Part shown: piece after piece, positions 1-64,000 of the stretch | How positions within the stretch are numbered: position 1 is the stretch's first letter | Layout of the letters: the number at the start of each line of letters is the position of its first letter | NCBI GenBank assembly: GCA_949130485.1 | Contig: OX422186.1 | Location: forward strand, 12,343,241 to 12,407,240 | From: Agelas oroides | Lineage: Eukaryota > Porifera > Demospongiae > Agelasida > Agelasidae | Reading direction: 5' to 3' | Length of the DNA: 64,000 nt | Program-made: the position numbers and the translations under genes | Notes under the pieces: generated by a model | Told to the model about the DNA's origin: nothing | Database searches by the model: none | Seen by the model: only the letters and a program-made list of their open reading frames with translations

Positions 1-3000
1 CAGGCTCATTGTAGCCTCCTCGGCTCCATTCTCCTCCTCCTCTTCTCCCTCTCCTCTCTGACTGATTTCCTGAAATCCTTTTTTGCTAATCTGCTTCTTG
101 AGCCTGTGGTAGCCGTCTTTGAAGTGAAACAAATGACCTCTCATCTTGCGCACAAAGCAGGCATACAGAAACAACCCCATAGAAACACTGGCCACAGAAA
201 TGAAAGTCAAGTAGCGAAAGTGCTCTGGGCGTGGAGCTGCGATAACAAGAACATAGCGTAACATATCCATGATTGAGTTCATGGCGTTCATGACGCCGCT
301 GACAACCCCCCTCTCCTCCTCGACCACTCTCTCCTGCACCAGCTGTGTGACAGTGAGGTCAAACATCCACAGGCCAAAGCGTGCTCCTATCACACCGATC
401 AACATTAGCACCACAGATGTGCTGACGGTAGGGGCGGTTGTGTCCTCAGTAGGTGTGCCTGTTGGTGAAGGAGTGCTGGTAGGAGGGAAGGGTACACATC
501 CACTTGGGAGGACTGGAGTGGTGCTCACATCAATGTAGCTGGCAGCAGGAGCAAGACGCTTTCTCCTGAGTCTGCCTCTTGGGCTTGGTGTTGGTAGAGG
601 CTCCGTCACAGTGGACTGTTGAGTAGGTGAGGGGAGGATGGGTAGCATTGCTGTACTCTGCAGGTAAGGACTATTACTCGTGGGTAGTGTAACTGTGCTC
701 TGCAGGTGGGAACTTACAGTGAGAGAGGGTGGTATTGGTGCGCTCTGCAGGTGGGGACTTGCAGTAACAGAGGGTGGTATTGGTGCGCTCTGGAGGTGGG
801 GACTTGCAGTAACAGGGGGTGGTATTGGTGCGCTCTGGAGGTGGGGACTTGCAGTAACAGGGGGTGGTATTGGTGCGCTCTGGAGGTGGGGACTTGCAGT
901 AACAGAGGGCGTATTTGGGGAAAGATGACCTGTGCTGAACAAAGTAGCGTGGGAATACCTAGCAGAGCTATAGGAATAATCAGAGCTACTGCTTGTGCCT
1001 GAGTAGAAGGCAGCTGTAGAGGAGATCATGTGGAGAGATGAGGTAGGACTAGTGTTAGTGTAGTGGGTGACAGTGGGTGCCAATGCACTAGCTGATGTTG
1101 GCATGATGCAGATGTTGGGTGGGATGGTCATACTACCATTCTCTTCCTGGTCATTACAACTTGCTGAGTAATAGGACTGTGCGCTGCTGGAGAATCTCTC
1201 CACGGGTACAACCACTGCAAGCACACAGGACAGGAGCATAGTCCACTGAGCAGAGATTCCAAACAAGCCAGCCCGTGTGGTGCCAACCTTCTTGCGAACA
1301 AAGGGATAGACGATTGTTCCAGTGACACCAAACACAGCCCCTATGCCCTGGGTCAAACCAATCAAGTAGTTTGGCACTCCTTGAGTGATGAAGTAAGTAG
1401 CAGTGACGCCACTGTAGCCCAAGACAGTGAGGTAGAGCGATGCCAGGGAGAAGCCAACCAGCACAATCTCCTGCTTCATATAAATCTTCCATCCATTCAG
1501 AATGGTGGCATAGGGAGACAGTAGTCTGGAACAAAACCTCCTTACCTTTCTCCACGAAGAGCTTTGGAATTTTGGCCTCTGAGGCTGTGCTTTCAGGAGG
1601 TTCTTGTCTTCAACTGTATCCTCCAAAGTGTCGTCCCCTTCTTCCTTTAACTTACTTGAAGCTGAGCTCTCTTCTTCACCCTCTACATCTTCTGAGCTAT
1701 CTCGTTCTTGCATCTCAAGAGTGACAGCAGTTTTGCGGTACTTCTTTACAGCAAGCGTTGGGATCAATCTGTACACGAGCCAGAGCAGGCTGAGCTCACC
1801 AAAGAAAGAGATCACATTCCAGCTGGCGATAATGATGGTGGTGGCAAACGGACTTGTGACAGAGAGGAGGACACCAGTCATGGTAGGAGCAAGCAGCTTG
1901 CAGAGCAGGTCGATGCGACGCATATTGGAATTCAGAGCTGCACAGGAGGAAAACATGCAGTTATACCAAATGACACCACCTCAGTAGCTGGTGAGAGGCA
2001 TATAGTGAACCCCTCTTCTCAAGGACACCGTGAATAACCCAAGGTAGCAGGCCCTCGCCCAGCATCCCGTTGCTTGCAGTATGTAACCGTACTGCAAGCA
2101 ACGGGAAGCTGGGCGGTTATGTACTGCAAGCGACGGTAAGCTGGGCGAGGGCCTGGGAACGAGGCTAAACCTAAGGTACTTGAACAAGTCAATACTATTC
2201 TTAATCAGAACATTCTTTTTGTCTATCTCGCCTGAGGGGATTCCACTGTATGGCCAGCAGCCACTCTACTTCTCCCCACCTGCCATTGTGTCTTTGTTGC
2301 CATCTGCCAATACCACCACCCAGTCCTTCTCTATGGAGATGGTGTTGGCAACTGTAGCCAGCATGGAGCCGGACCCCAGCAGAGTGACTAGCACTGTGAG
2401 ACAGGAGAATGCTACCACATTTTGGCAGACATCCCACCCCTGGCTGAACATCAGTGCAAGCGCCACTGCACTTAGAGCCACCAGACTGTTCTGGATTAGC
2501 AAACTCATCCAGGCAACTGATGTGAATGTGCGGTGTGTGTGTGTGGTGTGTGTGTGTGTGGTGTGTGGTGTGTGTGTGTGTATGTGTGTGTGTGTGTGTG
2601 CATGTGTGCATGTGTGTGTGTGTGTATAGCAGAGGTGATTTTGAGCTGGTCTAAGAGAGCGAGCGGTGAATGACCCACCTCTCATTCTAGGAGTAGTGTC
2701 TACCCAGTCTCCTACTACCGTGCCAAACACGCCGACAAACAACTGCACACTGAAGCCATAGACAGCGGGTATGAGGAGGGAGCCTGGGTAGAGGAAGGCC
2801 AGGAAGATGGAGACAGCAAAACCCCACATACGATCTCCCTATGGAGGGAGGACATGGGGGGCATGGTCAACAACCCAGAGGGACCTAATCATGCCAGATT
2901 TGTACATGCTCCAGCATGGCTAGTTGGTTACAAATGTCACACACCCATGCAGAGAGAATGTGGCTGGTGTACAGAATGCCCACTACTAGTGTGGACCTGC

Positions 3001-3100
3001 CAGTACTCAGCACATCCTGACCATCGTGCAGCGACAGCTTCGGAAAGAGAACACCTAAAAAGGAGGACACACAACCATTCAAATTAAGAAAGTTGATCAT
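1..3100 (-). CDS. SLC40A1: Ferroportin-like iron exporter, C-terminus cut by window edge
   Basis: Multipass plasma-membrane protein that exports ferrous iron. Exons on the minus strand are 2945-3100, 2679-2838, 2280-2516 and 1-1937; they join in phase with GT-AG borders. Conserved pieces appear in the family order: GDRMW opening exon 2, RVAWMSLLIQN, MRRIDLLCKLLAP, a PNYLIGLTQG helix and FDLTVTQLVQE near the end. The last exon is unusually long and unbroken and codes for the cytosolic loop, the second helix bundle and a long Ser/Thr/Pro-rich extracellular loop with a 15-residue repeat. The reading frame is still open at base 1, after an acidic tail. The start is taken as the ATG at 3100; a strong acceptor (cctttttag) at about 3070 means an upstream first exon is possible. 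Family assignment is firm; the exact N-terminus is not. Confidence 0.9.
690..910 (-). repeat. Coding 45-bp tandem repeat in the ferroportin extracellular loop
   Basis: About five head-to-tail copies of a 45-bp unit lie inside the last ferroportin exon. On the minus strand each unit codes for the 15-residue motif VTASPHLQSAPIPPP or a variant. The length keeps the frame, so copy-number change would lengthen or shorten the loop between the transmembrane helices. Confidence 0.85.
2045..2167. mobile_element. Inverted-repeat MITE, TAGYCTCG family, in a ferroportin intron
   Basis: The element lies in the intron between exons 1-1937 and 2280-2516. Its right end reads GGGAACGAGGCTA; the left end is a shortened version (TAGCAGGCCC). 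Internal arms around CCTCGCCCAGC pair with each other. The flanks AACCCAAGG (2036-2044) and AACCTAAGG (2168-2176) are an 8/9 match, read as a 9-bp target duplication. Same family as 3661-3735, 29527-29838 and 57490-57552. Confidence 0.7.
2535..2625. repeat. (TG)n microsatellite in ferroportin intron
   Basis: Imperfect TG/TGTGG dinucleotide run between the coding exons that end at 2516 and begin at 2679. On the transcribed strand it is a CA run just upstream of the 3' splice site at 2517-2518. Confidence 0.9.
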
Positions 3101-3660
3101 CTATTTGGATGTGAGCATAGCGGCGAGGGTTTGTAGCAAGCACCAATGTTGCATCATATGCACCTATCAATTGTATGCCCGCCTCCCCCCCTCATGGGGA
3201 ATGGAGGGGAGATTTTCTTCATTTCGCTGCAAAATGTGGCCCTGGTGGTGGGGCGTTTGTCTACACCAGTTTTTTTATAAATGAATTAAAATATATGGAT
3301 ATCTACCTCATGGTGTTTAGTTCTTTGTGTGAAAAGCTCTGTGGTCTGTACTGTACGTGTAAACAATGGCTATCTTCATTTTGCATGCATGCGTTAACCT
3401 GGGGGGATTTGCAATGAAAATTTGCCCCCGAGGGTGCGAAATGATCGCTCGGGTCTGGCCACGTGGTCTGGTTCTACTCTGCATCAATCGCCCTTACCCC
3501 ATAATCCTATCCACCATTTCCGACTGGACTTCTCGGCTCCGCCAGCCTCTCTTTCCTCCTGCCTATCCCCTTCATCCTCCCCGTCTCCCTCGCTAGCAAC
3601 AGAGGCAGCCTCTTTCCCGTCCATTAGAAAAGGGGGCAGGGTTTTGATGCGCCCTAGGCT

Positions 3661-3735
3661 TAGTCTCGGAACCAGACCCTCGAAAAATCGAAAAGGAGGG
3701 TCTTTCGATTTTTCGAGGGTCTGGTTCCGAGACTA
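3661..3735. mobile_element. 75-bp near-perfect palindromic MITE with 9-bp target duplication
   Basis: The element begins TAGTCTCGGAACCAGACC and ends with its reverse complement; arms of about 33 bp enclose a short spacer. It is flanked on both sides by CCCTAGGCT (3652-3660 and 3736-3744), a clean 9-bp target-site duplication of the kind Mutator-like elements make. It sits 60 bp upstream of the nucleotidyltransferase start codon, so it lies in the promoter or 5' leader. Confidence 0.8.
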
Positions 3736-3796
3736 CCCTAGGCTGCCGGCGCCGCTACCGCGTGCGTATGCTGCGGCTTTGTTCGGCCATAAATTG

Positions 3797-5510
3797 ATGA
3801 AGGTGCTTTTGCTAGGAGCAGGCTACGGCACGAGGCTTGCTCGTGACCTGGCAGCTAATGGAGAGTATCCCGCCCTGGTGGGCGTAGCCAAGCCCCTTCT
3901 TCCCATCGGTGGCAAGCCTCTAGTTTCCCACTGGATGGATATTTTGTTGGCTTGCCCTGAGACTGCGGAAGAGGTGTATGTTGTGGTGAGGAGTTCATAT
4001 GCTATAGCCACGAGAGTGCTCGATTAACCATGCAATAACAACACAGGAGTTGATATTACATTGACATTTTTAAGCATAGCAAATTAGGTGTGCTTCATGC
4101 AAACCTTGACACAGACACACACATGTACCCATATTGAAGATGTACTTGTGTGTTGAACATTTTTTCTATCATTCCCAATACCAGGTGAATGCCTCCAACT
4201 ATGACCAATTCAAGCACTGGGTGGCACACTTTCCCCAGGTGAAACTAGTCAACGATGGTTCAACGTGCAATGACAATCGACTTGGAGCTGTGGCATGTAT
4301 CGAGCTAGCAGTCTCCACTTTCAACATTACCGATGATCTCCTTGTTATTGCTGGGTAAGTGAAGTGTGTGGTTGCTGTATTTTCAGTTGTAAATATTTCT
4401 TGCATACTCATACGTACAACCAATAGTGACACACTGTTTTATGAGGACTTCAAGCTGCCAGAGTTCATTGCTGCCTTCTATCACTCCCCGTGCAAAGCTA
4501 CTGGTGGTGCTCTGGTGGCCTCCTACAACTGCAAAGATGAAGGTGGCACTGGGAGCAATACAGCTAGCTAGCCAAGATTCTGTATGCAAAGACATATTCT
4601 ACAGTCATGCATCTTTTCCAACTAGAAGTGGTTGAGAAGTAGTCACTTATATGTTGCCAGTTGAACTGTTTGTGATTGGCAGAACTTCTACTTGATTGCT
4701 TGATTGTTCTGAAGTTCTTGGTCTTTTCATTTGCAGTGGTTTCAAAAGTCAATTGGCATCCATGCTGTCTTCTTGATCTGTTGATTTTTGCAGTTCTGAG
4801 GTCACCTTGATCCCCTGGTTGGCTCTTAAAAGAGATGTTGATCACTTGATTCTTAGTTGCAAATGCTTCAACAGGGAACACATAAGTGACTACCCCCTTG
4901 AATGAAGTCCTCTGGAGATATGTTTCTTACACTGTTTTAACACAGAAAGAGAGCTTGTCTAACTTTGTTACATCATTTGTTCCATGCAGAGACCAGGAAG
5001 CTGGGAATTATGGAGGTGGATGACTCTGGGAAAATCCTTGAGTTTGTTGAGAAGCCATCTCCTGATGCAACACAGTCACGCAGAGCAGTAAGTGTGTAAC
5101 AGACACACAAGCAAATAACAATTTAACAATTTTAGCAACTTTTTGCAGTGTCCTTGTTTCTACATGTTCTCTGGGGGAGCACTGCCTCTTCTGAAACAGT
5201 TCCTAGAAGAAAGACAAGTAGGTCTCAATGTTTTCATGGCAAAAAAATATTACTACTTAGTCTCTGAACCTGTATTTGAATGTTCCAGGATGCTCCTCTG
5301 CAGCAGAAAGATGCAACTGGCAATTTCATCAAGTACTTGTCTTCCCTGTGAGTTATCTCATGATTATGACACACCATGCAGTGATTCTGTCTGTTCTTAC
5401 GTCACAGGAGACCTGTGTACACTAAAGAAATTTCTGGAAGATTTGATGTTGGTGGACTGCAGTCATATTTAGACTGCTGTGAACATTTTAGACCACAAAG
5501 ATTAACATAA
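3797..5510 (+). CDS. Sugar-nucleotide nucleotidyltransferase (NTP_transferase fold), seven exons
   Basis: Predicted cytosolic enzyme that joins a nucleoside triphosphate to a sugar phosphate. Exons 3797-3985, 4185-4354, 4427-4542, 4990-5087, 5149-5217, 5289-5347 and 5408-5510 all join in phase and give 267 residues. The N-terminal Rossmann-like signature is clear: GAGYGTRL followed by AKPLLPIGGKPLV. The metal-binding aspartate is in IAGDTLF, and EFVEKPS is the usual mid-protein sugar-site strand. Length and motifs fit short bacterial-type glucose-1-phosphate nucleotidyltransferases better than animal GMPPA/GMPPB, which carry a C-terminal left-handed beta helix; none is present here. The donor sugar and nucleotide cannot be told from sequence. 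Genuine introns show it is a host gene. Confidence 0.85.
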
Positions 5511-5580
5511 CGTGACAGTGTGTAACATACCTTACTGTTTCTGAAGCAAACTGAGTAAACTTTGGGAATGGTCAGTCAAT

Positions 5581-5604
5581 GTGGGGGGGGGGGGGGGGGG
5601 GGGG
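5581..5604 (+). repeat. Poly-G run
   Basis: Run of about 24 guanines in the 230-bp interval between the nucleotidyltransferase stop and the ACAD-like start. Such runs are prone to length errors in assembly. Confidence 0.9.
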
Positions 5605-5740
5605 TGATCTACTAACTTGGCTATGAGGGAATAAATTGCAACTCATGGGCAGACCTAGCCCCACTTCACTTGCAGAAGTTCGAGAGGTGTCTCTTGTGGC
5701 TTCCGCTGCATGCTGAGCCACGCCCTTTCTTCTGCTGGCG

Positions 5741-7869
5741 ATGGAGCCAAGGACAAGGATGGAGCTGATCAATGTGCCCGATCGTCTGCACATCGACGCA
5801 GAGTGTCTGAGGTCCTACTTGGTTACCAGCCTTTCCGGGTTCCATTGTTCCCCCGGGGAGCTTAGCGTGCACCAGTTCAAGTGAGTTAGCTTGCCAGGCG
5901 ATGAAAATCGAATTCCATGAACCAGGAACCAATAGTGAAATGTACAATGCACTTAGAAATGAGAAGTTTATGATCCTTGAAGCAAGTGATTGCGGGCGTA
6001 CTTTTACAACAGTAGCTGTTTGGATGCTGTTTCTGCAGACATGGACAGTCCAACCCGACCTACCACCTCCAAACTTCGTCTGGGCAAGAGTATGTGCTGA
6101 GAAAGAGACCCCCTGGGCAGCTACTGCCCGGGGCACATAGGGTGAGGAGTGTGTGTTAGGTGATTTTTCCAACTTGCACTGCAGGTCCGGTTTGCCAACT
6201 GAGCTCTTAGCTGTCTCTGCTGACATCTGATTTCTCCTCCCCTCATCCCCTTCATACCTGTAGGTGGACCGGGAATACCGTATTCTCTCTGCTCTCCATA
6301 AGGTTCACTTTCCCGTTCCAAAGCCCCTCCTCTTCTGCAAGGACAGCAGTGTGATTGGCACGGACTTCTACCTCATGGAGTGTGTCAAGGTCACTCCCCT
6401 CCCTTCCTTTCTCCCTCGCTCCCTCCACCCCCCCCCCCTTCCTTCCCCCGCTCACTCTCCTCCCTCCTTCCCCCGCTCACTCTCCTCCCCTTGCTCCGCT
6501 CACTCTCCTCCTCCTTCCCCCGCTCACTCTCCTCCCTCCATTTCCCTTTCCTTTTTCTCAGGGAAGGATATTTCGTGACATCACTCTGCCTAACTGCTCC
6601 CCCTCTGAGCGTCATGCTATCTATGTTGCCATGGTAATGATCCTGGCGCAGCTGCACTCTGTTGACTGGCGAGCAGTGGGTTTGGAAAGTTTTGGTAGAC
6701 AAGGTGACTACAGCAAGCGACAGGTTTGTGGCTACATGTGCAGAGAGAGAGAGAGAGGGAGAGAGAGAGAGAGGGAGGAGGGAGGGAGGGAGGGAGGGAG
6801 GGAGGGAGGGAGGGAGGGAGGGAGGGAGGGAGGGAGGGAGGGAGGGAGGGAGGGAGGGAGGGAGGGAGGGAGGGAGGGGGAGAGAGAGAGAGGGAGGGAG
6901 GGAGGGAGGGAGGGAGGGAGAGAGGGAGGGAGGGAGGGAGGGAGGGAGGGAGGGAGGGAGGGAGGGAGGGAGGGAGGGAGGGAGGGAGGGAGGGAGAGAG
7001 GGAGAGAGGGAGGGAGGGAGGGAGGGAGGGAGGGAGGGAGGGAGAGGGAGGGAGGGAGGAAGGGAGGGGGGAGGGAGGGAGGGAGGGAAACAATACTTCA
7101 GTCACAAAGAATCTGGACTATGAGGAACATTATAACATCCTTCCACTATGTATTTAGTTATCAGGTCTTAGTTGCCCCTAGGTCCAGAGCATAATCCTGT
7201 GCCATGTAATAGCTCAACATGTATTGACAGGTCTGGCAACCTAGGCCTCCTGGTGTATTGACAGGTCTGGCAACCTAGGCCTCCTGGTGTTTTGACAGGT
7301 CTGGCAACCTAGGCCTCCTGGTGTTTTGACAGGTCTGGCAACCTAGGCCTCCTGGTGTATTGACAGGTCTGGTAACCTAGGCCTCCTGCTGTTTTGTACT
7401 CTCGTACATACAATAAAAGGAGATGTTTTCAAAAAAAAAGAGAGGAGAGGGAATTGAAGGAGAGAGTTGAAGGCAATGGCTTTTATAATTAGGTTGGAGG
7501 TCATGAAACAAACGACTTTAAAGCGCTGCCGCATGTCTGCTAGTTTCTGCAAGGAAAGGAAACCCATAAACAGTGAACTCACAGCTGTCACCAGGCCAGA
7601 CTTGCAGTGGACAAGTTAGGTGTTTATGGTCTCTCTCCGGCTGTGATACCATTTTATTTACGAGTTTTATGGTCTATCCACTTCTCTTGCTGATCAGAAG
7701 TTGGGTTGGGTGGTAGGCTTGTATTTCTCTTGTCTGTTGCTCTGCAGGTGTCTCTGTGGTCAAACAACTATCTGAAGGCAGCCTCAGGTGACCCTCTCCC
7801 TGAGATGCAGCGGCTGATGGACTGGCTCCCTCATCACACCCCCCATAGCAACCTACAGAGTGAGGCGCG

Positions 7870-7954
<85 letters not shown>

Positions 7955-8374
7955 CTCATAATTATGTTGTGGAAATATAGTATTGTAGCCAAGATTGGTA
8001 TACTGTGGTGTACTGTGATGTACTGTGGTGTACTGTGGTGTATTATGGTATACTGTGATGTACTGTGGTATACTGTGGTGTACTGTGATGTACTGTGGTG
8101 TACTGTGGTGTATTGTGGTATACTGTGATGTACTGTGGTATACTGTGATGTACTGTGATATACTGTGGTATACATGGTTCACTGTTTCCACTGGCCTGTT
8201 GTACAGGTATTGTCCATGGAGACTTCAGAATCGACAATCTCATCTTCCACCCAACGGAGCCTCGTGTACTAGCCGTGCTAGACTGGGAGTTGTCCACCCT
8301 CGGCCACCCCCTTGCAGATGTTGCGTTTCTTGCCATCTTCTCTCTCATTGGTCCAGCATCAATGATGATGACGG
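5741..8374 (+). CDS. ACAD10/11-like protein, N-terminal phosphotransferase domain only
   Basis: The visible part is the aminoglycoside-phosphotransferase-like domain that precedes the acyl-CoA dehydrogenase domain in ACAD11 and ACAD10, which take part in oxidation of 4-hydroxy fatty acids. Exons 5741-5880, 6039-6141, 6264-6389, 6562-6723, 7748-7859 and 8207-8374 join in phase. Motifs: [17 protein letters not shown], the Brenner-type catalytic loop VHGDFRIDN and the metal-binding aspartate in VLDWELS. After a likely donor at 8375 no further exon follows: the 36-bp satellite, bacterial sequence and the scaffold gap take over. The dehydrogenase half is therefore missing from this assembly rather than shown to be lost from the gene. 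Confidence 0.88.
6741..7088 (+). repeat. (GA)n/(GGGA)n microsatellite in ACAD-like intron
   Basis: About 350 bp of GA and GGGA repeats just after the donor at 6724. No stop codon occurs in several frames, which creates long spurious reading frames on both strands. Confidence 0.95.
7218..7390 (+). repeat. 34-bp tandem repeat, five copies, ACAD-like intron
   Basis: Five copies of a unit containing TTGACAGGTCTGGCAACC and TAGGCCTCCTG, in the same intron as the GGGA array. Confidence 0.9.
7869..7950 (+). repeat. (CA)n microsatellite
   Basis: About 80 bp of CA dinucleotides in the ACAD-like intron between the exon ending at 7859 and the exon starting at 8207. Confidence 0.95.
7998..8173 (+). repeat. 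10-bp tandem repeat TACTGTGGTR
   Basis: About 17 copies of a 10-bp unit (TACTGTGGTG with GTGATG and GTGGTA variants), ending about 30 bp before the acceptor at 8201-8206. Confidence 0.9.
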
Positions 8375-8396
8375 GTGGGCAATAGCTCATGTACTG

Positions 8397-10905
8397 TATC
8401 CTACACCATATAGTCTCATCCCCAGACCCTCAGTGAGACCACCATATAGTCTCATCCCCAGACCACCAGTGAGACCACCATATAGTCTCATCCCCAGACC
8501 CTCAGTGAGACCACACTGTAGTCTCATCCCCAGACCACCAGTGAGACCACACTGTAGTCTCATCCCCAGACCCTCAGTGAGACCACTCTCATCCCCAGAC
8601 CCTCAGTGAGACCACACTGTAGTCTCATCCCCAGACCCTCGGTGAGACCACACTGTAGTCTCATCCCCAGACCACCAGTGAGACCACACTGTAGTCTCAT
8701 CCCCAGACCCTCAGTGAGACCACACTGTAGTCTCATCCCCAGACCCTCAGTGAGACCACTCTCATCCCAGACCCTCAGTGAGACCACACTGTAGTCTCAT
8801 CCCCAGACCCTCAGTGAGACCACACTGTAGTCTCATCCCCAGACCACCAGTGAGACCACACTGTAGTCTCATCCCCAGACCCTCGGTGAGACCACACTGT
8901 AGTCTCATCCCCAGACCCTCGGTGAGACCACACTGTAGTCTCATCCCCAGACCCTCGGTGAGACCACACTGTAGTCTCATCCCCAGACCCTCGGTGAGAC
9001 CACACTGTAGTCTCATCCCCAGACCCTCGGTGAGACCACACTGTAGTCTCATCCCCAGACCCTCGGTGAGACCACACTGTAGTCTCATCCCCAGACCCTC
9101 GGTGAGACCACACTGTAGTCTCATCCCCAGACCCTCGGTGAGACCACACTGTAGTCTCATCCCCAGACCCTCAGTGAGACCACACTGTAGTCTCATCCCC
9201 AGACCCTCAGTGAGACCACACTGTAGTCTCATCCCCAGACCCTCAGTGAGACCACTCTCATCCCCAGACCCTCGGTGAGACCACACTGTAGTCTCATCCC
9301 CAGACCCTCGGTGAGACCACACTGTAGTCTCATCCCCAGACCCTCGGTGAGACCACACTGTAGTCTCATCCCCAGACCCTCGGTGAGACCACACTGTAGT
9401 CTCATCCCCAGACCCTCGGTGAGACCACACTGTAGTCTCATCCCCAGACCCTCGGTGAGACCACACTGTAGTCTCATCCCCAGACCCTCAGTGAGACCAC
9501 ACTGTAGTCTCATCCCCAGACCCTCGGTGAGACCACACTGTAGTCTCATCCCCAGACCCTCAGTGAGACCACACTGTAGTCTCATCCCCAGACCCTCGGT
9601 GAGACCACACTGTAGTCTCATCCCCAGACCCTCGGTGAGACCACACTGTAGTCTCATCCCCAGACCCTCGGTGAGACCACACTGTAGTCTCATCCCCAGA
9701 CCCTCGGTGAGACCACACTGTAGTCTCATCCCCAGACCCTCGGTGAGACCACACTGTAGTCTCATCCCCAGACCCTCGGTGAGACCACACTGTAGTCTCA
9801 TCCCCAGACCCTCGGTGAGACCACACTGTAGTCTCATCCCCAGACCCTCAGTGAGACCACACTGTAGTCTCATCCCCAGACCCTCAGTGAGACCACACTG
9901 TAGTCTCATCCCCAGACCCTCAGCCTCAGTGAGACCACCATATAGTCTCATCCCCAGACCCTCAGCCTCGGTGAGACCACACTGTAGTCTCATCCCCAGA
10001 CCCTCAGTGAGACCACACTGTAGTCTCATCCCCAGACCCTCGGTGAGACCACACTGTAGTCTCATCCCCAGACCCTCGGTGAGACCACACTGTAGTCTCA
10101 TCCCCAGACCCTCGGTGAGACCACACTGTAGTCTCATCCCCAGACCCTCGGTGAGACCACACTGTAGTCTCATCCCCAGACCCTCAGTGAGACCACACTG
10201 TAGTCTCATCCCCAGACCCTCGGTGAGACCACACTGTAGTCATCCCCAGACCCTCAGTGAGACCACACTGTAGTCTCATCCCCAGACCCTCGGTGAGACC
10301 ACACTGTAGTCTCATCCCCAGACCCTCGGTGAGACCACCATATAGTCTCATCCCCAGACCCTCAGCTTCAGTGAGACCACACTGTAGTCTCATCCCCAGA
10401 CCCTCAGCTTCAGTGAGACCACACTGTAGTCTCATCCCCAGACCCTCGGTGAGACCACACTGTAGTCTCATCCCCAGACCCTCGGTGAGACCACACTGTA
10501 GTCTCATCCCCAGACCCTCGGTGAGACCACACTGTAGTCTCATCCCCAGACCCTCGGTGAGACCACACTGTAGTCTCATCCCCAGACCCTCGGTGAGACC
10601 ACACTGTAGTCTCATCCCCAGACCCTCGGTGAGACCACACTGTAGTCTCATCCCCAGACCACCAGTGAGACCACACTGTAGTCTCATCCCCAGACCCTCG
10701 GTGAGACCACACTGTAGTCTCATCCCCAGACCACCAGTGAGACCACACTGTAGTCTCATCCCCAGACCCTCGGTGAGACCACACTGTAGTCTCATCCCCA
10801 GACCCTCGGTGAGACCACACTGTAGTCTCATCCCCAGACCCTCGGTGAGACCACACTGTAGTCTCATCCCCAGACCCTCGGTGAGACCACACTGTAGTCT
10901 CATCT
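8397..10905 (+). repeat. 36-bp satellite array, about 70 copies
   Basis: Uniform head-to-tail array; two units run GTCTCATCCCCAGACCCT then CGGTGAGACCACACTGTA. Variants include CACCAGTGAGA, ATATA for CTGTA, and a few units with a 6-bp insertion or a deletion. The 36-bp period is divisible by three and lacks stops, so reading frames stay open on both strands. TGAGAC and GTCTCA in each unit are inverted and could pair. There are no unique spacers, so this is not a CRISPR array. The array starts about 20 bp after the last recognisable ACAD-like exon and ends at the bacterial junction. Confidence 0.95.
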
Positions 10906-10959
10906 ATGCCATAGAGCATCGATGAAGGGTACAGCCGTTCGGCCGCGGCGGCCGATTCC

Positions 10960-11622
10960 ATGACCCGGGCCATGACGGCGGCCGATTTCGACCAGGCGCT
11001 TTCCGAGCTGACCGCCTCGGACCCCGCGCTCGGCCGGATCGCCGATACGCTCGGCCCGCCGCCCCGCCGGCGGCGCGATCAGGGGTTCGCGACCGTCGTC
11101 CTGCTCATCCTGGAGCAGCAGGTCTCTCTCGCCTCGGCCGAGGCGACTTTCGCCCGGCTCGCCGAGGCGGCCGGCGGCGTCGAGCCCGCGCGCGTGCTGG
11201 CGCTTGGCGAGGACGCTCTGCGCCGCGCCGGGCTGTCGCGCCAGAAGGCCGGCTACGTCCTGGGCTTGGCCGACGCGGTGGCGACCGGGGCGCTCGATTT
11301 CCGCCGCATCGCGCGGGCCGACGATGAGAACGCCCGCGCGGCGCTGGTCGCGCTCAAGGGGATCGGCGCCTGGACGGCGGACATCTACCTGTTGAGCGCG
11401 CTGCAACGGCCGGACGTCTGGCCGGCGCGCGACCTCGCGCTGCAAATCGCCGCCCAGGAGGTCAAGGCGCTCGACGTCCGGCCCGACGCGCCCGCCCTCA
11501 CCGCGATCGGCGAGGCGTGGCGGCCCTGGCGGTCGGTTGCCGCGCGACTGCTGTGGCACTATTACCGCGACGCCCGGCGCCCGGGCCGCGCGAACCGGAC
11601 CGACGCCACGGAGGCGCGATGA
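10960..11622 (+). CDS. Bacterial DNA-3-methyladenine glycosylase (AlkA-type, HhH-GPD); foreign sequence
   Basis: Base-excision repair enzyme that removes alkylated purines. The 220-residue frame has the helix-hairpin-helix LKGIGAWTADIYLL followed by the GPD region, with the catalytic aspartate in PARDLALQ. The protein is intronless, very GC-rich, and full of Arg and Ala, unlike all flanking DNA. Its TGA overlaps the next gene's ATG by four bases (ATGA), a typical bacterial operon junction. The start is taken at 10960; 10972 is also possible. Composition and gene style suggest an alphaproteobacterium-like source. I read it as symbiont or contaminant sequence joined to host satellite at about 10906, not as a host gene. 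Confidence 0.88.
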   Translation: MTRAMTAADFDQALSELTASDPALGRIADTLGPPPRRRRDQGFATVVLLILEQQVSLASAEATFARLAEAAGGVEPARVLALGEDALRRAGLSRQKAGYVLGLADAVATGALDFRRIARADDENARAALVALKGIGAWTADIYLLSALQRPDVWPARDLALQIAAQEVKALDVRPDAPALTAIGEAWRPWRSVAARLLWHYYRDARRPGRANRTDATEAR

Positions 11623-11980
11623 TCGACCCGACCCCGCTTGCCGGCCCCGCCTTCGGACCCGCCACGGGCGGGCCGGCGGCCTCGCTGGTCGTCCTGCTCC
11701 ACGGGCTCGGCGCGGACGGCAACGATCTGATCGGGCTCGCGCCCTATTTCGCGCGGGCGCTGCCCGACGCCGCGTTCATCGCGCCCAACGCTCCCCACCC
11801 CTGCGACATGGCGCCGATGGGCTATCAGTGGTTCAGCATCCAGACCGAGGATACCGGGCAACGGCTGGAGGAGATCCGGCGCGCCGCGCGCGTCATCGAC
11901 GACTTCATCGACCGGCAACTCTCCGCCCACGGCCTCGGCGAGGAACGTCTGGCCCTGGTGGGGTTCAGCCAGGGGACCAT
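11619..11980 (+). CDS. Bacterial phospholipase/carboxylesterase family hydrolase, truncated by gap; foreign sequence
   Basis: Alpha/beta-hydrolase of the family that also holds acyl-protein thioesterases. Visible parts: oxyanion region LLHGLGADGNDL, the family block FIAPNAPHPCDM with MGYQWFS, and the nucleophile elbow GFSQG. The frame stops at the N run after about 120 residues; the Asp and His of the triad would lie in the missing part. It starts four bases inside the end of the AlkA-type gene, so the two form an operon. Confidence 0.88.
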
Positions 11981-12180
11981 NNNNNNNNNNNNNNNNNNNN
12001 NNNNNNNNNNNNNNNNNNNNNNNNNNNNNNNNNNNNNNNNNNNNNNNNNNNNNNNNNNNNNNNNNNNNNNNNNNNNNNNNNNNNNNNNNNNNNNNNNNNN
12101 NNNNNNNNNNNNNNNNNNNNNNNNNNNNNNNNNNNNNNNNNNNNNNNNNNNNNNNNNNNNNNNNNNNNNNNNNNNNNNNN

Positions 12181-12275
12181 AAGGGAGGGGAGGAGAGGAG
12201 GAAGGAGTAGGAAGGGAGGAGAAAGGAAGGGGAGGGGAGGAGGGGAAGAGGGGAAGGGGAGGGGAGGAGGGAGCC
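12181..12275 (+). repeat. Purine-rich GGGA/GGAA low-complexity DNA
   Basis: About 95 bp of G and A only, directly after the gap. Confidence 0.85.
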
Positions 12276-12309
12276 AAACAATATGGTCAGGAGGGGGAAG
12301 TCCTATTAA

Positions 12310-13311
12310 GGTGGCATGGTCGTCACTCGGCGGAGGTTAACGAAAACATAAACCTGGGTTACAGTCAGGACCAGGGTTACTCCTAGTTCCAGGATTAGGG
12401 TTTGCTTTAGGGCAATCTTGCTTTGCCTAATTTTAAAAAGGGTTTTAGTAGCTCATTAATATATTCATGAACCCCAAATTGCCACTCGATGGACGCATCT
12501 ACACGCTCACTGTAGGTAGCGTCCCAACCACCAATGTATCTCAGAACAATCTATGCCAGCTTTTGTTCAGAGGTACTCTCAAAGTCAGGCTAGACTCATG
12601 TTTGTCACTACTCTTGGAATGGACAACTTTGACTGCACCAAAATGAATGCACATTTTAAAAAATTCACAGCTTGTCTACAGGAGGGGCTCATTCACGAGT
12701 GGAAGCAAGCATTACTAGCCCCACCTCTCTCCCTTATGTCGCTAAACAACTCACGGCTCTGTTCCACACACAGCCACCGTTCAGCTCCCTTGGCTGTCAG
12801 ACTGTAGCACCAACGATAAATTGCGTATTCTAGTTAAAGCCCATCCCAGCACTTGAAGCACCTGGCCACGGTCACCAACTAGGCTAGGCATACGGCCGCG
12901 AGACCTGGGCCTACTCAACAAACACAGTCTTGGCCACTGTGGCCTTTCTGCTTCTTCTAGACGCAAGCTTGCTTTCACAAGCAGACATTACGCACTACTC
13001 ACAGCTACTGACACTACAGCACTCTACTAAACTCCTTTTTTTTTTTTGTTTTTTTTTTTTAAGTCGATCTAAGCTTATTTTCAAAGTTCCAACCATCACA
13101 TGAAGGGTGCCGCCAGGCCACATCTTAAATTATAAACTGATTATTGGATGGCAATGCCGACAGGAAACGGGGAAAATCCCCAATTTTACGGACCGTGAAC
13201 GGTTTGAGACTCTCAAAACAGACTGTGCGCTAAAATTTTAACAAGACAAAGAAGTCTATCAGCTTGGATTCCAGGTTTGTTGACCTTAAAAATACAGGGT
13301 ACTGTGCCACC
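12310..13311. mobile_element. Non-autonomous TTAA-flanked DNA transposon, copy 1
   Basis: A 1002-bp element with terminal GGTGGCA and TGCCACC, flanked by TTAA on both sides (12306-12309 and 13312-13315). A second copy at 28096-29092 is similar over its whole length, including an internal T-rich run and the CCCCAATTTTACGGACCG block. TTAA duplication is the hallmark of piggyBac and Kolobok elements; no transposase is visible, only short frames of up to about 90 codons that are partly shared between copies. Superfamily is left open. Confidence 0.8.
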
Positions 13312-13315
13312 TTAA

Positions 13316-14600
13316 GGCTCAGAGCAGATGTCCTCACAAAGAAGGGCTGTTCCCTGCACACACTACAACCACTGAAATGCACACCACAAACACACTTATC
13401 CACTGGAAGCCATTTTTAGTTTCAGAGTGTAAACAGGTGCACAGGGACCCACTATAATGCATTCACCAATCAGAAAATCCACCAATCAAATTGTTCTAAT
13501 TCTGTCATAAATCTACCAATTAATAATTTTCTATCGCATGACTCACTTGCTCTGGAGACAGGGGTAAGTGATGAAGCAGCCTTGCGTCTATACAGCAGTG
13601 GTGAGGGGGTAAGTGTGTGAGGGGGTGAGGAGTGAGGGGGGAGGGATGAGGGTAAGGGGTGGGATATCAATTTTAGAGTGCAGTGGATTCACTTACAGAG
13701 TATTCACAACACAATTTATTCATTACTTGGCTAACAGCTTAAACACACACAGCCTTACAACTGCACACAATTCAAACATTCTTTGGTGGTTGTTATGACA
13801 ACAATGGCACACTAATCATCACAGAGTATACACTTGGTTCATGTGTACATCTGTGGACTCATGGACAGAACACACAAAGTAGTGAGCCTACAATTTGCAA
13901 ACTCCTCTGAGGGTCTCCACAATACAGCAATTGCTTTTCAAAACTCTGTAATCCTTAAGCTTCATTTTCTCATGAGGTAGGACGTTGATGTAGTTACGAA
14001 AGCTTAGTGTATAGGTCACGTGTCGTTGCATGAACCCTCCCTAGTAGTTGCCATGACTACCCACGAACACAGAACCTTGTAACACATCAACTGCATGGCT
14101 ACTCCTGCCCAAAATTGGTTGCAACTTAAAAGACAAAACGTCAACCAGTTTTCATTTTGTGAGAAAGAAGAAAGCCAGTGTCAATTAACAGACCTGGGTA
14201 CTCAAACCCACCGGAAAATGTGTGCAACATACACAAAATCTGTGATCTAATTTGCATGGACTAGGAGTGTATTTACCTTTTGCTCAATGGAAGTTGTGCG
14301 TAAGAGTGTTCAGTCATGACTCACTGAACAGCAGCGTCCAATAATACCCGGGACGGAAGCTCTACACAATAGAATTTAATACTATCAGTGAAATCTGATC
14401 TGTAAACATGGCTTATTGGCTGATATTGCCTCAACTTTCCCATAAAATCAACAGTCAATTTCTCCAGCCCATGTCATGCCCTTACTACACAACAACCAAC
14501 CAATTAAAGTTATGTACAGATTAGCCACAACCCACCGCAATGCCAATACTGACAGTAGCATACACAAATGTGCTAATATGCAGTTACACAAACATGGCAG
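13316..14600. other. Intergenic, no gene recognised
   Basis: AT-richer sequence without convincing exons on either strand. The missing C-terminal PEHE region of KANSL1 was looked for here on the minus strand and not found. Confidence 0.5.
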
Positions 14601-14803
14601 GCAACATAAGGGTTAGGGTGGAGGTACATGGAGGCTCATTGAGTCAGACAGCACAGTGTACCTTCTCCAACAGTGCTCTCTCTGGAAACAGCCCCCTGCC
14701 CGAACTTGTACCCTTGTCTTCCGTAAGTGTAACCTAACCCAGGGCCCTACGCCCAGCTTTCCATAGCTTGCAATATGAGAAGTGATGAAAAGCTGGCATG
14801 GAC

Positions 14804-17348
14804 CTGTGAGCAAGGCCAACATGGCCCCAACATGCTCCAGTGTCTGACGTTCTGGTAAAGAGAGCTGCGGGTGGAAGGAGGGGTTGACTCGAGACTGTCT
14901 CATCCTGTGATGATGGATCTGTACGACTTTCCGACGAGCCCTTCTCTCCAGCGGTCTACAGTGGGGATGGCGGGAAGAAAGAAAGAAAGAGAGCAGCGAG
15001 AGGGAGGAAGGAGAGGGAGAGGGTTAGGTCACATTACTGGATGAGGTTGTGCTGCATACCTGGTTCTGGCACAGCTATGGCTCCCTCCTCCTCGAGAATC
15101 ACAGGGAAATTTTTACTGACTGACTGAAGAGGAGGAAAGAAGATCCTTCACCTGGGTGTGAGGAAGGGAGGGAGGGAGGAAGGAAGGGAGGAAGGGAAGG
15201 AGGAAGGGAGGGAGGGAGGGAGGAAGGGAGGAAGGGAGGGAGGGAGGAAGGAAGGGAGGAAGGGAAGGAGGAAGGGAGGGAGGGAGGGAGGAAGGGAGGA
15301 AGGGAGGAAGGGAGGAAGGGAGGAAGGGAGGAAGGGAGGAAGGGAGGGAGGGAGGGAGGAAGGGAGGAAGGGAGGAAGGGAGGAAGGGAGGAAGGGAGGG
15401 AGGAAGGGAGGAAGGAAGGGAGGGAGGAAGGGAGGAGGAAGGGAAGGAGGGGGGAGATGAACAGATGAAGGTATGAAAGGTGAGGAGGAGGATGGAGGAA
15501 GAGGTTGACGTTTTCCAACAACACACACAGAATTGTGTATTCACTAGAATGCCATCTGGTCAGGAACATGTACCGACTACACATCAGCCGGCCGACTGCC
15601 AACCGTTCTGACTGCACTCCCACTCGGAGAGAATGTCCAAACAAACACAACAACAGTAAACCGCCCCAAAATGAGGGACCACTCCACACATTAGTGGTGC
15701 GTTACTACCTGGCTAAACTAACATCCGGGAACTTTACTTCAATGTCTGCCAAACTACTGTAAGCCACAACAGTCACTCCTCCTTCTCTATTTTCTCCTTT
15801 ATTGCACGTGAGGGTACAAATGAGGTATAGCCAACATGCTGAGCTATTGCAGGGCTCAAATGATGCAACAGAGCAGTCAGTGTAGGGGCAGGTACGATAA
15901 AAATAAGAAGTTTCCAAATTCACTTATAAATGGTACCTTTCCCCACCTTCTCTCTGTCCCCCCATACCTTACCTGTAGCCGAGACCCCAGCACACTGTCA
16001 GCCAGCAGCAGAGGTGTGAAGGAGGGCGTGGAGGAGGTGTGATGGTTGAACCCGTTCACAACCCTCCCCTTGTGACGATGAAGACCAGTCACAGACAACA
16101 GGTCCCTGTTGGCCAGCGCACCGTTTGGTATCGAACACACACATGCGGAGGAGGGGGGCGTGGCAAAGACAAAGTTCTCTCGACCTGGCCTCCGCTGTAT
16201 GATGTTGTCCAGTCGACATATCTGCTTGTTTAGCTCCGCCACACGGTGTTCTAACCAGACCCAGTGACTCCCCACTGATGTTCTTGCAACCTCATGACGT
16301 CTCTTAACATCATCTCGCCTACATGTGTGTGTGGGGAGGGTGATAGAGGAAGAGGTGGAGCGAATAAGAAGATAAAAGTATGCATAAGTGCATGACCCAT
16401 GCAATTGACTGGTCCAATGCACTCTGGTAATTATACACACAACAGTAATTAATAACATAACTTTGTATTCATTACATCCTGCACCACAATACAAACATAT
16501 GATGCTAGCTACTGTTGTTATCAAAGGATCAATCTCAGCTCAAAATGAAAGTCTATTCTGCTACCAGTCTAAACTATACCTAGTGGCTGTAGCTACTCAA
16601 CTCGATTTCCCCAAGGTTTTACCAGTCTATTTCCCCACCCCCCACCCCCCAGGGGGGTGGGGGGTTACATGGTCAATTTGTGCCTTCCCAGTGAGAGATA
16701 GATAAACTGTGTTGCCTAGGTATAATGGTTATATCTGATTTTACACAGAATTAGTTAGAAACTCAATTCCCAACACATAAGCATTTTCCAACCCACCTTA
16801 ACACATGCACTCTCTCCTCCTCCCCCTCCTCTTCGTCGGACGAATCCTTTGTCATGTCCCTGTCCACCAAACCCTCTACCTCCTCCAGTCGCTGCTGAAG
16901 CCTCATCACAGCAGGGGCAATCCCCTCAAACTCGAGATCACACCCACTGTCATCTGCTGTGCGGGTCCCTTCACTGGAAGTGGTCGCTAGTGAAGCATGT
17001 CTCTGACAATCCACTCTTGAATGAAGAAACACGTGGGGCTGGGGGGAGGGGAGGCATGCACTAAACTAACACACAGAAACACGTGGGGCGAATCCACAAT
17101 GAAAAGCTGAGTGAGACTTTTATGCACTCACTAAATGAAGCTCTCACTTTACTGGGCATGCCATAGTATACAAAGCAGTATAGTATGACATCCTTGACGT
17201 CTACCTTGTGCCAAACTATATAGGGTCTGAAGATACTAGAAGTGAAGTGAGGCTTACTGTCTTGCTGGGAGGCTGGGGCTGGCGCAGGGTGTTGAGTTGC
17301 TGACTGCTCAGAACTGGCAGGACTGGGAGCAGTGATATCCTTCACAGG
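14804..17348 (-). CDS. KANSL1-like protein (NSL histone-acetylation complex), partial
   Basis: KANSL1 is a scaffold of the MOF-containing NSL complex. Candidate exons are 17258-17348 (Pro/Ala/Gln-rich), 16797-17013, 15973-16318, 15060-15123 and 14804-14955. The best anchors are a coiled-coil piece GSHWVWLEHRVAELNKQI, a later VVNGFNHH segment, and RMRQSRVNPSFHPQLSLP, matching the KANSL1 order of tryptophan-rich coiled coil, VNG motif and HPxLxxP motif. The 16797-17013 exon also carries an acidic tract. The first three exons join in phase; the 15060-15123 to 14804-14955 join does not keep the frame that reads the HPQLSLP motif, so an exon or splice site is misread there. The C-terminal PEHE domain that binds MOF is not found. 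It may be a separate gene or the 3' part of a transcript with the SMARCC-like exons upstream. Confidence 0.6.
15158..15450 (+). repeat. (GGGA/GGAA)n array in KANSL1-like intron
   Basis: About 290 bp of GGGA and GGAA tetramers; on the transcribed strand it is a pyrimidine-rich tract just upstream of the exon whose acceptor is at 15124-15126. Confidence 0.95.
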
Positions 17349-17586
17349 CTGAAGGAGGAGGGAAGGTGGGGAGGAGGGAAGGCGGAGAGACAGGGAAGGG
17401 AAGGTGGGGAGACAGGGAAGGAGAAAGCTCACTAGACATGTGGTCAGATACGGAGCTACAGAGGTAAAGTAAATCACATTATAAAAATAGTTACAGACAG
17501 ACTAGAAGAGATCTCTCACAGGCTAAGAGGGAGGCAGCTTATGCCTCAGACACTACTTGTAAATTCAACATGATCTGGCCTCTTAC

Positions 17587-20500
17587 TGGTGCTGACTGGT
17601 CCTGCGTCTCCATGGGCTGCGACTGCTGTGATGGAGGTGGAGGTGGTGGCTCCGCCGGTTCAGCCGGTGCCGGGGTGGCTGTCAGCTCGACCAGCTTACT
17701 ACCACTGCCTGTGGGGGTCACTGGGGAACAGACAAGGTGTACCTCAAGTTGGCATTAATTGGAGTGGTGGTTGTCATGGTTACCTTCCCTGGACTCCTCC
17801 TCTCTAGTGACCTCCTCTACCTTTGGGGCGGGTGGAGGGTTGGGTAGGTCCTTTGTTACATCACTGAGGAGGTGATTATGAGTGCATGGGCAATGAATGA
17901 CTAACGGACATGACTATACAATTTGTCGACATTTCTCCATTGACAGAACTTGTGACTTACTCCTCCTCTTCTTCTTCCCTGACTTTGGCGGCAGCACGAC
18001 GACTGCGACTGAGAGAAGAGAGAGAGGAAATGGATGAGGGGTCAGTTAAACCCTCAGTTCCTATGGTTGTCCACTTTATCCCCAAGTTACTGCCAACCTC
18101 TTTCGTGCTTTTTTAGCTTGGTTCTCTGGAGGTGAAGGAGAAGGTGTACGCCTTCTCTTGCGACACGCTCACGGCGACCTGGAGGGAGGTGGTGGAGGGT
18201 CAACAGTGGAGAAAAGAGTGAGTCAATATGTTTGATCATCTCTATTACCTAGCTCAGGAGCCTCCTGTTGAGGGGAGGAAGGGGGAGGTGGGGACGCCTT
18301 GTAAAACTTCCTTCGTGTCAGCCCTGCAGCAAACAGTAACAGTCATGCATTTTCAGTTCATGTCAGCCTCCAAGTGCCAGAGGTCAGCCAAGGACACACA
18401 GGGTGGGTATTTGCTTCAAACAACAGATGAGTTGGTACTTACCGAGGTAGGGAGCAGTTTGCTGTAGCCGGCTGTCCTGCACACAGTATTGGAGACATAC
18501 AATGAACATGTGCTCTTAGTCGTGCAATACCTCTTGAGAGTAGGCCAAGAGGAGAGGGTAGTACAGACAGATCAGCCCGAGAACAAAGCTACTAAGCTAA
18601 TTCCCGCCCCCTCCCTCACTGCAGCCATCAGTTCATAGAGCTAACTCCCTGCCCCCTCCCTCACCACAGCCATCAGTTCATAGTCTTCCTCGTTCATCCA
18701 CTCATTGAAACTATCAGTGTCCTCCAGCCATCTGCTGCTCACCCACCACTGTGAGGGAGGAGAAGGCGTGGTCTCGGGAGCTGCCCCACCCACCTCCGCA
18801 TGACGTACCACACTATCATAGCTGTCAGGGTAGAACCACCAGTGAACCAGAACACTCTTGCCACGAACCTGTAGCAGACGCACATACTCCTCTGGGACAG
18901 AGAGGAGGGGGTGAGACAAGTATGGCAGAAGGGAAGGGACAATAAGGTAGGTGTGTTTGTGAGAGGGTTACCTTCAGGATTAGGATTAGGGGGCGCGGGT
19001 GGGTAGATGACATGTGTTGCATCCTCCACTGACTCAACCACCTCACCCTGAGTACAGCTGTCAAAGGTCAATACATCAAAATAGTTGTGAACACCGTGGT
19101 TCTATTCTGAGCCTCATTGGATGCACACGTGGTGCCACAAGAGCTAGTCTCAGAACACTGTATACACCTCACACACGTGGTGCCACAAGAGCTAGTCTCA
19201 GAACACTGTATACACCCCACACACCTGGTGTCTGAGCCTCATTGGATGCACACGTGGTGCCACAAGAGCTAGTCTCAGAACACAGTACACACCCCACACA
19301 CCTGGTGCCACAAGAGCTAGTCTCAGAACACCATATACACCTCACACACCTGGTGTCTGAGCCTCATTGGATGCACACGTGGTGCCACAAGAGCTAGTCT
19401 CAGAACACCATATACACCCCACACACCTGGTGTCTGAGCCTCATTGGATGCACACGTGGTGCCACAAGAGCTAGTCTCAGAACACCATATACACCTCACA
19501 CACCTGGTGCCACAAGAGCTAGTCTCAGAACACTGTATACACCCCACACACCTGGTGCCACAAGAGCTAGTCTCAGAACACTGTATACACCCCACACACC
19601 TGGTGCCACAAGAGCTAGTCTCAGAACACTGTATACACCTCACACACGTGGTGCCACAAGAGCTAGTCTCAGAACACTGTATACACCCCACACACCTGGT
19701 GCCACAAGAGCTAGTCTCAGAACACCATATACACCTCACACACCTGGTGTCTCTTGACAGACTCAGTGAGCTGTTGCATGAGGGTGGGGCCCACGGTTGG
19801 GTTGATGAAGACCCGTGGAGGTTTCCATGTCTTGCTTTCAGCAAGGTCTTTGTGGATGCTAATGAACAGCTCCAGCCCTCGGTCCATGCGGGAGGGAGAG
19901 TGGAAGTCAAACCGACGCCTGCAGAGGAGAGAGCTCTGAACGCTTACCCGTGGGGTTTTCAATCGATACCACACACATCGCCATTGATGTACTCTACAAG
20001 TTATACACCAAGATAGCAGCTTGAGGTTAGTATGCATAATTGATGATATGGACCACGTGTACAATAGCTGGTATAAGGAAGTGTCTCCATCAGTTGAATA
20101 TCAAGTATAGCGTACCACGACTGTTGTGTCTTCATGCGGTACACAGTGGTCATGATGTGACACAGTGCACCACCAGGAGTGAGGTCTTCAAATAAACTAG
20201 CCTTTGAGGATAGATAGACAAATAACACACAGTAGTTTTCTTCAAACAGTGAAGCTTGGATAAACATGCATGGAGTCATGTAACCTGATTTTCATGTGAA
20301 AGTGTGGAGCGAAGGGGGGGGGGAACTGCTGGTCCTGACCATTTCTTCCTCTGCATACGTATACAGGATGCATTTGGAAAACACGTTAACAATCCTCCCT
20401 TGACCAAACTCCCATACGTGAGTTCCCACATGCAGCCATGCATCTTTCCCCCCTTATCCCATCCCACCCTCTTCCTAGCCTCCTGAAACTGAAGCATGAT

Positions 20501-20773
20501 GCATGTGAGGGGGGAAGACAGTGTCTTGTTGCCGGGAGGGTCAGCCTGTGTGTACTGGATGTGCATTATAAACAAAGAAGGTTACACGTCACTGCGGCCA
20601 CAGTGGTGTGCATTAACTAGAATCACATGCTTCCGAGATCGGCCAATCAGCTTATTGCCCACCTTTCTGCAGTTCTTCAGAAGCCACTGCCTGACAGGCT
20701 CAAACTTTGCAATCGTATCGCTTGACTCAAAGTATTTAGGATCAGGAGCGCCGCTCTTCTTACGGACTGCCAT
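17587..20773 (-). CDS. SMARCC (BAF155/170, Moira) N-terminal region; SWIRM and SANT missing
   Basis: Core subunit of SWI/SNF chromatin remodelling complexes. Minus-strand exons 20663-20773, 20480-20554, 20116-20201, 19744-19918, 18972-19047, 18665-18891, 18443-18476, 18249-18323, 18098-18167, 17961-18008, 17784-17863 and 17587-17720 join in phase. The start MAVRKKSGAPDPKYFES is the family N-terminus; later pieces include FDFHSPSRMDRG, VLVHWWFYPDSYD, FNEWMNEEDYE and the basic RRRTPSPSPPENQAKKARKR stretch. One expected 51-nt exon (DAFGKHVNNPPLTKLPY) lies at 20367-20417 on the opposite strand. After 17587 the SWIRM and SANT domains should follow; instead a Pro/Gln exon and KANSL1-like exons come next, in compatible phase. 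Either the gene is truncated or fused, or the assembly dropped a block here. Confidence 0.88.
19085..19743 (-). repeat. Minisatellite starting at the SMARCC exon-5 splice donor
   Basis: At least eleven copies of a roughly 43-48-bp unit fill the start of the intron. Read on the minus strand, exon 5 ends CACCAG and the intron begins GTGTGTGAGG; the array units repeat the same CACCAGGTGTGTGAGG, so each unit carries six exon bases plus the donor. Confidence 0.9.
20367..20417 (+). CDS. SMARCC exon present in inverted orientation
   Basis: On the plus strand, acceptor tatacag is followed by 17 codons giving DAFGKHVNNPPLTKLPY and then donor gtgagt. In SMARCC proteins this block directly follows the LQFQE sequence, which is encoded at 20480 on the minus strand, and precedes the segment encoded at 20116-20201 on the minus strand. 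So exon order is right but this exon is flipped. As drawn it cannot be spliced into the gene; skipping it would keep frame (51 nt). Confidence 0.85.
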
Positions 20774-20954
20774 CTCTTGCTTCTCCCTCTTCAAAACAGA
20801 TGATGTGACGGCAAGCACAATAATACGTTGCAGAACTTCTGTGTAGTTCACTTTAGTATGCTTTATTTTGTCCTCGCGCCTGCCCTCTTCAGCATCACGC
20901 ATGCGCACACGGTCACATGTTAGCCACACCTCCTCATATTTAGTCGAGCCGGTT

Positions 20955-21050
20955 TTTTGATTAGGTTATGAGATCACACTCCCAGATCATGTGATCATAC
21001 TCCCCGGATCATGTGACCATGCTCCTGGATCATGTGACCATGCTCCCGGC
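20955..21050 (+). repeat. Short tandem repeat around GGATCATGTGACCATGCTCC
   Basis: Four diverged 20-24-bp copies about 180 bp upstream of the SMARCC start codon, inside its likely promoter region. Each contains the palindrome-like ATCATGTGAYCAT. Confidence 0.75.
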
Positions 21051-21899
21051 CTAGATCAAAGGGATGGGACCAAAATTAGAAATATGCTGGTAAGTGAAGG
21101 TCCTCTCTAAGTCTTGCATCTCATGCAGAAGTGAGTGTGCTTACACAGTCTTGTTCTCAGGCCTGTCGCGTTTAATTTGGACCCCCCTAAAATTGGTTCC
21201 CCCCGGAATGAATTTATCTGAAATATTTGAACCCACCCTGAAAAATTTGTTCCCACTACAGGCCAGCTGCACAAAGGCAAATCAGTGACTACTAAGGACA
21301 TTAGTGGAGTTCACAGTTGCATATCTAGAAGAATCAACGACTGTTTCTATGAGTATGCCTCAGTGGCCCCATGCAGCGTTTGAAATGTTCATTAGTCGCG
21401 AACTTCGCACAATGTCACGGAAACTGAGCGTTGCGTGCGGCCGGGAATGAGACTACAGTAGATTGTGTGCTGCTGAACTGACGGGCCTGAGTTGTTTCCA
21501 GAAACTCACCAGTTGCTTTCAGTCCTAGCTTCCAGCTGTCCATCCCAGGTGGTATTGTTCTCACCAGTTGCTTTCAGTTCACATGTTCAGTTCACAGAGC
21601 CTGAGAATGAGTGGGATGTAACACTGTACAGATCAAGGTAGGGAAATGGTAGGAAGATAAAACTACAAGATAAGAATTACAGGAAGGGAATAACTATATA
21701 TTACCAAGTTAATTAACCTCTTAGCTACTGTATAATATAAAATTTTAACCCATTTGCTACCAAAGTAACACAGTTACCATTAAAATGTGCAAGACAGAGA
21801 TGCTTTCTTAGTGACATGTTGTTGTCATGGTGACGACCCCTCAGTCTAGGTGCACACACTAACATTGTATAATGCATAAGTGTAGAGCCACCATCCTCA

Positions 21900-22440
21900 T
21901 CATTGAGGCCGTCACCTCTCCTCTCCTCATCTCCCTCTCGTCACCATCCTGTCTCCTTTCCTCGTATCCCTCTCGTCACCATCCCATGCATGTCCTGCAA
22001 TGGAACATAGAGATAGTGGGTTAAAAAGGTCCTTGTTGTCTATTGGTATAAGTTCTCCTCTCTTCTCATCACCATCCTGTCTCCTCTCCTCTTGTCACTA
22101 TCCCATGCATGTGTCCTGCAATGGAACATCGAGATTGTGGGTTAAAAGGGTCCTTGTCTATTGGCATAAAGTTCTCCTCTCCCTCTCATCACCATCCTGT
22201 CTCCTCTCCTCTCGTCTCCCTCTCGTCACCATCCTGTCTCCTCTCCCTCTCGTCACTATCCTATGCGTGTGTCCTGCAATGGAACATAGAGATTGTGGGT
22301 TAAAAAGGTCCTTGTCTATTGGCATAAAGTTCTCCTCTCCCTCTCGTCACCATCCTGTCCCCTCTCCTTCTCGTCTCCCTCATGTCACCATCCTGTCTCC
22401 TCTCTTCTCGTCTCCTCTCTTCTCATCTCCATCCCGTGAA
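21900..22440 (+). repeat. Complex tandem repeat, about 120-160-bp higher-order units
   Basis: CTCCTCTCGTCACCATCC-type short repeats are interleaved with three copies of a longer block containing TGCAATGGAACATAGAGATT and GTCTATTGGYATAA (near 21997, 22118 and 22277). Confidence 0.85.
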
Positions 22441-22489
22441 AACATGTCTTGACGATTGGCCTGTCACCTTCCTGCTGGCCTTCAAATAT

Positions 22490-22570
22490 GCATGAGAGTG
22501 AAGGAGACAGCTCAACCAACCTGTCCTTGGGCTTGGGTTCAAATCCCAGCTGGATCCTGGAATTTTTCCA
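22490..22570 (+). mobile_element. Possible tRNA-derived SINE fragment
   Basis: A perfect pol III B-box (GGTTCAAATCC) lies near 22538 with a weak A-box-like CAGCTCAACCAACC about 25 bp upstream. No tRNA cloverleaf folds convincingly. No second copy was seen in the window. Confidence 0.3.
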
Positions 22571-22974
22571 TGGATTTATTTCTTGCTCTCTCAGCACAAA
22601 ACATCATTCAATCTGTCCTTGTCTCTGCAGGCATTCACGAGTTTGTAAGCTGTCTCCGCAGTTCATGAAGCTTGTGAGCTGGTCTGGTAGACGACATGAA
22701 CGGCTTTTCACTTTCCTGCGTAATCTCAAAGACTCAGCTTTGGCTTTGTGGTGGCATTCTGGATAAGTAACTAAACTTGCGTTTGCATAAATGCATTATT
22801 GTCCGTGTCTGAGTGACACACATGCCTCACTTTCCGCTATTTCCTTACATTGATCACAGACACTGTGATACTCGACGCTCTTTCCTTACATGTCACTGAC
22901 AATTATCCCTGGAACTTCCTAGGATGTACCCAGGACCTGATCACGATTATTTACCATGTCTAGGAAGGTAGTCG

Positions 22975-23200
22975 TAGAATGGATGGGACATCAGTGACCC
23001 CAGGGACAGTACAACAATATACCATGTCTAGGACAACCTTGGATGGTCAAGGTAGTCGTAGAATGGATGGGACCCCAGGGACAGTACAACGATATACCAT
23101 GTCAGAAACAACCTTGGATGGTCAAGGTAGTTGTAGAATGGATGGGACCCCAGGGACAGTACAACAATATACCATGTCAGAAACAACCTTGGGATGAGGT
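22975..23200 (+). repeat. About 75-bp tandem repeat, three copies
   Basis: Units contain GGGACAGTACAACAATATAC, ACCATGTC and CAACCTTGGATGGTCAAGG; related diverged copies continue to about 23420. Confidence 0.85.
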
Positions 23201-23464
23201 AGTCCTGGGACAGACAGACAGATGACAATACCAGCAAATGGTACACTGATTGGTCATGTCAGGGACAACCTTGACTGATCAAGGCAGTCGGTACAGTAAC
23301 ATGTGGAGAGTCAATATGGTATACAATAACGGACTGTACCAAGGTTACTGAATTGTTGTAGTACACTATGGTCTATGGAAGAGGCTTCTGTCCTCCTGTG
23401 AGCGAACCATACCAAGGTTAGCCTTGGACATCTGAAGTAATTGGTACTTTGACATATGATGGCA

Positions 23465-23870
23465 TCCTTAGATCACTCACACACAACCATGACCCACACA
23501 CAACCACCACACAACCACCATGACTCACACAACCACCACGACCCACACACAACCACCATCACTCACACACAACCACCATCACTCACACACAACCACCATG
23601 ACCCACACACAACCACCATCACTCACACACAACCACCATGACCCACACACAACCACCATGACCCACACACAACACCATCACTCACACACAACCACCATGA
23701 CCCACACACAACCACCATGACCCACACACAACACCATCACTCACACACAACCACCATGACCCACACACAACCACCATGACCCCCACACAACCACCATGAC
23801 CCACACACAACCACCATCACTCACACACAACCACCATGACCCACACACAACCACCATGACCCACACACAG
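23465..23870 (+). repeat. 20-bp tandem repeat of CACACAACCACCATGACCCA
   Basis: About 20 copies alternating ATGACCCA and ATCACTCA endings. Confidence 0.9.
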
Positions 23871-24059
23871 TGCAACATCACTCTGGTACCCCAAGCCCAT
23901 CTGTTTTCAATCGCACACACACATACTCACTCACTCAATGTAGCCTGTCTCCTGGTAACTTTGAGAGGGGTGCCAGGGGAAGACCCAGGCCATTCGTAGG
24001 AGAAAATTAACGGCCTGGGTACAAGGCTAGGGCGTCTGTCTTGGTATAGTCTGTGAGGT

Positions 24060-24200
24060 TGGTAGGGGGTGAAGATGTATGAGGGTGAGGTGTGAGTGGG
24101 GGTTGAAGGTGAGGGCGTGGGAGAAGTGGGATGGGAGGTGAGGTGGTGAAGGTGAGGGTGTGGGAGAAGTGGGATGGGAGGTGAGGTGGTGAAGGTGAGA
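24060..24200 (+). repeat. G-rich 40-bp tandem repeat
   Basis: Two to three copies containing GGAGGTGAGGTGGTGAAGG and GTGTGGGAGAAGTGGGATG. Confidence 0.8.
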
Positions 24201-24284
24201 CTCCCATGCTAAACTCCTTCCCTCCACCCACAATACTCCCAAATTCAACCCTTGCTTTCTGCATCCACCTGTGCATGTGTGTGA

Positions 24285-24800
24285 TTAAGGACAAACAAGC
24301 CTTCCCCTGGCACCCCTCTCGAAGTTACCAGAGGACAGACTAAGTGAAAGTCTCCCCCTGGGATTGTTCACCAGGGGGTAGACTACACCAAGACAAAGTT
24401 ACCAGAGGACAGACTAAGTGAAGACAGACAAGTCTTCCCCTGGGATTGTTCACCAGGGGCCAGACTACACCAAGACAGACAAGCCTTCCCCTGGCACCCC
24501 TCTCAAAGTTACCAGGAGACAGACTACATTGAGTGAGTGAGTGAGTATGTGTGTGTTAGTGTGTGTGATTGAAAACAGAAAAGCCTTTCAAGTAGTCTGT
24601 CTTCTGGTATACTCTGACAAGGGTGCCAGGGCAGGGCTCGTCTGTCCTCGATTGCAATGACGTGCAACATACATACACTGCAAACTACACACATACATAT
24701 ACATGCATGCAATGCATACGCACAAACACACACTCTGGTACCCCAAAAGGGGTGCCAGGGATAATGAATGAAAAGGTCTTCCCCTGGCACCCCCCTAAAT
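24285..24800 (+). repeat. Dispersed repeats around CTTCCCCTGGCACCCCTCTC
   Basis: Several copies of CTTCCCCTGGCACCCC, and of AAGTTACCAGAGGACAGACT, in both orientations, mixed with TG/CA runs. The complementary GGGGTGCCAGGGGAAG near 23968 and 24744 makes inverted pairs. Confidence 0.75.
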
Positions 24801-25034
24801 TATCATTCATATACATGTATACTGGCTGTCTCGCTGGCTGTCAAGTGCGCCGGCATAAGAATGGCCCATTCGCAAAAAGTCAATATTATTATTCCGCGCT
24901 CAAGAAATTGTGCGCTCTCCATACGCGATCACACTGGCGTTGTTCTTCGCCTTCCGATACAGTTCTTCGCTGTTCGCTCGCGGTCGCCATCGCGCGCGTT
25001 TTGTTCATGCTCATCTAGCTAGTCTACTTTTCTT

Positions 25035-25386
25035 AGGCCACTATTTGTTGCATATAGTTTCTCATCAGGAACTTTCTCTAAAGTTCGTGCGGGCGGGCGG
25101 CCATTACCATTATTCGCCAAACGCAAAAACGTTCGGCTCCTGAGTCGCGAGGCCACGCTTCCTGTAAAAGAAGTAAAGTCTGGGGGTAAGCGCTCCGGCA
25201 TTTTAGGTAGTGAGACACCTTTTAGCTGTTGTGCAGTTCACTGAGTAGCGAGAAATCAACATGTAAATCAGCAGCATCGACGCGTACAGAGCGTGAGATC
25301 GATAAAGTATACATGGCCAGCGAAGCGGGTCCCAAAAAAGCCTGCGGGCGGGGGATGAGAAACTAATATGCAACAAATAATGGCCT
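25035..25386. mobile_element. MITE with 32-bp terminal inverted repeats, copy 1
   Basis: A 352-bp element. The left end AGGCCACTATTTGTTGCATA and the right end are inverted matches over about 32 bp with two differences. A diverged full-length copy lies at about 52549-52910, sharing GTTCRTGCGRGCRGG, CCATTACCATTAT and GCGGGTCCCAAAAAAGC. No clear target duplication and no transposase. Confidence 0.8.
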
Positions 25387-25557
25387 CATCTTACCTGTTT
25401 CAACCGTCTTTGCTCCCGATGTCTTTCGGCTTGGCGTAGCGCTTCCCCCTCCACCAGTGACCATTCTCTCTGCTCGCTCCGATCTGCTTTATTGTCGACA
25501 GAGTGCTTTCCCTTCGCTCCACATAAGCTCTTCCAAACTTCTCCGATCAGCAGCACA

Positions 25558-25634
25558 ATGCGTATCCACGTGCACTTCGAATTTGGCGGGACATATGTAT
25601 GCCCGCCAAATTCGAAGTGCACGTGGATACGCAT
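25558..25634. repeat. Perfect 33-bp inverted repeat with 11-bp spacer
   Basis: Left arm 25558-25590 and right arm 25602-25634 are exact reverse complements, around the spacer ACATATGTATG. No target duplication was seen. Confidence 0.9.
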
Positions 25635-25639
25635 GCGCA

Positions 25640-26350
25640 AAACCGTGCATTGCAAATGGCTTCCTTGCTAAGTTCTGTAATTCATTTTGCCTGCATGTTG
25701 AGCTAGTGTATCTTGTGCCTACCTTTTCATATGTATACATTATACCTCGTGCTCCCCTGTGGGCTTTTCGATTAAACCTTTGAACCTCATTACTTCATGC
25801 ATGCATCCACTATGTATGAACACTACAGTCTCTTTGCTCCACTGCCTGCATGCACACAATACAAGTGACACAATTATATGTTAAGTCTAAATGGTCATCA
25901 ACCAAGTTTACATTTTAGCAGGAAGAAATTTTATAGTATACTGGAGCATACATCCACAAGCCTTATACACCACCCCCACCCTAACAACTGTGTATCACCC
26001 ACTAACTGTACAAGTAGTAGAGAACTTGCTCCACCCAGGTTCAAGTTTATATCAGAGTTTTATTGAAGATATTGCCATGTTACAAACTGTAATGAGGGAC
26101 AAGAAGTGCATGACACTCACAGATCTCTACAATGATCCACGGACATGCAACATACGACTGTTCATCTGCATGCTTCTAGCATGATTTGTATACATTGAAG
26201 ATCAGCGGTATAATACTGGTGATGACCAGGTTCCAGGAACCCTCGACTGAATGTAATCTTTGAAATCTGTCTCACAAAATCTTCCAAGATTGTCATACTC
26301 TGCCACATCAATCATGTTCAAATTGGGTGTGCCGCAGTGTTCACCATTTT
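25640..26350. other. Intergenic, no gene recognised
   Basis: AT-rich stretch; a plus-strand open frame at about 25891-26184 has no recognisable motif. Confidence 0.4.
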
Positions 26351-27144
26351 TTAATACAGCTTGCGAGGAAATTTTCGTGGGCGGTCTGGTGTTGGCATCC
26401 ACTGTTTGCTAGAGCAAGCACTGTCCTTGCCGTTGTCAAGGAGGTCCAGAAAATCACTAGACTGAGGGGCACCGTCTATTTCTGTGGGAGGGCAGCATGG
26501 TGGCAGTGCTGTCGTCAGCAGCAGAATGATAGCTGGAAGGGAGTCTGTGATGGGGGGAAGGTGGGAGTGGGTGGAGGAAGGAGGATGGGAGTGAGTGGAG
26601 GTGGAGGGAGGCTGGGAGGGGTTGGTATTGGCTCCAAACAGCATTACAATGTATAACAGGTTGCACCTGGTTGGTTGCATTCCATAGCATGCCACACCCT
26701 CAGCAAGTGGGGATCCGCAGGCAATTGGCTCCTCATGCAGCCAGACAACGCGAGAGTTGAGAATAATTGCTGGGGTCACTGTGTGTGCGTGTGTGTGTGT
26801 GTGCGATAGTGTATGCATGTGTACAATTTGAAATTGTCACAGTGAAAGTCAGTGAGTCTGTGTGGCAGGAAACTATAGCTCTCAAGGTCACCATGCTGTG
26901 ATAAGCTCAAGCCATGAAAAGCTGTCACTATGGGACAGACATGACTGAAACCGGTTACCTTTGATTTCATGAGTTTTCTCAGCTCAGTCTTGACGTTCCT
27001 GAGGTAGTCAGTGCCTGGGAAAAGCTCCTCTGGGTAGAGACTGTCAGCAAGGCGCTGTGCAATCTCTTGGAGGGGAATCTTTGCAATTGGAGAGGGGGGA
27101 GAGGGAGGGAGGAGTGCAAGTGTGAGGAGAACAGTCCATCTCAT
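26351..27144 (-). CDS. Unrecognised multi-exon gene, putative secreted protein
   Basis: The first exon (26959-27144) starts with ATG and a signal-peptide-like segment (MRWTVLLTLALLPPS), then IAQRLADSLYPEELFPGTDY and a basic LRKLMKSK before a gtaacc donor. A middle exon near 26664-26787 reads NSRVVWLHEEPIACGSPL in one frame. A last exon up to about 26543 reads DFLDLLDNGKDSACSS and ends RKFPRKLY before a TAA at 26351. Phases between the three pieces could not be reconciled by eye, so an exon or site is wrong. No domain recognised; several cysteines and the leader suggest secretion. Confidence 0.4.
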
Positions 27145-28090
27145 TGCTGTATGTGTGAGTGTGCGAGTGAGAAAGGGGTTTGTGCAGTAGTCAGTATGTA
27201 ATAGCCACATGGAGTTAAGTTGGTCTTGCCCAAACATACGGAAAAACCATTTTCCATATTTTGTACAAGGCCAGGTAGACAATTCCCATAATACTGTCTG
27301 CTGTTAGTAATAGAATAGGCCGCTATAGCTGTTTTCTGACCATGAAGGTTCTCCCTTGCCCATCCCACCGGGTGGTGCATTCTCGGGTTTAGGAGAGGTG
27401 ATGTGATTTTGTGGGAGGTTCTGCAGAGGTTGGATGAGAACACGCTTTAGGTCCTGATTGTGCTTGTGGATGTAACATGGGCATTAGGTTGGGAACTGCC
27501 TGATCGTGCTTGTGAATGTAACATGGGACTGTGTCCGACTGTTTCGTCCTATTTACAAAATTCATGTAAGCTAACGCTCTGAATGGAATGCCTGGACCAT
27601 ACATGTAAGCTAATGCATAACAGTAGCTAGCTATCTGTAGCCATTGTTCCATTTGGATCGGGGAGTGGCCTGGGAATTAATTGTGCATTTGTGTGTCGGA
27701 GCATGATGTTTGGTGCGTCAGTTGTTATATCACTTGCTTGTTTGGGGCATGTGTTGTTTCCAGTTTATTTTTTAATCTTGGTTGTGGTTGTGCTGGTATC
27801 TTCCCCATTCATGCAGTCACCACCCTCCCACCAACCTCCCATGCTCCCCATTCATGTAGTCACCACCCTCCCACCAACCTCCCATGTCATGTGTTACATC
27901 CACATACACAATTAGGAAACTATGAGCCTTCAACTCTAAGCTATAGCTACTTAAATTATGCAGTTTCTATTAATATCTTCTGTTTGTCTGCTTCTTTGTC
28001 TTCTCTCCCATGTGAAATCGTTCTTGTAATGCCGCCATCCAGGGGTCACCAGAGTGGCTCTCGTGGGGGTGCCCAAACAGGGATACTCTC
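27145..28090. other. Intergenic, no gene recognised
   Basis: Contains a short direct repeat of TCACCACCCTCCCACCAACC near 27817 and 27861; no exon supported. Confidence 0.4.
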
Positions 28091-28095
28091 CTTAA

Positions 28096-29092
28096 CGTGG
28101 CAGGGGAAGTCACTCGGCGGAGGTTACGAAAACATAAACCTGGGTTACAGTCAGGACCAGTGTTGCTCCTAGTTTCAGGGTTAGGGTTTGGTTTAGGGCA
28201 ATCTTGCGTTGCCTAATTTTAAAAATGGGTTTTAGTAGCTTATTAATATATTCATGAGCCAAAATTGCCACTCGATGGATGCATCTACATGCTCACTGTA
28301 GGTAGCGTCCTAACCACCAATGTATCTCAAATCATTCTGTGCCAGCTTTTGTTCAGAGCTACTCCCAAAGTCAGGCTAGACTCATGTTTGTCACTACTCC
28401 TGGAATGGACAACTTTGACTGCACCAAAATGAATGCACATTTCACAGCTTGTCTACGGGAGGGGCTCATTCACGAGTGCAAGCAAGCATTACTAGCCCCA
28501 CCTCTCCCCCTTATGTCGCTAAACAACTCACGGGCTCTGTTCCACACACAAACACCGTTCAGCTTTCCTGTCAATGGCAACGTAGTACCAACGATATATT
28601 GCGCATTCTAGTTAAAGCCCAGCCCAGCACTCGAAGCACCGGGCCACGATCACCTACTAGGCTTGGCATTCGATCGCAAGACCTGGGCCTGCCCAATGAG
28701 TACAGTCTTGGCCACTGTGGCCTTTCTGCTGCTTCTAGACACAAGCTTGCTTTCACAAGCAGGCACTTCACACTACTCACAGCTACTGACACTACAGCAC
28801 TCTACTAAATTCCTTTTTTTTCTTCTTTTTTTTAAGTCGATCTAAGCTTATCTTCAAAGTTCCGACCACCACATGAGGGGTTCCGCCAGGCCACATCTTA
28901 ACTAACTTAATTATAAACTGATTATTGGATGTCAATGCCGACAGGAAATGGGGAAAATCCCCAATTTTACGGACCGTGAACGGATGAAGTCTCCCAAAAC
29001 GGACTGTGCGCTAAAAGTTTACAAAGACAAAGAATTCTATCAGCTTGGATTCCAGGTTTGTTGACCTTGAAAACACAGGGTTCCCTGCCACC
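28096..29092. mobile_element. Non-autonomous TTAA-flanked DNA transposon, copy 2
   Basis: Similar along its length to 12310-13311. The ends read CGTGGCAGGG and CCCTGCCACC. The left TTAA (28092-28095) is intact; on the right it reads TTAG (29093-29096). Small indels separate the two copies, and no transposase is encoded. Confidence 0.8.
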
Positions 29093-29114
29093 TTAGGTGG
29101 AGGTTATAAAGAAG

Positions 29115-30115
29115 AAGAAGAAGGGGGTGCTGTGAGGTGGTGGATTATGGCAGAGTGTTTCTCATGGGGTGTGGTGGGGTGGATTATGGCAGAGTGTTTC
29201 TCATGGGGTGTGGTGGGGTGGATTATGGCATAGTGTTTCTCATGGGGTGTGGTGGGGTGGATTATGGCAGAGTGTTTCTCATGGGGTGTGAGGTGGTGGA
29301 TTATGGCAGAGTGTTTCTCATGGGGTGTGGTGGGGTGGATTATGGCATAGTGTTTCTCATGGGGTGTGGTGGGGTGGATTATGGCAGAGTGTTTCTCATG
29401 GGGTGTGGTGGGGTGGATTATGGCAGAGTGGTTCTCATGGGGTGTGGTGGGGTGGATTATGGCAGAGTGGTTCTCATGGGGTGTGGTGGGGTGGATTATG
29501 GCAGAGTGGTTCTCATGGGGTGCTGTTAGTCTCACGTAGCCAGACTCTCGCAGGGAGGGAGAGTCTGGTCAACTGCCCATATAAGACTTGTTCCAACACC
29601 CACCCCAACTGGGGTGGGCGATAAGTGCCTTCACGGCCGCAGTGTTTATATCTGCAGCTATAATAGCGACGTGTCAAGTGAACGAAGCCTCACTCACACT
29701 AATTATCGCGAAGCAATTTAAACTCTGTGGTTCGCAGCTACTTATCGCCCACCCCAGTTGGGGTGGGTGTTGGAACAAGTCTTATATGGGCAGTTGACCA
29801 GACTCTCCTCCCTGCGAGAGTCTGGCTACACGAGACTAGGGTGCTGTCGGGTGGTGGCAGAGTGTTTCTCATGGGGTGCTGTCGGGTGGTGGCAGAGTGT
29901 TTCTCATGGTGTGCTGTCGGGTGGTGGCAGAGTGGTTCTCATGGGGTGCTGTCGGGTGGTGGCAGAGTGGTTCTCATGGGGTGCTGTCGGGTGGTGGCAG
30001 AGTGGTTCTCATGGGGTGCTGTCGGGTGGTGGCAGAGTGGTTCTCATGGGGTGCTGTCGGGTGGTGGCAGAGTGGTTCTCATGGGGTGCTGTCGGGTGGT
30101 GGCAGAGTGTTTCTC
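29115..30115 (+). repeat. About 36-bp minisatellite, interrupted by a MITE
   Basis: Left block (29137-29526) has units with GGATTATGGCAGAGTGTTTC and TCATGGGGTGTGGTGG; right block (29839-30115) has the shorter GGTGGTGGCAGAGTGGTTCT and CATGGGGTGCTGTCGG version. The two variants meet only at the inserted element at 29527-29838. Confidence 0.9.
29527..29838. mobile_element. 312-bp TAGYCTCG-family MITE inserted in a minisatellite
   Basis: The arms are about 100 bp each and nearly perfect (left begins TAGTCTCACGTAGCCAGAC, right ends with its complement), including an inner CCACCCCAACTGGGGTGGG palindrome. It is flanked by GGGTGCTGT on both sides (29518-29526 and 29839-29847), a 9-bp duplication that is also part of the surrounding minisatellite unit. 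Confidence 0.8.
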
Positions 30116-30230
30116 AACTTCTCAGGCTTAAACGAGGCCACAGCACCCCATGAGAACTTCTCGTGGGGTGCTGTACAAACTGCGAAAGATGTGGGCGGGT
30201 CTGAGAAATTGTGGTCTCAAAGGCGGCTGA

Positions 30231-30749
30231 GGCCTGTCACGAAGTAACTTGCCCCCCGAAGTATAGTGTCCCCCAGGGGCAAGTTACTGCGAAGTAAACC
30301 GTCCCCCTTTGAAGTCATTTGCCGAGACGGAGGAAGGCAGTGTAGAGGCCGAAGAGGCTACGTTTTGTTGTTTTATGTACTACATAACTGTTGTTATAAT
30401 TACTTGTTGATTGGTGGAATACTTTCTTCAAACATACTTGTGATCAAAATACTTTTGTGTGCTGGACTCTCTGCTTCATTGTAGATTTTCCGCCGGACAC
30501 TCTACTTCGAAGTAAGTTGTCCCCAGGACACTCTACTTCGAAGTAAATTGTCCCCCGGACACTTTACTTCGAAGCAAACTGTCCCCTCACAAGGGGGACA
30601 ATCTACTTCGAGGGGGTCACTTTCCTTCGAAGCAAAGTGTCCGGGGCGGACAGTTTGCTTCGAATAAAGTGTCCGGGGGACAGTTTACTTCGAAGTAACT
30701 TGCCCCCCGGACAATTTACTTCGGGGGGCAAGTTACTTCGTGACAGGCC
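30231..30749. mobile_element. Foldback element built from TTCGAAG palindromes
   Basis: The ends GGCCTGTCACGAAGTAACTT and its complement form terminal inverted repeats of at least 33 bp, extended outward by GGCTGA/TCAGCC with a 1-bp offset. The right half (30490-30735) is a dense set of short blocks such as TTTACTTCGAAGTAAAYTGT and GTCCCCCGGACA in both orientations. Confidence 0.65.
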
Positions 30750-30791
30750 GTCAGCCACACCCACAATCCGAGACCACGCGGTTGTGGCAAG

Positions 30792-31402
30792 CAGTGGCGG
30801 ATTTAGGGGGGGTAAGGGGGGTGCAAATGCACCCCCCTTTGGCGGCTAGTAATGTATTTTGCGTACATAACTGTACGAGTCCATCAAATGATTATGCAGC
30901 AGTGGCATGCAGCAACAACAACCAGGCACAGCTACACACTCACATATCAGTTCCTTACTGATCTCCAGACGTTTGACTAGGCCTAGAGTTGCTTCGAGAT
31001 ATTCAGTTCGGCCCGAGGGATCCGCCACGGCGTACGAGATTTCGAAATCCACTGGATTTGACGTGGATTTCGGATTTCAGAGTGGATTTCTGGATTTCAC
31101 AGTGGATTTCTGGATTTCAGTTTGGATTTCTGCCGACAGGTTTGTAGTTTTGGTTAACTAAATTTTAAAAAGGCCATACTGAAATGTATTTAGTTAAAGT
31201 TATAGTTAACTAAAACAACACCGTCGGACAGTCCGAAGCTTTTGTGACGGACCCCTCGGTTCGGCCTTCCAGCTATATTTTATTTTTATTGTAAGAATGC
31301 GTTTACGTGACCGAAAGTGGGCGTGGCAACCCCAAAAATTTCCGGCGCGCTTTGCGCGCCGGTGACTCAACCCCCCTTTCTAAATTTCTAGATCCGCCAC
31401 TG
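30792..31402. mobile_element. 611-bp DNA transposon relic with CAGTGGCGGATYTAG ends
   Basis: The left end CAGTGGCGGATTTAG and right end CTAGATCCGCCACTG are inverted repeats. GCAAG precedes (30787-30791) and follows (31403-31407), a 5-bp target duplication. Inside lie a G-run near each end and a small tandem GGATTTCTGGATTTCASAGT at 31060-31130. No transposase. Confidence 0.75.
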
Positions 31403-31567
31403 GCAAGGGTTAGGCAAACGATGAAGCGTAAGAATGCTGCCTCGGAAACAAATGCGGTAAGCGAGAGGAAGGCTAGTTTGAGGGTCGAACGAGTTCTGTG
31501 TCTGTTAAATAGTCGAAAGAAGCATTTTATTTGAGCCATGATTTGGCATCTCTCAGCCGGTCCCCAG

Positions 31568-34500
31568 GGGGCGTGCAAGGGATGGTGGGGCGGAGAGCGA
31601 GGTGAGAGTGGTGCAGGGTGGCGTCGAGGAGACAGACAGCTATGTCAAGTAGGTGATTTGTAGTCCTCATGTCTTTTGAACTGTGACCTTTCAACTTCAT
31701 TTTTGTGACAGAAAGGGCAACCTCAAGCGAATCTTCAGACCGAAGGATTCCATCCTTACGTAAGTTCCTTGTGGCACCCCTTGTGAAACATGTGACTACC
31801 CCCTGTCCCCCACCCCAGGGAGCTGACCTCAACTGACAAGAATATGGAGGCAATGTATCACGTATTTATGGTGATGGTAATCACAGCTATTGCATACTCT
31901 CTGCTCAAAGATACCGTTGAGGCTGGAGAGTGAGTTGGGAACTTCATTTAGCCATCACAGCTTTCATGATGACAGTGTACAAGTAGTACCCCTCTCCCTT
32001 CACACACACAGACCTAGTGTGGACATGGCCTACTATTTCTCAGGTTTTGGCCCTGCCCAACAGCAGTTGCTCGCCTGCCTGGTTTGGCTCCCTCTTCAAC
32101 TGGCAGCACTCACTATCTACCCAGCCTTCAAGGTACGTGCTGCACACACACTGTGCCTTCAAGGTACGTGCTGCACACACACTGTGCCTTCAAGGTACGT
32201 GCTGCACACACACTGTGCCTTCAAGGTACGTGCTGCACACACACTGTGCCTTCAAGGTACGTGCTGCACACACACTGTGCCTTCAAGGTATGTGCTGCAC
32301 ACACACTGTGCCTTCAAGGTATGTGCTGCACACACACTGTGCCTTCAAGGTACGTGCTGCACACACACCGTGCCTTCAAGGTGCGTGCTGCACACACACT
32401 GTGCCTTCAAGGTACGTGCTGCACACACCGTGCCTTCAAGGTACGTGCTGCACACACACCGTGCCTTCAAGGTACGTGCTGCACACACTGTGCCTTCAAG
32501 GTACGTGCTGCACACACACCGTGCCTTCAAGGTGCGTGCTGCACACACACCGTGCCTTCAAGGTACGTGCTGCACACACTGTGCCTTCAAGGTACGTGCT
32601 GCACACACACCGTGCCTTCAAGGTGCGTGCTGCACACACACCGTGCCTTCAAGGTACGTGCTGCACACACACCGTGCCTTCAAGGTACGTGTTGCACACA
32701 CACCGTGCCTTCAAGGTGCGTGCTGCACACACCGTGCCTTCAAGGTACGTGCTGCACACACACTGTGCCTTCAAGGTACGTGCTGCACACACACCGTGCC
32801 TTCAAGGTGCGTGCTGCACACACACTGTGCCTTTTCTGCTTCTGCCACAGGTCTGGGAGTTTCTTCGCCCCAGAGCCCCTCTAATCACTGACATTACCTT
32901 CATCATTCTCACCATTGTGTACAACTTGACGGCACACACAGTTGTGGTATCTTCAATTATGACCTTTAACTTTTTCCCAGTACCTTCCGCTGTACTCTCT
33001 GTAGAGCAGGTCAGTCCTTACCCTCAGTCTAGTCACCAGTCTGTCTGTTATACTGGCTATTTCCGGTCTGCACAGCTACGCTTCACTATGAAAAGCTACT
33101 CATTCATTCGTGAGAATGCATACAAGGTGCTACATCCATGGAACAAGGATGACGACTCGGGTAATCCTCTCTGGCTGTGTCTCACACAATCGTAAATGCA
33201 CATGTCATACTCATACTCATGCACGTGCAGGTCCTACAATGTGGTATGCTGGTCAGATGGAGCCTCAGGTCGGCTCCTTCTCGCAGTATCTCTACTTTCT
33301 CTTTGCCCCGACTGCTCTTTACAGAGACAACTACCCTAGGTAGGTACACATGGCAGGGAGGGGGCAGAGGGACACTACCCTAGGTAGGTACACATGGCAT
33401 GGAGGGGGCAGAGGGACATGGGGACATGTTCTTTGCTCATTTGTGCAGAAATCCACGCATCAGAAAACTGCGAGTCCTTTCTCACTTGACCAAGGTATGC
33501 ATGCAGAGACATAGCAGCTTACTTCAGCTAACCTGTCAACAATAACTTGCAGTATTATACAGCACATTAACACTGCGAATGACTTCACTTCCCCATACAG
33601 TGTGCAATATGCGTTGCATTTGTGACCATCTTGTGCAAGGAGATATTCGCCAGCTACCCAGTCCGGTCAGTGGTAGGTAATCCACAAGTGAGCCAACTTA
33701 GGTTACACTGACCATCTACCTCACAGCCAAAGCAAGACTCTTGCGTACACATTTCTGACGTGCATGCTGTGGGGTCTTGTGCTTCAGTTCATGGCTGGCT
33801 ACTTCTTCCTACACTCCTGGTCCAATCTCTTTGGGGAGTTGCTCAGATTCGCTGACAGAAGTTTCTATTCTGTGAGTGTTTCCTTACCTGCCACAGAGGC
33901 ACACTGATGTACCCTCGTCTGTTGGTGTACAGGATTGGTGGACCTGCACCTCCTTCTCCTCCTTCTACCGCAAGTGGAACCTCCTGGTCCACGACTGGAT
34001 CAAAGCCTACATCTACCAAGACCTCAAAGATGTAAGTCTCCTGTAGCTCAGTTTGAGGCACGTGAGTCTCCTGTAGCTCAGTTTGAGGGACGTGAGTCTC
34101 CTGTAGCTCAGTTTGAGTGACGTGAGTCTCCTGTAGCTCAGCTTGAGGGACGCGAGTCTCCTGTAGCTCAGCTTGAGTGACGTGAGTCTCCTGTAGCTCA
34201 GTTTGAGGGACGTGAGTCTCCTGTAGCTCAGCTTGAGGGACGTGAGTCTCCTGTAGCTCAGCTTGAGGGACGTGAGTCTCCTGTAGCTCAGCTTGAGTGA
34301 CGTGAGTCTCCTGTAGCTCAGTTTGAGTGACGTGAGTCTCCTGTAGCTCAGTTTGAGTGACGTGAGTCTCCTGTAGCTCAGTTTGAGGGACGTGAGTCTC
34401 CTGTAGCTCAGTTTGAGTGACGTGAGTCTCCTGTAGCTCAGTTTGAGGGACGTGAGTCTCCTGTAGCTCAGTTTGAGTGACGTGAGTCTCCTGTAGCTCA

Positions 34501-35899
34501 GTTTGAGTGACGTGAGTCTCCTGTAGCTCAGCTTGAGTGACGTGAGTCTCCTGTAGCTCAGCTTGAGTGACGTGAGTCTCCTGTAGCTCAGCTTGAGGGA
34601 CGCGAGTCTCCTGTAGCTCAGCTTGAGGGACGTGAGTCTCCTGTAGCTCAGCTTGAGGGACGTGAGTCTCCTGTAGCTCAGCTTGAGGGACGTGAGTCTC
34701 CTGTAGCTCAGCTTGAGGGACGCGAGTCTCCTGTAGCTCAGTTTGAGGCACGTGAGTCTCCTGTAGCTCAGTTTGAGGGACGTGAGTCTCCTGTAGTTCA
34801 GCTTGAGGGACGTGAGTCTCCTGTAGCTCAGTTTGAGTGACGTGAATCTCCTGTAGCAAAGATGGCCTTATACCACATACAACCAGACAACTCTATTTTT
34901 GCCACTTTGATGGCTGAGGTGTCTATTGCCTCATGGACCTTTTGTGTAGGTGTGGCTTAGTAAACCACAAAGCTCAAGAGAGCATATCATAGCAACAGAG
35001 CAGGCCCGTAGGCAGGGGGGGTCCGCTCGAACACCCCTTTGACTTGCAAAAGTTTTTATGTACCGCTTAACTGTACATTTTAAGTGTCCCACTGTTTGAA
35101 AGTGGTCCACTAGTCACGCTGCTTTTGAGAATCACTGCTGTCCAAACGTGTCTGGTTGCAGCTATGTGAGTTTGTTCACGGAGCAGCGTGGAACGCCGGT
35201 GTATGCTGTATACTACGCTGCGATGAAAGGACACGCGTAAATAATCACTAGTTCAGGTGCTCGAAGTTGTCCTTCTAGTGATGTCACCCCACCTGCTGTT
35301 CTGCCAAACTTACTACCTTCTCGAAGTCAGCTGGCTTAGCAAATGCATACATGGACAGCCAAAAATTGGATGAGATACTCCGCGAACCATGCAGCTACTA
35401 TAGCTCTGCTTCTGTCCCAAAATGGCCTCAGAACCAATCTCAGAGCATCTAATTTCTAAAAATTTCCTGGGGGAACATACCCCCAGACCCCCCTAGTCTT
35501 GCATGCTTATGCATGCATACAGACATCCATGTAACCCCCCTTACATAAATCCTGGCTATGGGCCTGCAGAGTGTTACTATTTGTTGCCTGTCACATCCTT
35601 CACCGGCACCTACTACTAGCCGCACAAATGCACCAATCTAAGAGTGTATACACTGAAGTCCTATGTGCACAAGTAACACTAGGGTGTGATTGACCCACAT
35701 AATGGCTTTCTTCTTCAGCTATTCCAAAGTAAGACTTACAACCGCATCGCCTCCATCCCTACCATCCTCATCTCTGCTGTCTTCCATGAGTATGTGCTCT
35801 GGGCACCAGTACGATTTGTTTTGCCTGTCCTTCTCCTCATGTTCAGCTCATTCGGAGGTTAGCAAATTAGCCTTTTATTGAATTAAGATTGTACTAAGA

Positions 35900-35944
<45 letters not shown>

Positions 35945-36149
35945 AGTGTTGCTTGTGTTCTACACCCCCTCCCCACGAAGCAAATTCTGGAACTACTTTA
36001 TGCACACAGCGCTCAACCTGGGTGTATCTATCATGGTGTTCTGCTATGCTACAGAGTTCTACGCCAGGAAGAAATGTGTGAAAGAAGAAAACTTTGTGAA
36101 CACATTTATTCCACGCTTCTATGAATGCTTTATCGCTGGAGCAAATTAA
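31568..36149 (+). CDS. Sterol O-acyltransferase-like MBOAT enzyme
   Basis: Endoplasmic-reticulum multipass enzyme that esterifies sterols (SOAT/ACAT) with fatty acyl-CoA. Exons: from 31568 or upstream to 31648, 31712-31759, 31819-31929, 32012-32132, 32851-33009, 33076-33160, 33231-33339, 33449-33494, 33601-33665, 33727-33871, 33933-34031, 35719-35857 and 35947-36149, all phase-compatible, ending at TAA. Family landmarks: [46 protein letters not shown] (the FYxDWW motif), [14 protein letters not shown], the catalytic His in VFHEYV, and FYARKKC near the end. The order and spacing fit SOAT better than DGAT1. The N-terminus is not fixed. Three introns carry tandem copies of their own 5' splice sites. 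Confidence 0.9.
32124..32833 (+). repeat. 31-bp minisatellite made of 23 copies of a SOAT exon-intron junction
   Basis: The exon ends GCCTTCAAG and the intron begins GTACGTGCTGCACACACAC; the same GCCTTCAAG|GTRCGTGCTGCACACAC recurs 23 times in about 710 bp. Each copy is a full don or consensus with nine exon bases. All three plus-strand frames are free of stops through the array. Confidence 0.95.
33329..33419 (+). repeat. Two-copy tandem duplication of a SOAT 5' splice site
   Basis: ACTACCCTAG|GTAGGTACAC, the end of exon 33231-33339 plus the donor, is repeated once 45 bp downstream together with a GGAGGGGGCAGAGGGAC tail. Ten exon bases are included. The copies differ at very few positions, so the duplication looks recent. 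Confidence 0.9.
34032..34855 (+). repeat. 30-bp minisatellite starting at a SOAT splice donor, about 27 copies
   Basis: The intron begins GTAAGTCTCCTGTAGCTCAG at 34032 and the unit GTGAGTCTCCTGTAGCTCAG plus TTTGAGGGAC continues without break. Every unit holds a donor-like GTGAGT and an acceptor-like CCTGTAGCTCAG. Confidence 0.95.
35001..35566. mobile_element. 566-bp DNA transposon relic with CAGGCCCRTAGSCAGG ends
   Basis: Inserted in a SOAT intron. The left end CAGGCCCGTAGGCAGG and right end CCTGGCTATGGGCCTG are inverted repeats; CAGAG flanks both sides (34996-35000 and 35567-35571). No coding region seen. Confidence 0.75.
35903..35946 (+). repeat. Poly-C then CA run before the last SOAT exon
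   Basis: About 29 Cs then ACACAC directly abut the acceptor at 35945-35946 and stand in for the usual mixed pyrimidine tract. Confidence 0.9.
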
Positions 36150-36325
36150 TAGTGTTTATTTATACAGTGTGACTTTCTGCAAATGGTTAATTGTTATGTA
36201 ACTATACACTTCCTCCACCACAACTTTCACCGCAAGCATTTATTATATTTCCGAGTTATTTTTATTCTTGCACGTTTATTCATGTTGGTCCATGCTCCGA
36301 CGTTTTCAAGACTAGTTGTGAAACC

Positions 36326-36928
36326 ATGGGTTGTCTCGGCAGCAAGGAAGGAGGTGAGGTATAACACTGCAGTCGAACTAGACTAGTGGATGTAATACTG
36401 CCTTTGTTGCAGGCGGATCCGGAGGGGCTGACGACTTCGGGAAGGCGCTATTGCAGGCGCACAACAAATACCGTGCGAAGCACGGTTCGCCACCATTGAG
36501 TTGGTCCGAGGAGGCTGCAAAGGCAGCGCGCTCCTGGGCCGGCCGTCTAGCGAGCACTGGTCGTCTGCAGCACGGCAACCATGAAGGTGTAATTATACGA
36601 CCGTTCCACAGGTTGCTAGTTCATGTTTACTACATCTCATCATGTTACAGGGATGGGTCAGAACCTGGCGTACAAGACCGGGGCGGAGCTCACAGCGCAG
36701 GAGGCTGCGGACATGTGGTACAATGAGATACAGAACTACAGCTTTGACAATCCCGGTTTCAGCAGCAGTACTGGCCACTTTACTCAGTTGGTGTGGGCAG
36801 AGACCACACACATTGGTGTTGGACGCAAAGTGAGTGGGAACACAACGTATGTTGTTGGCAACTACACCCCACCAGGCAATGTACAGGGCCGTGAGAACTA
36901 TGAGAGGAATGTGAAGAGACCCAAATAG
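36326..36928 (+). CDS. GAPR-1/GLIPR2-like CAP-domain protein
   Basis: Small CAP-superfamily protein; GAPR-1 binds membranes at the Golgi and inhibits Beclin-1-dependent autophagy. Three exons (36326-36353, 36413-36586, 36651-36928) give 159 residues. The protein starts MGCLGSKEG: Gly2 with Ser/Lys following and Cys3 suits N-myristoylation and palmitoylation, as in GAPR-1, and there is no signal peptide. The CAP signature is intact: HNKYRAKHGSPPLSW, GHFTQLVWAETTHIGVG and VVGNYTPPGN. The conserved His in LQHGNHE and in GHFTQ and the Glu in YNEIQ are the usual pocket residues. The interval to the SOAT stop is only 176 bp. Confidence 0.92.
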
Positions 36929-37278
36929 CCACATGTGGTGTATTTCAATGCAGTCTGTTTTGTTTGTACTGAAATTGACTGTGTACTTGCCTATGTAACC
37001 ATTGATTGACTCAATTTAACCTTAATTGCAAAGCATGATAGCTATGGCACTTTGGCACTAATAGTGGCGGTTCTGTTTCATCAGCAATCTATGGGACTGC
37101 ATCATCCATCTTCGTGCTTAGTGCATCCAAGATCTTACAAAGACATCCACAAACACACATCCAATATAGTTATCTATACATGTGGTTGAGTGTTTGACAA
37201 GCATGTGATTGCATTACTGCAAACTTGACCACTCACTCATTGCCATGACAACAGGTACTGTACTGTAAGCTAGGACTG

Positions 37279-39854
37279 TCAAACTCTTTTCCTGAGTTTA
37301 TCAGTTTCAAATTGAGCATCGTCTGCTAGAAAACTGAACAGACATGCAAGAATAAGTTGCAGTTGGCACTCTGGCTGGCTGAGTGGTAGTACTGACCTGT
37401 ACCAGATGAGGGGGAGGGGGACGGTGGAGAGGTGCCAGAGAGAGTGGGCATCCAATACCCACCAGAGTGGAGGAAAATCCAGCAACTGTAGAAGAGAAGG
37501 AGGAGGAGGAAGGTGTGTGATGACTTAGACCATCTTGCACCGATACTGAAAGAGTCCTTCCTGGCAAGTGTTGAACAGGCACACCTCAAGGGAGACAAAG
37601 AGTGTTGTTGATAGCACGACGGCGGCACACTTCCACACATACCAACGCTGCTTCCTGTTCTGGAGACAGACCATATCACACACCAAGATCAGGTAGTACG
37701 CAGGGATCATGAGTCCGTACCTTAACACACCAGAGCAGCCACACAACTGTGTAGAGAACTCCTGCAAGACAAACTTGACCAGCTCAGGGTGTCTGAAGTA
37801 CACGTACAAGCCAGGACCTACCTGCACCCACACTGGCAGCCATGTTATAACCATAGTCAAACTTGATGAATGCCAAGTAGTAGACATGGGTAGCATAGAG
37901 AGCGACCCAGACAGCAGCATACACCCGGTGCCTGTGTAATGACAATGTCAAGTAGTGTTCTTGACTCCATCAGACCTACGCTTACCATGTCACTGCCTCC
38001 GGTCCAGTAATCCTGCAAGAGGAGAGGAGAGATAGAGGTGATAGAAGGGAAGGGTTATGAGAAGGAAGGAATGAAGGAGGGAGGGAGAGAGTGGCAAGAG
38101 TACAAACAGTTAGGGCTACCTCACAAACTGCAGCAGGAGTGCTGAGACTATCATGGACGCTGCACTGAAGTAGTCTAGCCGCTCTGTCCAATAGAGGTCC
38201 CGAGAATGAAACACAGCTGACCAGAACCAGGTGTGCATGCTCACCTGCAGGTTACTTGATACTAAAACAGTTGCTACACTGCGGTAGCGGGTTACCCACA
38301 TCACAATACCCACCAGAACTGTACACACACCACACTACTCACAGTGACATCACTCACTATGAACTGTACCAACACCACACCACTCACAGTGACATCACTC
38401 ACTATGAACTGTACCAACACCACACTACTCACAGTGACATCACTCACTATGAACTGTACCAACACCACACTACTCACAGTGACATCACTCACTATGAACT
38501 GTACCAACACCACACTACTCACAGTGACACCACTCACTATGAACTGTACCAACACCACACTACTCACAGTGACACCACTCACTATGAACTGTACCAACAC
38601 CACACTACTCACAGTGACATCACTCACTATGAACTGTACCAACACCACACTACTCACAGTGACATCACTCACTATGAACTGTACCAACACCACACTACTC
38701 ACAGTGACATCACTCACTATGAACTGTACCAACACCACACTACTCACAGTGACACCACTCACTATGAACTGTACCAACACCACACTACTCACAGTGACAT
38801 CACTCACTATGAACTGTACCAACACCACACTACTCACAGTGACATCACTCACTATGAACTGTACCAACACCACACTACTCACAGTGACATCACTCACTAT
38901 GAACTGTACCAACACCACACTACTCACAGTGACACCACTCACTATGAACTGTACCAACACCACACTACTCACAGTGACATCACTCACTATGAACTGTACC
39001 AACACCACACTACTCACAGTGACACCACTCACTATGAACTGTACCAACACCACACTACTCACAGTGACATCACTCACTATGAACTGTACCAACACCACAC
39101 TACTCACAGTGACATCACTCACTATGAACTGTACCAACACCACACTACTCACAGTGACATCACTCACTATGAACTGTACCAACACCACACTACTCACAGT
39201 GACATCACTCACTATGAACTGTACCAACACCACACTACTCACAGTGACACCACTCACTATGAACTGTACCAACACCACACTACTCACAGTGACATCACTC
39301 ACTATGAACTGTACCAACACCACACTACTCACAGTGACATCACTCACTATGAACTGTACCAACACCACACTACTCACAGTGACATCACTCACTATGAACT
39401 GTACACACACTATAGTGTGGTAGGGATATGTGGTAGGTGCTTGCACTTTGAAGTGAACAAAACCGTACAGGATGGTGGCTGCATTCAGCACAGAGAACAG
39501 CGCAGAAGCCGGCTCCTGCACTCCCAAGATCCGCACAAAGGGCCACTGCAGATCGGTTGTAAGATCTGAGGTGCATCCACTCCAACACAGTCCCCACTGG
39601 TGCTACCCCACCTTGCCATAGAACTGTCTGACCCTCCGTCCCAGGCGCACATCCTCAGCAGTAACCCTGTGCATGCACTGGTACTGGCAGTCGTCCTGGC
39701 ACCGCCAACCCAACAGGCGCAGGGGAAGAGAAAGAGAGCAGTCATCAGCCACACAGAGGGACACACAGGAACGGAAGTCATGTGAACGGTCTCCCACACT
39801 GCAAGATGCCAGGGGCAACAGCAACAGCAGGGCGGCCAGCAGAGCTACTGCCAT
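37279..39854 (-). CDS. PGAP3: PGAP3, GPI-anchor phospholipase A2
   Basis: Golgi seven-helix enzyme that removes the unsaturated sn-2 acyl chain from GPI anchors during lipid remodelling. Exons on the minus strand: 39612-39854, 39393-39545, 38120-38244, 37986-38012, 37822-37931, 37721-37761, 37585-37659, 37397-37485, 37279-37333; all phases fit, giving 305 residues (human about 320). A signal peptide ([21 protein letters not shown]) opens the protein, followed by the Cys-rich luminal part with [18 protein letters not shown]-superfamily residues are visible: [24 protein letters not shown] and [17 protein letters not shown]. The second intron is filled by a minisatellite that copies its own donor. 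Divergent from DDX23, with 251 bp between start codons. Confidence 0.93.
38325..39404 (-). repeat. 45-bp minisatellite copying the PGAP3 exon-2 splice donor, about 24 copies
   Basis: On the minus strand exon 2 ends GTACAGTTCATA and the intron begins GTGAGTGATGTCACT; GTACAGTTCATA|GTGAGTG recurs in every 45-bp unit, so 12 exon bases are carried along. A second GTGAGT occurs per unit. The period is a multiple of three and stop-free, so the array reads through on both strands. Confidence 0.95.
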
Positions 39855-40105
39855 AGCTGGTGGTTGGGTGGAGGTGGCACGTGAACTATGAGAAAGGTAC
39901 TAACTGACTAGTGCATTCTCCAGTATATTGCAATTGCCTCAGATACATACCTCACATCTCCTACTTGTCTCGCGTAGCCAGAACCTCGCCGGAATGTCCT
40001 CCTGCTGGTGTCCACACAGGCGCGCTCCAATTGGATATAAACTCACTTGGGGAAGTTGTTCTAATTGGAGCGCAACAGCAAGTTTGAGCCAGCCCGCCAG
40101 TCGTG
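39855..40105. promoter_or_regulatory. Divergent PGAP3-DDX23 intergenic promoter region
   Basis: 251 bp between two start codons facing away from each other. It contains TTGTCTCGCGTAGCCAG, similar to an end of the TAGYCTCG MITE family, and an inverted GCGCTCCAATTGG / CTAATTGGAGCGC pair at about 40021-40075. No TATA box stands out. Promoter role is inferred from position only. Confidence 0.45.
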
Positions 40106-43100
40106 ATGGGTTATGAGCGTGACAGAGATCGCTCGAGGTCGCCTCATAGGAGCGAGGGACGGGACCACGACAGTCATGCACGCAACGATCGCCGGAGATC
40201 ACGGTACACTGTCCTGTCATACGTGTCTTCCTGCAGTGACAGAGATAATTACGTCTCTATGCGACATCGTGTGCACATAGATAGTGGAGTAGTAGGACCG
40301 TCTTATTAAATACTTTACTATCAATGGTGACACCATGTGCGTGCACTGTGCGTGTTTCTGTGCACAGTGGGCTTCCAGATGGGGGAGGAATTCTGTACAC
40401 CCAACAACTCGTCCCACCATCCATTTTTTGATCGCTTGCATTAAGCACAATGAGATGGCTTATGTGATCAAAGCTGGCACTTTAGTCAATTTCAGAATAT
40501 TCTAGTTTAGTAGTCGGCTGCAAGTGGCAAGGAACTGGGGCTGTGGGAAGTCTCATAAACACGAAAATTGCTTCCATGGGAACTAAATCATGCCAGCATG
40601 AAGTTGATGGTAGCCCTGCAGGGAAGATCATTGTCTGGAAGTCCCTTCTTCCAGAACTTAGCCTTACATGCAGTACCCATGTTCTGCAGGTCGCACAGCC
40701 CCAGTAGCCGACGCAGAAACAGATCTCGAAGCAAAGAAAAGAGGTGAATGTTGTGTCTATTCATTGGTGGACTTTCTTTCTGTGAACCCCTTAATGGTAG
40801 GTATAGTAGAGTGTGCTTTCCATTTGTGTTGATTGGGGGGGGGGGGGGGTTTGCTGTAGGTCTTCTATTCGTCGCTCCCGATCTCCTCGCCGAAGGTCCA
40901 GGGAGCGTGGAAGGGGGAGAAGGTAAGGCTACTCTAGGAGTGAAAATGTCAAGGGCTTATTTATCATGTACCAGCATTGCATGCAGGTCCAGAAGTCGAG
41001 ACAGGAGGTCCAGAAGTCGAGACAAGAGGTCCAGAAGTCGAGAGAGAAGGTCCAGAAGTCGAGACAGGAGGTCCAGAAGTCGAGACAGGAGGTCCAGAAG
41101 TCGAGATAGGAGGTCCAGAAGTCGAGACAGGAGGTCCAGAAGTCGAGATAGGAGGTCCAGAAGTCATGAGAGGTAGGTGGGACTTTAGTGGGCAGGTACA
41201 TGTACATGTGTGGCTGTTCCTTTCAAACCCGTTTTCCTGGTGCGCATGTAGGTCACACAGTCGAAACCGAGGAAGCATTAAGTGGCAGGGCCGAAGCAAA
41301 TCAAGGTTCCTTTAGTCCTCCTCTTCTTCTGTTGCCAGACAAAATGATGACCCTTTCCTCTCTCCAGCCCGATAGCCAAAGAAGAGGAGGAGGAGGAGGA
41401 GGCACAGCCACCAGCCAAAAGACAGGTCAGTGCTGTATAACCTGGTATGTTCCAGTACAGCCTGTCACTGTCTCACCAAGCTCCCCCACATACAGCCCCT
41501 GTCACTAGAGGAGATGATGGCCAAAAAGGAGGAAGAGGCCAAGGCAGAGTCCAAAGTGAGCATTGTCTCAAGAGCAGACATGTAACTTGGCACTTTCCTC
41601 CTCCCTCTCCTCTCTCCCCCAGCCGGTGTTTCTGAGCAAGCAAGAGCGTGCAGCCCTTGCTCTGAAGCGCCGCCAGGAGCAGGTGGAGGAGCAGCGACAG
41701 AAAGAGCAGCAGGAGAGGGAGTCACGACTGCGCTATCTCGAGACTGCCCAACAGCCCTCCAGAGACCGGCGGTGGGAGAACAGTGAACAGGTGTGTGTGT
41801 TTGGTGTGTGGCATCTGAGGCAGGGTTCGGGTGGTGTTCCAATCACTGGCATGCCTCTGCAGAGCCGTGTGGAGCGTGACAAACAACGGGAGGAGACACT
41901 GCTTGTGAAAGACAAGGAAAAGGAGATGGATGCAATCAAGGTTTGTGATGTGTTCACTGTCGATCCAACTTCATGTGTACATGTGCTGGCAGATGAGGTA
42001 CTTGGGAGGGGAGAAGAAGAGGCGAAAGATGAGAAGGTTGGCAGACCGCAAGTTTGTGTTTGACTGGGACACTGGCGAGGACACCTCAGTGGACTTCAAC
42101 CCAATGTGAGCCTCCTCCCTCTGTACCACTGTCACTGTGAGCCTCCTCCCTCTGTGCCACTGTCACTGTGAGCCTCCTCCCTCCCTCTGTACCACTGTCA
42201 CTGTGAGCCCCCTCCCTCTGTACCACTGTCACTGTGAGCCTCCTCCCTCTGTACCACTGTCACTGTGAGCCTCCTCCCTCTGTGCCACTGTCACTGTGAG
42301 CCTCCTCCCTCTGTGCCACTGTCACTGTGAGCCCCCTCCCTCTGTACCGCTGTCACTGTGAGCCCCCTCCCTCCCTCTGTACCACTGTCACTGTGAGCCT
42401 CCTCCCTCTGTACCACTGTCACTGTGAGCCCCCTCCCTCTGTACTGCTGTCACTGTGAGCCTCCTCCCTCCCTCTGTACTGCTGTCACTGTGAGCCTCCT
42501 CCCTCCCTCTGTGCCACTGTCACTGTGAGCCTCCTCCCTCTGTACCGCTGTCACTGTGAGCCTCCTCCCTCCCTCTGTACCACTGTCACTGTGAGCCCCC
42601 TCCCTCTGTACCACTGTCACTGTGAGCCCCCTCCCTCCCTCTGTACCACTGTCACTGTGAGCCCCCTCCCTCTGTACCACTGTCACTGTGAGCCTCCTCC
42701 CTCTGTGCCACTGTCACTGTGAGCCTCCTCCCTCTGTGCCACTGTCACTGTGAGCCTCCTCCCTCTGTGCCACTGTCACTGTGAGCCTCCTCCCTCTGTA
42801 CCACTGTCACTGTGAGCCTCCTCCCTCTGTACCGCTGTCACTGTGAGCCCCCTCCCTCTGTGCCACTGTCACCGTGAGCCTCCTCCCTCTGTGCCACTGT
42901 CACCGTGAGCCTCCTCCCTCCCTCTGTGCCACTGTCACTGTGAGCCTCCTCCCTCCCTCTGTACCACTGTCACTGTGAGCCCCCTCCCTCTGTACCACTG
43001 TCACTGTGAGCCCCCTCCCTCCCTCTGTACCACTGTCACTGTGAGCCTCCTCCCTCTGTGCCACTGTCACTGTGAGCCCCCTCCCTCTGTGCCACTGTCA

Positions 43101-46100
43101 CCGTGAGCCTCCTCCCTCTGTGCCACTGTCACTGTGAGCCTCCTCCCTCCCTCTGTGCCACTGTCACTGTGAGCCTCCTCCCTCCCTCTGTACCACTGTC
43201 ACTGTGAGCCCCCTCCCTCTGTACCACTGTCACTGTGAGCCCCCTCCCTCCCTCTGTACCACTGTCACTGTGAGCCTCCTCCCTCTGTGCCACTGTCACT
43301 GTGAGCCTCCTCCCTCTGTGCCACTGTCACTGTGAGCCTCCTCCCTCCCTCTGTGCCACTGTCACTGTGAGCCTCCTCCCTCTGTACCACTGTCACTGTG
43401 AGCCTCCTCCCTCTGTGCCACTGTCACTGTGAGCCTCCTCCCTCTGTGCCACTGTCACTGTGAGCCCCCTCCCTCCCTCTGTACCACTGTCACTGTGAGC
43501 CTCCTCCCTCTGTGCCACTGTCACTGTGAGCCTCCTCCCTCTGTACCACTGTCACTGTGAGCCTCCTCCCTCCCTCTGTACCACTGTCACTGTGATCCTC
43601 CTCCCTCCCTCTGTACCGCCGTTACTGTGAGCCTCCTCCCTCTGTACCACTGTCACTGTGAGCCTCCTCCCTCTGTACCACTGTCACTGTGAGCCTCCTC
43701 CCTCTGTACCAATGTCACTGTGAGCCTCCTCCCTCTGTACCACTGTCACTGTGAGCCTCCTCCCTCTGTGCCACTGTCACTGTGAGCCCCCTCCCTCTGT
43801 ACCGCTGTCACTGTGAGCCTCCTCCCTCTGTACCGCTGTCACTGTGAGCCTCCTCCCTCCCTCTGTACCACTGTCACTGTGAGCCCCCTCCCTCTGTGCC
43901 ACTGTCACTGTGAGCCCCCTCCCTCCTTCTGTGCCACTGTCACTGTGAGCCTCCTCCCTCTGTGCCACTGTCATGTCACCTACAGCTACAAGACCCGACA
44001 CCATGCACAGTTCTTTGGGCGTGGTCACCTGGCTGGTATTGACATTAAGGTACAGATAGGACATATCAGATGGTGAACCATCCGTGAAGTGGTCCCACCT
44101 CTTCTTCCTTTCAGACACAAAAGCGTGAGCAGTCCAAGTTCTACCTTCAGCTCATGGAGAAGAGGAGGACAAATGAACAAAAGTCCAAGGAAGCGTAAGT
44201 GCTGTCACAATGTTGTATGTAGAAAGAGCTCTGTGTAGCCACAGGTCTGTGTAGCCACAAGACTGTCAGTGTAGCCACAAGTCTGTGTAGCCACAAGACT
44301 GTCAGTGTAACCACAAGTCTGTCAGTGTGGCCACAAGTCTGTCAGTGTAGCCACAAGTCTGTCAGTGTGGCCACAAGTCTGTCAGTGTAGCCACAAGTCT
44401 GTCAGTGTAGCCACAAGTCTGTCAGTGTAGCCACAAGTCTGTCAGTGTAGCCACAAGTCTGTTGGTGTAGCCACAAGTCTGTCAGTGTAACCACAAGTCT
44501 GTCAGTGTGGCCACAAGTCTGTCAGTGTAGCCACAAGTCTGTCAATGTAACCACAAGTCTGTCAGTGTAGCCACAAGTCTGTCTGTGTAGCCACAAGTCT
44601 GTCAGTATAGCCACAATCTGTGTAGCCACAGTCTGTGTAGCCACAAGTCTGTCTGTAGCCACAAGTCTGTCAGTGTAGCCACAAGTCTGTCTGACCTCTC
44701 TTCCCTTGCTGCAGTGACCGTGAGGCGAAAGAGCTGAAGAAGGAGAGTCAGGTGAAGTGGGACGAGCGCCACTGGACAGAGAAGAGCATGGAGGAGATGA
44801 CTGAGCGGGACTGGCGGATCCTGAAAGAAGACTTCAACATCAGCACCAAGGGGGGACGCATACCAACCCCCATCCGCCACTGGAGAGAGGCACCATTCTC
44901 GCAGGAGATACTCTCCGTGATTGAGTCCCTGGGGTATGAGGTGAGGGGATGACTGTAGTAGGATGAAGCAGTGCGTGTGTGATTGTGACCTTTGTCCTCG
45001 GGAACCCAGCAGTGCATGTGTGATTGTGACCTTTGTCCTCGGGAACCCAGTAGTGCATGTGTGATTGTGACCTTTGTCATAGGGAACCCAGTAGTGCATG
45101 TGTGATTGTGACCTTTGTCCTCAGGAACCCACACCCATTCAACGCCAGGCAATCCCAATTGGGCTCCAGAACAGGGATATCATCGGCATTGCTGAAACTG
45201 GTAAAGGAAATGAGAGGGGGGTGGGTGTATGTGAGTGCATGTAGGTCACTGCTTCATAGCCTTCATTCCCTCACCCTCCACCTCCCTCTCCCCTCATCCC
45301 CTTACCCCTCCACATCCCTCTCCCTTCCCAGGCAGCGGTAAAACTGCTGCCTTTGTCATTCCTCTTCTGACGTGGATCACAAGCCTTCCCAAAATCGTCA
45401 GGTAAAAGAACACCCACAAAACCACACACATACCCTCCTTCCCCCACACCCTCACCTGTCATCACCCCCCCTCACCTCATCACCCCCCTCACCTCTCATC
45501 ACCCCCCCTCACCCCCCTTACTGTCTATAGGGACTCTGAGTCAGACCTGGGGCCGTATGCCATCATCCTGGCACCCACGAGGGAGCTTGCTCAGCAGGTG
45601 AGCACACTTATGAATGCTCTCCTCCACAACCACCAGCTGTCTGCCCTCTGCCCTAGATTGAGGAGGAGGCACAGAAGTTTGCTCGTCCTCTTGGCATTCG
45701 GACTGTGTCTGTAATTGGTGGGCTGTCTCGAGAGGACCAGGGCTTCCAGCTGCGGCTGGGGTGTGAGATTGTCATCGCAACCCCAGGGAGGCTTATTGAT
45801 GTGCTTGGTACGTAGGCAGTAGTATCAGCTACATTCTCTGTGTTTTTGGCTACCCTGGTGTGACAGTACATGCCTCCCATCAAACTCTCAATCTACAACT
45901 GTCTTTGCTCCCCATAGAGAACCGCTATCTTGTGTTAGCACAGTGCACTTACGTTGTGTTGGATGAGGTAAGGTGGGGAGGGGGAAGGGAAAGTGGCCCA
46001 GGAAGTGGTTGTGTTCCATTCCTCTCCTACAGGCGGATCGCATGATTGATATGGGGTTCGAGCCAGAGGTGAAGAAAATACTGGAGTATTTGCCGGGTGT

Positions 46101-48170
46101 GTTTTGTGTAATAACTCCGCTGTGCGGTGAGAGACACTGTGTAGCATCTAGGCCTGTGCGGTGAGAGACACTGTGTAGCATCTAGGCCTGTGCGGTGAGA
46201 GACACTGTGTAGCATCTAGGCCTGTGCGGTGAGAGACACTGTGTAGCATCTAGGCCTGTGCGGTGAGAGACACTGTGTAGCATCTAGGCCTGTGCGGTGA
46301 GAGACACTGTGTAGCATCTAGGCCTGTGCGGTGAGAGACACTGTGTAGCATCTAGGCCTGTGCGGTGAGAGACACTGTGTAGCATCTAGGCCTGTGCGGT
46401 GAGAGACACTGTGTAGCATCTAGGCCTGTGCGGTGAGAGACACTGTGTAGCATCTAGGCCTGTGCGGTGAGAGACACTGTGTAGCATCTAGGCCTGTGGT
46501 TCATTGATTGGCTCTCTCCCTCAAAATGTGGGCAATGCCAACTAGTTTCAAACAAGCTCTTTTCCCCTAGTGAGCAACATGAAGCCTGACACGGAGGAGG
46601 CGGAGGATCCAGAGAAGATGCTGCTGAACATTGAGTCCTCCCAGCACAAGTACCGCCAGACTGTCATGTTCACCGCCACCATGCCTGCCGCTGTGGAGCG
46701 TATGGCTCGCTCCTACCTGCGAAGGCCAGCTGTTGTGTACATTGGATCTGCTGGTATGTGGGTGTGCATTGGTGTGTAGCTGTGCATTGGTGTGTGGCAA
46801 CATGTCTACAAGCTGTAGACAGTCTTGGTGTACATCATTCTGCTCTGATTGCAGTGTGAACACAATCTGTATGCTCCTTAACTCTGGCTCCGCTGATCTC
46901 GTCCCTCCGTCCCTCTTCCTCCCGCAGGCAAACCAACTGAGGCTGTGGAGCAACAGGTGTTGATGGTGTCTGAGGCAGACAAGAGAAAGAGGCTGCTCTC
47001 CCTCCTTGGCAGCGGCATCGACCCTCCCATCATCATCTTCGTCAACCAAAAGAAAGGGGCTGATGTCCTTGCACGTTCCCTTGAGAAGATGGGGGTGAGC
47101 CACAGTTCGTACATGTATGGTCATGCCTGAAGTAGCAAGTATCTGCCCTTCCTCTCCTCCTCCCAACCTCTTCTCTTCCTCTCCCCCCCCCTCCCTCCCC
47201 TACACAGTATCGAGCTGCTACCTTGCACGGTGGGAGGAACCAGGAGCAAAGGTCTGTGAGCAGTAGCCTGGTCGGCTGCCGTCCCACGCCACTGTGTGGG
47301 CAGTAGCCTGGTCAGCAGCCATCCCACGCCACTGTGTGGGCAGTAGCCTGGTCGGCTGCCGTCCCACGCCACTGTGTGGGCAGTAGCCTGGTCGGCAGCC
47401 GTCCCACGCCACTGTGTGGGCAGTAGCCTGGTCGGCTGCCGTCCCACGCCACTGTGTGGGCAGTAGCCTGGTCGGCAGCCGTCCCACGCCACTGTGTGGG
47501 CAGTAGCCTGGTCGGCTGCTGTCCCACACCACTGTGTGGGCAGTAGCCTGGTCGGCTGCCATCCCACGCCACTGTGTGGGCAGTAGCCTTGTCGGCAGCC
47601 GTCCCACGCCACTGTGTGGGCAGTAGCCTTGTCGGCAGCCGTCCCACGCCACTGTGTGGGCAGTAGCCTGGTCGGCTGCTGGCCCACGCCACTGTGTGGG
47701 CAGTAGCCTGGTCGGCTGCTGGCCCACGCCACTGTGTGGGCAGTAGCCTTGTCGGCAGCCGTCCCACGCCACTGTGTGGGCAGTAGCCTGGTCGGCTGCT
47801 GGCCCACGCCACTGTGTGGGCAGTAGCCTGGTCGGCAGCCATCCCACGCCACTGTGTGGGCAGTAGCCTGGTCAGCAGTCGTCCCACGCCACTGTGTGGG
47901 CAGTAGCCTGGTCGGCTGCCGTCCCACGCCACTGTGTGGGCAGTAGCCTGGTCAGCAGTCGTCCCATGCCACTCTCTTCCACTCTGCAGGGAATATGCAT
48001 TGGCTAGCTTGAAGCAAGGAGCCAAGGATATTCTGGTGGCCACGGACGTGGCAGGCAGGGGCATTGATATCAGGTGAATGTTACCCCCCCATCTCTACCT
48101 CCTCCCACCCTTACATGCATGTGATTGTGCAGGTGGAGAGCTTTCATAAGAGCTGTATTGTACCTCATCT

Positions 48171-48239
<69 letters not shown>

Positions 48240-49070
48240 AAGGGATGTGTCCTATGTGATCAACTATGACATGGCTAAGAACATTGAGGACTACACACAC
48301 CGCATCGGTCGCACAGGAAGGGCTGGAAAGACAGGTGTAGCTGTGACCTTCCTCACAAAGGAAGATGTGGGCGTGTACTATGACCTCAAACAGGTAGAGT
48401 TGACAGCTGGTCACATTCCACTGTGGGAGGCTGATTAGCATTTCAGTAGTTTCTGTGTATAACTAGGCTCCATCATTGTTCCTTTGTCCTTGGTTGTATC
48501 ATGGCGTAAGGTACTGCTCACAGTTTCTGCATACAAGACAGACTATACCTGCCATGCTCAGTAGCAACTACATTGAAGCCACCCACAACATAACACACTC
48601 TCCATGTACATCAACATGCACTACACGCCCAGCACTACCCTCCCCACTCCCTCCTATACTAACAAGCACAAAGCATAGTTGGCAAAATGGCAGGGTGGTG
48701 TGAATGTGTTGTGGTGTCGTTCCCATCTTGTTTGGCTGGTTTTTGAGGGTTCCATCCCTACATGTGCTTGTTTTCATTCGGTAAAACTTTTTTGTCACTT
48801 GAGCTCCATCTTTGTTCCTTTGTGCTTGGTTATATACTAGCTAGGCTTCCCATTGAAGTGGCCTAGCCCAATAGACTAGGTGATTTCTAAACACTAAAAT
48901 CTTTGTGCAAACAATTTTGAGTCTTGTGTGTTATTCATGTTCAACAGGCGTTGAAGGAGAGTCCAGTGAGTGTGTGTCCCCCGGAGTTGGCCAACCATCC
49001 TGACGCTCAGAACAAGCCTGGCACCATCGTGCAGAAGAAACGCCGAGATGAAACAATCTTTATCAACTGA
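40106..49070 (+). CDS. DDX23: DDX23/PRP28 DEAD-box spliceosomal helicase, 25 exons
   Basis: U5 snRNP helicase that displaces U1 from the 5' splice site. Coding exons begin at 40106, 40690, 40860, 40987, 41252, 41368, 41496, 41623, 41863, 41993, 43986, 44115, 44715, 45125, 45332, 45531, 45657, 45918, 46033, 46571, 46928, 47208, 47990, 48243 and 48948; all phases fit and give 843 residues (human 820). The N-terminus is an RS domain. Helicase motifs in order: Q motif [13 protein letters not shown], motif I AETGSGKTAA, Ia [17 protein letters not shown] (split by an intron between E and A), [30 protein letters not shown]. The end [15 protein letters not shown] and KKRRDETIF is family-typical. At least five introns hold minisatellites, two beginning at the splice donor. 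Confidence 0.96.
40987..41172 (+). repeat. Coding 21-bp repeat in the DDX23 RS domain
   Basis: About eight copies of AGGTCCAGAAGTCGAGACAGG make up one exon and code for RSRSRDR heptads. Frame-preserving copy changes would alter RS length. Confidence 0.9.
42106..43975 (+). repeat. 31/35-bp minisatellite starting at a DDX23 splice donor, about 58 copies
   Basis: Exon 41993-42105 ends CCCAAT and the intron starts GTGAGCCTCCTCCCTCTGTA at 42106. The unit GTGAGCCYCCTCCCTCTGTR plus CCACTGTCACT then repeats for 1.87 kb to within 11 bp of the acceptor of the next exon (43986). Some units have an extra CCCT. Almost every unit begins with GTGAGC. Confidence 0.95.
44215..44695 (+). repeat. 20-bp minisatellite, DDX23 intron
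   Basis: About 24 copies of GTGTAGCCACAAGTCTGTCA between exons ending at 44194 and starting at 44715. It begins about 20 bp after the donor and does not copy it. Confidence 0.95.
44970..45137 (+). repeat. 41-bp tandem repeat ending in a DDX23 splice acceptor
   Basis: Four copies of a unit with GTGATTGTGACCTTTGTCCT then CGGGAACCCA. The last copy is the working 3' splice site, TTTGTCCTCAG|GAACCCA; in the others the AG is GG or AG shifted (CATAGGGAACCCA). Confidence 0.9.
46110..46497 (+). repeat. 34-bp minisatellite, DDX23 intron
   Basis: About 11 near-identical copies of CTGTGCGGTGAGAGACACTG plus TGTAGCATCTAGGC. Each has a GCG|GTGAGAG donor-like site, but the genuine donor at 46097 (GTGTGTTTTG) is not part of the unit. 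Confidence 0.95.
47252..47968 (+). repeat. 40-bp minisatellite from a DDX23 splice donor, about 18 copies
   Basis: The intron opens GTCTGTGAGCAGTAGCCTGG, a diverged first unit, followed by copies containing CAGTAGCCTGGTCGGCTGCC and GTCCCACGCCACTGTGTGGG. The array fills nearly all of the intron between exons ending at 47251 and starting at 47990. Confidence 0.93.
48175..48237 (+). repeat. (CA)n microsatellite at a DDX23 splice acceptor
   Basis: About 60 bp of CA ends five bases before the AG of the exon starting at 48243, so this acceptor has no conventional polypyrimidine tract. Confidence 0.95.
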
Positions 49071-49241
49071 CAATCAATTACACATACATGTTTGTACAAT
49101 AGCTATGCTTCAATGAAAGGGATACATCACTAGGGTGACATGACTGGTATGACTTGATGAACATTCACTGTGTCAATGTTGATGACGGGCGGGAAAGGGT
49201 TTAAAACACTGGCACCACATGTAGACCACACATGTTCTCAG

Positions 49242-51488
49242 CTAGTGACAGGGAAGGCTAGCAGGGAGCACCTCGGTTTCTCCATCAAGGCGATCTTCTG
49301 TTGGTTCTTCTGTTGGTTCTTCAGGCTTTGCACGAGGCTGGTACTTGGATCTGTCCAGATTCAACAGCTTCACAGCATTTGCAGCCAGAAGTTTGTCCTG
49401 CGGGAAAGAGGGATCAAGAGTGATTTCCCCAATTGCCTGTGCAACTGGACCTGAACTAGATTTATCACTCCAGTGACTAGTGGTGAGCCTTTCCTATTAC
49501 ACAGTCGGCTACTGCAGGTCTGGTTTGATGAACTGTGTGCTTCCCCTCACCTTCAGTTCTGAGTCCCAGTCCTGCACAGAGTCAATCAGCTTGCCCGGAT
49601 GGTGCTCTCCGAGAGGAAAGGGATAGTCACTGCCCAGGATGACACGGTCCTCCCCTACCGTGGAGACCAGGTACTTCAGAGCTTCCTCATCGTGAACAAG
49701 AGAGTCCGTGTAGATCTGCCCAATGTACTTCCTGTGCATGCAAGAGGTGGCTCTAATTAGAAAATACATCCACTCAAACCAGAGTGTACCTAGTCACCTG
49801 GGGTTGTATGGGTTTTCTGTGGCACACAGGTCTGGTCTGACATTGAAGCCCTGCTCCACCCTGCCAATGAGGTATGGGAAGGCACCCCCTCCGTGGGCAA
49901 AGCATACCTTCAGACGTGGGAAGCGCTCTAGCACTCCTCCCATGATCATGGAGCAGACAGCCACAGCCGTCTCACTGGGCATGCCTGCAAGAGTCACAGA
50001 TGAACTTAACAACTGCTAAACTGCACCAGTGCAATATGGCTGACTGGCTAACTCACCAACAAGCCAGGGTAGCCAGTACTTTTTCATTCGTCCACTCAGC
50101 TCCATGTCCCAAGGATGGACAAATACAGCAGCATTTAATTCCTCAGCAGCCTGTGTGTGTGGGGGGGGGGGGGGGGGGAGGGAACTGTTTGATGAGCGGG
50201 CTAACTGTGTGCATGTGATGAACAGCCAGTTAGCCAACTCACTGCAAACACACACTGCAGTTCGGGGGCATCCAAGTTCCACTCTTCGATGTGTGAGCCA
50301 ATCTGAACACCAGGAAACCCCAGCTCCTAAGGGAGGGAGGGAGAGGGAGGGAGAGAGGGAGCGTGACTACTAAGGTATTGGAAATGCACTCTGGGGATGT
50401 CATACCTTCACACAGCGATGCAACTCCTGCACAGCGAGTTCAGGGGCCTAGACAAGACCACAATACATACCATATTACTATATCAGCCCAAACATGGCAC
50501 TGTTAGGACTGGTATGTGGTATGTACATGTAAGCATCTAACATTTTGACTGATGCTATTGTGCAGTAGGCATTATAATACACACCTGCATGGGTAATGTT
50601 CCCAGTCCCACGAACCGAGTGGGATGTTTTTTCACAGTGCGGGCTAGATCATCATTCAGCAGCTTACACAAATCAAGAGTGTCCTCTGGTTTCGCCTGTG
50701 AGCATAATGAAAATACGGTCACCCTCCCACCCTTTCACCTCTCACCTCTGCACTCACCCAATAGCTGAACATGACTGGAACAGTAGACAAGGCCTGCACA
50801 GTGACTCCTGAAAAGACATTGATGCATAGACAGTTACATACGGTCCTAGCCATGTTTCTGACATGCGACAGTCAATGGTGAACATTCAGATGTCACAGTC
50901 TTATGCTCTTAGAATGTTGCCTGTCAATAACTAGTCTACCAACACATTGACAATGAAAGTATGTCCAACAGCACAAGTATACTACACTCTGCTCAACCCT
51001 AACCCTGTAAAGCTTCACTGGACCCAACCACTCTTACCAGAACAGCCCCCCCCCCTCCCTCTCCCCCTCCACTCTTAAGTCCCCACCGGTTTCATCCATG
51101 TCCTTAATCCTCGCCTCAGGGGACCAGCAGTTCTCATCAATGACACGAAACAGTTGCCCGTCACGTATCATCCGAGCCTTGCCCTTACAGTGATGGTGGA
51201 GCTGGATCCAGCCACCGTAACCATAACGCTGTGGGGGGCCAGGTGTGTGTGTGTGTACATGTGGAGGGGGAGGGGGGGTGGAGGGGTTGATAGAGAACAA
51301 CACTTAAGTTACTGCTATCATGGACCGTTATACTGAACCCCACAATCACCACAGATAGAAGGCCTAAATTCAACAGTCTGACAGACCAAAGTCGGGAGTA
51401 GACGCTTCTCTCTTTGTGTTGAACTCACCTCCTTCAGATCTGGCCATCTTTCTGGCAAGATGTGACAGTGGATGTCTATCTTCAACAT
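49242..51488 (-). CDS. ACMSD: ACMSD, aminocarboxymuconate-semialdehyde decarboxylase
   Basis: Cytosolic zinc amidohydrolase that decarboxylates ACMS in the kynurenine pathway and so diverts tryptophan carbon away from quinolinate and NAD. Ten exons: 51429-51488, 51087-51228, 50758-50807, 50585-50695, 50406-50447, 50243-50326, 50057-50150, 49798-49984, 49551-49731, 49242-49397; all in phase, 368 residues. Metal ligands and catalytic residues are in place: IDIHCH at the N-terminus, [17 protein letters not shown] and [28 protein letters not shown] is strongly family-specific. The start was chosen at the ATG giving MLKIDIH; the frame is open to 51590. A C-terminal extension of about 30 residues with [10 protein letters not shown] goes beyond the human length of 336. 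Confidence 0.95.
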
Positions 51489-52548
51489 CGCCGCAACACC
51501 AGCAATATGAAATGGCAGCGTTGCCGGGTGTATACGACTCTTACGAGGTAGCCGCTCGCGCTCACGGTACGGAAAGTGGCGCGATATCAATGATGCAATC
51601 AGGCGTAGCCTCGTTCCCAGGCCGTAACAGGCGCAGTACCTTGACCTGTTCCATTCCTGTTCCGCGACGGAGTTCCTTAGTCTCGTGCTCCGCCCGCGCG
51701 CGCCTCCCAGCGAGAAACCTCGGGAGACACGGGTGTTTCATTACAACGGCCGCATGGACAAACAGTTGTAATTGAAATTTTTTCGTACCGCATGGCAACT
51801 GCGTAGCAACGCGCTTCCGCGATGTTTCCGGTTTTTAAACAAACTCCTCCCACACCAAGCGCGTGACTTCTAGCGCGTGGTGCACAGAGGCAGCTGAAGC
51901 TGCTGTCCATGTTGTGGCGAATGGCGCAAACCCGGTGAAAATCGGTGGTTCAGTTGCCAAGGCACATCTCCGCGAGTGGCACGCGTTTTAAGTTGTGTTT
52001 TGGGCTCTCTCTGGACGAAGAAGAAGTTTTGTGAAGGATGAAAAACAGTCATTTGTGAAGCTCTAGGCTTGTACTCGGTGGCACATGTGAAGTGGGGCTA
52101 CTTAGAATTTTTTGGTGGTGGATACACACTGTTCAAGTTGGCACCTTGGTGAGTCAATGTAAGTTCACTACAGTAGCTATTAACTTGATATACTGAAGTT
52201 GAGTTGTGCATCTAATATGCTAAAAGAGACAAGAAAGCACAAATTGTAATGAGAATATGATACTAAGGTATGAGGCAAGGTGTGGTTACTTCCATAGGCG
52301 CAGATTTACGTTTGCGCCTGGGTAGTCTCGTGCCCAGACTATTTTCTGCCTGGGGTCAATATTTTTGACTAAAATCTTCTTTGACCCCATGACCACACTG
52401 CTGCTTGTGACTGACTTTGGCAGAAGTTAGTAACATTATGTCTTAGGCTAAAATTTTGCTGTGCTTTTTTTACTTTTTAGTGGTGTATGGAACACTATGA
52501 TAAGCCACACCTCTTTACTCAGCAGCGTTGCCAAGCCCAGTTGTAAAC
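51489..52548. other. Intergenic, no gene recognised
   Basis: Holds partial MITE ends (TAGCCTCGTTCCCAGGCC at about 51607; TAGTCTCGTGCCCAGACTA at about 52322) and the promoter side of ACMSD. No exon supported. Confidence 0.4.
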
Positions 52549-52910
52549 ACACTATTTTGTTGAGTATTAATTTATCATCAGGCACTTTCGCTGAAGTTCA
52601 TGCGAGCAGGTGGCCATTACCATTATAACATTTGTTGACCGCAAACAGTTTGGCTCCTGGACTTGAGAGACCCCACCTCCTATGAAATAATCAGGAAATA
52701 TAGCATCTGTGGGGTGAGCGCTCCCGATGTGTTCAGGAAGGAGACATCTTTTAGCTGGTTTGCAATATGCTCAAACTGACTGCAACTCAACAGTACTGAC
52801 GCATACAGAGCAAGAGATTGACAATTATGGCGATAATGGGCCGGTGAAGCGGGTCCCAAAAAAGCTTGTGTGCAGGGAATGAGAAACTTATATTCAACAG
52901 GTAGTGGCCT
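52549..52910. mobile_element. MITE with long terminal inverted repeats, copy 2 (diverged)
   Basis: Full-length but degraded relative of 25035-25386: similar ends (CACTATTTTGTTGAGTATTA on the left, GGTAGTGGCCT on the right) and shared internal blocks such as GCGGGTCCCAAAAAAGCT. Confidence 0.7.
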
Positions 52911-52929
52911 AAATACCACCCCTTGACTG

Positions 52930-53840
52930 GAAAAAATTATACATTATGTAGTTGAATACTGGAGACAGTTTCTAACTACTGTAGAATGGGGGACCGGGTA
53001 CATGCAACATGATGGTCTGAGTGTCCCTCTCGATTTTGTAGTTGGAGCAGCCCTCAGTGTTGGAATGCCAACTATTTTCTTCTCCAAGTGGTGGCACGAG
53101 ATGTTGATGGTGCAATGTTGGTCAACAATGTGCTGACACAGCTTGCATTGCAGATCCGAGAGGGAAATTGGACACAGGCTGAGAAAATCTGGAGACGTAG
53201 AGTTAGCCATGCAGCTGGCAGGACTGATGGTAAGTGTATGCTGCATGCTTTCCATTCTCTCTTGGCCTACCAAAAGGTTTTTGTGCTGTCATTGCCTCCC
53301 TCCTCTTAGAGATAATGCTAAAAAAAATTGCATATTGTGCAGGAGAGGGATCCCCTGAAAAAGACACAGTGCCGTCTGTCTCTCGGATGTTGGCAGTCAA
53401 GTCTACATCTGCTGCAGTGCCAATTGGAAGGTGTTGGAGTGTGCCTTCTGGCTGGTGCCAATGTCTGCCACAACAAATTTCTGTACTTTTTTATTTACAC
53501 TGTGCATACTCCTTCCGTGCCTTTCCACACACCCAGCAAGCTAACTGATTTTGATGGTATTTTATGCTTTCTCTACTCCCCCCAAAAAATTATAAGTTGA
53601 CTATAATACATTGGGAAGTGAAGTACCGCCTTCTTACTACACTTCTGCGCATAAATTGTAATTGTAAAAACTTTCAGCTTTTAGTGGGGGAGGAAACCAT
53701 ACAGCTCCTTCGCGTGGACGGTTTGCGTAGGGTGATAATTATAGCATGCGCAGTTCACTTAGCCCGTAGCAGCTGCTGCGCGGATGTGTCCATGGTGATT
53801 TGCATGGGACGAATCAGATCTAGGTAAGTAGATATTTGCT
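52930..53840 (+). pseudogene. Possible decayed coding sequence, ankyrin-like hint
   Basis: Two plus-strand stretches look protein-like: VVARDVDGAMLVNNVL to about 53230, and SLHLLQCQLEGVGVCLLAGA followed by NVCHNK near 53400-53485, which resembles part of an ankyrin repeat. Stops and frame changes separate them and no consistent splice model was found. Confidence 0.2.
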
Positions 53841-54045
53841 ATACCATGCGTGGTTGCAAGAGTGGTGCCTTGGCAACATGGTGCCTGAACGACGCGAAGG
53901 CTGCCATGGCTACTTGTAGTGTACCGGAAATGTTTGCGTGTTTATCTAATTACGCGCTATGTCTCGAATGAAACACCCGTGAGAGCTAGAGGGTGGGGTC
54001 TAGTCTGGGGACGAGACTAGGAGTTCCTATGGCAACGGCGACACA

Positions 54046-57000
54046 ATGGCTGCTGAAGTGGTACAGTACGGCAGAAGAAAGGGAGCGATGCGCTCTTCGG
54101 GTAAGTGCTGAGGTGCGTGGAAAGGTTTGGGGTCGCATTAAATGCGCCATCTCGTTTATCCTGCAGGCTCCCAACGGGAAAGTAATCTGCGCAGTAGAGA
54201 AGCTGAGCGCGTCAAGCCAAGTGAGGTGAGCCTGTGATTGGAGTTCTTTGTGGGTTCCGACGCTAGTCTGTATTTTAGGCCGCAAGTGAGTGGCCCAGAA
54301 GAGAGGCTATCATGTGTTAAACAGCAGTGCTTGACCATGAACAAAAATGACCATGATTTTTGCCACCCCACCAGCAGATTGTTTTCAGAGGTGTACACAA
54401 CTCTATCTTACAAATAGAGAAAAAGATTTTCTTCCCTTCCTTTGGAATGGGTTTCTTGCTGTCTGTCTCGGCAGGTTGCAGTGGTGTCTTCCGAGGAGTG
54501 GGAGCGTATCCAGGCGAGCCTGTCTCATGCAGACCGTGAAGCGGAGCAGAGGCAGGCACAACTGGAGGCACGAAAGAACCTCCACAAGACTTCCAAAGCC
54601 ATTGTCAGCAACTGGGAAAATACCATCGAGGTACATTCCATATAAGGTGTGGGGACTTTGGATATTTGTGGTAATTTTTGTCAGACTGACTGTCATTGTG
54701 GAAATATTGTGTTCTCATCAGGAAAAAGGGGTGCATAATGAGATTCATAGCAGAGAGCTATTGATCAATAATTAAGTGAGGGGGTATATTGGACCCTACA
54801 TCAGCTAATATCAGTAGTATACAAGTATATCATAATAGGGGGTTAATTACTGTTGAAAGAGAACACTGCTGAGTGTGGTGCTGATTTCTAAGGTATGAAG
54901 TGGGGCTGAATGTCGTGTGTTGTGTAGTGATCCTTAGCATGATGTGTCTGTGCAGGGGCAGAGGGTGAAGAAGCTGCAAGCACGAAAACTGAGGGAGGAG
55001 AAGGAAGAGGTGACCTATTGTAGTATAGAGGTAATGCGGTGTGCCTGTACATGAGTGTTGACTGTGTGTTGTCAGGCTGAGCGTTTGAAAGTAGACGAAG
55101 AGGAGGCGCGGTATCAGGCAGAGAGGAGGAAGGAGGCCATTGAGCGAGCCAAGACCTTGCTCTACCACCAGACAGACAGAGCAAAACAGTTTCATGTAAG
55201 GAGAGACATGCATCATCCCCCACATCATCCCCCGCCCTCACACTTCCCACTCTCACACATTCCCACCCGCCCTCACACACACCTGCATACCTACACACGT
55301 TTTCCATCCTCACGCTCCACACTCACGCCCACCCATGGACATAGGGAGCTTTGCTGCTGTCAGAAGTGTTGAGGGAGAGAGACGCTCAAGTGGAATACAA
55401 GAAGAGGAAGGAAGAGGTGAAGAGGGCACAAGATGAAGTCTATGTGCGTGCACAGGAGGAGGTGAGGCCAGGGTCCGCTATCCTAGTTGAGAGGTCCCCC
55501 TGACCCTCCCTCCCTCCCTCCCTCCCTCCACACACACACACATACACATATATAGGAGAGGGAACATGGGGACCTAGCTGACATGGAAGCTGCTAGGGAG
55601 AGGGCCAAGGCCAGAGATGTAGTTGCCAAGTTCCAGCTCATGCAGTGAGTTGTTCATCTCCCATTTCTCTTCTCCTTTGCCTTTCCTTCCTTTATCTTTC
55701 TCATTTAACTCCATTCCAAGCTGCTGCCCAAAATCCATAACCTTTCCCCGAGGCAGACTGAAGCTATTTCTCCTTCTCCTCCTCCTCTTTCACTTTGCTC
55801 CCTCTCCACCTCCCTCCCTCCTCTTTCACCTCCCTCTCCTCCTCCTCCCTCCTCTTTCACCTTCCTTCACCTCACTCCCTCTCCTCCTCCTTCCTCCTCT
55901 TTCACCTTCCTCTCCTCCTCCCTCCACCTCACTCCCTCTCCTCCTCCTCCCTCCTCTTTCACCTTCCTTCACCTCACTCCCTCTCCTCCTCCTTCCTCCT
56001 CTTTCACCTTCCTCTCCTCCTCCCTCCACCTCACTCCCTCTCCTCCTCCTCCCTCCTCTTTCACCTTCCTCTCCTCCTCCTCCTCCTCCTCTTTCACCTT
56101 GCTCCCTCTCCTCTAACTGTACACCTGACCCTCCATCCCTCTCCCCATAGGGTAGCTGAGAAAGAGCACAGCAAACAGCAGGAGAGAAGAGAGGCACTGA
56201 GAGAGCAGGCTGAGCTGGAGAAGAAAGTGGTAAGTTATCGTCTACCTCTATCCCCTTCCTTTTCATCTCGTCCCTCTCTCTCTTCTCACTGCAGGAAGAA
56301 TTCCATGCCCACCAGCATGAGATAGAAGTGCAACATCACAGCAACCGACTAACTCTACGGCAGCAGCTTGGCAAATCTCTGACTGACAAGCAGACAGTAG
56401 AGCAGCGCAAGCAGGACCAGGAGAGGGCCGAGGAGGAGGAGAGAAAGGTCTTCTCGGAGGCCAAGAAGGTAGCATGACACAGCCTGTGAAGTTGTGCTGA
56501 AGAGTGACCTGCACCTGTGGACTCTTTCTTTCTGAGCAGAGAATGATGCGTTTGCGCAAGGTGAAGGAGGCGGAGATTTTTCAAGAGTTCCAGGCCCACC
56601 AGACAAGGATGTGTGACCTCCTGCAGCAGCAGCAACAGCAGCAGACGAGTGACGAGGATGAGAGGATTGCCCAGGCTGTCGCTGAGCAGGAGGCAAAGAG
56701 AGAGGTACTCACCACAGACACACAGATGAGAGTCAATGTTACTGTATTTGCACACACCCTCTCAGAGAGAGGAGCGTCAGAAGGAAGAGCATTTTCTGGA
56801 GCAGGAGCGAGAGATCAATCGCCACATGAAGGAACAGCTGGCGGAGAAGAGGAGGAGGGAGAAGGAGCAGGCAGAGCTTGACCAGGAGCTACTCAAACAG
56901 AGAATTATCCAGGACCAAAAGGTATGAGCTCTACCCTGCACAGAGGTCTAGGTAGGAAGTCTCTCTCCCTCTCTGTTGCAGTTCCATGCCCAGCAGCTGG

Positions 57001-57773
57001 ATCGTCACCAGAGGGCTGCTCAGGAGGGTCAGGAGCTACAGCAGTTCCACCGAAACCAGATGGGAGTCCGCCAGGACCACAAGGAAGCTGAGAGGAGAGA
57101 GGAGGTGAAATTCAACATTGACAACGTGCACCTCCTCCAGGTACAGTCTGTGGGGGAGGGGGGTTGCTCTGTACTGGGTACTGGTACACTCTATGTACGG
57201 GGGTGGGCTGCCGGTACACTGTGTACGGGGTGGACTGCTTTAATTTTCTGTGTTGTTACACAGGTTGAGGAACGTCAGTTCCGGGAGTATGCAGACAAGG
57301 TGATTGCAGAGGCTGAGAGCAGAGGGGCCAACACACAGCCACTACGCAAGGCTGCCAAGGCAGGCGCAGGTCGGTAACAGTGTTCTCTCTTTAATATACT
57401 ACCTGCACGAGTTTATCATGTTTATGGAGTATAGGGTAGAACATTGAGACAGTCAACTATAACTCAATTTTGTGTAATGCACATCAAGTTAGCCTCGTTC
57501 CCAGGCTCTCCCTGTGACGGAAAGCTGGGTGGGGCATGGGGGAATGAGGCTAACATCAAGTTATCAGCCCTGTATACTGCTTTAGCATGTATTACTGTAA
57601 CATCAACTGCACACACAGGTGGTGGGCGTGGCCCAGTGTTCTCTGGGAAGGGTGGGATCCGTCCCAGCTACCAGGTGATGGACTCAACGGCAGTACAGTT
57701 GCCTTCCTACCAGCCCAAAGTCCGCCACATTACCACACACAACACACAGAAGCGTATGGGCTTCACATGGTAG
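54046..57773 (+). CDS. CFAP210: CFAP210 (CCDC173), ciliary microtubule inner protein
   Basis: Axonemal coiled-coil protein of the doublet microtubule lumen. Fourteen exons: 54046-54100, 54167-54225, 54475-54630, 54956-55009, 55076-55195, 55345-55461, 55556-55644, 56151-56229, 56295-56468, 56540-56704, 56766-56921, 56982-57140, 57264-57369, 57619-57773; phases fit and give 547 residues (human about 550). Family landmarks: SSEEWERIQASLS, KKLQARKLREEKEE, YHQTDRAKQFH, ALLLSEVLRERDAQVEYK and the C-terminal GPVFSGKGGIRPSYQ with KRMGFTW at the stop. Nearly the whole protein is Glu/Arg/Gln-rich helix. Its presence implies motile cilia or flagella. Tail to tail with GTPBP10, 89 bp apart. Confidence 0.92.
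55790..56120 (+). repeat. Pyrimidine-rich CTCCTCCCTCC tandem repeat, CFAP210 intron
   Basis: Irregular units such as CCTCTTTCACCTTCCTTCAC and CTCACTCCCTCTCCTCCTCC ahead of the acceptor at 56149-56150. Confidence 0.9.
57490..57552. mobile_element. 63-bp TAGYCTCG-family MITE in a CFAP210 intron
   Basis: Ends TAGCCTCGTTCCC and GGGAATGAGGCTA; flanked by ACATCAAGT on both sides (57481-57489 and 57553-57561), a perfect 9-bp target duplication. At 63 bp it is among the shortest elements in the window. Confidence 0.85.
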
Positions 57774-57862
57774 AGACAGGACAGCCAATAGATCTGAACA
57801 GACACACATACAAAGTGTAGCACTTCAGTATGTTTTCATGATCACTGTAGTTCTGGCACATG

Positions 57863-59471
57863 CTACCACACACGGGTGGGAACACTGTCAGTGGCGGTCA
57901 AAACAGTGGCATCTTCTAGAGCCATGGTGCCCCTAAGGGCTGCCCTCACTGCCTCCACCCCCTCCCCCCTCAGTGCTGCTGTGGGGAGGATGTGAGAGAA
58001 GAGGGGGAGAGGGGAGGAGTCGGGTGAAACACCCCCTCCTGCTGGAAGGAGGAGAAACACTAGTGAACCATGTAACCAAATCATGTGTACCTGGAGGGAG
58101 CATACCATTTGTTAGTCCCTGGACCAGTGTCTTAAGGGCTGGCACTGCCCCCTCCACATCCATCTTGTTAGCCACCAGCAGTGAGGGGCGCAGAGAAAGA
58201 CCACACTGGTAACACTCCAACTCCTGAAGGATTGAGGGAAAGTAGATTGACATGTTGACTGCACACGGTGGTATGTCTCACCTTGGCCAGTAGACCGACT
58301 GTCTGCAAGGCATTGCGGTGTGGATGGTTGGTGGAGAGCTGGAACCCTCCCACATCCACCACGTACAGCAGCACCTTGGTACGCTCTACATGACGCAGAA
58401 ACTGATGGCCCATCCCCACATTGACATGGGCGCCCTCCACCAGACCTGGGAGATCGGCTATTTTGATTGGTCGTGAGTCACCTGACATCACCCCCACATG
58501 TGGCCGGACAGTAGTGACTGTGAAACAAGATACATCATATGTCAAGGTCCAGGGCATACCCACAAGTAGTGCAGTACTAAAAATTTATGTTGACTGAATA
58601 GAGCAGGGTTAATTATTAACCACCGTCTGACCACTGGGCCACCAGTCACCCAGTACTTACAGGGGTAGTCAGCGACCTTGGGTGTTGCATTGGAGAGAGC
58701 TCCCAGGAGAGTGGACTTGCCAGCATTAGGAAACCTGAAAACCATATGTCTGCATGTCAGGCTAAGAAGGTTTGCTCATAACTAAATACGCCCCTCACAC
58801 TGTCAACATTGCACACACAGTCCCTCACACTGTCGACACTGCACACACAGTCCCTCACACTGTCGACATTGCACACACAGTCCCTCACACTGTCGACATT
58901 GCACACACAGTCCCTCACACTGTCGACATTGCACACACTGTCAACGTTGCACACACAGTGACTCACCCCACCATTCCAACGTCTGCAATCACCTTCAACT
59001 CCAACACAAAGACCCCCCTTTTTCCAGGCTGTCCCTGATGGTTCACTGTAGCGGCACTCCCCCCTTTCCCCCCATGCACAAGCTCCACATTAGCACCCAC
59101 AACATCCAGGTCACATAGCTACAGAGACATACATAATCTCCTCTGTGTGTGTGTGTGTGTGTGTCGGGGTGACTTACCTGCACACCTCTGCCATCCTGCA
59201 CCACAGTTCCTGGGGGCACTGTGATGGTGAGATTCCTCCCCTTCTCCCCCCACACCCTACCCCGGACGCTGTGACCCCCACTCTCTGCAATGAAGCGTCT
59301 GCTTTCTCTGCGTGCAATATCCTCAAGTGCACTCCCCTGGGTACACACCACCTTCACACTCCCTCCGTCACCCCCGATTCCTCCCAGCCGCTGAGACCCT
59401 TGACCACCAGCCCCACCACGAGCATAGATCCTCACACGGTCCACAAGATGACCCTGCAGAGGTACGTTCAT
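57863..59471 (-). CDS. GTPBP10: GTPBP10, Obg-family mitochondrial ribosome-assembly GTPase
   Basis: Mitochondrial GTPase needed for large-subunit maturation. Exons 59178-59471, 58967-59118, 58661-58734, 58282-58517, 58106-58223 and 57863-58041 join in phase. The Gly-rich Obg domain is at the N-terminus (ARGGAGGQGSQRLGGIGGDG). G motifs: G1 GFPNAGKST with the first Gly split by an intron, G3 DLPGLVEGAH, G4 NKMD. GMGHQFLRHVERTKVLLYVVD is the family block after G3. The C-terminus HILPTAALRGEGVEAVRAAL is the G5-like region. The first exon may have an upstream partner, because CTCTGCAG precedes GGTCATCTTGTGG within it; a mitochondrial presequence is not obvious. Confidence 0.92.
58793..58966 (-). 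repeat. 30-bp minisatellite starting at a GTPBP10 splice donor
   Basis: Read on the minus strand the intron starts GTGAGTCACTGTGTGTGCAA + CGTTGACAGT at 58966; after one partial copy the unit GTGAGGGACTGTGTGTGCAA + TGTCGACAGT repeats about five times. The functional donor is thus the first unit. Confidence 0.92.
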
Positions 59472-59977
59472 AAAGGTCTGCTGTCAGCAATGGGTCAAAA
59501 GTAGTCGAGAAGAACAGGAAGAAGTGAATATACCAACCGAAATCACAGGCTCAGATCATTATAAGCATCGTACCACATTACCATATAAGGCACGTCATCA
59601 TCCTCCATACCTTCAAGTTTCTCTTCACCAAGTTTCTAATTTTCATCCCTTAGGTGAAGGATGAATGCTGAACGGAAACCAAAGGGATCCATGCATGAAT
59701 GGGGTAGCAGATACTGCATGGAAAATCACTGAACACTGCAAGTCACCGTGCAGTGGTGTAGCACACAGTACAGGGTGTATGAAGACTCACCTCCTTCGCA
59801 TGCTGGTTCTCATGCTGACATGGGAACGAGCCTAGGGATTGCTAAAATTAGTAATGTTTTATGCATCTAATTATGGAAAGATCACGTGATGTACGGCACT
59901 GATGATACAGCTGCTTGATTGAAGTTGGCGGCTGGGGTCTTATAAAGTGCGCAGAACGTTTGGCAGACTATAACCGA
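59472..59977. promoter_or_regulatory. Divergent GTPBP10-Ral intergenic region
   Basis: About 500 bp between start codons facing away from each other; a shared promoter is possible from position. No core-promoter motif was recognised. Confidence 0.35.
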
Positions 59978-60692
59978 ATGGCGCGGAAGGGCGAGAAGCC
60001 GGGGGAACTCCCTGTACACAAAGTGATTATGGTGGGGAGCGGCGGGGTGGGCAAGAGCGCGCTGACACTGCAGTTTATGTACGACGAGGTATGTAGTGGC
60101 CGGATGAGAAGACTGTTCTGTGTTGAATGTACTATACAAGTACGGTGTTACCGGGGTTGGTTTGTAACGTAGGCCCTGTGTCTCTCTCCAGTTTGTGGAG
60201 GACTATGAGCCAACCAAAGCTGACAGCTATCGTAAGAAGGTGGTGCTTCAAGGCACAGAGTGCCAGATTGATATACTAGACACAGCTGGACAGGAGGACT
60301 ATGCTGTCATCCGTGACAACTACTTTCGCAGTGGTGAGGGTTTTCTTTGTGTGTTCTCCCTCATTGAACGGGAGACCTTTGCAGCAACCAACGAGTTTCG
60401 GGAGCAAATACTTCGAGTGAAGGTGGACGAGCAGACTCCATTAATCCTGGTTGGAAACAAGCTGGATCTGTGTGACGATCGTCGTGAAGTGGACCAAGAG
60501 GAGGCAGAGGGTCTTGCACGATCGTGGGGGGTGCCCTACATTGAGACATCAGCCAAGACAAAAGTGAATGTGGACAAGGTGTACTATGACTTAATGGGAA
60601 AGATTCAACAGCGCAAGGCAGCGCATGGCTCTGGCCCAGGGCCTGACAAGGGCAAGAAGAAGAAAAAGAAGAAAACATGCATACTTTTATGA
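59978..60692 (+). CDS. Ral-type small GTPase
   Basis: Membrane-bound Ras-family switch acting through the exocyst and RalBP1. Two exons (59978-60088, 60192-60692) code for 203 residues. The Ral effector region [12 protein letters not shown] is intact and specific; P-loop [11 protein letters not shown], switch [15 protein letters not shown] and ETSAK are all present. The C-terminus has a lysine run and ends CILL, a CaaX box whose final Leu predicts geranylgeranylation. An upstream in-frame ATG at 59915 would add 21 residues; the second ATG at 59978 matches the family start. RalA versus RalB cannot be assigned outside vertebrates. Confidence 0.95.
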
Positions 60693-61135
60693 TGTATTGT
60701 GTGGTGTGCTACCCCTTCCGAAGATGAGTGTTTTTTAGCATGGCCATTTTATAATTATCAGGTGTATTCACTTTGTATATGTTGTGCATTGTATGTCATG
60801 TATATTACAAAGCCATTGACAATCTCCATGCAGGTGGAAGTTAGGTAGTGTATGTGACTTCATCAGGTTTCTTACAAATCTTGTGGTACAAAATGATGTT
60901 ACAGCACACACTTGTGCAACATTTCTATTACATGACACATCTAAACAGTTGTCTATTGGCAGCTGAACTATAAGTATGTACAACACGCAAGACATCAGCC
61001 CATTCAACACGCAGCATACGTGACACTGCATGAAGTGTATGTGCCTGAGGCACACTGAGTTATTACACTATACTGGGGGGGTGTGAATGGTGAATGGTAC
61101 GACAGAAGAGCTACAAACACTAAGGTTCACTACGG

Positions 61136-62840
61136 TCAACATTCAGTCATTCGTGTGGGTGGGCGTGGACAGAAGTCTGTGAGACGACAGGGCAGCCGGT
61201 CCGACTCGGACTTGTAGTGGCGTAAGAGCTGGTCAATTGTGGAGAAGGTGGGACCATCGTCGATTCGATACATCAACACACTGCTGGGATGCTCAACCTG
61301 TGGGTGGGGGAGGGACAAGCTGTGTCAACATACCCTGGGGTGTGGAATGTCATCACTAACCTGAAGAATCTGAAAGTTCTTGGAGACACCCTTTGAGAAC
61401 ATGGTCAGGACATATGAGTGTGCTACTGTGGTACTGTCCCGCACAAGGAAGGAGCTGAGACGAGAGGGGGGACAGAGAGTGACATGAAGTGGGACACTCA
61501 CAAACAGTCACAACTCACCCTTCATAGCTTCCCATGGCCTCCAGTCTCCGCACAGCCTCATCTCTGGGGATCGAGCCATGGTACCAGGCAAAGGCAAACA
61601 GAGGCTCTTGGTCTGGGCTCACTGCCTGCTGCTGTGGGGGGGGGTGCTGAACACGAGGGGTGTTAGAGTGCATGTGAGGCTCCCCCACCTGTGGTGAGTT
61701 CTGAGTGGGACTTAGACGAGGAGGAGGTGCTGGCTGGGAGGGGGGAGGGTAGGGATTGTAAGGAGCCTGAGGTTGACGGGGAGGCTGATGTTGGGGGGCC
61801 GGCTGGGTGTGGGGAACAGGCTGAGGTGGAGGAGGAGATGGCTGGGTGTAGGGAACAGGCTGAGGTGGAGGAGGAGATGGCTGGGTGTAGGGAGGGTGTT
61901 GGTGGTGTATGGGAGAGATGGAAGGACTCCCCTCTGTGCCATTGACAGGCCCTGGGGCTGTTCTAGGGGCTGGCTTGGGAGCAGGTTTTGGTGCAGGTTT
62001 CGGTGCAGTCCTTGGACCCACTTGGGGTGAATGTTCAGGTGTGCGTTCTGGAGTGCGGATGGGGGTATCAGAGAGGCTAGTGTTGCTGCTGGAGCGCTGT
62101 TCCTCTCCCATATCCTGGTGGGCAATCTGTGGAGAGTGGTAGAAGATCCTGCGCTCCTCCTCCTCATTCTTCTGCTGCTGGTACTGTTCCCGCACCTTCT
62201 CCATGTGCTTCTCGAGACGCAGCCCCACCAGCTTGCTCGCCCGGTTCTGAGGGACACAACCAGCACCTTGATTAACAGTACACCCTCATTCACAGACCTT
62301 CCCACCCTCACCTACCCTCTCCCTGCGTCATGCACAAGTCTGGTAGCAAGGCTACACCCGGGACCTTCTTTGCTCCTTGTACAACTCCCAGCTACTGGAC
62401 TGGGTTCGTTAGAGGATAAGGATTGTCCTTACCTCTGCTTTGGGCTTGGCTCCATCTGGAGCCGTCAGGTCTTCCAGCTTGAACTGGGTCATCTTGGCTT
62501 TGTGGAAGTTGTCTCTCAGCTGCAGCCCGTACTTGGCCAGACGGATGCCAGCCGTCCAGGAGAGTGCGGTAGCCTCTTCCTCACAACAGAGCACCTTAAT
62601 GTCCTTCTGGTTTGGGACAAACTGACGAGGAATGGGCTGGGGGGAGAGAAGCAGATTTGCTGCTGAAAGTGACGCACTACCAGTTCTCCACACATGTTCA
62701 GTGTACACTACTCACTCTGAATCCAAAGCAGTATGGTGTGCGAGCCTTCAGCAGCTTTTTGAAGTTGATACCGTGATACAGCTCATAGTCCTCAAACTGG
62801 ACCAGAATAGCAAGGTGTTTGGCTGTCTGTGTATGTGTGT

Positions 62841-62876
<36 letters not shown>

Positions 62877-63991
62877 ATGCGTGTGTGCATGTGTGTGTGT
62901 GTGTGCGGAACAAGCGTTACAGTTAAAAAGGTGATGGACATTAGACCAAGTCACTCAATGAACACAGTGAACCAAGAGAAGCAGCAGACAGTATGACTGG
63001 CACTGTTTCATGCCTAACCTTCTGCTTTCCCTTGAGGGAGTAGTAGAGCCCAGAGGCTCGCAGGATGCAGTAGATCTGCTTCCAGGACTTCTTGTAGCCG
63101 TCTTTCAGCCAGAGCCACCCTTCTAGCTCAGGCACCCGGGACGTGGAGGAGAAGTACTCTTGCAGGAGAATCTTACGGGCTTTCTCTGAGCGCTCGAGCG
63201 TGCTTTGCTTGCTTATGGCTGCCTGAGAGGACTGAAGGTGGTTGGGAAAGTATTTCTGGAAGGGTGGGAGGGAGAACAGGAGAGAGGAAAGATCATTTTA
63301 TCACTTCTACTCTAGCCCTTAGAAATAAAAGCTGGCATTCTTTGTGTCATGCAGTAGCTTAGCACATCCCTCACATGCAATAACAGGATATGTTTATTAA
63401 AAAGGGACAGAGAGAGCAGTAACCAGGATGCTTTCCAGGTTGGTCTTGTATGGGCTTGTTTAGACAAACTGTCTAAGGACAATAGTCTCGCACTACAGCA
63501 GTGGGGGCAAAGGTGAGCCAGACCTCATGGGTGAAGACAAAACCCATTGCAGGTGAGAGTTGCAACCACAACAGCAGCCACATCAGTACATACCACTGTC
63601 AATAGTGAACTCACAATAGGGTCCTCAAATAGGTCATATTTCTTCTCATTCTGTTTAAATAGAAACACGTTGTTGTGTTCTCGCGGCCACGTGCTGTAGA
63701 CATCCACAACACACTCATGGTCCTCTAACTCACGTTCTGGGGAGGAGGGAAGAGAGAGGGAGGGGAGGGAGGAGGAGGGAAGGGAGGGAGAGAAGGGAGG
63801 GGGACGAGAGGTGGAAAGAGGGGAGGGATTTATGTATGATTAGGACATTGGACATGAGGTTCATAACTTCTTGTTTTGGGTGTTTAAAATTTCTCTGCGA
63901 CATTTCAATGATCACTTTCTTTAGTTCTTGAAGGTGATCGTGTACAGCACGGCAAAGAACTTTGAACTCTTAGGCACACAATGTGTTACCG
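61136..63991 (-). CDS. RA-PH-proline-rich-SH2 adaptor (MRL/GRB7-10-14 superfamily), 5' end outside window
   Basis: Signalling adaptor. Exons 63615-63736, 63019-63255, 62716-62826, 62433-62636, 61519-62246, 61361-61454 and 61136-61297 join in phase; a further exon end may lie at 63992. In order: end of the Ras-association domain (LEDHECVVDVYSTWPREHNN), PH domain starting VPELEGWLWLKDGYKKSW with LCCEEEATALSWTAGIRLAK at its end, a Glu/Gln helix, about 130 residues of proline-rich sequence with PSPPPPQPVP repeats, then an SH2 domain (WYHGSIPRDEAVRRLE, phosphotyrosine-binding Arg in FLVRDS) and stop. The RA-PH part is closest to RIAM/lamellipodin, while a C-terminal SH2 belongs to GRB7/10/14. Confidence 0.88.
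61640..61990 (-). repeat. Coding proline-rich repeats in the adaptor
   Basis: Three imperfect copies coding for YTQPSPPPPQPVP (61800-61890) and an APKPAPKPAP tract near 61975-62010, candidates for SH3, EVH1 or profilin binding. Confidence 0.8.
62829..62905 (+). repeat. (TG)n microsatellite at an adaptor splice acceptor
   Basis: On the minus strand a CA run ends at the acceptor CACAG before the exon starting at 62826, again replacing a normal pyrimidine tract. Confidence 0.9.
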
Positions 63992-64000
63992 AGGCTGACG

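Follow-up and report, generated by a model that had tools for sequence, protein, structure and literature searches.

The human gene IFI6 contains a minisatellite with a 12 bp unit in about 26 copies, which begins near the end of exon 2. The minisatellite of this gene (also 6-16 or G1P3) was reportedly described by Turri, Cuin and Porter in 1995 (NAR 23:1854). In the part of one account that concerns splicing, its units provide splice donors, and downstream repeat units are used as donors (PMC4526556). In the sponge Agelas oroides, arrays of short units likewise begin at or near an exon end and have units that resemble a donor (here predicted donors, which score lower in DDX23 47252 and GTPBP10). 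Unlike IFI6, which is one human gene, the sponge cases have longer units and affect seven genes or more, spread over two regions close to contig ends. The sequence-only reading, which knew of no named class for such arrays, was thus only partly right, IFI6 being a recorded case of a splice-donor minisatellite; the sponge is remarkable for how densely such cases occur.

In human, subtelomeric GC-rich VNTRs show a 21-fold enrichment in the outermost 5 Mb of chromosome arms (PMC7608644). The sponge arrays are similarly minisatellites with units longer than 15 bp concentrated near ends, but many of them occupy very short introns and reach a splice site; moreover, the human enrichment concerns VNTRs with GC above 60%, whereas the GC given below is a regional figure and not one per array. 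Fission-yeast introns across 24-bp AGGT repeats offer another parallel, as a tandem duplication crossing a coding or splice boundary can stay protein-silent. There, however, a new intron arises from the duplicated sequence, whereas in the sponge an intron already present is enlarged and has its acceptor beyond the array.

The window (the whole stretch of 64,000 nucleotides analysed) covers 12.343-12.407 Mb of contig C4, which is 12.572 Mb long, and 165 kb separate it from the contig end; contig ends were taken as chromosome ends. Counting every row with a period of at least 15 and at least 3 copies, overlapping ones too, TRF reported 42 in the 64 kb of the window versus 15 and 5 in two 100-kb blocks from the interior. 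Arrays covered 19.9% of the window versus 8.5% and 10.3% of these blocks, and GC was 0.51 versus 0.44 and 0.43. Both in its location near an end and in its enrichment over the interior, the window agrees with subtelomeric minisatellites. A home-made gene finder recovered 24-27 of 32 curated donors; since its predictions also included spurious genes, partly on the wrong strand, its introns were kept only where the protein was recognisable, and the interior blocks, where it gave few genes, were left out of the comparison of donor offsets.

Eight arrays had been claimed to start at a donor, and all of them exist, as every place was read directly and TRF detected each array independently. These eight and the other arrays of DDX23 are given below.

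19106..19749, minus strand: SMARCC intron array with 48-bp and 77-bp units; intron 19743-19048, donor 19743, from TRF, reading and frame
32124..32833, plus strand: SOAT intron array, 31 bp x 23; intron 32133-32850, 9 exon bases GCCTTCAAG then GTACGTG
33330..33418, plus strand: SOAT intron array, 44 bp x 2; intron 33340-33448, 10 exon bases ACTACCCTAG then GTAGGTAC
34032..34857, plus strand: SOAT intron array, 30 bp x 27; intron 34032-35718, start +1 (TRF start 34035)
38316..39404, minus strand: PGAP3 intron array, 45 bp x 24; intron 39392-38245, 12 exon bases GTACAGTTCATA then GTGAGT
40985..41165, plus strand: DDX23 coding array, 21 bp or 7 codons (RS repeat)
42105..43973, plus strand: DDX23 intron array, 31 bp x 58; intron 42106-43985, begins at the donor
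44230..44691, plus strand: DDX23 intron array, 16/20 bp; intron 44195-44714, interior, +35 from the donor
44967..45131, plus strand: DDX23 intron array, 41 bp x 4; intron 44941-45124, overlaps the acceptor with 6-7 exon bases
45449..45513, plus strand: DDX23 intron array, 20 bp x 3.4; intron 45402-45530, interior, +47
46120..46498, plus strand: DDX23 intron array, 34 bp x 11 with 100% matches; intron 46097-46570, interior, +23
47252..47973, plus strand: DDX23 intron array, 40 bp x 18; intron 47252-47989, TRF start +3, diverged first unit
58792..58966, minus strand: GTPBP10 intron array, 30 bp x 5; intron 58966-58735, start +1, diverged first unit

In all eight cases, joining the donor of the first unit to the acceptor would give an open frame and the expected protein. 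The gene identities are supported by Pfam: PF16496 in SMARCC, MBOAT in SOAT, MMR_HSR1 in GTPBP10, Per1 in PGAP3 (the match spans the splice junction), and DEAD, Helicase_C and DDX23-like in DDX23, where 16 exons between 17 curated introns give 556 aa with zero stops. The ends of one SOAT intron, near 33667-33727, were set provisionally by the reading frame. As the sequence-only reading had stated, the unit includes 6 exon bases in SMARCC (CACCAG, then GTGTGTG), 9 and 10 in SOAT, and 12 in PGAP3. An exact start at the donor holds for SOAT 34032, DDX23 42106 and GTPBP10 58966 (0 or -1) and fails for DDX23 47252 (+3). For GTPBP10, the main TRF row alone (58792-58942) would put the start at +24, and a second row (58826-58966) extends to the donor.

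Another contig adds two donor cases at 150-180 kb from its end, a fasciclin gene with 24 exon bases in its unit and KRR1. The number of exon bases across cases (24, 12, 10, 9, 6, 1, 1, 0 and 0, plus one start at +3) varies as for random breakpoints. The arrays are supported as tandem duplications of the exon-intron junction itself, with an independent origin in each of at least seven genes, of which five belong to the window and two to the other contig. A lariat or rolling-circle origin, with a unit from +1 to the branch point, was rejected by reasoning only, as five units carry 6-24 exon bases. Five other contigs have matches to the SMARCC junction region close to their ends, where the related arrays range from about one unit up to 3.4 kb; paralogous arrays thus differ greatly in length.

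The donor list was a selected set, as DDX23 also has three interior arrays (introns 44195, 45402 and 46097) and the array at 44967-45131, which is a counter-example to donor exclusivity; its true acceptor reads CCTCAG and the other three copies CCTCGG, CCTCGG and CATAGG. Acceptor-side arrays are also found in CBP at L030:2860-2964 and L030:7363-7496, and in a Lunapark-like gene at L033:2501-2749. The first of these stops 2 nt short of an exon that comparison with CBP/p300 chains confirmed, and the Lunapark-like one likewise stops 2 nt short of an exon. The array S5 12860 was rejected as a donor start, CBP homology placing it on the acceptor side.

The curated set comprises 23 intronic arrays with a period of at least 20, at least 3 copies and a TRF score of at least 100. 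The start falls at or across the donor in 9 of them, 4 adjoin or overlap an acceptor, and 10 are interior. The count retains the CFAP-like 55813 and two Lunapark-like arrays, weakly supported rows whose names are presumed. Coding arrays, the arrays of the interior blocks and those of an end block of contig C3 were dropped beforehand. Those under 3 copies were also dropped: SOAT 33340 (-10), DDX23 46752 (-2) and 45263, CBP 14902 (+4), 13549, 14492 and 17727, and 27276 (+11) in what we take to be AMDHD2 (Pfam Amidohydro_1 match below cut-off). The same applied to arrays that pass these thresholds but lie between genes or are unassigned, in the window (6440, 7220, 8411, 15160, 20978, 23508, 29139, 29839, 30481, 30612 and 31052) and elsewhere (L029:1-204, L029:8616-8698 in an AIF-like gene, and L033:9199-9422).

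Introns used as array-free, which include 45201-45331 with a two-copy repeat and 48074-48242 with a dinucleotide run, are 52-131 bp long in 16 of 19 cases (median 82). As introns are mostly about 50-130 bp, a duplication of 20-58 bp often meets a splice site. The sequence-only reading held that an ordinary satellite has no reason to start at base +1, and this is not supported. If duplications may cross either splice site, 6.7 donor arrays are expected and 9 found (P for 9 or more 0.19), and 6.7 acceptor arrays are expected and 4 found (P for 4 or fewer 0.16); when the model uses the collapsed length of each individual intron, the donor expectation is 6.1 (P 0.12). In these models the pre-array intron lengths are guessed and some offsets are approximate. 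A model confining duplications to anywhere inside the intron expects 3.2 of 23 at the donor and fails (P = 0.002), and junction-spanning duplication must therefore be allowed. Protecting the last 20 nt of the intron was rejected as a model, since it expects zero acceptor-side arrays and 4 were found. Collapsing two of the arrays to a single unit would shorten their introns to about 39 and 43 bp, below any curated intron; hence the original intron body must have been lost.

These counts also bear on the idea that transcription, R-loops or a DNA motif make functional 5' splice sites into hot spots that seed tandem duplication. Donors have 9 arrays against 4 at acceptors, units with 6 or more exon bases occur at five donors (including the two-copy SOAT 33340) and one acceptor, and starts at 0 to +4 are slightly above expectation (3 found versus 1.0-1.7, P 0.08-0.22), which is compatible with a mild excess at the donor. 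However, the crossing-allowed model needs no hot spot, selection too would be expected to produce the donor-acceptor asymmetry, and arrays occur in exons, intron interiors and at acceptors as well. Tandem AGGTRAGT is not clearly commoner genome-wide than its reversed-letter control (184 versus 157 hits; 12 versus 9 arrays counted by eye on contigs C1-C4), which tells against seeding by donor sequence as such. Donor-directed mutation is therefore unlikely.

Selection may instead keep reserve donors, or internal donors may make isoforms as in IFI6. The donor hexamer is kept in most later units of SMARCC, SOAT 32133, SOAT 34032 (where unit 1 has GTAAGT and 23 of the 27 units after it have GTGAGT), PGAP3 and DDX23 42106. 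The internal sites that match or outscore the true donor number 8 in SMARCC, 17 in SOAT 32133, 2 in SOAT 34032 and 50 in PGAP3, whose intron is open for 1092 of 1148 nt; in the gene's frame, the intron of SOAT 32133 is free of stops. Against this, no internal site attains the score of the true donor in the two DDX23 arrays (42106 and 47252) or GTPBP10. The units of DDX23 47252 and GTPBP10 (GTGGGC and GTGTGA) differ from the true donor and score lower. Up to 58 tandem donors had been proposed for DDX23 42106; 56 of its 57 later units indeed begin exactly GTGAGC, but in the context ACT/GTGAGC their best score is 1.3 versus 3.9 for the true donor. When reading continues past the donor, a stop follows in no more than 15 nt for 5 of the 10 introns (SOAT 33340 and 34032, DDX23 42106, GTPBP10 and fasciclin) and at 27 nt for SMARCC. 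Extra conservation of the internal donors was not significant, with 2 of 24 variable unit positions in the hexamer versus 4.0 expected (P = 0.19). Such selection is hence decidedly improbable. A combined scheme, in which donors near chromosome ends are recurrent seeds of transcription- or splicing-coupled duplication and internal splicing in PGAP3 and SOAT 32133 lets repeat number tune protein length, is likewise highly doubtful.

The introns themselves could have been created by tandem duplication of exonic AGGT (the Rogers model) or spread by introner-like elements, as the unit spans exon and donor and AGGT is present at SOAT 32133, SOAT 33340 and SMARCC. Yet none of the eight window introns has its acceptor within the array, units differ between genes, and in several introns the unit lacks exon bases. 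This origin is disfavoured and has very little probability.

Rather, with a probability of roughly three in four, the arrays reflect ordinary tandem duplication near a chromosome end, filtered by what splicing tolerates, with no special splice-site process. Short tandem duplications would arise in exons, introns and intergenic DNA of this GC-rich, minisatellite-prone end region regardless of splice sites, and some would expand, probably by replication slippage or unequal exchange. Selection would retain those leaving the mRNA intact. Recognised coding arrays have 3n units in 6 of 6 cases versus 9 of 24 intronic ones, a partly circular contrast, as a non-exhaustive list of coding arrays recognised by open frames favours 3n. 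Introns would tolerate almost any unit, including a donor-straddling one, because use of the first donor, as presumed for the RNA, removes every copy. Acceptor-straddling duplications are probably less tolerated, because an earlier acceptor copy could be used. Repeated expansion would then fill the intron, and a large share of the surviving arrays would touch a splice site because introns are about 50-130 bp and units 20-58 bp. Against this reading, the block C3:19.24-19.26 Mb (GC 0.444) lies close to a contig end and yet is poorer in arrays.

Donor-anchored arrays in short introns are a prediction of simple geometry, and this should serve as a warning. At the same time, a single neighbourhood of genes whose introns carry from 2 to 58 copies of their own donor provides unusually clean natural experiments, which could show how the spliceosome picks the first among many donors that are nearly identical, and how short introns are lengthened by mutation close to chromosome ends.

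Tandem repeats in the window were searched for with TRF (90 rows), 32 introns in seven genes were positioned through their exon-end and exon-start strings, and the sequence was read around every claimed donor. If the donor in the first repeat unit is spliced to the acceptor, an open frame and the expected protein (translation; Pfam) are obtained for all eight claimed introns, namely SMARCC 19743, SOAT 32133, 33340 and 34032, PGAP3 39392, DDX23 42106 and 47252, and GTPBP10 58966. For example, the 16 exons between the 17 curated introns of DDX23 give 556 aa free of stops, with DEAD, Helicase_C and DDX23-like matches (Pfam). Judged by such homology, with open frames, expected proteins and Pfam domains, the donors named in the sequence-only reading appear to be correct. 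Its statement that some units contain exon bases agrees with the sequence read at the donors: four of the eight arrays do (6 bases in SMARCC, 9 and 10 in SOAT, 12 in PGAP3), and the other four start between -1 and +3. The observation itself holds true, in many clean cases. Of the eight arrays, seven stop 12-71 bp short of the acceptor and hence fill most of the intron; in SOAT 34032, 861 bp of non-array sequence separate array and acceptor, and the SOAT 33340 array has two copies only. Donor arrays also occur on contig C5, in two stretches that lie outside the window and 150-180 kb from the contig end:

L029:2438-3022, donor 2462: array in an intron of a fasciclin gene, 17 copies of a 34-bp unit in which 24 bases are exon and 10 are intron
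L034:8690-8878, donor 8691: array of KRR1

The fasciclin unit has the biggest exon share of any unit found.

It had been argued that ordinary intronic satellites have no reason to start at base +1, which the placement counts do not bear out. Among 23 intronic arrays in recognisable genes (period at least 20, at least 3 copies, TRF score at least 100), nine start at +4 or earlier (six of them take in one or more exon bases, and the other three begin at 0 to +4), ten are interior, and the remaining four run across the acceptor or stop no more than 4 bp from it; GTPBP10 is interior by its main TRF row alone, which makes the donor count eight. In the placement model, a duplication of observed unit length was dropped randomly on an intron drawn from 19 used as array-free. 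When either splice site may be crossed, the model predicts 6.7 arrays at donors and as many at acceptors (P = 0.19 for at least nine at the donor, 0.35 for at least eight), and 6.1 at the donor when each intron's own collapsed length is used (P = 0.12). Without any crossing, arrays lying anywhere inside the intron, the expectation is 3.2 (P = 0.002). Crossing of the donor with the last 20 nt protected predicts 12.9 at the donor and none on the acceptor side, and is contradicted by the four acceptor-side arrays. Hence, short introns and tolerance of junction-spanning duplications account for the arrays that start at the donor, and a mild donor preference may add to this (three starts at 0 to +4 against 1.0-1.7 expected). 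Arrays at acceptors include the following:

44967-45131 of the window: array overlapping a DDX23 acceptor, its other copies carrying changed acceptor letters
L030:2860-2964, outside the window: array abutting a CBP acceptor, the exon certain by homology to CBP/p300

The CBP/p300 intron array, with 26-bp units in four copies (100% matches) and its end 2 nt upstream of the exon, is a young acceptor-side array. All six recognised coding arrays have units that are multiples of three (45, 21, 39, 15, 36 and 51 bp), against nine of 24 intronic arrays (the 23 and SOAT 33340), a contrast that agrees with a blind duplication process and a filter on the product, the coding arrays having been picked out through open frames, which biases them toward such units.

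The sequence-only reading had also proposed nucleation at donor sequence, or selection for reserve donors. The genome holds 184 occurrences of three tandem AGGTRAGT, as against 157 of the reversed letters, and 12 against 9 such arrays were counted by eye on contigs C1-C4; these figures speak against donor sequence as such seeding arrays, and have no bearing against functional donors as seeds. Likewise, donor-hexamer conservation in seven arrays gives no evidence of selection for reserve donors, as two of 24 variable unit positions fall in the hexamer against 4.0 expected (P = 0.19). Internal sites were scored in seven of the eight window arrays, SOAT 33340 being left out; those that equal or exceed the true donor's score number 8 in SMARCC, 17 in SOAT 32133, 50 in PGAP3 and 2 in SOAT 34032, and none in DDX23 42106, DDX23 47252 and GTPBP10.

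Ordinary growth of minisatellites near chromosome ends, within very short introns and with splicing as the filter, is the likeliest explanation. The window (C4:12,343,241-12,407,240; contig C4, OX422186.1, has 12,572,161 bases) has a GC of 0.51 and 42 TRF rows (period at least 15, at least 3 copies, overlapping rows counted too), which together cover 19.9%. In two interior blocks of 100 kb, GC is 0.44 and 0.43, with 15 and 5 rows and coverage of 8.5% and 10.3%, owed mainly to long units. Of three other near-end contig blocks, two combine a high GC (0.50, 0.49) with many arrays; the third, C3:19.24-19.26 Mb, has GC 0.444 and fewer arrays. In human, GC-rich VNTRs with long units show strong enrichment in the subtelomeres (PMC7608644). 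The SMARCC exon-array junction region has matches of 234-302 bp close to the ends of five other contigs, where array length varies between roughly one unit and 3.4 kb; for the C22 and C18 copies the comparison extended to the junction letters. These copies of the SMARCC exon and junction (window 19700-20000; L002-L006 outside it), with very different array lengths, are segmental duplication near chromosome ends.

Other features were seen in the same window. An intronless HhH-GPD (AlkA-like) glycosylase ORF (10915-11622, plus strand) shares 67-69% identity with five loci of Defluviicoccus (Alphaproteobacteria). Flanked by an array of 2.5 kb on one side and an assembly gap (N gap 11981-12180) on the other, it is either a bacterial fragment misjoined during assembly or a horizontal transfer. 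By eye, inverted ends enclosing about 300 bp at 29521-29838, within the minisatellite region 29139-30116, look like a small DNA transposon, and TTCGAAGTAA-type palindromic repeats at 30480-30760, upstream of SOAT, look like a small repetitive element.

Introns are on record as having been gained by tandem duplication that spans splice boundaries (PMC4974935). In the human gene IFI6, downstream units of a minisatellite serve as donors (PMC4526556); the IFI6 study is cited in PMC4526556, PMC2572611 and PMC2915984. A literature search, with most subscription papers outside its coverage, found no description of donor-anchored arrays as a class.

Internal donors may be used as well. Read-through runs into a stop after no more than 15 nt in five of ten introns (SOAT 33340, SOAT 34032, DDX23 42106, GTPBP10 and fasciclin), and after 27 nt in SMARCC, 55 nt in DDX23 47252, 103 nt in KRR1 and 1092 nt in PGAP3; in SOAT 32133 it meets none. 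Hence, PGAP3 and SOAT 32133 are the places in which to seek internal donor use. The 45 bp units of the PGAP3 array (window 39392-38316) translate as an open 15-residue repeat, and if internal donors were used, this array could give protein repeats.
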